Positions 1 through 64,000 of a DNA stretch of 64,000 nt are shown one piece after another. Where the stretch lies: NCBI GenBank assembly GCA_964036295.1, contig OZ038464.1, positions 18,398,443 through 18,462,442 of the forward strand, given 5' to 3'. Position 1 is the stretch's first letter. Every line of letters starts with the position of its first letter. The notes under the pieces were generated by a model. It was not told the origin of the DNA, ran no database searches, and was given only the letters and a program-made list of their open reading frames with translations. The stretch comes from Plumapathes pennacea. Lineage: Eukaryota; Cnidaria; Anthozoa; Antipatharia; Myriopathidae. Both the position numbers and the translations under genes were made by a program.

Positions 1-653
1 GTGCGAGCTGCAGGAAGGCACTCTACTCGGAGCTGTCAAACTAAAAAAAGTGTTACCATGGGAACGAGATGGTGACATAACCTTCCTGACGTCAGACCAT
101 CACAAGCTGAAAAACATCAAGCACGTGTTCGCTCAAGAGGGATACGAGTTTCGAGACGGTGGTAAGTGCTACAAATGTAGTTAATTCGACCTTACCAATG
201 TTAAGAAGTCCGAGTGAAGCACAGAGACGAAGCCGAAGGAAATGAACCATAACCATCGTATTTTCTGTCAATCTTGCAGACCCCCCATGGTGCTGTGTAG
301 ACGGACGCGAGGCTGGCGGGACGTTTCAAATCATCGCTTACCAGTGGTCCATCCAGATGTACGGCCAACACAAGATGGACTCGCAGGAGCTACTGGCCAT
401 CGGTCGTCCTCCAACAAAGCTCCTCTTCAGTGGTCAGTGGGTGAACGTTCCCGCCAATCCGGGACTTCACGCGCGTAACCGCTATGGCAAGGAGCTGTAT
501 CGACACGCAGAGCACTGGCTGTCGACTGGGGCGGAATCGAGTTGGCAAGAGTATAACACGCGCGGTTTCGCGACCTGCCCTGTTCGACGTTTTCATGGGT
601 GTCTGGATCAGTATCTGCCGGACGGATCGATCCAGTTTGAACAACTTTTCTAG
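1..653 (+). CDS. LicD-family protein, last two exons (partial, 5' end outside window)
   Basis: Two exons, 1-161 and 280-653, join in frame across a GTAAGT...TTGCAG intron and end at TAG 651-653. The joined reading frame gives about 178 residues. The first exon carries GTLLGAVKLKKVLPWERDGD followed by ITFLTSD, which fits the LicD / fukutin-related pattern (GTLLG, then a basic stretch, then PW and an acidic D-x-D-like cluster), a nucleotidyltransferase-like fold used for phosphocholine or ribitol-phosphate transfer. The second exon is Trp/Tyr/Cys rich (DPPWCCVDGREAGG, YNTRGFATCPVRRFHGC) and ends ...SIQFEQLF. In animals such proteins usually act in the Golgi, but the signal anchor would lie upstream of the window. 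The substrate cannot be told. It is convergent with the CatSper4-like gene (3' ends about 760 bp apart). Confidence 0.75.
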
Positions 654-1414
654 TCAACTGCTGCCGATCTAAGGTCTGTACAATTTTCTTAGCAACTCGT
701 CTCACAACACATTTTTGTTGCACGCAACGTTGCGCAAACAGAACTCGGTTCTACTTTTTGAAACAATTACAAGGCCGCGTTCAATGTCTGTTGCTTGTTG
801 CCGAATCTGCGTCGCAGTGTGACACCCCTCCAGCAACAATTCTTATTGCGCGCAATGTTGCACGGAGTTTAACAAAGTTCTACTAGACCTATTTGCAACG
901 ACTGCAGTAACTTGTAGTAGTCGTTGTACGTTGCTGAGCTCGCGTTGCACTGTGTAACACTTTTCCGGCATCTTGTCAAAATTTCGCCTTCACCTTGCGT
1001 GCTAAATCGCTGAGAAAACGGCACATTTACGTTTCTGTGGGTCAGCCATAAAGGGACAAATATATCTAGCTTTGCGCGCGAATCCAGGAGGCCACAACTT
1101 TAACTTTCTTTCATAAAGCAAAACCACTCCAATAATGTTTTAAACGACTTTCCATTTTTTATTAAAGTTAGTTTCCCCTGGGGAAATGCAAACAGAAGGT
1201 TTTTTTACATCTATAGCTTAATGTGAACAGTAATGGCGACGCCCACTAACCAACAGAAGGGACGTCATAAACCATACAACAGAAGTAACGCCATAAACCA
1301 TCGTTTCCGTGGTTTGGTTCCTACAGAATCAAACGATTCATCGGAAATCTGAACACATCGTGAAGTTCAAAAAGGCAATCGAGTCTTCACAAGTTAAACG
1401 TTCAATAACAGATT
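654..1414. other. Convergent intergenic spacer
   Basis: There is no supported gene. From 690 to 960 the sequence is rich in degenerate inverted motifs built on TTGC/GCAA (for example GCAACGTTGC near 725), probably an eroded copy of the TTGCAAC-type inverted-repeat element seen better at 12134-12312. The rest is AT-rich and unremarkable. Confidence 0.5.
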
Positions 1415-3947
1415 TCAACGTCTGCCTGCGAAGAACGAGGATTTCCTTCGCTCGCTCTGGGAGGACCGCTTTGCAGTGGCTACGTTGCGAGCTCCCTCCT
1501 TCAACAGCATGTCCAGTGAGTGTCTCTTGGAGTCGATCATCCGGCCTTTCTCCAGTTCTATCAAGTTTGACATGAGGTCTCCGCCAGTCAACTGGAAAAG
1601 GTTGCAGTGAACACATGAGGAGGAAAAGGGGAAACGGAGACGAACAGAGTAGCCTGCGAAACAAGCCCTTCGGTGTGTGTTTGGCAAGCGTGTTCGTCCC
1701 GTCTCGATCAGTTGGCCGCGCATGGCCTGGCACGAGAACAGCGACCGGGTTTCCCTGGGCGCTTTCGCGCCTGAACACTCGAGCCAAGCACCTGTTATGC
1801 AGGCTACGGATAGAGGAGAACAAGAGCCGAGCCGAGCCGAGTGAATAGCCGCAGAAGTACAGGATAATAAAACATGACGACGGCACCGCACAACGCAGCA
1901 ACACAGCACAGCACAGCACATAGCGCAGGACAACAGAACAAGACTTCACAACATGATAGAACAGAACGCTAGTCCATGTGAGCGATTTTTTGGTGTCCGC
2001 GTAGAGATAAACGACTTTACTGTGCCAATTCACTTTCGAGTTATTTGGATTTTTTACATTTTACATTTTACATTCACTTTCGATTTATTTTGCCATTGAA
2101 TTAGTAATATATTCTTAGTATATATTATATTAGCGAGTGGTTTTTACACTTAATATTTATTGTTAGTTTTATTATAGGTTTTATTATAGATTGTTATAGG
2201 TTTAATATTATATTATTTCTTTAAATATGTATTAACATTTAGCTCAAGCTTTATTACTGATTTAGGGTGACCAATCTAGAAGGAATTTTTAATATTCTGT
2301 CATTGGTATTTCCCTGATACATTCAATCCAGCTGTATTGACATGTATTAAAATGTAATAAACCAAATTAAATCAAATCTAGGGTTGGTGTAGATGTTTAA
2401 CGCCGTAGAGATAGTGATAGCGGACGATTTGAGTGTCAGCCCTTAGTTGGAGCAAGAGAAATCCGAACAGCACGATATTGCACGACACGGCACAGCACGA
2501 CGCGTTAAGCACGGCACGACACGGCACGGTACAAACACCAAGCAACACGACACAGCACAGCGTACTGTAGCACAATCAATACACAGAACGATAACTAGAG
2601 TGAGTTCCGTACCGCCACACGCTGGTCGGTCTTGAGACCGGACAGGTCCGCCTCTGGTTTCAATATGCCTTCCTTTCTGGCTTTTTCCTGCATGTCACAC
2701 ACCTCAGTGAAGATCTGGTGACCGTACCAAGCAAAACAACAACAATAACAGACGTTGGGAGTGGTCACACATTCAGGTTTCATTTGACGGTTCAAGGAGT
2801 TGAGAAATTGCTAGGTTGCATGGTTCAATATTTTCAAATCATAATTCTAAACACTTGATCAGATATAGTGTACATAGTGTTCAATTCTACATCAGCTTTA
2901 CCTCTACAAGTTCCCCTTTCAACTTCTTATACTCAACCAAGTTGTCTTCAATTGCACTCAGAATCAACAAGTAGTTTTCCAGTCTTTCTGTGCATATGGA
3001 CTTGAACCCCTAACAGGACCGTAGCGGTAACAGGACGACAAATAAAATATGTTAGCATACACAATGTAAGGGTTTGCGTGTGTGTGTGCATGTATGTACG
3101 TGATAGGCACTGAGTGTAGCTTGTGTGTTTGTACGCGTGATAGGAACTTGCGCGTAGCATGAGTGTTGTGTGTGCTTAGGTGCGTGTGCATGGCAGAATC
3201 TTGTGTGTGTGTGTGCGTGCGTGATAAATTGATTCCAACACTGGAATACTAGAACAGAGTGCGACGAAAGCCGTGTACGCCAGCCCGGGACTACCAGACT
3301 TCCCCGCATACTGGTGGATTTTCCCCACAAATTGTTCAGAATGAGCAAAACTGTCAATCCCCCCAACACTAATCATACATTTTGTTCAGAGCAGGTTAAG
3401 AGAACGGCTAGTGAATCATGGCTACAGCGTGTCCTTGTGCTAGACACAATGATTTTTCATCGGGCCCTGTAGAAAGGGATGTTTGTACAGTTTTTCAGTC
3501 GCCTTACCGGGATTTGAAACGGCATCTGCCTGTGATACACTCCAGGAGCAACTTCGTCTACACTTACAGTAGGTACAGTGTCGTCTGTAAACACGAGGAG
3601 AGGAAGGGGCGGTACGTGAAGAAACAAGTACGCGTACAACCAAGTTGGCCCGAAGTGTTTTAAGCTAAAGTAAGTTGTTCTTTGACCAAAATGTCTTCTT
3701 CTTTTTGCAACAACGAAAAAGACATGGGCTACCGTGCAGCTGGTAAGTTTTGCCGAAAGTTTTAGTTTGGTACCTAATTATTGCGTTATAGTCGCGAATC
3801 CATTTTTCGGCTAAAGGAACTATTTTTTGCGAAGGGTCTTACCGACTTCCATAACTTCATCGTCTACAAAATTGCAAGCGCAAGCAAACACTCCGAGAGT
3901 ACTGACTATTAATAAGTTTTAAAAGATCCAAGTTTTGCGGGAACTCT

Positions 3948-3978
<31 letters not shown>

Positions 3979-5105
3979 GGGGGATCATCAAAAGCAAAAC
4001 GGGGACCAGACCACCATAGACATTACCTGAAAGTTCCGTCTTGCTCTTCAAGTCGTCCGCTTCTCTTTCCTTTTCTTCGCTTTTTACGTGATCCATAGCA
4101 AATTCCTGTTAACAGATTAGTCAGCTGCATGTAACTCAGTAAGGTGAAAATAACAGCTGATCTATAGCTTAGGTTCAAGCTGGTCAGACTGCCAGTTCTC
4201 CCAGCAACACTAATACATTTTGTTCAGAATAAGTTGGGAGAATTCAATTTTTGATTATCTCAAACTCTTACCAGATTTGTCACAACAACAGCTACCACGA
4301 GATTGGCAAAGACAAAGGCTCCAATGGCGATGAACACAAACAGGTAGAAGCCACCAGCTATATAATAAGTTTCACCCATTTCCTACAAAGAAACAATGAG
4401 AGTCAGACAGAAGGAGACAAAAAGACAGAGAAAGAGACAGAATGAGAGACACCTGACAAAAGACAGAGGAAAGAAGACAGAGACAAAAGGAGAGAAAGAG
4501 CGCAAGGCCATAAGCAGTCTCACCTTAAAGGATCTGAATATTTCCATCCAGCCATCTTGAGTCAGGCAAACAAAAAGTGTAAGCATGGCTGACATTGTCA
4601 GTTAAGGAAACAACATCTACATGTATGCTTATCCCCACTCTCAACTGTTCCAGTGCAAAAGTATTCATTTGGTGAAATGAAATATTCAGGATTTTTTTGT
4701 ATATGACATGATGTGATTATGCTCATGTGATGTTTTATTGCCAGCTTCGGGTGTTATGTGGGAAAAATGCAGCTGAGTATTGTAAAGGATACCAGAGGAC
4801 AGATTGCCGAAGTAGAGGGGCACCACATCTCTGAAGAGTGTGATGCCAATGACTGAGAAAACCAGCATGATGATAACCAGCAGCAGCACAATGTTGGCCA
4901 TGTCTGGGGGTGGTAAGTTCAAGAGTTAAATTCTCACAGATCTAAGAAACAAATGTAGTGACTGTCTCATTCAGGGAGAGATTGACTGATTGATTGATTG
5001 ATTGATTCACTGACTTAGACCCCTATTGATTGATTGATATTGATTGATTAATGAATTGATTCACTAATTGATTGATTGATTAATAATTAGTTATTGATTC
5101 ACTAA

Positions 5106-5142
<37 letters not shown>

Positions 5143-8100
5143 CACTGATTGAGCCACTGATTAATGGCCTGACTGACCGATTGATTGATTTGACACTGAT
5201 TGATCAATATTGATTGATGCATCCTTTTAATCAATCGCTTGCTGGATTGCTTGGCTGCTGGTAACTTACCTGGGACTGACTGCAGGATGGTCTGTACCAC
5301 AATCTGTAGTCCTGGAAGTGAGCTGATGCTGTAAAACAAGTTCAGCAAAAAGTATCAACTGTTATCCACATTACAGATATTATCTGATCATTCTGTCACA
5401 GACACTGTACCTCTCTCCATTCTAGTCTATAATAACTTTTCCCTCCCAAGGTCTGTTCTTCTTCTTTGCCATAACTACTGCCAACTCCCACATCCTTCTC
5501 AGAGCCAGTTAGAAAGTTTTTCTTTGGATTATTTTTGGCCAAAGCTATAGCAACCCACCCCCACACCAGCACCCCCATTCCCAGAGACCCAAACCAAGTT
5601 AGTTCAGCCAGACCCTGGCTTGAATCTCCCCCCTGAAAAAATAGTTGAGATTAGGATCTCTGCCTCTCTTAGGCTTTCCTGTCTAACCCTTCTCTGTCAT
5701 ATGTTCTACCTTCTCAGACTTCTGAATGCTCGTAACACTCTAAGAATCCTCAATACACCACGGCTGCCTGACCCTGTACTGATCACTGGAATAAGAAAAA
5801 CACCCGGTACAGCTGTAAATGAACTCTTGCTCTGCAGTATTTAATTACTCTTTTATCCTGTAAACCCAAAACATCTGGCCTTTAATCCTCCCAACCCATC
5901 ATGAACAAAATGCATGAGAAACTAATTAGGGATTGAAAGTCTGATATTCCCAGATCAAAGCAAGAGATAACCTGACACTTTCTTCATACTCAACTAGCTC
6001 CTACTAAGGGGACTTGTAACTGGTATGTGTGTGTGTGTGTGGGGGGGGGAGGTGGGGGGGGAGGACTTTATGGAAGTTTAGTGGTTATTCTAAACACCAT
6101 TTAAAGAATGTGTTGGCTAACATTTCAAGCATTAGCTCTTCATTGGGAAAATATCTTGGTGCAATGATATGTTGAAAACATTCGTATAAAGCAGTTTTTA
6201 TACATACAAGGTCCTAGAAGCAAAGCCACCACTATAAAGAAATCCAGCACATTCCAGCCCATCCTCCAGAACATGAAAAAGCCATGATACCACTTGACCA
6301 GTATTTCACAAACAAAAATGGTCATCAAGCACTGATCCAGCACAGAGAACAGGTGGCTGTACTTGCGCTCCTGTGGACAAGCAAGTGATCAACTTCAATT
6401 TTCTCTCTAATAGTCTCTCACCAGAGATTTAACATTACACAGTAAGGAGAATTTGGAAATTGATAGCTAAATGCTTTGATGATAGCTCAAATCTTGCTGC
6501 ATCAGTTATGCATTTTTAAATTCATGAATTGCTCCAAGAATTATTTTGTATTATGAGCTCAGAATTGAAAAGGTGATTCTTGGAGTAGCTTGCATGCAGG
6601 CGCTCGCCACAAGGAGAAAGGGGTGAGGGAAAGAAGGAACTCTCTCTATCCTTCTCGCCCTCCCCATTCTACTTGCAGCTTGTTTCGCTTCATGTTGCTG
6701 AAATGCCTGCATGCAGGCTACTCTGGGATGTACTGTACAAGAGGGAAACAGGAGGGGGAGTAACTTGCCCACCCTCCTCACCCTCCATCTGCTGGGCAAT
6801 TTTCCAAAGGGTTTTTTCTTCAGACCAATGTTCCAAGACACTCACCAGACCTTGGTCAGTTTCCACAGCAATCAGCAAACTGTTGATCAGAATTACTGCT
6901 AAAATCCCACTGCGGAAGACAGTGTTTGACAGGAACTGACCCAGAAGTTCATTAGAGGCATACTCCTCGATGGCTTCATCATCCAAGTCCACAACATCCC
7001 ACATGTTCTCTTCCTGTTCTTCAGATGACAGAAGAAGCTCCTCCTTCTAGAAAAAAAAAACATGGTGTCAAGAAATGTACACTGTCAGGAAGTATTTTAT
7101 GCTTTATGGACCATTCCAACTAGACCCTTCATGTGGGACATTCAGGCTGGAGGTTGGGGGATAGATTGTCATGCATTTTTGGAAAAAAAAAGATGGAAAT
7201 TATGTGAGACACCTTTCTTGAGCAGCTCTCAACTCACTGAGTTGACACTTAGGAATCTGACCAGTTCCCCTCCCCTCCCCTCCCCGTCCCAATCCAACCT
7301 TGAAAAGGAAGGGAGAATCTGACTTCTGTTTTGAAGGCACAAAACCTGATGTTGCTCCAACAGCTTACTGTATTTTGTGAAACGAAACAAAATGAAATAA
7401 AATGAATTGAAACAAAATGAGGAGAATTACTACCTAATATAAATGGAAGAGTGTTACAGCCGACAGATAAACAAATGCTGACGGCTTTGGCAATCATTAA
7501 GAGACGTATATAGAGACGTATATATTCTTTTGCGGGAAAGGATGGTGTTTAGACCAGTGACAAAGAAACGTTACAAATATCTCAACAAGTCTAACAAATC
7601 TATGCAGTCAGCAAGCACGACTGTTCTTTATATAGCTCGTTTCGCAAAATACAGTTTTCTTGAGTTACGTATTTCCGGTTGGGCTTCTAACCAATTTTGC
7701 GGGGAAGGATGGTGTTTAGACCAGTAACAAAGAAACGTTACATATAACTCAGCAAGGCTAACAAACCTATGCAGTCAGTGAGCACGCCCATTAGTTATAT
7801 AGCTCATTTTGCAAAATACAAATTTAATTCGCCATTAAAATTCAAAGTGCAAGTATATACTCTATATACATCTCTTAATGATTGCCGAAGCCATCAGCGT
7901 TTGTTTGTCTGTCAGCTGTACACTCTTCCATTTATATTAGGTCATCATTCTCCTTATTTCATTTCATTTTGTTTTGTTTCATTCGTTTCATTTCGTTTCG
8001 CAAAATACAGTAAGCTGCTCCAACAATATTTTTTGTCCAAGATTGTAGCATTGAAGCAAGAGATCGGGAGATTAGGCACAATTAAGGACAACTATTACCA

Positions 8101-9435
8101 ATAATCACCTCATTCTGTTTAGCATGGAACATGGCATGAAATTCTTTTTCCCTGGAATAAGAATCAATGAGGGTCTGTAAACATGTTATGTCTGGCAAAT
8201 AATATTAATCAAATTCAGATATAGTACTGTAAAAGTTTTAAAGCTGTTTTCAAATTAGATCTGGACTTACTGTGTAGTTGATAGGGCTGGTGGACTTGGA
8301 AGCCAAGGCATTTTAGGTGAATATGAATTAGTTCTCACCTTATGTCAGCCTGTGCATCAGAACTTTGTTCCTTTCGACTGTCACCTCCAAACATCGCTGT
8401 CACTTTCATCCTCAAACAAACCCTGTCCACAGTCTGAAAAATTGTTCATCCCCTAAGTATGTATATGTACTCTTTAAAGTAGTAATAAAGAAAACATCTG
8501 TCTGTCTGTCTGTGTGAAACAGACAGAGGGAGCTAGCTGAGATGTAATTGGTGGAATCATGACACATGACCCACTAGCATGCACTTGCAAAGCAGACGTT
8601 ATCTACTGATAACTCTCGGCTGGTGAACTGTCAAAATATCTGAAGGATATGTTAAAGACAAAAACTACTTCTGGCTTTGGAAATATACACATTATTTGTC
8701 CTTGGGCATTATCTGTTCCTCAAAACTTGCAGTTGCCCTCACAAGTGCACAACTTACTGTTTGTTTTGACTTGGGATGAAATATCCTCGAATAAATATCT
8801 ATGCACATTTCGTTGCCAAAAGTAGTTTATTGTTCAAATAGACACAGCACCCCTACTCACGCTCCACAGTGACTGAGCCATGGTTCTTTCTGCTGCTCCT
8901 CCTTGGCTTCTGCCCTCTGACCTAGAGGCCTGGCCATCGCTGGACACTGCAGTGGCATCTGCAGGAGTTTCTGCAGTGGGAGGACCAAAGCCAGTGGTTG
9001 CTCTGTTTATTGTCAGCACCTGAGATACTCCCTACAAAAAATGGTAAAGCAATATACGACTCGAGTCCTGCCATGGATATACAAACTACAGTTGTTAGGT
9101 GAACTCTGATAGAAAATTAACTGTAAGTTGTCAAAAGCCCTGCAGCAATAGGAAATTTTAAATATCAATCCTTCAGTCCTGAGTTTCACCCAAATACGAG
9201 TAATGTGAGAAAAACAGACAGTCAGTCACAATATAGCTGTGCTGCAGGTGAAATGACAAGTTCTCCATACTTGGTGTTTATTTTAAATTCATAAAGTCGG
9301 TTTGGTTCAGTTTATTTTAATTAATTTAGATATTCTGTAGTGTTCTGCAAGTATGCATAAATTCAGCGCTGATCAGAAAACTGTTTGCTACCATTCTAAC
9401 AAGAGACTTCATACCTTCTTAAACTTTGATGCCAT
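1415..9435 (-). CDS. CATSPER4: CatSper4-like sperm cation channel subunit, 16 exons
   Basis: Exons in transcript order: 9435-9415, 9031-8861, 8433-8339, 8151-8109, 7046-6846, 6370-6208, 5785-5710, 5328-5270, 4903-4793, 4588-4524, 4382-4272, 4105-4027, 3584-3508, 3009-2902, 2714-2613, 1591-1415. Phases agree throughout and give about 552 residues, compared with 472 in human CatSper4 (from memory). One six-helix voltage-gated domain is visible: S1 SGILAVILINSLLIAV (about residues 156-171), S2 LDQCLMTIFVCEILVKW, S3 WNVLDFFIVVALLLGP, S4 RGVLRILRVLRAFRSLRS with Arg at every third position, S5 IIMLVFSVIGITLF, pore LFVCLTQDGW, and S6 YLFVFIAIGAFVFANLVVAV. The TQDGW selectivity filter fits the CatSper T-x-D-x-W consensus and matches subunit 4 best. 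The N-terminal about 110 residues are Ala/Ser/Gly-rich and the tail looks coiled-coil. CatSper channels admit calcium into the sperm flagellum. If the weak donor at 2612 is not used, exon 15 reads on to TAG at 2595-2597, giving 499 residues. Confidence 0.85.
1862..1945. repeat. CAGCA-rich low-complexity tract
   Basis: A short run of AGCACAGCACAGCACA-type units lies in the last CatSper4 intron. It resembles the cgacacggcac minisatellite at 2463-2560 and, on the other strand, the gtcgtgc units in both methyltransferase genes. Confidence 0.5.
2463..2560. repeat. ACGACACGGCAC-type minisatellite
   Basis: Imperfect tandem units of about 10 bp (CACGACACGGCACAGCACGA and variants) lie in the last CatSper4 intron. 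The reverse complement, gtcgtgccgtgtcgtgc, is the unit of the minisatellites at 25786-26015 and 43725-43900. Confidence 0.7.
3073..3222. repeat. TG-rich microsatellite
   Basis: Three interrupted runs of TG/TGTGCG separated by related sequence (GTGATAGGCACTGAG, GTGATAGGAACTTG) lie in a CatSper4 intron. They behave like an imperfect tandem repeat of about 60 bp. Open frames rich in His/Thr on the minus strand here are artefacts of this repeat. Confidence 0.7.
3946..3983. repeat. T12 then G26 homopolymer junction
   Basis: A run of 12 T is directly followed by 26 G in the intron between CatSper4 exons 12 and 13. It lies less than 50 bp from the donor of the exon ending at 4027. Confidence 0.85.
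4980..5215. repeat. (ATTG)n microsatellite
   Basis: Blocks of GATTGATTGATT separated by related bases (CACTGA, TAATAA) lie in the CatSper4 intron between exons 8 and 9. Length is approximate. Confidence 0.85.
6381..6515. repeat. Partial copy of the CCCTTTC-CTCCCAAG inverted-repeat element
   Basis: AGTGATCAACTTCAATTTTC followed by CTCACCAGAGAT and AAGGAGAA matches the interior of the short element seen complete at 63606-63808. The terminal repeats are missing. It lies in a CatSper4 intron. Confidence 0.5.
7349..8027. mobile_element. Fold-back element with long inverted arms and an internal direct repeat
   Basis: The left arm 7349-7521 (from about GTTGCTCCAACAGCTTACTG through CATTAAGAGACGTATATAGA) is the imperfect reverse complement of the right arm 7853-8027, each about 175 bp. 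Between them two direct repeats of about 140 bp start GGATGGTGTTTAGACCAGT at about 7539 and 7708. There is no transposase frame, so it is non-autonomous. It sits in the CatSper4 intron between exons 4 and 5. Confidence 0.8.
8660..8832. mobile_element. Small inverted-repeat element (AATAAACTACTTTTGGC termini)
   Basis: It begins AAAACTACTTCTGGCTTTGG and ends CCAAAAGTAGTTTATTG. The same termini bound the hairpins at 26149-26315 and 44031-44150, so it is a diverged member of that family. It lies in a CatSper4 intron. Confidence 0.7.
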
Positions 9436-9622
9436 GCCACCTCACCGGCCGTACAAATACAGTATTTTTCAACGAAGTACAAGCCTTTCGCGTTGATTAT
9501 TTCGTCCTCTTATGTGCCTGAACACATCTTCGACCGCATTATTCTTGCCTGCAATTTTTCATTAGAATATAAGGTCGATAAAGACTTTCGGATTTCCACA
9601 ACGCCAGCACATACAAATCAAT
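9436..9622. promoter_or_regulatory. Probable CatSper4 promoter region
   Basis: This is the sequence immediately upstream of the CatSper4-like ATG at 9435 (minus strand). No clear TATA box or other defined element was recognised. A coding-like plus-strand start lies at 9623, so it might be bidirectional; this is positional inference only. Confidence 0.25.
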
Positions 9623-9712
9623 ATGGCGTTCGCCTTGGAAGTGGTACAATTCCAGCCCGACTCCACCCCCGGCGAGTTCACAGTTGATCACGTTGAATAC
9701 TGTGGGGCAGAG
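9623..9712 (+). other. Orphan coding-like first exon
   Basis: An ATG opens a frame starting MAFALEVVQFQPDSTPGEF and continuing TVDHVEYCG, whose composition looks coding. The frame then runs straight into a truncated inverted-repeat element at 9713 and ends at 9814. No partner exon was found downstream, and the next plus-strand gene has its own ATG at 11479. It could be a decayed gene start whose remainder was displaced, or chance. I do not recognise the family. Confidence 0.2.
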
Positions 9713-9922
9713 CCAGGATTAACGAAATTCTTTCTCTCGGCCTCTCTGCCAATAAACTGCAGAGTTTTGTTCGAAGATGGATTAAAAAGCTTGTTCCAGC
9801 TTAAAAACGCATAAAGGAAGTTGTTGTGGGCGAAACCTTCACATTTGCCGGCATAAAATGACATGAAAGTTTAGACCTAATCCAGGATTAGCCTAATCGT
9901 GCTTTCAAAGACCGGGCCCTGA
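9713..9922. mobile_element. Truncated GGCCCGG-type element, inverted orientation
   Basis: It runs from CCAGGATTAACGAAATTC to CTAATCGTGCTTTCAAAGAC and CGGGCCCTGA. The interior matches the copies at 21399-21628, 34728-34972, 39334-39563 and 56811-57048. The terminal repeat on the left side is cut at CCAGGATTAA. Confidence 0.8.
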
Positions 9923-10034
9923 TGATCAATACAGGAATCAGTAGAAATTTCACAGGGAGCAAAAACTGCAATGTTCTTGCGTACGTGACCGAACCGTAAA
10001 GCCTGTGTGGGAATTCGCGTGAGGACGGTGTCTA

Positions 10035-10059
10035 CCCCCCCCCCCCGGGGGGGGGGGGG
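10035..10059. repeat. C12-G13 homopolymer palindrome
   Basis: Twelve C are followed directly by thirteen G, a perfect self-complementary tract in the spacer upstream of the choline transporter. Confidence 0.9.
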
Positions 10060-11478
10060 TACTCCCACACTTGCTCCGTAGCTTTCAACAAAAGCAACGT
10101 GACGTCACACCAAGGCGAACAAGAGATCACAACAGGAAGGCGTCCGCCCCCGGCCACTAAACTTTTTAGTTCTACCCCAATATCGCCAACATTGGACGAA
10201 AGCAAAGGTGTGTTCGTTTACATTGTTTGGTTGTTCGTGTGTTAAAGTCGATTACGCTTTTCAAAGTGTTGCAATAGCCGCACCATGCGGTTTGATTCGG
10301 GTTTGACTCAGCTACTAAACAGTCTGCAACAAGCTGGCACATAAATAATGCAATCACGGCCAGTGTGGTTAATATATCAGACCATCTTCATTTAAAGTTA
10401 TTCTGTGTTAGAACGGACAGCTTTTTGATAAGCCAGGCGGCACGTTAAGTTTGCCGTTTGTTGTCACTGGGCGGTCAACATTCTCTCGCTTCTCTTGTTT
10501 GTCACGAAATGTTACTGTTTAACGTTTATTGTGAATTTGGAGAAGGTTTTATCGAGGAAATGCCCACACAGAATCGGCAGAAATCACTTGGTTCGATTCG
10601 ATTTTATATGTTGTGCTGCAATCGAATACTACTGCTTGTTTGCCGTTTATAAATTTGCATAAAGCGGCATAGCTCTTTCTTAGGTTTCTTGATACTTGCT
10701 GCTATTCATCAATGACCTAGTGCTTAAATCATCTCATAAACTTGATTTGAACTTGGAAAACTAAGCCACAGTATCTCTATGCTGCGTTATGTTCAACTGT
10801 GATATTTCGCGGTTTCCCGCGTCGCTGCACTACGTCAACAACTAAAGGCCAGTGAAGGCTTACCACTAAACCACCTGCCACTATCAGGCCACAGAATCAA
10901 CGCAAAAGTCATGAGTCTGTCTTACGAGTAAAACCTTCATCCGGAGTAATAAAGCCTGAGTTGACTCTTCAAACATAGTGGGCAAATATAATACCAGAAC
11001 GAGCAATCAGTGATGTTTATAAATTAACTGTACCTATAAATTAACCGCAAAACTCCTTGTGTGCAAATCTCTCTCCTTGTGTGCATATAAATCTTTGTTC
11101 ATTGCAGCATGGTTGTCCAAAGATGACCATACTGTAGACATGTGCAGGCCTGGATAGAAGGCACTGTAATCCGATCGACAGAACATCACCATATGATGTC
11201 ACGCAAACTGAATTGCACTATCGCAAGCACGAATTTCCAGAACGGTTTCTCTCTCTCACTCTCTCTTTCTTTCTCTGACTCTTTCTGCAAAAAAAACCTG
11301 CATAGACATAGAAGATTGCCGATATGTTCCAACCTCTTCACGTCACGTGAGCTTGTCCGTGCGTGTGAGTGACCGTAATGCTCTTTCCCAGGCCTTCCCG
11401 CTCGTTTTCCTGTCATCGGCGTCTATGCATAACCTCAAGTCCGGTTAGGGTTAATCCCTGGTTTCCTTTTATTTTCAG
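10060..11478. other. Spacer and 5' region of the choline transporter
   Basis: No gene is supported here. 11250-11290 is a CT-rich stretch. The last 45 bp (about 11433-11478) align with 18618-18662 upstream of the second transporter copy, including a polypyrimidine tract and CAG that directly precede the ATG. This implies a non-coding first exon somewhere in this spacer that I could not place. Confidence 0.45.
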
Positions 11479-14400
11479 ATGGCTATTAACGTTGGTGGGT
11501 TAATCGCTATTCTGGTGTCCTACATTATTCTCATGATCGTTGGGATTTATGCGGGAAGAAAGCGCGGGAAAGGAGTGGACGAGATGTTATTGGCTGGACG
11601 TAAACTAGGGGGATTCATTGGGTTGTGTACCATGACAGGTAAGACGTAACGAAGATACGACGTAGAGACAGAATATTAACAGCAACCTCGTTCCCAGGAC
11701 CTTTTCCTTTTGTTTTGAATGGCCATTCAAAACAAAAGGAAAAGGCCCTGGGAACGAGGTTGGGTTAACAGCATCATGTAAAACACTCAATAACGAAAAA
11801 AAGAAATCTTATGGAGCTGACAAGCCGTCAAAGAAGGAAAGTGATGGGCTTACTTTGCTTCTGAATGTACCTATTGTGGAGAGAAGTATATTTTATAAAT
11901 GGTAATGTTTTTTCTTTTTAGCAACGTGGGTCGGTGGTGGTTACGTCAGTGGATCAGCTGAGGCTGTGTTTAAACCTGACGGTGGACTTATCTACGCTTT
12001 CTCCATGTGGTCTGGCCCTCTATCTTTGCTTTTAAGTAAGTCGCATCCTATTGGTTCCTATCGATCAAGTGACCCCCCTCCCCTCCCACCCACCCACTGT
12101 TATGGGCAAATTCTATTCGATATGAGGACTATAAAGGTGAAGTAATACGGGCAACAGTTTCAGTGCAACATTGTTGCGTTGCAAGTTGCACCGTAATGTT
12201 GCGCGTATTACCACCGTGTTGCAAGTTGCAGCAACATTACGGTGCAACTTGCAACGCAACATTGTTGCACGACAAGTTGCACTGAAAATGTTGCCCGTAT
12301 TACCGCACCTTAAGTTAAAGTTGTGCAATTAGATAACTGACCCTTCTCTGTCTTACTTCAGACGCGTGGCTCTTCGTGGGGAAAATGCGCGAGAAGAAAC
12401 ACTACACAATGTTGGACCCATTCCAAGAGAGATACGGCAGCCGAATGACGGGACTGCTCTTCCTTCCCGCCGCCTTCAGCGACATTTTCTGGGCAGCGTC
12501 CATCTTTTACGCGCTTGGTACCACTTTCAGCGTCGTAGTTGGTCTCAGCAACGAGGTCTCCGTCATCGTGTCCGCGGGCGTGACCGTTGTGTATTCGTTT
12601 TTCGGGGGACTCTATTCTGTGGCATACACGGACATTGTCCAGCTGGCGTTCATGTTTTTTGGTTTGGTAAGTACTGTACGCCTGAAGGCCAATGCCACGC
12701 CAAAACTATATTATTCCAAATGTAATATCTAGCTTTGCAGAAATGCGAGCGCAACTTTGAGATTAAACTGGACACTTTCGAAGTTACGAAGACGCGTTAC
12801 GAAGTTACGAAGACGAGTTACGACAACGTCCCGTTGGATTCTACGCATCATTCTAAATCAGTGATGCTCTGGATCCCATCTTTAAGTCAATATTTACTGG
12901 CCAAAAGAGTGTTTGTGGCTTACTGCATCTTTTGTCAGACAGGAACCCAGAATGATCTGGATGCATTTTCAGAAACATGGATTTCGATAATACTTCTAAC
13001 CGCTGCAATCTAAAGAAAATTAACAAGAAGCTTCTTGAAACGTCAGACTAACATTTCCAGGTGATAACTTGGAAATCGGGCGCGTCTTTCAGGAGATATT
13101 CCCTTTCAAACTGCATCGAAAGCAAGTTTTCATATAAACAAGTTGATGAAATAGCAAAATTTCAAGGCCAATTCGATAATGCTCACTTGAACGCAAAAAA
13201 AAAAAAAAACAAAAAAAAAAAAAAAACCACAATAATACGAAATTACTTATTGACTTCTCTTTTAAAGCCATATGATAACTAACTGCTTATAATTTTCCCG
13301 GAAACAAACAGAAGGAAAGGCCACCTCGGCGTTTTTCAGCCATTTTTCTTATTGTTTGACGCGCACTTTGGCTCATTAACTTTCAAATTTAGCGCCGGCG
13401 GCCCGAAAAGTTCCCGGTTGTGTCGCTCAATTCGGGGACGGCGGGTTCACGGAAGATAGCCGAACAAGCACGACGAAATCCCGGTTATTTTACACTTAAA
13501 CTGACAAATAATTCTGCACCTTAGATAAGAAAGACAATCAGACTTCGATTGACCAAAGCATTTTCAGTGGTGGCCATTGTCACAATTTTGACATTTGGAA
13601 AATAGGCTGCAGCTTGCCCAACCGTGGCTTACATAAGACGTGAACAGACCCATTTATACGAGTACGGCTTACACACGACGCGAACTGCTCGTATGAATGG
13701 TTCGCGGTTTCACGTCCAAGGTAAGTCGCGGTTTAGATAAGAACAGCTCAAAACCACTTGGCTTGTGTAAGCCGTGGATTTCGTGACATTTATACGAGGT
13801 GTTCACGTCTTATGTAAGCTGTGGCCTATGTAAGCCGCGGCTTATTTTTGCTTGTATATAAACGGCCTTAAGACTTCAAAGATTTCCAGTACATTTGCTT
13901 ATATCCGCAGTGGATAAGCTTCCCATTCGCTATCACCAACCCGGCAGTGGGCAACATTGTGGAGAATTCCGACAAATGGGTTTGGAACGTGAGCAACGAA
14001 AACTTGATTACCTGGGTCGACCTGGGACTGATGGCGGTAAGGAACTTCCCCTCTTCTGGTTGTTGTGGTAACTAATAGTGGTAGTCGGTGGTGTCGGTGG
14101 TGTTGGTAGTGGTACAATAGTATCAATGGTACGCTACGCGGTACCCGAGACATTAATAGAGAGTTAATCAAGAGAGCCAAGTGTTCATTATAAACATTAT
14201 TTCCACAGGTTCTTGGCTCCATTCCCTGGCAGGAGTATTATCAACGCGTCCTGGCATGCAGCACTACCAAGGAAGCCAAGATATTGACCGTTGCCGCAGC
14301 AGGAATCGGCTATTTTTTTGCTGTTCCCTCGTTGTTGCTCGGCGCCGCTGGGGCGTGCACTGGTAATGCACCAGTCAATTGTAACCCCCCCCCCCCCACC

Positions 14401-16306
14401 TCGGGGAATGGTGGGGCAATGTGGGGCATCTTTTCCTATTTGAAAGGTGTTTAAGCCCGAAGGGGTGGGGGATTTTCTCTTCATGATTCCCAACCTGCGG
14501 AGGTGGGGCTCAAGGTGGGAGATTTGACCAAAAATATGATGCAATGCGGCCTCGTCCAGTTCGACCACGCGGTTCGTTCGTGAGAGAAGTTTTCTGTGCA
14601 AAGCCTCTTTTGTAAAATGTTGCCAAATTTTGGCCCCACAATGTGGGGGATTTGTCAGCACATTATGTCCAATGGGGTGGGGGAATAGTCGATTATTCAA
14701 CAAAGAAAATCCATGTCCCCACCATTCCCCGAGGTGAGGGGGGTGGGGGTTACAATTGACTGGTGCATAAGTTGTAAACCTATCACTGTCATGTTTTTAA
14801 CATAATCTCTGCTCGACAACAATGTGAACACTGCTGTATACTGAATATACTCATCGAGAGCTTTCACTTAAGTGGTCACAGCTTTTGCCTGCTCCAAAAG
14901 GTGTGACCACTCAAATAAAGCTTTCAATGAGTACACTCCCATCAGCAGTGTTCTCGCCGTTCAATGATTTGTTTGTTTGTTTTCTTTTGTTTTCTTTTGT
15001 TTTCGTTTTTTTTTTCTTTTTTGTTTGTTTTTTTTTTTTAGTTATTTTATTTCAAGTTTAATTACGTAATAAAATACACCACGTTTTCACGCCGTTCATG
15101 GCAGTCTCCTCACTCGATGTTCGTTCCGTACAGATTGGTCCAAAACGTCGTATGATCAGCCTAGTGTAAACGGGACACTGGTTCCGATAGAAAACTCGCT
15201 GGCCCTCCCCATGGCTCTCCAGTACCTGACTCCCACCGTGGTCTCGTTCATCGGTCTGGGAGCCGTGTCAGCCGCCGTCATGTCGTCATCAGATTCTATT
15301 CTGATTTCTAGCAGCAGCATGTTCGCGCACAACGTGTACAAGCTGGCGTTAAGACCAAAGGTAAAATCCCTTCCCTATCACAAGTGTTGAAACTAGAGTG
15401 GGCGCGTTCGTTTGGAATTATTTGTTTGGCAATTGAAAATCTGTCTATTCCGAAATGTATTCTTAAATAGATAGTGCCAAACGAACGCGCCCAAAATGTG
15501 CGCCCGGAAGTCATCTTCACCTGGACAACATACTTATCGTACACTATTGTGACAATCATCAGCAATCTCTAACATGTCAGTCTCTAACGACACTGCTGTA
15601 TACTACGTCTTGGTTGTGACAGCCATCGTAATACGGAACACCCGCGGGGTTATAGGACGTCATCATGACGTAAACGTGGATTTTACATGACATTACCGTA
15701 ATATATCGTAAAGCATGTAAAACGTAAATTATCGTGACGCCTATCTACATTGTCATATCTTGCTAACACTCCAATTAATCCGTTGGTTTGTTTTCCCTAC
15801 CTTAGGCCTCAGAGAGGGAGTTGGTGTGGGTTATCCGAGTCACTGTGTTGGTGATTGGTGTTGTTTCAGTCGTTGTGGCTTTGGCCGTTAAGTCCGTCAT
15901 CTTTCTTCTCATCTTGTGCATGGATCTCGTGTATGTGATCGTCTTCCCCCAGCTCTGCTGTGTTCTGTTCTGTAAGCACTCCAATACGTACGGTGCGGCA
16001 GTCGGGTACGTAGTCTCTCTCATCCTGCGCCTCACTGCAGGGGACCCATTCTTGGGAATACCATCTCTAGTGAAGTACCCCTATTTTAATGCTGATACCC
16101 AGCAACAGCTCTTCCCGTATCGTACGCTGGCAATGATCATCGGCATGGCACTGACCTTGGCGGTGTCTTTACTCACCAAGTATCTGTTCGAGAATGAAAT
16201 CATCCCGCTTAAGATGGATATCTTTCGTTGCTTCCGGGATTCAAAGTCCAGTGAGGTTCCGAAGAACAAAGACAGTGATGCACTCATGTTTGAGTCTACT
16301 TTGTGA
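11479..16306 (+). CDS. SLC5A7: High-affinity choline transporter, SLC5A7 (CHT1) family, copy 1, intact
   Basis: Exons 11479-11638, 11922-12035, 12362-12666, 13911-14036, 14209-14362, 15134-15360 and 15806-16306 join in frame to 528 residues (human CHT1 has 580). It starts MAINVGGLIAILVSY, and the start codon lies directly at a splice acceptor. Sodium:solute symporter signatures in order are TATWVGGGYVSGSAEAVF, YTMLDPFQERYGSRM with FWAASIFYALG, GGLYSVAYTDIVQL, GSIPWQEYYQRVL, LGAVSAAVMSSSDSILISS with MFAHNVYKL, and FPQLCCVLF with NTYGAAVGYV. These follow human CHT1 block by block. The family couples sodium entry to choline uptake, classically for acetylcholine synthesis at the plasma membrane; substrate preference in cnidarians is not settled by sequence alone. 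The C-terminal tail is shorter than in vertebrates. Several introns carry small inverted-repeat elements. Confidence 0.92.
11676..11773. mobile_element. 80-bp near-perfect palindrome with flanking direct repeat
   Basis: 11683-11762 folds into two 40-bp arms with no loop and one mismatch (AACCTCGTTCCC...GGGAACGAGGTT, centre TGGCCA). TTAACAGC occurs on both sides (11676 and 11765), which looks like a target-site duplication of about 8-9 bp. It lies in intron 1 of the choline transporter. Confidence 0.8.
12134..12312. mobile_element. TTGCAAC-rich inverted-repeat element
   Basis: It begins AAGGTGAAGTAATACGGGCA and ends with the reverse complement of AAGGTGCGGTAATACGGGCA. The interior repeats GCAACATTGTTGC and GCAACTTGCAA. 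About 179 bp, non-coding, in intron 2 of the choline transporter. Confidence 0.85.
13195..13227. repeat. A-rich homopolymer tract
   Basis: Two A runs are separated by a single C in intron 3 of the choline transporter. The open frames with poly-Lys or poly-Phe here are artefacts. Confidence 0.8.
13603..13872. repeat. TAAGCCG-rich imperfect repeat
   Basis: Repeated TAAGCCGYGG / CCRCGGCTTA, ACGTGAACA and CGTATAAA-like words occur in both orientations up to the edge of exon 4 (13911). It looks like an old inverted-repeat element. Boundaries are approximate. Confidence 0.5.
14366..14768. mobile_element. 403-bp element with about 52-bp terminal inverted repeats
   Basis: It starts ATGCACCAGTCAATTGTAAC followed by a C run and CACCTCGGGGAATGGTGGGG, and ends with the matching reverse complement. 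There is no transposase. The left terminus begins at position +4 of the intron after exon 5 (exon ends 14362), so the element supplies part of the 5' splice site. Confidence 0.85.
14820..14962. mobile_element. GTGACCACTC-type inverted-repeat element
   Basis: GTGAACACTGCTGTA...GAGAGCTTTCACTTAAGTGG TCACAGC on one side and AAAGGTGTGACCACTCAAAT...GAGTACACTC...AGCAGTGTTC on the other form inverted halves. Family members, many partial, occur at about 20405, 22785, 23265, 25060, 35155, 53235 and 61015, and at the unit B equivalents. Confidence 0.7.
15399..15493. mobile_element. 95-bp element with GGGCGCGTTCGTTTGG termini
   Basis: TGGGCGCGTTCGTTTGG at the left and CCAAACGAACGCGCCCA at the right are perfect reverse complements. 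It lies in intron 6 of the intact choline transporter. Copy 2 has no equivalent in its intron 6, so it inserted after the copies separated. Confidence 0.85.
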
Positions 16307-18662
16307 TTTAGATCATGGACATTTACATTTACGTTTTCACACTGGACATTTAGTGAGTTAGGGTTCAAACTAAGCTAAGGTTACGTCTTCGGACAGTTAG
16401 GTTTATTGCACAAACTTCGGTAATGACAGCAAGTAAATAGTTTCTGTACCTCGTGTAACGCAAGTAAATCGTCGAATTTCTCCAATATATTTTTACTTAT
16501 AATAAGTTGTAAACATTCAAGGAAAAAAAAGGTAAAAATTGCACCTCTAGTTAATCAAAAATGTAATTCTCCGATCACCACTTCTAAAGTTGTTAGACAT
16601 TGCGTTATATCATAGAGTAAACTGAGAAATTTTGTTATATGTGTGGAAGTCGCGTCAGACTATGGGTAGACAGGCGTTTGCCATTGATAGTGGAGACCTT
16701 GGAACAAAGCTTAGGGTTAGTTTTATTGTGTGGGAAGCGAAAAGGAGACTTAAACCAGAAGATTATTTGCGTTGAAGTCCCCACAATACATAAAAAAGTC
16801 CGTGTGTATAGTGCTTGTGTGTAAACGACTTACGCCTGATAGTTTCAGCATCATTACTCAAAACTCGGGTCGTGTATGTGGAAATGACCTGGGAGTGACA
16901 AGTCTTTTTTATTTAACCTCAAATAAACCACACTGTTTGTATGTGTGTGTGTGTGTGGCCCCTCTTTGGCTTCTAAAACAAGGGTTCCTCTGATGACAGA
17001 TTCCGTCGCATATGAGACACCCAACTCCGATGCAAATATTCGGACTATTTGATAATGCAAGGCCGACCAAAAAAACTTTTCTTAGTAAAAACGTTGCAGA
17101 ATACCGGGATGTTTATATTATATCAAAGTTTAGAGAATCAAACTAACGACTAAGTATATTTATTTCAAGTCAACGGCTTTAGGCCAAGTTTAGTTCCACT
17201 GAATTAATTTACCGCACTAAATCGATTTGCGCTCCGTAGTCGTCCACACAGAACTTTGCGCCAGTCGACTTTAAACAGGTTTGCTCGGCTCGACAGGTGC
17301 AGACTTTAAGCCATCTTGATCTTCTCAACTGTTATAGAATCAAAGCAGCAAGGCAGCTGTAAGCTCGCGAATTTGTAAAAAGTACTTTTGCGGGAGTAGG
17401 TGTTTAATAGAACTGGTTGAAGGCCACACTGTAAAATTTGCTCAATTTTAAGTATGTGGATGTTCGCATCCGTTTCCGCGGGCCTCCACTTTCGCTGAAC
17501 CGCATATTCGATTTAGTCTCAGTTTTAAAAACCCTCATTTACAAGGCGGCAGTGGGTGAAAATTGTAAAACTTACTGTGGCGCTCGAAATGGGAGAATTT
17601 AAAATTCTTCACTGCCGAATCTTTGAACCGGAACGAGACCGTCCGAAGTCGCAAAGAAAAAAGTCTATCCGTGACTTCATTACTCATATCATGCACAGCT
17701 TATATTCGACATCTACATATTCATCAGAGGTCTACATATTCATCAGAGGACATGATACCCCAGCCTGGGCTGCATCCAAACTAAATACGTTCGTAAAGAA
17801 AACATGCCTTTCTTCTTTTGGCTGAGTTTCAAGTTCAATAAATTTAAGTGAAATCTGATACGCTTGTTGACATGTACTTGCGGTTTTGGTCAAATTTATT
17901 TTCGAATTCTTCTTCTTCCAGTTGTGTACCGTATTTCTCATTGCTGGCGAAAATTAAGCGAAGCAAAGCAAATATAATCAAACGATAAAAATATTTCGAC
18001 AAGCTGAAGTCGCTCCGGGCTGTCACGGGTCTTTCAACTTTGACTTACGCACGTCAAACAACCCGCGAGAATTTACCAAAACCTCTGTGATAATGGTTCT
18101 GAAATGCAACAGATCTACTGTCAATTCAGGAATACAATGATAACAATCAAAATAACTCCAGAAAACATCTTCCTATCTCTTCATTTCTTCATGCGTATTC
18201 GCTGATACCCAAATTTGGAAGTCAATTATTGACACAGCATGACGGACTGACTGATTGACGCAGTCTTGACTGCAATAGGGTCGTGCTTCCCACTTCGTGG
18301 GATGCCGACCTTAAAAATGCCACCGCAAAAACTACTTCGACAACCGCGTTGTCGATTTCGTTGGGTTGTCCGTAATTCGATACTGCCCAAATTGGGAACA
18401 GAACGACTTCCATATTTGGAATCCATTGTTGACACCACCTGGACATGGGACACAGAACACATTCCAGGCGGACTAATCACATAAAGCTGCGCTTTTCACC
18501 ACGAGCTTAAAAAACGACTTTGATTCCTAAAGCAAAGAAAGTGGCTTTTTGAATGCCAGAAAGTGCTTGGTTTTCCGCCATCAGGGTCGTCAGTTTTTAT
18601 CCAAATAGTTAAGTTAATATCCTCAAGTCAAGTTAAGGTTGATCCCTGTTGTTTGTTTTCAG
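16307..18662. other. Spacer between the two choline transporter copies
   Basis: No exon with splice sites and family similarity was found. There is a short TG run near 16941-16960 and a short tandem (CATATTCATCAGAGG, twice) at about 17716-17750. The final 45 bp are homologous to the upstream edge of transporter copy 1. Confidence 0.5.
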
Positions 18663-19072
18663 ATGGCTATTAACGTTGGTGGGTTAATCGCTATTCTGGT
18701 GTCCTACATTCTTCTCATGATTGTTGGGATTTATGCGGGTACAAAGCGCGGGAAAGGAGTGGACGAGATGTTATTGGCTGGACGTAAACTAGGGGGATTC
18801 ATTGGGTTGTGTACTATGACAGGTAAGCTTGAATTTTTGTTGAATATGCACTAAGCCGAGAGGGAGAGAGGGAAAGAGATGAAGAAAAGGAATGAAACCA
18901 TCTTTTTATTTTTTGTAAAATGAGAAGAATATTATTTTGATTTTCCTTTTCTTTTTAGCAACGTGGGTAAGTGGTGGTTACGTCAGTGGATCAGCTGAGG
19001 CTGTGTTTAAACCTGACGGTGGACTTATCTACGCTTTCTCCATGTGGTCTGGCCCGCTGGCTCTGCTTTTAA
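18663..19072 (+). pseudogene. Choline transporter copy 2, exons 1-2 only
   Basis: Exons 18663-18822 and 18959-19072 correspond exactly in length (160 and 114 bp) and splice phase to exons 1-2 of the intact SLC5A7-like gene. They encode MAINVGGLIAILVSY...GIYAGTKRGKGVDEML and TATWVSGGYVSGSAEAVF. The reading frame is open with intact donors, and copy-specific changes (I to L, R to T, G to S) are few. No exon 3-5 follows: about 150 bp beyond exon 2 the sequence enters duplicated unit A. The next transporter exon is exon 6 at 35302. Exon 2 to exon 6 would be phase-compatible (about 334 residues in total), but that protein would lack the transmembrane segments of exons 3-5. Confidence 0.75.
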
Positions 19073-19606
19073 GTAAGTCGCATCCTATTGGTTCCTATAT
19101 GTTCCGTTGTTCTTCTCCCATACTTCAGTCCATTGTTTTCCTCCCAAATCATAATCCGCTATTATGCTTGGTTTCACCAATGTGTTTGCGTTATTCGTGA
19201 TAACCGATCTTATAGACTTAGAGTCTTTAGCAGGCTGGCACCCAAAACCGCGGGCTTGTATAAACAGGGCCTTAGGTTCATACTATAACTTTAACACTAC
19301 GCGCGTCCTGATTGGCTAAATAACCGTGTAAGATGTCGATGAGAGTTACACGCCGACGTGATACGTAATGTATTGACGGCTTTGTGCTTTCCCTACGCTG
19401 TTCTCGTGTTCTCTCAATTTCCCGCGTGTTTAGATGAGGCTATATTACACGGGAATGCGTTATATATTTTTTAAAACAACACAATCAACTCCCTCTGAGA
19501 CGGACACCCGCGGGACCAGCTCCAACTGTCCGTTATTAGAGAGGTGTCCGTCTTAAAGAGAGTTTAGTTAGAGTAAATGACAGGGACCGTTCCTACTAGG
19601 TGTCCG

Positions 19607-19814
19607 TTAACCCTTTCGCTCCCAAGTTCAAAATGCAGACTCTCCCAGCCTTTTAAGAGGAAAACATATGAGTGATGTATTGAGAATTGATAGTTTAATC
19701 AGCTATCATCTGAGCAAGGTATCAAAAGCCAAGTTCTCCTTACTGTATGATATATTTGTGCTGCAAAACTGAGGGAGAAAATTGAACTTGATCACTTGGG
19801 AGTGAAAGGGTTAA
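19607..19814. mobile_element. CCCTTTC-CTCCCAAG inverted-repeat element (unit A copy)
   Basis: It starts TTAACCCTTTCGCTCCCAAG and ends CTTGGGAGTGAAAGGGTTAA, nearly perfect reverse complements, about 208 bp, non-coding. Related copies: 22362-22530 (partial), 30978-31165, 36755-36925, 37035-37215, 37683-37891, 40300-40465 (partial), 48823-49010 and 63606-63808. Confidence 0.85.
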
Positions 19815-20773
19815 AAGAGGGTGTTGACTGTAAGACGTTTTAATTATATGCAGTTGATTTGTTTCTCACGTTAATCAATCGCACTGGACGTGGCGCGTTG
19901 AGCCTATGAATGTGCTTTTTTCTAAATAAATTCTTGTTATTCAAATTTGAAAAGTACGGATGTTTGATACCAGATGCCCCCCCTCCCCTCCCCCCTCTTT
20001 TTTTCCCCCTGATAAAGTAGAAAAAGCTCAAGATTGTGTGGAGGAACCCGCGGACTACTGGTGTTGCATGATAGTGAAAGTTATTGGGAAACTAAGGTTT
20101 ACATAGGTTTTAATGATGTTTCTGACTGACCTCTTTATTTTATTTTTTTATGTCATGTCGGTTTGATTATACTGAGGTCTACAAGCGTCGGTCTCTGTTG
20201 GCAAAAATCCCGCGAGACCAAAAAAGGATCCTTTATAAATTATTAAAAAGGTGTGTGATTTGTCTATTCAGTCCGCCTGTTTTGCGCCGGTGGTGAATAC
20301 AACGGGTGTGCAAGGTATGTGTTACCTCACATATATCTTTCAGGCAATTATTTGGAGTAGTTAAATTAATGCATTTACTGCGCACCAAATTCCCAGGTTC
20401 GACCTGCCAATCCGGCAAAGGTGTGACCACTCGAGTGAAAGCTCTCAAAGAGCACTGTACATTCTAATTGTAGTGTCGTCTCTTTTGTTTAGTACATTTT
20501 TAGTTTAATTTAGGCTGGGAAAGGTTAAAAAAAACCTGCCATTGCCGGACAGCTAAGCGTCAGACTCACATGGTCTGACTTGGGTTGGTTGGGAGGTATT
20601 TGAAAGCTTCTATCTTTTCCCTCGTTCTACAAAACACTCTGAAATCTGTGACAAAAGTAGTGGTTCCAACTGATGTGAAAACCATCGCCAGAGCGGAGAG
20701 TATATTTATTAGACTAAAACATTTATATCCTATTCCGCAAGTGAAACTTTTATTTAGTTCTCAAAAAGTCTCG

Positions 20774-20910
20774 CCACATGCTAGCCTGAGAAAACAGACG
20801 TCTCTCATCGCGCGCTCGATCCAAACCGAACACACTCGGTTCTCGAGTGTGTTCGGTTTGGATCGAGCGCGCGATGAGAGACGTCTGTTTTCTCAGGCTA
20901 GCCACATGCT
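20774..20910. mobile_element. 121-bp perfect palindrome inserted only in unit A
   Basis: 20781-20901 has 58-bp arms and a 5-nt loop (CTAGCCTGAGAAAACAGACG... to ...CGTCTGTTTTCTCAGGCTAG). CCACATG(CT) flanks it on both sides (20774 and 20902). Unit B has the uninterrupted site TCACATGCTAAACG near 38836. This shows a recent insertion with a 7-9 bp target duplication. Confidence 0.92.
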
Positions 20911-21200
20911 AAACGAGAACAATGCCAGTCCTTGTGAAATGTACCGGTGGACACAACGCCCACATTGTATTAACCCACCCAAGTGACAGTCCGGCCGGCC
21001 ATAGCAGTTGTGCCTCGTTTTGTATCGCCCAAAGCTTACTGCAGTTAGCTGAACATTTTAAGTTGGCATCTAGCCGGTATTTGCATTCTCTTTTCAACGA
21101 TAAATATACTGCTCAGCAACACAACAGGCGAATTTGATACAAAACCCAGACTTCCTATCAGTATTCAAATTGTTCCCTTCGTCACCAAAGATTTCATTTA

Positions 21201-21885
21201 TATTAAAATAAGATACTATCCCGGGGGGAGAGGGTGGGTAGGGAAGGTAAGCGCGCGGAGGCCTGTGCCCAAACGTGTCTGAGTCATGGATAGAAGTACT
21301 TACCCTATGCCACTTACCCTATTTCAAGCCAAAATTTCATGATTTTCTATACCCTATTTCAGACCTGACTCCAAAACACATACCCTATTTTAGACCTAGG
21401 CCCGGTTTTTCAAAGCACGATTAGGATAATCCTGGATTAAAGTTTTATGTCTATGCCTGAAAATGCGAAGATTTTGTCCACAAAAACTTCCTTTATGCGT
21501 TTTTAAGCTGGAACAAGCTTTTTAATCCATCTTCGAACAAAACTCTGCAGTTTATTGGCAGCGAAGTTGAAAGAAAGAATTTCGTTAATCCTGGATTAGC
21601 TTTAATCGGCTTTCAAAAAACCGGGCCCTGACCTCAAAATGTATACCTTATTTCAGAGATTGTTTTCTGTTGCAACGATTTCCGCCCTGTGGTTTCTTCC
21701 ATTTGCCGTGCGATGTGCGCGGGGACATGCACATTTCTGTTAAAATCATACCCTATCACAGACCAAAAAGACAAAATCGATACCCTATTTAAGACCAAAA
21801 AGGCAAAATCTATACTCTATATTTCAGACTAAAAATGCTTGAAAACGAAACCTATTGGGGCGGCACATATCCCCCCCTCCCCTTC
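21201..21885. repeat. TACCCTATTTCAGACC element with a nested inverted-repeat element (unit A)
   Basis: It starts TATTAAAATAAGATACTATC followed by CCGGGGGG and ends near GGGGCGGCAC and a C run. The interior has many imperfect copies of TACCCTATTTCAGACC. The GGCCCGG element (21399-21628) is nested within. Other copies: 34511-35122 (truncated at its right end) and 39139-39815. Confidence 0.8.
21399..21628. mobile_element. GGCCCGG-type inverted-repeat element
   Basis: It begins GGCCCGGTTTTTCAAAGCAC and GATTAGGATAATCC, and ends TAATCGGCTTTCAAAAAACC and GGGCCC. About 230 bp with imperfect termini and no coding capacity. Five copies lie in this window. Confidence 0.85.
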
Positions 21886-22220
21886 CCAGGGAACACACTG
21901 TCTATAAGATTCCGGTTTTTGATTGTGTTTGAATGGTCATACTGTCTGTGAATCCTGCAATTCAGTTGTTTTATCATGCATCACTCAACAAACACAATAC
22001 TCTGAATTGAGATTTATGACTAAAATTTGCGTATCAATGCACACGGAACAAGAAGTATTATTCCCCCAGACATTAGTGCGTCTGTTCAGTTGTGTTTGTT
22101 CAGCATGCAGAGCGAAACAACTGTATTGCAGGATTCATTGACACTGTCTTGATTCACCTCGTATAGTCAGTGGAGCTAGCGAGCTTTGCACTTAAACCGC
22201 GTCGAGATTCCTCAGGAAAA

Positions 22221-25200
22221 ATGCAGAACGGGATGTGTCACGTCACTAACGTAAGTAACTCAAACTTCAACTGAATTGTTTCGTCCAGCAAACCAATAAC
22301 ACCCAAGTAATTGTGCCAGATTAGAAAAGTTGACGCTCCAGCCCTTTCACGTGATTTAGAATAACCCTTTCACTTTCAAGCTCAGAACACAAGTTTTCCC
22401 GATAACTCAAGAAGGGAAGTATGAGTGATGTACGTAGTGAGAACTGATATTTCAATCAGCTCTCATTTGAGCAAGCCATCAAATGTTATGTTATCCAAAC
22501 CGTATGGAGTGAAAAAAATGAAATATTTTGTTTCAATATTATTTTATCTTTGTTGTGAATCTGCAAGAACTCGAACTCAGATCTTCTGTCCACTTGACTG
22601 CTACTGTCAAATTTAACTTATTCTTTGAATATATTTTTGCAGGGAGATGTACAAGCACTCAAGACCAAGTTTAAAGGAACGATGAACAACGGGTCACAGG
22701 TAAGACTGTGAAGCCGCATTAACAACTGAAAGAGGCAACAGATCAGTTAGTAACTCTGCTCAACAGCAACGCCGCGAACACTGCTATCAGATTGTATTCA
22801 TTGGGAGCTTTAATTTGATTGGTCACACCTGCACTTTTCATATGACAGTTCAAGAATTGGAAGTGAACACTTTTATTAAAACGTCGAGAGCAGCTTTCGT
22901 TTGAGTGGTCACACATCTAAGTTCATTTGACAGTTCAGGAATTCGTAGTTTTCTTCGCCTATGTCAGAAATAGGGTTTTAAAAAGCGGCATCTTCTTCCC
23001 CAGTTTTGACGCAAAGTGTCTTTTTCTAAGGTTCACAATCAAGAGATCAATGGAGTCGCAGCAAATGGCACCCATCAGGAATCAAAGGTAAGTTTGCTAA
23101 GTTGTCAGGGTCAATCTTCTCCTTCCTCTTTGTGAGCAACAGTGGTATGTATGGTACGGAGAAGTTGATTGGAGATCTGTTAGCTGATCAAACTCTAAAC
23201 TTACCTTGTGCAACCGACATGTTTTCTTTGTATTAGCTCAGGAGAATCTATAAACAGCCATATTCTGCTATTAGGAGACTATATTTATTGAAAGGTTTAA
23301 TTTGAGTGGTCACACCTTTTGGTTCCATTTGAACTAATTGAGAGCTTTTGTTTGAGGTATCACACTTTCAGGTTTCATTTGACAGTTCAGAAGTGGAAAG
23401 TGAACACTGCTATTAGAATGAAATCATCGAGAGTTCATTTTCTTTTGACTGATCACAGCTTTAGGTTTCATTGGGCGATTGGAAGAGAGTTGGCCGGAAG
23501 TTCTTTGTGTTGGGTCAAGTTCAACTTTGTTTGTGATTGTGTTAAACAGCATTTGAAGTAATTGATTAGTGTCTTTTCTTTTCTTCGCACAAAGGGATTT
23601 CACGGTTCAGTGTGTGCTGATGGCACGTACTCTGACCTACTCATCTCAGTCCAGAACCAGATCGAGGAAGCCATCCCGCTCGCTCAGAAACTCATTGAGG
23701 CCGCTCCTGCTTTGAACAATAATGGAGTCTTTACCATTGCTGATTTTGGAAGCGCCGACGGCGGTACATCTATGTCGCTTATTTACGCATGCGTGGAGCA
23801 TGTTAGGAAAGTTCAAGGGCCTGACCAGCCGATTTCCGTGATCTACGAGGACCAATCAAATAACGACTTTAGGCCGCTTTTTCAGCGCCTTGAAGGTATA
23901 AATGCGTTTATCAAGTGAAAATTCTGCAATAGAATAACTGTGTACATTACATATGTGAGCCAACCCTGTCTTTGATCGATAGTGGGGACCTTAGCACAAA
24001 GGTCAGGATTAGTTATTGTTGAAGCAATGCTTTATGACGTCAAGTGAACTTAAAAACAATGGTACGTCTCCGCGGACTACAGCGGAGACAGAATTTTGCG
24101 GGAAACAAATTCTAAAAATAACTCGAGACGCCATAGGGCTCACAGACCCGTTATGGGAGATGGACGCGTCGGGGTAATGGGCTCCTGTTGAATCCCACTG
24201 CGTTGCGCGCGAGTGAAATGTTGCGAGATAAGTGGCATTAACTTGATGCTCTTTACAGGTCTTAAAGCAGGGGCCAAGACTTACCTCAAATCATTTGAAA
24301 ACGTGTTTGCTGTTGCCTGCGGCAAGAGTTTCTATGAACAGTGTGTGCCTGACTGCACTGTTCATTTTACATTCTCCGCCTTCTCCATGCACTACCTGAG
24401 CGCAAAGCCATGTGACATTACCGATGGTGCTCATCATTCCATGATCACGTGCCCAGAAGAAGAGCGGAAATATCGAGCACAAGCCGAGAGAGACTGGGAG
24501 ACAATTCTGCTCAACAGAGCCAAGGAATTGGCCCCAGGTCAGTGGAATGGAATATGTCTGTCTGTCTGTCTGTCTGTCTATGTTTTCTTCTTATTCTTTT
24601 TGTTCTTGTTCCCTCTCCACCTCCTCTTCTTCCTTTTTTTTTTTTCTACCTTTTCTTTTTCTTCTTTGTCTTCTTCTTTTCCACTTCTTTTGACCTCTGT
24701 AGGGCGTTCTTTGTCTCTATCCTTTAATCTTTGTTACTCTGTCTTTTTGAGTCTTATTGACTGTCTTTCTATTATCTGCAGGAGGTAAAATGCTGATGGT
24801 CAACCTGGTTACAAACGAGCAGGGAGAGTTCCTTGGTTATTGCAAGAGCGCGAAGACTCCCCTGTACCCGTATATAACAAGCCTGTGGAGACAAATGTTG
24901 GATGAAAAAATCATTACACAGGTACGAGACTCTAGAAAACGAATGGGAATTGAGAAAAGCCAAGAGAAATATCATTCATAAGCCCGACTGCGTTTCTGTG
25001 GATTTTTGTAATATGATGTCTTATCCTCGTTCCAGGCTCTTTTCACTACCCCCTCGCCTGGATGATGTCTACGCTCGTTAAAACGCTTGAACTATCAAAC
25101 GAAATCTAAAGCTGTAACCACTTAGACTAGTTCTCAATGAGTGCATACTTTTTATTAACCGAGTACAGTGAATTATGGACCGTCTCAAATGAAAGCTCTC

Positions 25201-26764
25201 TATGAGTACATTCTAATTCCCTTCCAACTCCTGAACTGTCAAATGATATTTAAAAGGTGTGCCCACTCAATAGGTACAGTCTAATAACAATGGTCGCGTT
25301 GTTTTTCTGTTTATGTCATTTCTTCATCTTTACCTTATTTAAATGAATACGTGTACTATTACGAACAGGAGGAATTCCACTCGATGGCCTTTGTAAACTA
25401 CTACCGCACAAAGGAAGACTGGCAGAAGCCGTTTATGTCCAAGAATTCCTCGGTTCGTAAAGCAGGCCTTTCCTTGGTGCATTTTGAGACCAGAATTGAT
25501 CGATTTGCTCGATACCGTGATCCGTTCATGAATAGCGAGAGCGGAGCCGAGGGGTACGCCAAATGGTATATAGCAATGGTGCGCACATGGACACAGTCCG
25601 GCTTCTATTCAGGTATAACATTAGAATTCATCTTGCTCGCCTCGCGGAGAGACGAAAATATGAGTCAGTGCATGGTTACATTTCAGAGCACTGGCAAGAA
25701 GCCGACAGCACAGCATGTTGAAAGATTCCCGGCTTTTACAAGTGAAGTCAAGAAATTGCCCTTTTGCCTCTCCTTATTTCTATATTCGTGTGTTGCTTTT
25801 GTAGTCGTGTCGTGCCTTCCTAGTGTTGTGCTGGTGTTGTGTCGCGTCATGCTTTTCCTCGTGTCGTGCGCGTCATGCTCGTCCTCGTGCTGTGCTCGTG
25901 CTCGTGCCGTGTCGTGCTCGTGCTCGTGCCATGTCGTGTCATGCTCGCCCTCGTTTCGTGCCTTCCTCGTGCTGTGTTTGTGCCCTTGTCGTGTCGTGCC
26001 ATCCTCGTTCTTAATTTTAGCTATTATGGTCGAACTGTCTAAAAATCAAAAAATATAAAATCGCTTATGATGCTCGTGTCTGGGTAGTCTAACACCTTCT
26101 AAACACATGCGTTGAGGCGAATTTGTGGTATTATGTTTATATATAAACAATAAACTACTTTTGGCTTCGAAAATATGCACGGATAATGTCCGAGGATATT
26201 ATCTGTTCCGAGAAGCGAACAGTTAATGTTCAGAACAGAACTGTGAGCTTCGAGGAACAGATAATGTCCAAGGACAATTATCCGTGCATATTTCCGAAGC
26301 CAAAAGTAGTTTATTATCTTTATTATCCTTCAAATATTTCCTCTCGCAGCGCAAATAACGGCGCAAGAACTGTGAAGCTCTTTAGTGCTTTCTGGAACTG
26401 CTTTTTCGACAAATGAATTGATGTCTTCCTCCGTAGTTATCTCGTAATGTTTTTTGTGATTAATATATAAAACTGTGTTCGGATATCATATTGTCAATAA
26501 ACAGCGACAGTTCTCCAGGCGGGGGTTATTCTCTGATAACGTCGGCTCGTGGGTCATAAAGCTCAATATACTCACATGAGTTTGTCAATAGTTTTTATCT
26601 GTTTTGTTTTCACAGCTTTGTCTGACTCGCGTTCGGAGAAAGAGAAGATGGAAATCGTCGACGAAGTGTACAACCGCTGGACAGTGGATGTCACTTTAAA
26701 TCCAGAAGCGCACGGCCTGGAACCGATTGTATATTCCTTTATGGCTATCGAGAAAAAAATATGA
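22221..26764 (+). CDS. SABATH-family SAM-dependent methyltransferase, unit A copy
   Basis: Exons 22221-22250, 22643-22699, 23031-23087, 23595-23895, 24259-24537, 24782-24921, 25369-25612 and 26616-26764 join to 418 residues. Motifs match the SABATH / Methyltransf_7 family: FTIADFGSADGGTSM (SAM-binding glycine loop), VIYEDQSNNDFRPLF (equivalent of the plant NDLPxNDFN segment), FSAFSMHYLS (equivalent of SLHWLS, substrate/SAM pocket), and RAKELAPGGKMLMV. Plant members methylate carboxyl groups (salicylate, jasmonate, farnesoate) or ring nitrogens (caffeine and trigonelline synthesis). The animal substrate is unknown. The first three small exons (MQNGMCHVTN, GDVQALKTKFKGTMNNGSQ, VHNQEINGVAANGTH) give a polar leader of about 48 residues that includes a DVQALKTKF stretch; they are conserved in unit B. 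No signal peptide, so probably cytosolic. It lies 1.6 kb upstream of a P450 on the same strand. Confidence 0.88.
24550..24712. repeat. (TCTG)n and polypyrimidine tract
   Basis: TCTGTCTGTCTGTCTGTC is followed by TTCTTCTT-rich pyrimidine sequence in intron 5 of the methyltransferase. Unit B has fewer TCTG units. The Ser/Phe/Leu-rich open frames here are artefacts. Confidence 0.8.
25786..26015. repeat. GTCGTGC/GCTCGTGC minisatellite (unit A)
   Basis: Imperfect units such as GTGCTCGTGCCGTGTCGTGC repeat through the start of the last methyltransferase intron. Unit B (43725-43900) has a shorter version. Cys/Val/Ser-rich frames here are not protein. Confidence 0.8.
26149..26315. mobile_element. AATAAACTACTTTTGGC hairpin element (unit A)
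   Basis: AATAAACTACTTTTGGCTTC...GCACGGATAATGTCC... is mirrored by ...GACAATTATCCGTGC...GAAGCCAAAAGTAGTTTATT. About 167 bp here. The unit B copy (44031-44150) has lost about 47 bp of the interior. Confidence 0.85.
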
Positions 26765-27031
26765 AATTGGTGGAAATGTTCAAAATCAAAATGTCCAAAA
26801 ATGGCGTAAATATGTCTGCACCGAGTAATGCACCTAGTAAAGAAATGATAGTTAAAGAAAAGAAATCTGCAAATGCTTATACCTTATCACACTGCTCTTT
26901 TAAAAATGAGTTTATACAGTGTGTTAAATGAAGTAGTTTTTTTTAGTAAGTCTGGTTATCTTGAATTTAAGTACCCCACTCTATGTGATGCTTGGTAGCT
27001 TAATCCAAAGATTGTTGCTTGGTTTAATAAC

Positions 27032-27055
27032 AATAAAAAGGAATAATTGAATAAA
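27032..27055 (+). terminator. Probable polyadenylation signals of the unit A methyltransferase
   Basis: AATAAA occurs at 27032-27037 and 27050-27055, about 270-290 bp after the stop codon. Both are conserved in unit B (44888-44893, 44906-44911). Confidence 0.5.
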
Positions 27056-27723
27056 AAACATTACCAAACTGGTCCCCCGAGCAATGCGAGGGGTTTCTAA
27101 ACGTGACGCCATGTTATCGGCTGAATGTTTGTCAGTCAGTCAGTCGTGGGGCAGACAACACTTCATGTAAAAACCAGCCGCTTAAGATGTTGCTTAAACC
27201 TAATATAAATTCGCCGGGACAGTCTATTCGAGAAATGCTGCCATTTGGCCCCCGGCGATTGCAGCGAGAATTGTTGACAAGCCCTTTGAAATCTGATTTG
27301 AAGCCCGTGTACAACTTTTCTTCAATTCTGAGAGAAATTAGGCTGTTTTGAGCGGGTTTGCAAACAAAACAATTTGTGCTTGCATGAGGCAGTGCCACCG
27401 TCCAGTGCAGTCCAGTCCAGTCCAGTCCAGAGTACAAAATATTAATCCGCATAGGAAGCCTGTTTAATTGCGCACTTCATATGGAGCAAACTGGAAAACT
27501 AGTTTGTGTTCATTTTTTCCCGTATTACGACTGACCAACTTCAAAAGTAGTAAATGCGGGAGAATGACGCGACGATGTATTTACCGTGGGAAATGCGTAG
27601 TACGGTGTCACGCAACGCAAAAATATTCTAATCTTTAATAACACGAAGTTTTCGTTCCAAAATACGGTAGCTGCACACCCGGCTATGTATGTAGACTCGA
27701 GTTTACCATTCTATTCAGTAGAA

Positions 27724-28190
27724 ATTATTAGACAAACATAGAAAGAAACTAAACTACCCGGGGCTGCGAATGTCGACAACACAATACTGCAGGCCACTGT
27801 TGTTTGGGAGGGACGAGGACACCCGTGGGAAGAACGGGGGGGAGTTTGTTCGATTGCACCGCCCCTGGGCAGTTTCAACGTGAAACTTCAACAACGATGA
27901 CTCGCCATGTCGAGCCTATTTTCATTGTGGAATAAGAATTTTGTGCTTATGTCACTTTTGAAAACTGAGCTTTAGTAACTGAACCCTGGTCCCAGAGGTT
28001 TTCTAATCTATATTATTAGACAAACATAGAAAGAAACTAAACTACCCGAGGCTGCGAATGTCGACAACACAATACTGCAGGCCACTGTTGTTTGGGAGGG
28101 ACAAGGACACCCGTGGGAATAACTGGGGGGGGGGGGGGGGGGGGGGGGGGAGATTAGAAAATCTAGATTAGAAAACCTCTGGGGCCAGGG
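27724..28190. repeat. Direct repeat upstream of the P450, second copy inside a TIR element (unit A)
   Basis: A block of about 120 bp starting ATTATTAGACAAACATAGAA occurs at 27724-27845 and again at 28012-28125. The second copy sits inside an element with termini CCCTGGTCCCAGAGGTTTTC (27984) and the reverse complement ending CCAGGG (28190). Both copies end in G runs (7 G and 26 G). Confidence 0.8.
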
Positions 28191-28373
28191 TATAGTAAGT
28201 GGGCTTTATTAACCGACCGTGCCACAATAGATGAATATATTTCTGCAATTCAAATGAGCAACTCGTCCTTTCATTCTTTCACGTCTGTGAAGGCACGCTC
28301 GACCTCAGACGGGCGACAACGACGCTGCCTTAAGAAGTGCGCCAGTGGAGAATCGCTCTCTGAAGCAAGCAAA

Positions 28374-31300
28374 ATGGTACTCGGCTTTTTTGGATTTAGT
28401 TTTGACTTTGCCATCATTGGGAATGTTCTGTTGGCTGTAATATTTCTCTCTGTGCTCCACGTGCTCATCGAGTTGTACAAGTTCAGAGGAATGCCGCCTG
28501 GACCTCGCTTCACCAGCATCCCGGTTTTCGGGAATTTCTTGAGTTTCGACGCCAGTTCGGACAGCGTCAAGTATCGGATCAAAAGGTACGATTTGGAGAT
28601 TTAATTTCCATATCGTTATGTCAAGAATTATCTCCTAACTCTGTTTTCAATTTTAAACTAAAATATGCTAAAGGGATGAACTCCTCTGAACAAAAACATG
28701 AACTCCACATTGTAATGTACTCATTCTTTTTAGTCAGTCACGCCTTTGAGTTTAATTTGATAGTCTGGGAGTTGAAAGTCAGCACTACTCTCAATACTGA
28801 TCTCGAATTGATGCAACTTTAACAATATCAGTATAAACGGTCCCCAAAGCCTGCTTTCCAAATGATCGATGGCGCGAAATCCAGCGATCGTTTGCGATCC
28901 GTGTGGAAACCAGGCTTAAGCGTGAGTAATAAAGCAGGGACACATTCAGACCATTTTACGGAAACTGGTCAGATTTGTTTTGTTCTCTGGAAATGGTATT
29001 TTGGAAACATCAAAATCTAAAGGTTTTTTGGAGAAGTATTCCCCTATACCACCCTAGAAGCTTGTTCTTTCGGCGCAGCACAGATTCGGCCAAAAAAAAA
29101 AAAAAAAAAAAAAAAAAACGGTCAGGCTTCCTTCTGTATCCGCCGCTGTACAGATTGTATGACTTTGCTTTGTTTTGCTATTTCCCCAGTCTTGTGGAAC
29201 GCTATGGTCCAGTGTTCTCGGTCCGGCTCGGCAGCTACAAAGTTGTATTTGCGTCGTCAGAAGAAGCGGTCAGCGAATTGCTGGTGACAAGGAGTTCGGA
29301 TTACTCTGGAAGGCCTCCTTTCTACAGTTTCTTGAGCGCAACCTTCGGTAAGACAATACAACTCAACCTCACACACTCATCGAAGCGCTTACACACGCGG
29401 TGGATCTTGCGAATGTCGTGAAACGAGCACGCGTTACTACACACGGGAACGCAGAAACACACTTGCGTATTAAACACACGGGCAGACAGACGCACGAACG
29501 CACACGCGCTCACACGTTTACGCGTTACCTTGCACGCGCACAGACTCATTTGCGCATGCCGCAGTCATATTCAATCACACGGGCGTTTGGCACACACACA
29601 CACACGCAGACGGGAATATGCGCGCACATGCACAAATCCTGTAAATTTATCAGTTGACAGCTCTTCGTGATAAACAGCTATGCAGTAAAAATAACCGTTT
29701 GTTTATTTTTCAGGGGGTAAAAACATGGCCATTGGTCCGGTCAATACAGCCTGGCGATTTCACCGAAAGCTTCTTACTACGTGCCTACGTAATCACTTCA
29801 GCGATGAGTTGTACATTGACGAGGTGGTATCCAAACAAGTCAGTCATATTTTCAAGGTACATATGTTTCTTCAGATTTTCTTCAGTTTTTCGGATGTCAA
29901 TCTTCATGTTATTCAAAAGCATTAACAAGTTTCGTATCGTGACTACATCTGACGTTTGAGCTGGGCCTTGTTCGCATAGGGTCGGTAAAATAAATATAAC
30001 CGTTGCCATTTATAATTTATTTCCCAGTTGTTTGATGATCAGGGAGATTCGCCGTTCGATCCAACGGACATTCTAACAGCCACAGTCGCAAACATCATCA
30101 CCGAATCCGCGTTCGGTGAAAACTTCAATGACACACACGAAGATTACAAACGATTCTTTGAACTCAACGAAGTACTCTTCAAAGACATCCAACTCAACAA
30201 AGATGTGGGACTGCTGGACTTTTTTCCATTGGCGAAGTATTTCCGGCCAAAAGCGTACAAAAAAGCAGACTACTGCGCGCTAGAAGCTCGGAAGATCGCG
30301 CTCAGACAAGTCGAGAAGAGAAAGAAGATGTTTGATCCGGAAAAAGACGAAGCCCGCGACTTGGTCAGTGTTCTCTTGAAAGCAAGACACGAAGTGGAAA
30401 AAGAGGGCGACAAACAAAAAGAAGCCATGTTAACCGACGAGTACTTTGCCAACAGTTTGGAGACAATGTTCAGCGCGGGATACGATCCCACAAAGTAAGA
30501 CTGCTGTTCATGGCCAAAAATTGTCCCGAGAACCATACCGCACCCTCGTTCCTGGGCGAACCAACTAAACATACAATTCTTTTAATCTCAGTAAATCGTT
30601 TACATTAGAAGGCGTCCCTGCCCCCCGAAACAAGACATATTTAGGTTTCATTTGATAGTTGTAATTTTACGGCTACAATCAAATGCAAAAGTAGTTGAGA
30701 CACTGTGCATATTTTGAGCAATTTATCGGCTTTTAAGTTTTGTTGATTTCTGCCCCCTCTCCCCCCGTCTCAATGTTGTTCGGGCCTGAAATCTCGTTGT
30801 CCGATATTGGATACTCAACATTAAAACGGGGAAGGGGGGGGAAGATGCTGTCAAATGAAATCCAAATGAGAGTGAGGGAATAGAAGAGAAGAATGGGTCT
30901 TTTTCTGCGAGTGTCTCAATTATTTTGCATTTGATTGTAGGGCTATGAAGTGCATGGTTCAAACACTTTTAAGCTGTTTAACCCTTTTTCTCCCAGGTTC
31001 ATAGTGCATATTCTCCCAACCCTTCAAGAGATCAAATATGTGGGTAATGAACTGATAGTTCAATGAGCTGTCATCTGAATAATCTATCGGAAGCCAGCTG
31101 GTTCTCCTCCGGTATTGTTTATATATCTCTGGTGAGAGACTAAAAGAGAATATTGAAGATGATCATTCTTAGAAGCCGGTTTAAGGCCATTTAGACATCT
31201 AGACTACGGGGTCACATATTTTCTTTTTCTCCCGGCTAGCACCGCTCTCAGGTGGGCCGTCGCGTTCCTGGCAAGTTACCCACAACACCAAGCGGCCATT

Positions 31301-31634
31301 CAGCGGGAACTCGACGAGGTGGTGGGGCGAGACCGCATGCCAAAAATGAGCGACCGGCCCAGGCTCCCACTGATGCAGGCCGCCATCATGGAGACTCTTC
31401 GTCTGGGAAACGTGTTGGAGACGGCCCTCCCTCATTACACCATTACTGATACTACCCTATGCGGATATAGGGTGCCTAAAGGTTAGAGACGGAGAAGGAG
31501 TCCGGCGCAAAAACGGGGACTGGACCGAATTTTCTTCAATTTCAAAAGGAACCATTTCCGTTTTCCTGCATTTCTGATGTGTAATGATTTGCACGCGTCA
31601 AGACAGCTCGGAACTGGTCAATTTTGTCACTCTT

Positions 31635-31673
<39 letters not shown>

Positions 31674-32343
31674 TCTTTTTAACTGTTTGATCCAGGCTTT
31701 AACGAATATCACTTTTACTTACGCTGCTCTATGTTAGATATCGACATTTTGAGTTTTTCGACATTTTTTGATGGCTGCGTGAATTATTCCGGCAAGTATA
31801 TTAATGTACGATGGACGCCGTTAAGAAATTTAACTTGACGTTCCGAACAGGTTAAGCTAAGTAACGCTTTAAACGCCAGCTTACTACCAGTTCGGTGTTA
31901 ATCTCATTCAAATCAAGGTGAACCTAACTTGCTACATTATTTAACAATTCAAACTATCACACGTTTTCACGGAGACTAAGCATTTTATTGTATTCCTAAG
32001 TTAAGTTATTTTTACAGGCACAGTGGTTCTTCCCATTTTGGTGTCTGTACATCTGGACCCTAAAGCCTGGAAGAACCCCGAAGAGTTCAACCCTTACCGC
32101 CATCTCGACGACAATGGCAAAGTACTCCTGAGTCCCAAAAGTTACTTCCCTTTCTCCGCCGGCCGCCGAGCGTGCCCGGGCGCACCCACAGGGAAACAGG
32201 AGCTGTACATGGTGCTCAGCAAAGTACTACACCGATACACCTTCATTCCGGAGAATGGTAACTACCCCATCGACTTGACAGGAGTCAAAGCTTTTGCCAG
32301 ATATCCCAAGCCGTATAAGGTTCGCGCCATCAAGCGTCAATGA
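28374..32343 (+). CDS. Microsomal cytochrome P450, CYP2-clan type, unit A copy
   Basis: Exons 28374-28585, 29190-29347, 29714-29856, 30028-30494, 31240-31481 and 32018-32343 join to 515 residues, the usual P450 length. The N-terminus MVLGFFGFSFDFAIIGNVLL plus AVIFLSVLHVLIEL is a membrane anchor, followed by the proline-rich hinge MPPGPRFTSIPVFGN. C-helix WRFHRK (W-x3-R), K-helix METLRL (E-x2-R) and heme loop FSAGRRACPG with the axial Cys are intact. The I-helix reads SAGYDPTNT, with Pro where the usual acid-Thr pair has Thr, and the PERF region is FNPYRHL. The family performs NADPH-dependent monooxygenation at the ER; the substrate is unknown. An upstream in-frame ATG (28254) exists, but unit B breaks that frame, so 28374 is preferred. 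Confidence 0.92.
29091..29118. repeat. Poly-A tract only in unit A
   Basis: A run of about 25 A in P450 intron 1 is absent at the equivalent unit B site (46951), where GGCCA runs directly into CGGTC. Confidence 0.85.
29370..29640. repeat. Cryptic (CACACG)n tract
   Basis: ACACACGCGCACAC-like sequence fills P450 intron 2 and is shared with unit B at 47205-47470. Arg/His/Thr-rich frames are repeat artefacts. Confidence 0.7.
31631..31672. repeat. (ATTT)n microsatellite
   Basis: About ten TTTA units lie in P450 intron 5. Unit B has about five (near 49480-49503), with one substitution. Confidence 0.9.
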
Positions 32344-33919
32344 TGTCATTTGCAGCCTGTGCTCAGATAGATTCCCAAAATACTCGTGTGGGACTGAAAA
32401 GAAAAGTGTACATAGCATAGAAAGAATTCATAGTTGGATCGGCTGCTTGATATGTAAGTGATCAGATGCTAAGTTCTTTATACCATTCACAAAGAGACAG
32501 GGCATGTGGCATAAAGAGAATTTATAGTTGGATCGGCTGCTTGATGTGCAAGTAAGATGCTAAAACTTCTCCCTGCCTTTCACGAAGAGACAGTCCCTGT
32601 GGATGACAAACCTTCCGCATATTTGGATCAGCTGAAAACTGTCGGCATCACTGTGTTATTAAAAGGTTTTGTTGGACTGTAATGCACTGTACTACCTTGT
32701 TCCTTGTTTTTGTCAGTTTCCTTGCTTTCCCGACTTCGCTGATTATAATTTTAAAGCTTTTCAAAATGCACCACCCCATTCGCACGCTCGGAACTATGGA
32801 GCCACAGACCGCCTAAAGATTGTGCATCCTTTCACTACAAATTCAGCTGTGATCGCACACTTTGATTGCCTCTTGCAAGTTTGTCTCATGTCCAGCAAGT
32901 TGCCACAAAATTTCGAAGATGGTATCCGTCTTGCTCTGGAGTTTCCAAAGTTCATTTTCAATTATCTATAGCGTCTATAATACAAGCACGGTTGTACCCA
33001 GCTCCAATCGTTACGTTTCATTGATTTTCTTCTGTTTCGCCTAGCCTGCGTGAGTGCGTGCGTGCAAATATTTTCGTGCAAACTGATATGAAATGTTTAC
33101 ATTATGTCGGACAAAATGAAAGTTTCGCTCGCGAATTCCTCCAAACTAAACTGGCATGGCCCAGACGTTTTACCGTTTCATATTGTCATTCGATTTGACT
33201 TCAACTGCCTCGAGTGTGTTTGTGTGGTATAATGGGCTTCCGTTTTGGCTTCGGGAATTCCGTTTTCTCGTCTGGAGCAAGAAGAAACCACGTGTGCCGT
33301 GAGTACTGAATAGCCGACCAGAGGTAAGGTATTTCCCTCCAAACTAATTTTCGTGTATCAAACCCCGAGCAAAGATATCATTTTTTCTTCCTTACACTTT
33401 CTTGAACGAAAACGTTTGGAAGAAAACCCCGAACTGCTAACAGTTGAAGTTAAATTCGTTCGAGTTTAAATGTTCGACTAACTGTTCCATATTCTTTGAA
33501 ATCCTTTTGTACATTGTTTTGCAAAGCTCTGATTGTTGTTAATCTTAAGGGATTAGACTGAAATGTTATGTAAATAATCGTTTGGAGCGAATTCAGATTA
33601 CTTTTAAAAATGAGCAGGGTGAGCCTGGGTATAAAGAAATGTATAAGTAGTTGGCGCGCCCTCATGTAGTTTCAAATACTCTCGAAAAGGTGATCATACA
33701 TTCGCTAACTAAATCATTTCTTTGGTAACAGGCATACCTGTTAGCTTTCCCGTCGTCAGAGCAATTGCCTAAAACTAACGTACGTACCCAGTAATAACAC
33801 CACATTGAAAATGAAAACAGTGAAGTGACGTATATATAGCTCTTAACAGAGAGCGAGACTTCATTCACGTTGGCTGTTGACGAGTGTTGATTGGTTCTTA
33901 GTTTTCTGTAATCTGACAC
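32344..33919. other. P450 3' region and right end of unit A
   Basis: After the stop codon there are two similar stretches of about 40 bp (ATAGTTGGATCGGCTGCTTG at 32429 and 32524), part of the probable 3' UTR. A frame at 33097-33310 that is open in unit B is shifted in unit A, so it is taken as non-coding. Nothing else was recognised. Confidence 0.5.
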
Positions 33920-34345
33920 GCGGTGATTGCAGCGAGAATCGTTCACAACCCCTTAGAAGTATCACTGGGTCTGAAGCCCGTGTATAATTTGAAGTAAATT
34001 GTTCAAGTATTGCTTTGATTCTGGGAGAAATCATGCTGTTTTGAGTTGGTTAACATACAAAACAATTCGAGCTCATTAAATATGCATGCCTGAGTCAGGT
34101 GCATGCAATCTAGAGTAAAAACAAATCGCACAGGAAGCCTATTTAATTGTACTGGCTATGAATTCGAAATTGGAAAATCAGTGTTCCTTTTTTCCCGTAC
34201 TACGACTGCCGACCAACTTCAAAATTTAAGTATTAAATTTTGAGAACGTGCTTGGCAGACTGTATGAATTAATTTGACGTGCCGACCGTAGGAAATACGT
34301 ACTTCGTCACGCAATCGATTCTTTTTTCAACGCAAAAGTATAACA
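33920..34345. pseudogene. Diverged relic of the P450 upstream region
   Basis: From GGTGATTGCAGCGAGAATCG to about GTCACGCAA this segment follows, in order, the sequence at 27257-27620 upstream of the unit A P450: GCAGCGAGAATYGTT, GAAGCCCGTGTA, GAGAAATYATGCTGTTTTGA, AGGAAGCCTRTTTAATTG, TTTTTTCCCGTAYTACGACT, ACCAACTTCAAAA. It is clearly more diverged than A is from B. It carries no exon and marks an older, mostly lost tandem copy. Confidence 0.75.
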
Positions 34346-34510
34346 CACACACCATTCTTTTTCTCCTTCCTTTGCGTGTAGCACTTGAGTTCGAAGAAAA
34401 GATTGAGTCAACATTTCGGTAAAACAAAGGCTACTCTTGTTGGGTGTTACCAAAGTAAAAGTCCCATCAATGACAGAGTGAGGGGGTATCTGCGATTATC
34501 GTATTTCTAG

Positions 34511-35122
34511 TATTAAAATAAGATACTATCCCGGGGGGAAGGGGGGGGGGGGGGGGGGGGGGGTTGGTTAGGGAAGGTAAGCGCGCGGAGGCCTGTGCCC
34601 AAACGTGTCTGAGTCATGGATAGAAGTACTTACCCTATGCCACTTACCCTATTTCAGGCCAAAATATCATGATTTTCTATACCCTATTTCAGACCTGACT
34701 CCAAAACACATACCCTATTTTAGACCTGGGGCCGGTTTTTCAAAGCACGATTAGGCTAATCCTGGATTAGGTCTAAAGTTTCATGTCATTTCTATGCCTG
34801 AAAATGCGAAGATTTTGTCCACAACAACTTCCTTTATGCCTTTATGCTGGAACAAGCTTTTTAATCCATCTTCGAACAAAACTCTGCAGTTTATTGGCAG
34901 CGGGGTCGAGAGAAAGAATTTCGTTAATCCTGGATTAGCTTAATCGGCTTTCGAAAAACCAGCTAGGCCCTGACCTCAAAATGTATATCTTATTTCAGGA
35001 TTGTTTTCTGTTGCAACGATTTCCGCCCTGTGTTTTCTTCCATTTGCCGTGCGATGTGCGCGGGGACATGCACATTTCTGTTAAAATCATACTCTATCAC
35101 AGACCAAAAAGACAAAATCGAT
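34511..35122. repeat. TACCCTATTTCAGACC element in the A-B spacer (truncated)
   Basis: It starts TATTAAAATAAGATACTATC like the unit A and B copies, has an expanded G run (23 G at 34541-34563), and stops at AAAATCGATA, where the other copies continue. A GGCCCGG element is nested at 34728-34972. Confidence 0.8.
34728..34972. mobile_element. GGCCCGG-type inverted-repeat element
   Basis: Nested in the element above. Termini GGGGCCGGTTTTTCAAAGCA and GCTTTCGAAAAACCAGCTAG, the latter disrupted by a small insertion. Confidence 0.8.
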
Positions 35123-35154
35123 AGTAGTCATACTAAAGGCGCGACTATATAAAA

Positions 35155-35275
35155 GAAAGCTCTTAATGAGTACATTTTAATGGCAACATTCACTTTCGAC
35201 TCTAGGAACTCAAGGTGTGACCAATTGACGAAACCTCTCAATGAATGCAATCTAATAGCAGTGTTCACGTAGTCC
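35155..35275. mobile_element. GTGACCACTC-type element, upstream of transporter exon 6
   Basis: AAGCTCTTAATGAGTACATT...CAAGGTGTGACCAATTGACG...CAATCTAATAGCAGTGTTC matches one half of the family seen at 14820-14962, where it likewise lies upstream of transporter exon 6. Confidence 0.6.
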
Positions 35276-35301
35276 CCTTACTCGATATTCGTTCCGTACA
35301 G

Positions 35302-36439
35302 ACTGGTCCAAGACGTCGTATCATCAGCCTAGCGTGAACGGGACACTGGTTCCGATAGAAAACTCGCTGGCCCTCCCCATGGCTCTCCAGTACCATACTC
35401 CCACCGTGGTCTCGTTCATCGGTCTGGGAGCCGTGTCAGCCGCCGTCATGTCGTCATCAGATTCTATTCTGATTTCTAGCAGCAGCATGTTCGCGCACAA
35501 CGTGTACAAGCTGGCGTTCAGACCAAAGGTAAAATCACTTCCCTATCACAAGTGTTGAAACTAGTAGAGTGGACAGTTTTTTCTTGCGCGAAACCATAAG
35601 CGACAGCTACGATCACGTCATCGGTACGTCATTACATGACTTCATCATGCAAACCAAACGAGGCGATCTCTCACGCCACTGCATGTGACGTGTGTTGCCA
35701 TTGTTACGCTCTTGCCTCCATTCCCCGAAACATTTGTGTCCTGGACACAAAAAATGTTTCTGAAAAACTTCAAAAAAAACTTCAAAAATATTTGTTGTGT
35801 CCGCGCGGAGCGCAGTATTGTTGCCGCACGTTTTGCCACCCTGGAAACATCGAAGGACACAATGTGTCCCTGTTTTGCCAGGCCATTACACGCTAAAATG
35901 CAAATTAATCCGTTGGCTTGTTTTCCCTACCTTAGGCCTCAGAGAGGGAGTTGGTGTGGGTTATCCGAGTCACTGTGTTGGTGATCGGTGTTGTTTCTGT
36001 CATTGTGGCTTTGGCCGTGAAGTCCGTCATCTTTCTTCTCATCTTGTGCATGGATCTTGTGTACGTGGTCTTCTTCCCTCAGTTCTGCTGTGTTCTGTTC
36101 TGTAAGCACTCCAATACGTACGGTGCGGCAGTCGGGTACGTAGTCTCTCTCATCCTGCGCCTCACTGCAGGGGACCCATTCTTGGGAATACTATCTCTAG
36201 TGAAGTACCCCTATTTTAATGCTGACACCCAGCAACAGCTCTTCCCGTATCGTACGCTGGCAATGATCATCGGCATGACACTGACCTTGGCGGTGTCTTT
36301 ACTCACCAAGTATCTGTTCGAGAATGAAATCATCCCGCTTAAGATGGATATCTTTCGTTGCTTCCGGGATTCAAAGTCCAGTGAGGATCCAAAGGAGACC
36401 AAAGATGGTGATGGTGCTGTGTTTGAATCTACTTTGTGA
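35302..36439 (+). pseudogene. Choline transporter copy 2, exons 6-7 only
   Basis: Exons 35302-35528 (227 bp, as in copy 1) and 35936-36439 encode DWSKTSYHQPSVNGTLVP, LGAVSAAVMSSSDSILISS, FPQFCCVLF, NTYGAAVGYV and the tail ...DGDGAVFESTL, ending at TGA. The frame is fully open and about 95% identical by eye to exons 6-7 of the intact gene. No exons 3-5 lie upstream; unit A and a P450 relic occupy that space. With exons 1-2 at 18663-19072 it forms a split, internally deleted gene. Intron 6 is unrelated to that of copy 1 in its middle and contains a hairpin-rich insert with GTGTCCTGGACACAAAAAAT. Confidence 0.75.
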
Positions 36440-37276
36440 TTTAGACCGTGTGTCTACGAATCTCCAGTCAGACATTTAATGAGTTCAGATAAGATTATGG
36501 CGTCAATCGGTTTAGAGGTCGTTGAGCAATAATTATTTAGGGTAAGGTTCAATGTTCAAGTTTAAATTTCTCTTTTAAATAATTTATCCAACTTCAGACT
36601 TGTGCTAGAGTAAGGAGAACCTGGCATTTGATTTCTATTTTACCGGAAATCGTTCTCGAAAGCCATAACTTATAGATAGGTTATGATATAATGAGATTCG
36701 CTGATCCGACGAATAACAAACGCTCCAAACGTCAGCTCATAGACCACGTTTATGGTGTTAATTCTTTCATTCCCAAGCTCTGAATACAAATTCTCCCAAC
36801 CATTCAAAAAGAAAATGTTTGAGTGATGTAGTGAAAATTGATTTTTTTTAATCAGCTTCCATCTGGGCAAGCTATCATAAGCCAAGTTTTCCCTACTGTT
36901 ATGCAATCAGGTGGGAAAAGTGAAAGAGAAAACTGAAATTGAAATTGAGTCAGCTTGTATGAGAATGGCGGTCAGACGTGAATTTGCCTTGCTGTCCGCC
37001 ATCCAGCCCCCGTGTTGTTGTTTGAGTGCAGCTGCATGGGTTTTAACCCTTTCGTTCCTGAGCTCAAAATACAAATTCTCCCAACCATTCAAGAAGAAAA
37101 TGTATGAGTGGTGTAGTGAGAATTGATAGGCGAATCAGCTTTTGTCTGATTGAACTATCGAGCAGCATATTCTCCACACTGTGTCAGATATCTCTGGTGA
37201 GAAACTGAACAGGTTAAGGCAGAGATAAAAAGAAAAACAACTGCACTTTACATGGACAGAAATTTGGCTGAGACAG
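36440..37276. other. Spacer between transporter exon 7 and unit B
   Basis: No gene. Two related copies of the CCCTTTC-CTCCCAAG element lie at about 36755-36925 (TTCTTTCATTCCCAAGCTCT) and 37035-37215 (AACCCTTTCGTTCCTGAGCT), in direct orientation. Unit B homology begins at 37277. Confidence 0.6.
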
Positions 37277-37682
37277 TAGAGTCTTTAGCAGGCTGGCACC
37301 CAAAATCGCGGGCTCGTATAAACAGGACCTTAAGTCATAGATATATTTATAATATAACTTTAACACTACGCGCGTCCTGATTGGCTAAATAACCGTGTAA
37401 GATGTCGATGAGAGTATATTACACGCCGACGTGATACGTAATGTATTGACGGCTTCGTGCTTTCCCCACGCTGTTTTCGTGTTCTCTCAATTTCTTCCCG
37501 CGTGTTTAAATGAGGCTATATTACACGGGAATGCGTTATATATATTTTAAAACAATACAATCAACTCCCTCCGAGACGGACACCCGCGGGACCAGCTCCA
37601 ACTGTCCGTTATTAGAGAGGTGTCCGTCTTAAAGAGAGTTTAGTTAGAGTAAATGACAGGGGCCGCTCCTACTAGGTGTCCG

Positions 37683-37891
37683 TTAACCCTTTTGCTCCCA
37701 AGTTCAAAATGCAGATTCTCCCACTCTTTTAAGAGGAAAACATATGAGTGATGTATTGAGAATTGATAGTTTAATCAGTTATCATCTGAGCAAGGTATCA
37801 AAAGCCAAGTTCTCCTTACTGTATGATATATTTGTGCTGCCAAAACTGAGGGAGAAAATTGAACTTGATCACTTGGGAGTGAAAGGGTTAA
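37683..37891. mobile_element. CCCTTTC-CTCCCAAG element (unit B copy)
   Basis: Orthologous position to 19607-19814, with TTAACCCTTTTGCTCCCAAG and CTTGGGAGTGAAAGGGTTAA termini. Confidence 0.85.
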
Positions 37892-39138
37892 AAGAAGGTG
37901 TTGACTGTAAGACGTTTTAATTATATGCAGTTGATTTGTTTCTCACGTTAATCAATCGCACTGGACGTGGCGCGTTGAGCCTATGAATGTGCTTTTTTCT
38001 AAATAAACTCTTGTTATTCAAATTTGAAAAGTACGGATGTTTGATACCAGGTGTCCCCCCCCCTCTTTTTTCCCCCCTGATACAGTAGAAAAAGCTCAAG
38101 ATTGTGTGGAGGAACCCGCGGACTATTGGTGATAGTGAAAGTTATTGGGAAACTAAGGTTTACATAGGTTTTAATTATGTTTCTGACTGACCTCTTTATT
38201 TTATTTTTTTATGTCATGTCGGTTTGATTATACTGAGGTCTACAAGCGTCGGTCTCTGTTGGCAAAAATCCCGCGAGACCAAAAAAGGATCCTTTATTAA
38301 TTATTAAAAAGGTGTGTGATTTGTCTATTCAGTCCGCCTGTTTTGCGCCGGTGGTGAATACAACGAGTGTGCAAGGTATGTGTTACTTCACATATATCTT
38401 TCAGGCAATTATTTGGAGTAGTTAAATTAATGCATTTACTGCGCACCAAATTCCCATGTTCGACCTGCCAATCCGGCAAAGGTGTGACCACTCGAGTGAA
38501 AGCTCTCAAAGAGCACTGTACATTCTAATTGTAGTATCGTCTCTTTTGTTTAGTACATTTTTAGTTTAATTTAGACTGGGAAAGGTTAAAAAAAAAACCT
38601 GCCATTGCCGGACAGCTAAGCGTCAGACTCACAGGGTCTGACTTGGGTTGGTTGGGAGGTATTTGAAAGCTTCTATCTTTTCCCTCGTTCTACAAAACAC
38701 TCTGAAATCTGTGACAAAAGTAGTGGTTCCAACTGATGTGAAAACCATCGCCAGAGCGGAGAATATATTTATTAGACTAAAACATTTATATCCTATTCCG
38801 CAAGTGAAACTTTTATTTAGTTCTCAAAAAGTCTCGTCACATGCTAAACGAGAACAATGCCAATCCTTGTGAAATGCATCGGTGGACACAACGCCCACAT
38901 TGTATTAACCCACCCAAGTGACACTGTCCGGCCGGCCATAGCAGTTGTGCCTCGTTTTGTATCGTCCAAAGCTTACTGCAGTTAGCTGAACATTTTAAGT
39001 TGGTATCTAGCCGGTATTTGCATTCTCTTTTCAACGATAAATATACTGCTCAGCAACACAACAGGCGAATTTGATACAAAACCCAGACTTCATATCAGTA
39101 TTCAAATTGTTCCCTTCGTCACCAAAGATTTCATTTAT

Positions 39139-39815
39139 ATTAAAATAAGATACTATCCCGGGGGAGAGGGTGGGTAGGGAAAGTAAGCGCGCGGAGGCCT
39201 GTGCCCAAACGTGTCTGAGTCATCGATAGAAGTACTTACCCTATGCCACTTATCCTATTTCAGGCCAAAATATCATGATTTTCTATACCCTATTTCAGAC
39301 CTGACTCCAAAACACATACCCCATTTTAGACCTGGGCCCGGTTTTTCAAAGCACGATTAGGCTAATCCTAGATTAAAGTTTTATGTCTGTGCCTGAAAAT
39401 GCAAAGATTTCGTCCACAACAACTTCCTTTATGCGTTTCTAAGCTGGAACAAGCTTTTTAATCCATCTTCGAACAAAACTCTGCAGTTATTGGCAGCGGG
39501 TTCGAGAGAAAGAATTTCGTTAATCCTGGATTAGCTTAATCGGCTTTCGAAAAACCGGGCCCTGACCTCAAAATGTATACCTTATTTCAGAGATTGTTTT
39601 CTGTTGCAACGATTTCCGCCCTGTGGTTTCTTCCATTTGCCGTGCGATGTGCGCGGGGACATGCACATTTCTGTTAAAATCATACCCTGTCACAGACCAA
39701 AAAGACAAAATCGATACCCTATTTAAGACCAAAAAGGCAAAATCTATACTCTATACTTCAGACTAAAAATGCTTGAAAACGAAACCTATTGGGGCGGCAC
39801 AAATCCCCCCCTCCC
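39139..39815. repeat. TACCCTATTTCAGACC element with nested element (unit B)
   Basis: Counterpart of 21201-21885, with the GGCCCGG element nested at 39334-39563. Confidence 0.8.
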
Positions 39816-40154
39816 CTTCCCAGGGAACACACTGTCTATAAGATTCCGGTTTTTGATTGTGTTTGAATGGTCATACTGTCTGTGAATCCTGCAATTCAGT
39901 TATTTTATCATGCATCACTCAACAAACACAATACTCTGAATTGAGATTTAAGACTAAAATTTGCGTATCAATACACACGCAAGAAGAAGTATTATTCCCC
40001 CAGACATTAGTGAGTCTGTTCAGTTGTGTTTGTTCAGCATGCAGAGCGAAACAACTGTATTGCAGGATTCATTGACACTGTCTTGATTCACCTCTTATAG
40101 TCAGTGGAGCTAGCGAGCTTTGCACTTAAACCGCGTCGAGATTCCTCAGGAAAA

Positions 40155-43100
40155 ATGCAGAACGGGATGTGTCACGTCACTAACGTAAGTAACTCAAACT
40201 TCAACTGAATTGTTTCGTCCAGCAAACCAATAACACCCAAGTAATCGTTCCAGATTAGAAAAGTTGACGCTCCAGCCCTTTCACGTGATTTAGAATAACC
40301 CTTTCACTTTCAAGCTCAGAACACAAGTTCTCCCGATAACTCAAGAAGGGAAGTATGAATGATGTACGTAGTGAGAACTGATATTTCAATCAGCTCTCAT
40401 TTGAGCAAGCCATCAAATGTTATGTTATCCAAACCGTATGGAGTGAAAAAAATGAAATATTTTGTTTCAATATTATTTTATCTTTGTTGTGAATCTGCAA
40501 GAACTCGAACTCAGATTTTCTGTCCACTTGACTGCTACTGTCAAATTTAACGTATTCTTTGAATATATTTTTGCAGGGAAATGTACAAGCACTCAAGACC
40601 AAGTTTAAAGGAACGATGAACAACGGGTCACAGGTAAGACTGTGAAGCCACATTAACAACTGAAAGAGGCAACAGATCAGTTAGTAACTCTGCTCAACAG
40701 CAACGCCGTGAACACTGCTATCAGATTGTATTCATTGGGAGCTTTAATTTGATTGGTCACACCTGCACTTTTCATATGACAGTTCAAGAATTGGAAGTGA
40801 ACACTTTTATTAAAACGTCGAGAGCAGCTTTCGTTTGAGTGGTCACACATCTAAGTTCATTTGACAGTTCAGGAATTCGTAGTTTTCTTCGCCTATGTCA
40901 GAAATAGAGTTTAAAAAAGCGGCATCTTCTTCCCCAGTTTTGACGTTAAGTGTCTTTTTCTAAGGTTCACAATCAAGAGATCAATGGAGTCGCAGCGAAT
41001 GGCACCCATCAGGAATCAAAGGTAAGTTTGCTAAGTTGTCAGGGTCAATCTTCTCCTTCCTCTTTATGAGCAACAGTGGTACGTATGGTACGGAGACGTT
41101 GATTGGAGATCTATTAGCTGATCAAACTCTAAACTTACCTAGTGCAACCGACATGTTTTCTTTGTATTAGCTTAGGAGAATCTATAAACAGCCATATTCT
41201 GCTATTAGGAGACTATATTTATTGAAAGGTTTAATTTGAGTGGTCACACCTTTTGGTTCCATTTGAACTAATTGAGAGCTTTTGTTTGAGGTATCACACT
41301 TTCAGGTTTCATTTGACAGTTCAGAAGTGGAAAGTGAACACTGCTATTAGAATGAAATCATCGAGAGTTCATTTTCTTTTGACTGATCCGCACAGCTTTA
41401 GGTTTCATTGGGCGACTGGAAGAGAGTTGGCCGGAAGTTCTTTGTGTTGGGTCAAGTTCAACTTTGTTTGTGATTGTGTTAAACAGCATTTGAAGTAATT
41501 GATTAGTGTCTTTTCTTTTCTTCGCACAAAGGGATTTCACGGTTCAGTGTGTGCTGATGGCACGTACTCTGACCTACTCATCTCAGTCCAGAACCAGATC
41601 GAGGAAGCCATCCCGCTCGCTCAGAAACTCATTGAGGCCGCTCCTGCTTTGAACAATAACGGAGTCTTTACCATTGCTGATTTTGGCAGCGCCGACGGCG
41701 GTACATCTATGTCGCTTATTTACGCATGCGTGGAGCATGTTAGGAAAGTTCAAGGGCCTGACCAGCCGATTTCCGTGATCTACGAGGATCAATCAAATAA
41801 CGACTTTAGGCCGCTTTTTCAGCGCCTTGAAGGTATAAATGCGTTTATCAAGTGAAAATTCTGCAATAGAATAACTGTGTACATTACATATGTGAGCCAA
41901 CCCTGTCTTTGATCGATAGTGGGGACCTTAGCACAAAGGTCAGGATTAGTTATTGTTGAAGCAATGCTTTATGACGTCAAGTGAACTTAAAAACAATGGT
42001 ACGTCTCCGCGGACTACAGCGGAGACAGAATTTCGCGGGAAACAAATTCTAAAAATAACTCGAGACGCCATAGGGCTCACAGACCCGTTATGGGAGATGG
42101 ACGCGTCGGGGTAATGGGCTCCTGTTGAATCCCACTGCGTTGCGCGCGAGTGAAATGTTGCGAGATACGTGGCATTAACTTGATGCTCTTTACAGGTCTT
42201 AAAGCAGGGGCCAAGACTTACCTCAAATCATTTGAAAACGTGTTTGCTGTTGCCTGCGGCAAGAGTTTCTATGAACAGTGTGTGCCTGACTGCACTGTTC
42301 ATTTTACATTCTCCGCCTTCTCCATGCACTACCTGAGCGCAAAGCCATGTGACATTACCAATGGTGTTCATCATTCCATGATCACGTGCCCAGAAGAAGA
42401 GCGGAAATATCGAGCACAAGCCGAGAGAGACTGGGAGACAATTCTGCTCAACAGAGCCAAGGAATTGGCCCCAGGTCAGTGGAATGGAATATGTCTGTCT
42501 GTCTGTGTTTTCTTCTTATTCTTTTTGTTCTTATTCCCTCTCCACCTCCTCTTCTTCCTCTTTTTTTCTACCTTTTCTTTTTCTTCTTTGTCTTCTTCTT
42601 TTCCACTTCTTTTGACCTCTGTAGGGCATTCTTTGTCTCTATCTTTTAATCTTTGTTTTTCTGTCTTTTTGTGTCTTGTTGACTGTCTTTCTATTATCTG
42701 CAGGAGGTAAAATGCTGATGGTCAACCTGGTTACAAACGAGCAGGGAGAGTTCCTTGGTTATTGCAAGAGCGCGAAGACTCCCCTGTACCCGTATATAAC
42801 AAGCCTGTGGAGACAAATGTTGGATGAAAAAATCATTACACAGGTACGAGACTCTAGAAAACGAATGGGAATTGAGAAAAGCCAAGAGAAATATCATTCA
42901 TAAGCCCGACTGCGTTTCTGTGGATTTTTGTCATATGATGTCTTATCCTCGTTCTCAGGCTCTTTTCACTACCCCCTCGCCTGGATGATGTCTACGCTCG
43001 TTAAAACGCTTGAACTATCAAACGAAATCTAAAGCTGTAACCACTTAGACTAGTTCTCAATGAGTGCATACTTTTTATTAACCGAGTACAGTGAATTATG

Positions 43101-44599
43101 GACCATCTCAAATGAAAGCTCTCTATGAGTACATTCTAATTCCCTTCCAACTCCTGAACTGTCAAATGATATTTAAAAGGTGTGCCCACTCAATGGGTAC
43201 AGTCTAATAACAATGCTCGCGTTGTTTTTCTGTTTATGACATTTCTTCATCTTTACCTTATTTAAATGAATACGTGTACTATTACGAACAGGAGGAATTC
43301 CACTCGATGGCCTTTGTAAGCTACTACCGCACAAAGGAAGACTGGCAGAAGCCGTTTATGTCCAAGAATTCCCCGGTTCGTAAAGCAGGCCTTTCCTTGG
43401 TGCATTTTGAGACCAGAATTGATCGATTTGCTCGATACCGTGATCCGTTCATGAATAGCGAGAGCGGAGCCGAGGGGTACGCCAAATGGTACATAGCAAT
43501 GGTGCGCACATGGACACAGTCCGGCTTCTATTCAGGTATAACATTAGAATTCATCTTGCTCGCCTCGCGGAGAGACGAAAATATGAGTCAGTGCATGGCT
43601 ACATTTCAGAGCACTGGCAAGAAGCCGACAGCACAGCATGTTGAAAGATTCCCGGCTTTTACAAGTGAAGTCAAGAAATTGCTCTTTTGCCTCTCCTTAT
43701 TTCTATATTCGTGTGTTGCTTTTGTAGTCGTGTCGTGCCTTCCTAGTGTTGTGCTGGTGTTGTGTCGCGTCATGCTTCTCCTCGTGTCGTGCGCGTCATG
43801 CTCGTCCTCGTGCTGTGCTCGTGCTCGTGCCGTGTCGTGCTCGTGCTCGTGCCATGTCTTGTCATGCTCGTCCTCGTGTCGTGCCATCCTCGTTCTTAAT
43901 TTTAACTATTATGGTCGAACTGTCTAAAAATCAAAAAATATAAAATCGCTTATGATGCTCGTGTCTGGGTAGTCTAACACCTAAACACATGCGTTGAGGC
44001 GAATTTGTGGTATTATGTTTATATATAAACAATAAACTACTTTTGGCTTCGGAAATATGCACGGAACAGATAATTCGAGGAGCTTCGAGGAACAGATAAT
44101 GTCCAAGGACAATTATCCGTGCATATTTCCGAAGCCAAAAGTAGTTTATTATCTTTATTATCCTTCAACTGTTTCCTCTCGCAGCGCAAATAACGGCGCA
44201 AGAACTGTGAAGCTCTTTAGTGTTTTCTGGAACTGCTTTTTCGACAAATGAATTGATGTCCTCCTCCGTAGTTATCTCGTAATGTTTTTTGTGATTAATA
44301 TATAAAACTGTGTTCGGATATCATATTGTCAATAAACAGCGACAGTTCTCCAGGCGGGGGTTATTCTCTGATAACGTCGGCTCGTGGGTCATAAAGCTCA
44401 ATATACTCACATGAGTTTGTCAATAGTTTTTATCTGTTTTGTTTTCACAGCTTTGTCTGACTCGCGTTCGGAGAAAGAGAAGATGGAAATCGTCGACGAA
44501 GTGTACAACCGCTGGACAGTGGATGTCACGTTAAATCCAGAAGCGCACGGCCTGGAACCGATTGTATATTCCTTTATGGCTATCGAGAAAAAAATATGA
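40155..44599 (+). CDS. SABATH-family SAM-dependent methyltransferase, unit B copy
   Basis: Exons 40155-40184, 40577-40633, 40965-41021, 41532-41832, 42196-42474, 42704-42843, 43292-43535 and 44451-44599 have the same lengths and phases as the unit A gene and give 418 residues. The SAM loop ADFGSADGGTSM, YEDQSNNDFRPLF and FSMHYLS are unchanged. Differences I can see are D to N in exon 2 (GDVQ to GNVQ), ITDGAHH to ITNGVHH in exon 5, FVNYY to FVSYY and KNSSV to KNSPV in exon 7. None touches the SAM loop. Synonymous and intron changes outnumber these, which suggests both copies remain under constraint or the duplication is very recent. Same uncertainty about substrate as unit A. Confidence 0.88.
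43725..43900. repeat. GTCGTGC/GCTCGTGC minisatellite (unit B)
   Basis: Shorter counterpart of 25786-26015; unit A carries extra units near its 3' end. Confidence 0.8.
44031..44150. mobile_element. AATAAACTACTTTTGGC hairpin element (unit B)
   Basis: Same termini and position as 26149-26315, but the left arm is internally deleted, so the hairpin is shorter (about 120 bp). Confidence 0.85.
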
Positions 44600-45583
44600 A
44601 ATTGGTGGAAATATTTAAAATCAAAATGTCCAAAAATGGCGTAAATATGTCTGCACCGAGTAATGCACCTAGTAAAGAAATGATAGTTAAAGAAAAGAAA
44701 TCTGCAAATGCTTATACCTTATCACACTGCTCTTTTAAAAATGAGTTTATACAGTGTGTTAAATGAAGTAGTTTTTTTTAGTAAGTCTGGTTATCTTGAA
44801 TTTAAGTACCCCACTCTATGTGATGCTTGGTAGTCTTCGACATAATTCTCTTAGCTTAATCCAAAGATTGTTGCTTGGTTTAATAACAATAAAAAGGAAT
44901 AATTGAATAAAAAACATTACCAAACTGGTCCCCCGAGCAATGCGAGGGGTTTCTAAACGTGACGCCATGTTATCGGCTGAATGTTTGTCAGTCAGTCAGT
45001 CGTGGGGCAGACAACACTTCATGTAAAAACCAGCCGCTTAAGATGTTGCTTAAACCTAATACAAATTCGCCGGGACAGTCTATTCGAGAAATGCTGCCAT
45101 TTGGCCCCCGGCGATCGCAGCGAGAATTGTTGACAAGCCCTTTGAAATCTGATTTGAAGCCCGTGTACAACTTGTGCTTCGATTCTGAGAGAAATTAGGC
45201 TGTTTTGAGTGGGTTTACAAACAAAACAATTTGTGCTTGCATGAGGCAGTGCCACCGTCCAGTGCAGTGCAGTCCAGTCCAGTTCAGAGTACAAAATATT
45301 AATCCGCATAGGAAGCCTGTTTAATTGCGCACTGCATATGGAGCAAACTGGAAAACTAGTTTGTGTTCATTTTTTCCCGTATTACGACTGACCAACTTCA
45401 AAAGTAGTAAATGCGAGAGAATGGCGCGACGATGTATTTACCGTGGGAAATACGTAGTACGGTGTCACGCAACGCAAAAATATTCTAATCTTTAATAACA
45501 CGAAGTTTTCGTTCCAAAATACGGTAGCTGCACACCCGGCTATGTATGTAGACTCGAGTTTACCATTCTATTCAGTAGAAATT

Positions 45584-46065
45584 ATTAGACAAACATAGAA
45601 AGAAACTAAACTACCCGGGGCTGCGAATGTCGACAACACAATACTGCAGGCCACTGTTGTTTGGGAGGGACGAGGACACCCGTGGGAAGAACGGGGGGGG
45701 GGGGGGGGGGGGGGGGAGTTTGTTCGATTGCACCGCCCCTGGGCAGTTTCAACGTGAAACTTCAACAACGATGACTCGCCATGTCGAGCCTATTTTCATT
45801 GTGGAATAAGAATTTTGTGCTTATGTCACTTTTGAAAACTGAGCTTTAGTAACTGAACCCTGGTCCCAAAGGTTTTCTAATCTAGATTATTAGACAAACA
45901 TAGAAAGAAACTAAACTACCCGGGGCTGCAAATGTCGACAACACAATACTGCAGGCCACTGTTGTTTGGGAGGGACAAGGACACCCGTGGGAAGAACTGG
46001 GGGGGGGGGGGGGGGGGGGGGGCGGAGATTAGAAAATCTAGATTAGAAAACCTCTGGGGCCAGGG
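45584..46065. repeat. Direct repeat upstream of the P450, second copy inside a TIR element (unit B)
   Basis: First copy about 45584-45716 with a 24-G run; second copy about 45887-46022 with a 24-G run, inside the element bounded by CCCTGGTCCCAAAGGTTTTC (45858) and the reverse complement ending at 46065. Confidence 0.8.
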
Positions 46066-46243
46066 TATAGTAAGTGGGCTTTATTAACTGACCGTGTCAC
46101 AATAGATGAATATATTTCTGCAATTCAAATGAGCAACTCGTCCTTTCATTCTTTCACATCTGTGAAGTTCGACCTCAGACGGGCGACAACGACGCTGCCT
46201 TAAGAAGTGCCCCAGTGGAGAATCGCTCTCTGAAGCAAGCAAA

Positions 46244-49200
46244 ATGGCACTCGGCTTTTTTGGATTTAGTTTTGACTTTGCCATCATCGGGAATGTTCTG
46301 TTGGCTGTAATATTTCTCTCTGTGCTCCACGTGCTCATCGAGTTGTACAAGTTCAGAGGAATGCCGCCTGGACCTCGCTTCACCAGCATCCCGGTTTTCG
46401 GGAATTTCTTGAGTTTCGACGCCAGTTCGGACAGCGTCAAGTATCGGATCAAAAGGTACGATTTGGAGATTTAATTTCCATATCGTTATGTCAAGAATTA
46501 TCTCCTAACTCTGTTTTCAATTTTAAACTAAAATATGCTAAAGGGATGAACTCCTCTGAACAAAAACATGAACTCCACATTATAATGTACTCATTCTTTT
46601 TAGTCAGTCACGCCTTTGAGTTTAATTTGATAGTCTAGGAGTTGAAAGTCAGCACTACTCTCAATACTGATCTCGACTTGATGCAACTTTAACAATATCA
46701 GTATAAACGGTCCCCAAAGCCTGCTTTCCAAATGATCGATGGCGCGAAATCCAGCGATCCGTATGGAAACCAGGCTTAAGCGTGAGTAATAAAGCAGGGA
46801 CACATTCAGACCATTTTACGGAAACTGGTCAGATTTGTTTTGTTCTCTGGAAATGGTATTTAGGAAACATCAAAATCTAAAGGTTTTTTGGAGAAGTATT
46901 CCCCTATACCACCCTAGAAGCTTGTTCTTTCGGCGCAGCACAGATTCGGCCACGGTCAGATTTCCTTCTGTATCCGCCGCTGTACAGATTGTATGACTTT
47001 GCTTTGTTTTGCTATTTCCCCAGTCTTGTGGAACGCTATGGTCCAGTGTTCTCGGTCCGGCTCGGCAGCTACAAAGTTGTATTTGCGTCGTCAGAAGAAG
47101 CAGTCAGCGAATTGCTGGTGACAAGGAGTTCGGATTACTCTGGAAGGCCTCCTTTCTACAGTTTCTTGAGCGCAACCTTCGGTAAGACAATACAACTCAA
47201 CCTCCCACACTCATCGAAGCGGTTACACACGTGGTGGAACTTGCGAATATCGTAAAACGCGCACGCGTTACTACACACGGAAACGCAGAAACACACTTGC
47301 GTATTAAACACACGGGCAGACAGACGCACGAACGCACACGCGCTCACACGTTTCCGCGTTACCTCGCACGCGCACAGACTCGATTTGCGCATGCCGCACT
47401 CATATTCAATCACACGCGCGTTTGGCGCGCACACACACGCAGACGGGAATATGCGCGCACATGCACAAATCCTGTAAATTTATCAGCTTGACAGCTCTTT
47501 GTGATAAACAGCTATGCAGTAAAAATAACCGTTTGTTTATTTTTCAGGGGGTAAAAACATGGCCATTGGTCCGGTCAATACAGCCTGGCGATTGCACCGA
47601 AAGCTTCTTACTACGTGCCTACGTAATCACTTCAGCGATGAGTTGTACATTGACGAGGTGGTATCCAAACAAGTCAGTCATATTTTCAAGGTACATATGT
47701 TTCTTCAGATTTTCTTCAGTTTTTCGGATGTCAATCTTCATGTTATTCAAAAGCATTAGCAAGTTTCGTATCGTGGCTACATCTGACGTTTGAGCTGGGC
47801 CTTGTTCGCATAGGGTCGGTAAAATAAATATAACCGTTGCCATTTATAATTTATTTCCCAGTTGTTTGATGATCAGGGAGATTCGCCGTTCGATCCAACG
47901 GACATTCTAACAGCCACAGTCGCAAACATCATCACCGAATCCGCGTTCGGTGAAAACTTCAATGACACACACGAAGATTACAAACGATTCTTTGAACTCA
48001 ACGAAGTACTCTTCAAAGACATCCAACTCAACAAAGATGTGGGACTGCTGGACTTTTTTCCATTGGCGAAGTATTTCCGGCCAAAAGCGTACAAAAAAGC
48101 AGACTACTGCGCGCTAGAAGCTCGGAAGATCGCGCTCAGACAAGTCGAGAAGAGAAAGAAGATGTTTGATCCGGAAAAAGACGAAGCCCGCGACTTGGTC
48201 AGTGTTCTCTTGAAAGCAAGACACGAAGTGGAAAAAGAGGGCGACAAACAAAAAGAAGCCATGTTAACCGACGAGTACTTTGCCAACAGTTTGGAGACAA
48301 TGTTCAGCGCGGGATACGATCCCACAAAGTAAGACTGCTGTTCATGGCCAAAAATTGTCCCGAGAACCATACCGCGCCCTCGTTCCTGGGCGAACCAACT
48401 AAACATACAATTCTTTTAATCTCAGTAAATCGTTTACATTAGAAGGCGTCCCTGCCCCCCGAAACAAGACATATTTAGGTTTCATTTGACAGTTGTAATT
48501 TTACGGCTACAATCAAATGCAAAAGTAGTTGAGACACTGTGCATATTTTGAGCAATTTATCGGCTTTTAAGTTTTGTTGATTTCTGCCCCCTCTCCCCCC
48601 GTCTCAATGTTGTTCGGGCCTGAAATCTCGTTGTCGGATATTGGATACTCAACATTAAAACGGGGAAGGGGGGGGGGGGGGGGGGGAAGATGCTGTCAAA
48701 TGAAATCCAAATGAGAGTGAGGGAATAGAAGAGAAGAATGGGTCTTTTTCTGCGAGTGTCTCAATTATTTTGCATTTGATTGTAGGGCTATGAAGTGCAT
48801 GGTTCAAACACTTTTAAGCTGTTTAACTCTTTTTCTCCCAGGTTCATAGTGCATATTCTCCCAACCCTTCAAGAGATCAAATATGTGGGTAATGAACTGA
48901 TAGTTCAATGAGCTGTCATCTGAATAATCTATCGGAAGCCAGCTGGTTCTCCTCCGGTATTGTTTATATATCTCTGGTGAGAGACTAAAAGAGAATATTG
49001 AAGATGATCATTCTTAGAAGCCGGTTTAAGGCCATTTAGACATCTAGACTACGGGGTCACATATTTTCTTTTTCTCCCGGCTAGCACCGCTCTCAGGTGG
49101 GCCGTCGCGTTCCTGGCAAGTTACCCACAACACCAAGCGGCCATTCAGCGGGAACTCGACGAGGTGGTGGGGCGAGACCGCATGCCAAAAATGAGCGACC

Positions 49201-50172
49201 GGCCCAGGCTCCCACTGATGCAGGCCGCCATCATGGAGACTCTTCGTCTGGGAAACGTGTTGGAGACGGCCCTCCCTCATTACACCATTACTGATACTAC
49301 CCTATGCGGATATAGGGTGCCTAAAGGTTAGTGACGGAGAAGGAGTCCGGCGCAAAAACGGGGACTGGACCGAATTTTCCTCAATTTCAAAAGGAACCAT
49401 TTCCGTTTTCCTGTATTTCTGATGTGTAATGATTTGCACGCGTCAAGACAGCTCGGAACTGGTCAATTTTGTCACTCTTTTATTTATCTATTTATTTATT
49501 TATCTTTTTAACTGTTTGATCCAGGCTTCAACAAATATCACTTTTACTTACGCTGCTCTATGTTAGATATCGACATTTTGAGTTTTTCGACATTTTTTGA
49601 TGGCTGCGTGAATTATTCCGGCAAGTATATTAATGTACGATGGACGCCGTTAAGAAATTTAACTTGACGTTCCGAACAGGTTAAGCTAAGTAACGCTTTA
49701 AACGCCAGCTTACTACCAGTTCGGTGTTAATCTTATTCAAATCAAGGTGAACCTAACTTGCTACATTATTTAACAATTCAAACTATCACACGTTTTCACG
49801 GAGACTAAGCATTTTATTGTATTCCTAAGTTAAGTTATTTTTACAGGCACAGTGGTTCTTCCCATTTTGGTGTCTGTACATCTGGACCCTAAAGCCTGGA
49901 AGAACCCCGAAGAGTTCAACCCTTACCGCCATCTCGACGACAATGGCAAAGTACTCCTGAGTCCCAAAAGTTACTTCCCTTTCTCCGCCGGCCGCCGAGC
50001 GTGCCCGGGCGCACCCACAGGGAAACAGGAGCTGTACATGGTGCTCAGCAAAGTACTACACCGATACACCTTCATTCCGGAGAATGGTAACTACCCCATC
50101 GACTTGACAGGAGTCAAAGCTTTTGCCAGATATCCCAAGCCGTATAAGGTTCGCGCCATCAAGCGTCAATGA
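46244..50172 (+). CDS. Microsomal cytochrome P450, CYP2-clan type, unit B copy
   Basis: Exons 46244-46455, 47024-47181, 47548-47690, 47862-48328, 49085-49326 and 49847-50172 equal the unit A exons in length and phase and give 515 residues. The heme loop FSAGRRACPG, ETLR and the unusual I-helix AGYDPT are all identical to unit A. Differences seen are V to A at residue 2 (MALGFFGF) and F to L next to the C-helix Trp (WRLHRK). In unit B a short deletion upstream removes the longer open frame, which supports 46244 as the true start. The same upstream duplicated block and TIR element precede it. Expressed status cannot be judged from sequence. Confidence 0.92.
48668..48686. repeat. Expanded poly-G tract in P450 intron 4
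   Basis: 19 G here against 8 G at the equivalent unit A position (30834-30841). Confidence 0.9.
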
Positions 50173-52811
50173 TGTCATTTGCAGCCTGTGCTCAGATAGA
50201 TTCCCAAAATACTCGTGTGGGACTGAAAAGAAAAGTGTACATAGCATAGAAAGAATTCATAGTTGGATCGGCTGCTTGATATGTAAGTGATCAGAAGCTA
50301 AGTTCTTTATACCATTCACAAAGAGACAGGGCATGTGGCATAAAGAGAATTTATAGTTGGATCGGCTGCTTGATGTGCAAGTGATAAGATGCTAAAACTT
50401 CTCCCTGCCTTTCACGAAGAGACAGTCCCTGTGGATGACAAACCTTCCGCATATTTGGATCAGCTGAAAACTGTCGGCATCAGTGTGTTATTAAAAGGTT
50501 CTGTTGGACTGTAATGCACTTGTTCCCTGTTTTTGTCAGTTTCCTTGCCTCCCCGACTTTGCTGATTATAATTTTAAAGCTTTTCAAATGCACCACCCCA
50601 TTCGCGCGCTCGGAACTATGGAGTACAGGCCGCCTAGAGATTGTGCATCCTTTCACTTCTACAAATTCAGCTGTGAACGCACACTTTGATTGCCTCTTGC
50701 AAGTTTGTCTCATGTCCAGCAAGTTGCCACCAAATTTCATTTACAATTATCTAGCGTCTATAATACAAGCACGGTTGTACCCAGCTCCAATCGTTACGTT
50801 TCATTGATTTTCTTCTGTTTCGCCTGCGTGAGTGCGTGCGTGCAAATATTTTCGTGCAAACTGATATGAAATGTTTACAATTATGTCGGACAAAATGAAA
50901 GTTTCGCTCGCGAATTCCTCCAAACTAAACTGGCCTGGCCCAGACGTTTTACCGTTTCATATTGTCATTCGATTTGACTTCAACTGCCTCGAGTGTGTTT
51001 GTGCGGTAATGGGCTTCCGTTTTGGCTTCGGGAATTCCGTTTTCTCGTCTGGAGCAAGAAGAAACCACGTGTGCCGTGAGTACTGAATGAGCCGACCAGA
51101 AGTAAGGTATTTCCCTCCAAACTAATTTTCGTGTATCAAACTGCGTGCAAAGATATCATTTTTTCTTCCTTACACTTTCTTGAACGAAAACGTTTGGAAG
51201 AAAACCCCGAACTGCTAACAGTTGAAGTTGAATTCGTTCGGGTTTAAATGTTCGACTAACTGTTCCATATTCTTTGAAATCCTTTTGTACATTGTTTTGC
51301 AAAGCTCTGATTGTTGTTAATCTTAAGGGATTAGACTGAAATGTTATGTAAATAATCGTTTGGAGCGAATTCAGATTACTTTTAAAAATGAGCAGGGTGA
51401 GCCTGGGGCAGGGGCACTTCTCATATAAACGGTTCACTTGAGTATAAAGAAATGTATAAGTAGTTGGCGCGCCCTCATGTAGTTTCAAATACTCTCAAAA
51501 GGTTATTATCATACATTTGCAAACTAAATCATTTCTCTGGTAACAGGCATACATGTTAGCTTTCCCGTCGTCAGAGCAATTGCCTAAAACTAACGTACGT
51601 ACCCAGTAATAACACCACATTGAAAATGAAAACAGTGAAGTGACGTTATATAGCTCTTAACAGAGAGCGAGACTTCATTCACGTTGGCTGTCGACGAGTG
51701 CTGATTGGTTCCCAAACTGTTTCCGGTTGCGAAGGTGTCAGATGTGTTGTCACGCGTCAGTGCGCGCGCGCAGACTTCAAACTCACAGCGTACCGTCGAT
51801 CTACACTAAGAACGTTTGCCTTGGATCCCAACTAACTTATCGAGAATCAAGCAAGTTGAAGGTAAATTGCAGTATGCACTGTTTCTTTTCTAGCATTTCT
51901 ATAGCAAGTTTGATGTATTTGAGTGGCAAAATGGCTTGCACCAGAGAAAGCCGAGGCCCAGCTTTACCTCACTATGCAAATTATGACTCACCTAGCAGAC
52001 AAAATCTTCTCTGGTAGTGCTTTCCCACAGTCATCATAAACTGTAAAATATAGAAGGGGCTAGAAGCTTAAATTTACAGATCTATGAGAGAACTGTACAT
52101 TACGTTTACCTCTGCTCCACTATTCCGACGTTCCAGGTCCAAGTTCATTTTTACTGCAAATATGGATCTGCATGCTTGAGTAGCCTTCATTGAAAACTTT
52201 GGAAAATATTTTATTTTATTTCCCTTTGTGTTCCATCAGCTCTAGAAACTTCAGAATCTTCTCCTTGGCTCAGCTTTTACTAGACTAAGAGTGAAATGAG
52301 AACTAAAACATCAATCGGTGATATCGGCTGCCGTGTCCATTGCTGAGAACTGCAGAAAATACGATATGTTTCGAAACAGCTTTGTTGGTGCTGATCAAGA
52401 AGTAAAAAAGACTGCCTTAGAACATAAACAGTGTAACGAACTCCAGCCGATCCAAAAATAACAATGTCACGTTGTGTTAATTGCACAATCTAAAAGGAAA
52501 AAAATACAATTATTTGGTGATATGGTAAGTTATTCAATCTAAAATTTAAATATTGTAATTTTTGTTCAGAAGAAAAAACTGTTTTCTTCTTTTAAAATTG
52601 TTGTATGGCGCAATTTTGAACTCGTATGCAATTTCCTACGACAAGAGAGGACTAGATTTAAATGTCTGGCAATATGGTAGCCTAAGCTTGAACGTGTCTA
52701 AGCGTGTCGAAAGGTTTCGTCGACTGACTGTGTAATCTAAAATCACACTTTGCGTTTCACACTGATGTCATTCTTCGCTGATCTCCAAAGCCAAAAAGAA
52801 GACACCAGAAC
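50173..52811. other. P450 3' region, end of unit B and upstream region of the SLC18B1-like gene
   Basis: Unit B homology ends at about 51711. Between 51712 and 52811 no exon, known repeat or clear promoter motif was recognised. CGCGTCAGTGCGCGCGCGCA near 51753 is locally CpG-rich. Confidence 0.45.
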
Positions 52812-61905
<9,094 letters not shown>

Positions 61906-62804
61906 AATTTGTGAATATCACTGTTAAGGATGGCCAACTGCGCAGGACTAACAATTTGCAGTACGGTCGCACAATTGTGAGAGCCAGAGTTCAACTATCA
62001 TTTCAACCTTTCAAAGCCCTGCTTTGACTTCAATTGAGCTCACAAGTCGACGCTGGCGTTTGTCAGCGTTTGGCCATGCACCCGTGGCAAGTGTATGACA
62101 CAAAGTTCGGGTTTTGTAAACTTGCGTTGGCTTGCTACAACGAACGAGACCATTTGGCCATGCAGCAGTAATGCCAACCTCGGCGCAGTTACACGGCTCT
62201 CCTCGTTTCTGATTAGCTTGCACACCACAAACAATAAGACACATAGAGCTGACTGGTGACTGGTGACTGATGACGCAACACTGAAAAGTTAGTTTATTGA
62301 GTATTTCGACCTGAACCAGAAGATGCCGTTAAAGAAAATTTAAAATATCATTCTGCGTTACTTTAAGGCAAGCAAAGTAATACAGAATATAAAACTCCAA
62401 GGAAACTATATGCGGCGGAGAAATTTTAGAGGTATGTGACCAAGACTACACAACTTTGTTTCCGCGAAGTTGATATTATTGAGAGACGAGCCGCTTGTGA
62501 AACTCAGGAATAAAACCTCTGAGAGCTGTAAATATACAAGCGAGTTTGTTAAAACAGAATATATTTGAAAGACCCTCCAAACGGCTGTATAAATTCTTGC
62601 GTAAGACGGGGGGAAGGGGGGCAAGGTTATCTGAAGCAAAGTTTGCCAGCATCACCAGACACACAAGGAACGAATTACCGTTTAAAATGGCCAAGTATTG
62701 GCCAAGATTTTTCCAAAGTTCGTCCACCCCAATTACGTTCCCTTATAACTCATAAACGATTCTAGACCGGTACGCTTAATGCTTACAGCGACTTTACGCT
62801 TGTT

Positions 62805-63415
62805 TCCCTTCTATATCTTGTCAACGGCCAAAGAAAAAGAGAACAAATGTACAGCAAAGAGTCTTGTTGTAGCCTGCTAGGGAAGGTTTCCTGAAAGCTT
62901 CAAGAGTTTTAAAATTTTGCTCAAAATCGACCATTTTTGGCCAAAATCATGGGCTATAGCCTTACCATTTCTTCAACTTTTGGCCATTTTCGACCAAATC
63001 TCAGAATCGCATGAAACTTTCAGGAAATGTTCCTGGGAGTTTTGTGATGGTTTCGACATAATATATGTGATAATTGAATGAGCGGGTCGCGAGTAATAAG
63101 AGCAAATCGCCGCCTCACACATCGCGCACTTTTCGAACAAAACAATCAAAAAATCCGTAGTTTCCCTGTCATATCTTATAAACGCTGAAGAAAAATAACA
63201 CAAATGTCGACAAAATGGTCTCGTTATAGTCCCAGGAACATTTCCTGAAAGTTTAAAGAGTTTTAAAATTTTGCTCAAAATCGACCATTTTTGGCCAAAA
63301 CCATGGGCTATAGCCTTACCATTTCTTCAAAATTTGGCCATATTCGACCAAATCTCAGAATCGCATGAAACTTTCAGGAAATGTTCCTGGGAGTTTTTTG
63401 ATGGTTTTTGGCCAA
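62805..63415. repeat. Tandem duplication, period about 354 bp
   Basis: CCTGAAAGYTTMAAGAGTTT TAAAATTTTGCTCAAAATCG at 62890 recurs at 63244. About 165 bp downstream and about 80 bp upstream of each are alike. Internal words TTTTTGGCCAAAA and GGCCATTTTCGACC also repeat. It ends near a short GGGTCAGCCACT/GGGTCAACCACT triplet repeat. Confidence 0.85.
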
Positions 63416-63605
63416 AAAAATTGGGTCAGCCACTGGGTCAACCACTGGGTCAGATTGAATTCAATTAGCGTACGGTAGTTATATATGGCAAGGAAAAGAC
63501 GAAGATTACACACAGTACGGAAAGCTTTTTAAAGATGTCTGCACGAGCCTTGCAAGCTTTCAGTGTGATATTAGCTTACGTAGTAGCTCTCACTCGATGT
63601 GGGTT

Positions 63606-63808
63606 AACCCTTTCACTCCCAAGAGTGATCAACTTCAATTTTCTCATTCAATTTCTCACCAAGGATATATCACCACAGTATGGAGAAGTTGGCTTTTGAT
63701 AGCTTGCTAAGATGACAGCTGATTGAAGTATTAATTCTCCCCACATTTCTCACAAATTTTCTTCTTGAATGGTTGGGAGAATCTGCACTTTGAACTTGGG
63801 AGACATTT
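63606..63808. mobile_element. CCCTTTC-CTCCCAAG inverted-repeat element
   Basis: AACCCTTTCACTCCCAAGAG at the left and GAACTTGGGAGAC at the right. The interior has the family words AAGTTGGCTTTTGATAGCTT and TTCTTGAATGGTTGGGAGAA. About 203 bp. Confidence 0.85.
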
Positions 63809-64000
63809 TACCCGCACCGTCTGAGACAACCTGCAAGTATGCTCTTGGTTTGTTGACCGATGCGCACTTTTAGTCCACTTATATCTCTGGAGCCAGTTTT
63901 TCAAGTTTTACCGATGGTTTTTACTCAAGATTAGCAGTAAATAGAATAGGAAGGATGGAATGTACACCAGTGCGTGTTTAATCTCGTGTAATCAGGCAAA

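Follow-up and report, generated by a model that had tools for sequence, protein, structure and literature searches.

A probable recent duplication of a methyltransferase–P450 gene block around a broken choline-transporter gene in Plumapathes pennacea

In the gene sets of two corals, 29.9% and 32.6% of the genes are reported to be tandem duplicates (PMC10236652). That study also states that tandem duplicates and allelic pairs are very distinct in their Ks, so that the low Ks of the pair described here is atypical for a true pair. False duplications can be joined by sequence without read support, according to the part of PMC9516828 that treats them, so that even a gapless sequence may hide an unsupported join. 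Here we describe a stretch of 64,000 nucleotides of the Plumapathes pennacea genome (the window), in which a block with one SABATH-type methyltransferase gene and one P450 gene is present in two direct copies, A and B, lying 3.4 kb apart on C3. As in the definition of tandem pairs used in PMC10236652, the copies share one contig, are at most 10 genes apart and align over at least 80% of their proteins (assessed without Diamond). We consider it very probable that A and B arose by a real and recent duplication of this 14.5-kb block, interspersed and in direct orientation.

The first-pass annotation had described two direct, near-identical copies of about 14.5 kb, and this description holds: self-BLAST returned exactly the outer ends listed in Table 1, and in a MAFFT alignment between 19219 and 33897 we counted 229 mismatches in 14,310 aligned sites (1.6%). 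A chance resemblance is excluded, because the match spans 14.3 kb at 98.4%. It was also correct that one copy is not a literal echo of the other; the two differ in length, and this difference is spread over many gaps, the largest being a 128-bp stretch at 20773-20900 that occurs in A only. The blocks are not back to back, as 3,379 bp lie in between.

Table 1. Positions of the features discussed, counted from the first nucleotide of the window
Feature	Position	Strand	Details
Intact choline-transporter-like gene (CHT1/SLC5A7-like)	11479..16306	+	7 exons; PDB 8j74, E 1.5e-131; PF00474
Second transporter copy, exons 1-2	18663..19072	+	18663-18822, 18959-19072; directly left of A
Block A	19219..33897	+	14,679 bp; self-BLAST, MAFFT
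SABATH-type methyltransferase A	22682..26764	+	GT-AG model; PF03492; likely first exon 22682 (18 nt); 23595-23895, 24259-24537, 24782-24921, 25369-25612, 26616-26764
P450 A	28374..32343	+	28374-28585, 29190-29347, 29714-29856, 30028-30494, 31240-31481, 32018-32343
Dispersed repeat, ~617 bp	33896..34512	.	at least 40 other matches, 95-96% identical (best 40 candidates scored)
Spacer	33898..37276	.	gapless; holds the 3' half of the second choline-transporter copy
Second transporter copy, exons 6-7	35302..36439	+	35302-35528, 35936-36439; between A and B
Block B	37277..51711	+	14,435 bp; self-BLAST, MAFFT
SABATH-type methyltransferase B	40616..44599	+	GT-AG model; likely first exon 40616 (18 nt); 41532-41832, 42196-42474, 42704-42843, 43292-43535, 44451-44599
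P450 B	46244..50172	+	46244-46455, 47024-47181, 47548-47690, 47862-48328, 49085-49326, 49847-50172

Each block was said to hold one intact methyltransferase and one intact P450, which agrees with our open gene models and with the Pfam matches; the modelled splice sites and reading frames are preserved in A and in B. Methyltransferase A matched PF03492 with E 2.7e-34 (119.3 bits against a cut-off of 29.8; residues 42-348 of a 370-residue query without the likely first exon), and P450 A matched PF00067 above cut-off with E 1.2e-103 and 347.8 bits. A search of NCBIfam yielded no names. The P450 translation contains the motifs ETLR (ExxR), FNPYR and FSAGRRACPG with the heme-loop Cys. Fourteen exons had been counted per block, where our models hold 12: six of the P450, five of the methyltransferase and its likely 18-nt first exon, which encodes MNNGSQ in both copies. 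For the 11 modelled exons the lengths are indeed equal in A and B (methyltransferase: 301, 279, 140, 244, 149; P450: 212, 158, 143, 467, 242, 326). The methyltransferases differ at four of 370 residues (D156N, A158V, N250S, S268P; 366 identical) rather than at about five, and the P450s, as previously stated, at two of 515 (V2A, F139L; 513 identical). The synonymous divergence that the first-pass annotation had proposed to compute is low in both genes (NG86): dS 0.021 and dN 0.0046 for the methyltransferase, dS 0.0058 and dN 0.0017 for the P450.

Between the blocks, coding sites differ less (13/2661, 0.49%) than non-coding sites (215/11617, 1.85%), which points to constraint on the genes after the copies separated. 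Counted per kilobase, the non-coding differences show a mildly uneven spread (variance/mean 2.1; permutation test, p 0.02), and the region 29.8-32.4 kb is poor in them (13/1493 versus 202/10124). Gene conversion between A and B is not supported by this pattern, since the short introns in that region may be constrained.

An overall divergence of 1.6%, or 1.85% outside the coding sequence, lies within the range of coral haplotypes, as had been pointed out before; published heterozygosities of two corals are 1.14% and 2.3% (PMC10236652). A search for the GFP family, which bears on whether the host is a stony coral, matched nowhere, its 14 controls included. The divergence is unable to tell paralogues from alleles. 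A and B could be two alleles of one locus that the assembly placed in series, a heterotype false duplication; in that case the transporter 3' exons at 15.1-16.3 kb (intact gene) and 35.3-36.4 kb (spacer) might be alleles too, each set lying upstream of its block. However, these two sets of transporter exons differ with a dS of 0.079, and only the edges of their introns can be aligned, in contrast to the introns of A and B. The 264,000 nucleotides around and including the window contain no N, and a gapless 17.6-kb satellite array, which begins 4 kb past the window end, suggests an assembly from long reads. We also compared the flanks (plus strand, E up to 1e-3). The 5 kb left of A and the 3.4 kb left of B have no more in common than the older transporter exons (94-96%) and 59 bp at 76%. 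The 3.4 kb right of A and the 5 kb right of B resemble each other only in two pieces of roughly 120 bp (69-70%), and the flanks closest to A (1 kb on the left, 1.4 kb on the right) gave no match at all. Immediately right of B, 51712-52800 had no other match in the genome among the 18 of 18 candidates scored, with very common words skipped.

A third copy did not turn up either. With DNA of the P450 region we found only A and B among the best 40 of 1,710 candidates, the remaining matches being a roughly 270-bp repeat within an intron and some short, weak stretches. A search with the left part of the block likewise gave, besides repeats, no copies other than A and B among the best 40 of 10,483. 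Because there is no N, no third copy among the candidates scored and no shared flank beyond older exons and weak pieces, a haplotype artefact appears less likely now than the first-pass annotation left it, and we would call it improbable. One qualification concerns the right edge of A, where the end of a dispersed repeat coincides with the block end (two further copies of the repeat served to compare the edges), so that this flank may have changed since the block was duplicated.

The duplication was described as tandem, and direct neighbouring copies are indeed present, but the term is too simple. Block A lies inside a split second copy of the choline-transporter gene, bracketed by its exons 1-2 and 6-7, with the 3,379-bp spacer separating it from B. 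Exons 3-5 of this second copy were not found; such exons occur once in the 264 kb. In the intact gene, exons 1, 2, 6 and 7 are bounded by splice sites, and exons 3-5 were placed by eye. Compared with it, the two halves of the second copy have diverged to a similar order, with a dS of 0.11 in 270 nt for exons 1-2 and 0.066 in 678 nt for exons 6-7, the end of exon 7, where there is an indel, being left out of this count. A simple back-to-back tandem was rejected because it is at odds with the flanks and with the split transporter.

Further transporter-like exon pieces, labelled MFS/SLC18-like by eye, were seen at 52.8-60.5 kb; their rough concatenation gave no Pfam match.

A possible history would begin with a duplication of the choline-transporter gene (dS about 0.08), after which the methyltransferase-P450 block would have lain on the downstream side of the second copy. 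A later event (dS about 0.006-0.02) would have copied this block into the second transporter copy, giving rise to A, whose insertion would have replaced exons 3-5 and destroyed that copy. The copying might have proceeded by replication-based template switching or by an unequal exchange accompanied by a deletion. We lean towards B as the first and A as the younger block, because the loss of exons 3-5 is then explained in one step. The geometry alone permits either direction, and A might be ancestral with B inserted 3.4 kb downstream; as a separate event would then be needed for the loss of exons 3-5 around A, we hold this variant to be unlikely. A real duplication might also be carried by one haplotype only, as a copy-number polymorphism. 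The very low divergence of A and B would fit, and an allele-specific tandem duplication is described as a true case in the excerpted PMC9516828, whereas the assembly yielded no second haplotype; this variant, which does not exclude the history above, seems to us possible but somewhat doubtful.

We looked for the two families elsewhere in the genome. Translated matches of the methyltransferase break near residues 100, 193, 240 and 321, which are the exon junctions of the window genes, and paralogues at C5 2.02-2.04 Mb break at the same points, as judged from translated matches and not from splice sites. No P450 was seen in the six C5 methyltransferase loci that were read (about 3.2-3.6 kb each, two overlapping), and the 67 P450 matches listed for a query of the last 283 residues include none near C5 2.02-2.32 Mb. 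A conserved methyltransferase-P450 cluster elsewhere thus gained no support from these loci and matches. The window P450 consists of six exons, whereas its best 11 paralogue matches run uninterrupted in one open frame over those last 283 residues.

Both proteins show a small deviation in their active sites. The closest solved structure to the methyltransferase is the fatty acid O-methyltransferase 5f2k (residues 22-266, E 8.7e-25), followed by plant loganic acid and salicylic acid methyltransferases and relatives; short exact peptides found no prokaryote relatives, which is weak evidence only. In plant SABATH enzymes a Trp contacts the substrate carboxylate. A and B lack this residue and have Tyr instead, within FSxxxMHYLS, where 5f2k and three of the four C5 paralogues read have Trp. 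The P450 resembles clan 2 enzymes, with zebrafish CYP17A1 (6b82, E 9.1e-72) as its best solved match. Its I-helix reads AGYDPT in both copies and deviates from [AG]Gx[DE]T[TS] by Pro for Thr. This Thr is present in all seven paralogues read, taken from the 67 matches listed including the window's own exons, and six of the seven have AGYETT, a sequence listed for CYP3348 among others (PMC8110760). The Thr-to-Pro P450 is a biochemical oddity that is open to testing.

With regard to function, having two copies probably means a higher dose of both enzymes. Much more speculatively, and as a reading of sequence that we regard as very improbable, the pair might form a two-enzyme module with changed chemistry that makes an acid methyl ester, perhaps a methyl-farnesoate-like signal. 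The altered substrate-binding residue of the methyltransferase (Trp to Tyr) would belong to this chemistry, the P450, having lost the I-helix Thr to Pro, may rearrange or dehydrate rather than hydroxylate, and the adjoining choline transporter and a recent duplication reflecting selection for more product would complete the picture. The published cnidarian pathway, as far as PMC9181382 sets it out, ends at farnesoic acid, and the methyltransferase that PMC2291459 takes as its subject, leucine carboxyl methyltransferase, is a different enzyme. Beyond the P450 oddity and the broken neighbour, the locus is an ordinary tandem-type duplication and ordinary genome evolution. If real, it would clearly illustrate how a local duplication can copy two unrelated enzyme genes together and break a neighbour in one step, in a case whose level of divergence makes it difficult to distinguish alleles from paralogues. 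Asking whether each copy sits in its own non-homologous sequence, flanks and host gene included, is a test that can be used without reads.

In comparison with known systems, the blocks resemble the coral tandem duplicates of PMC10236652 in being near neighbours on one contig with intact genes and no gap. They are unlike what is described there in that two unrelated genes were copied as one block, that Ks is in the allelic range, and that one copy lies inside a broken third gene. With false heterotype duplications, as characterized in PMC9516828, they share haplotype-level divergence, but they lack a gap, and their flanks have nothing more in common than older exons and short weak stretches. 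Methyltransferase and P450 domains also often co-occur in the biosynthetic gene bundles of sponge genomes (PMC12833800, in part), whereas a common pathway for the enzymes of A and B is conjecture only. A SABATH methyltransferase adjoining a P450 in corals was not found among the papers listed by literature searches, as far as titles and abstract openings reach. JHAMT belongs to a methyltransferase family other than SABATH. The arthropod sesquiterpenoid hormone pathway, in which an acid methyltransferase acts with a P450 (JHAMT and CYP15, as outlined in PMC9181382), offers a comparison of how such a pair works only.

The self-BLAST outer ends of the two direct blocks (19219/33897 for A, 37277/51711 for B) agree exactly with the boundaries drawn in the first-pass annotation. 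Aligned with MAFFT, A and B differ at 229 of the 14,310 sites compared (1.6%). With the ends slightly trimmed (19232-33878) the differences come to 215 of 11,617 non-coding sites (1.85%) and 13 of 2,661 coding sites (0.49%); after removal of 250 alignment columns at each end, one sequence of the pair has 22 gap runs and its partner 25.

Gene models, drawn from the sequence with GT-AG splice sites, give each block a methyltransferase of 5 modelled exons and 370 residues (PF03492; closest solved relative the fatty acid O-methyltransferase 5f2k). The P450 model in each block has 6 exons and 515 residues (PF00067), with zebrafish CYP17A1 (6b82) as its closest solved relative. An 18-nt stretch coding MNNGSQ and ending CAG/GTAAGA in both copies, our pick among 12 candidates common to both, is likely the first methyltransferase exon. 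All 11 modelled exons have equal lengths in A and B, as had been noticed before, although the earlier count of 14 was not reproduced; likewise the two reported P450 changes were recovered (2/515), while the methyltransferase showed 4/370 instead of about five. The synonymous divergence that had been proposed as a check is now available, with dS at 0.021 for the methyltransferase and 0.0058 for the P450. The genes are probably under constraint, and because counts are small dN/dS is read no further than that.

Divergence of this order does not decide between duplicates and alleles, because two corals show heterozygosities of 1.14% and 2.3% (PMC10236652). In that study Ks of tandem and allelic pairs is very distinct, and therefore the A/B pair, as duplicates, would be atypically young. 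Structural grounds speak for a real duplication. Except in the older exons of the transporter and in short stretches of weak similarity, the flanks of A do not match those of B; for the 1.1 kb to the right of B, the genome searched (290.0 Mb, 24 contigs, the window being C3:18398443-18462442) gave no further match. Neither the left portion of the block nor its P450 region, used as DNA queries, turned up a third copy among the best 40 candidates scored. That A and B are an assembly artefact seems unlikely to us, though not extremely so. The right edge of A lies within ~2 bp of the end of a dispersed repeat (33896-34512), whose edges we compared in two other copies; this may be a breakpoint or a later insertion.

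Upstream of the blocks lies an intact sodium/choline symporter gene, closely related to high-affinity choline transporter 1 (8j74, E 1.5e-131). Its second copy is split, with block A between the halves, and exons 3-5 were not found outside the intact gene within 264 kb. Over 948 nt, omitting the exon 7 end (an indel and several changes), the two copies differ by dS 0.079 and dN 0.021, several-fold above the A/B divergence; matching pieces are 92.6-96.1% identical (self-BLAST). Their introns can be aligned at the edges only, and it is possible that conversion was restricted to exons or that repeats replaced the introns. The order with the fewest steps is probably that the transporter gene was duplicated, that the methyltransferase-P450 block came to lie downstream of the second transporter, at the B position, and that it was then copied into that transporter with loss of exons 3-5, which would give A.

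Coordinates of features in and near the window
Feature	Position	Strand	Details
Ion_trans (PF00520) exon	6140-6388	-	E 1.7e-8
Intact transporter	11479-16306		
Dispersed repeat within it	14363-14771		~405 bp, inverted ends; at least 38 other matches, 93-96% (best 40 candidates scored)
Second transporter, exons 1-2	18663-19072		
Largest A-only stretch	20773-20900		128 bp (MAFFT)
Near-perfect palindrome formed by it	20780-20902		96.8% match to own reverse complement (self-BLAST); form expected of a small mobile element
P450	30028-32343		Pro replaces I-helix Thr in both copies; introns, which its best paralogues lack there
Dispersed repeat	33896-34512		~617 bp; at least 40 other matches, 95-96% identity
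Second transporter, exons 6-7	35302-36439		
Exon pieces	52800-60500		Resemble multi-pass (MFS/SLC18-like) transporter by eye; no Pfam match with rough concatenation as query
Two adjacent ~630-bp copies	53735-54984		93.6% identical (self-BLAST)
ATC repeat	55602-55997		396 bp
Satellite array, outside window	67976-85583 (C3 about 18466.4-18484.0 kb)		17.6 kb, gapless, period ~334 bp; shifted self-alignments 88-97% identical
Older local duplication, left of window	C3 about 18325.7-18332.3 and 18338.1-18346.6 kb		Pieces 85-89% identical

Both P450 copies read AGYDPT from residue 321, against the I-helix consensus [AG]Gx[DE]T[TS]. ETT stands in 7/7 paralogue stretches read (AGYETT in six, AGLETT in one), six of them among the eleven strongest matches and one of lower rank, from 67 listed matches that include the window's own exons. 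By our count, Tables 1-3 of PMC8110760 hold 85 CYPs from three cnidarians, two without the motif and none with Pro at the Thr position. The window P450 is not alone in lacking the Thr, since several CYPs there hold other residues in its place (CYP3343A1 GGYEKL, CYP3094K1/K2 AGSDIT, CYP3341A3 AGYEST and others). The eleven best paralogue matches keep a single open frame throughout the last 283 residues, whereas introns interrupt the window genes across them; 1-3 exons are typical of cnidarian CYPs in the same source.

The window methyltransferase reads MHYLS. Four paralogues compared on C5, another contig of this genome, have MHWLS (two), LHWLS (one) and MQFLS (one); two more C5 loci (L034, L036) were missed by the pattern. 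The Trp of MHWLS is presumably the substrate-carboxylate contact in the plant enzyme. The PF03492 genome search listed ten exon matches, of which four lie in the two blocks and the other six on C5, at 2.02-2.04 and 2.32 Mb.

Having both enzymes in duplicate might raise their dose. Local duplications abound in coral genomes, with locally duplicated genes making up 29.9% and 32.6% of genes in two corals (PMC10236652), and A/B is another case of this known kind. Here, in addition, one copy breaks a neighbouring gene.
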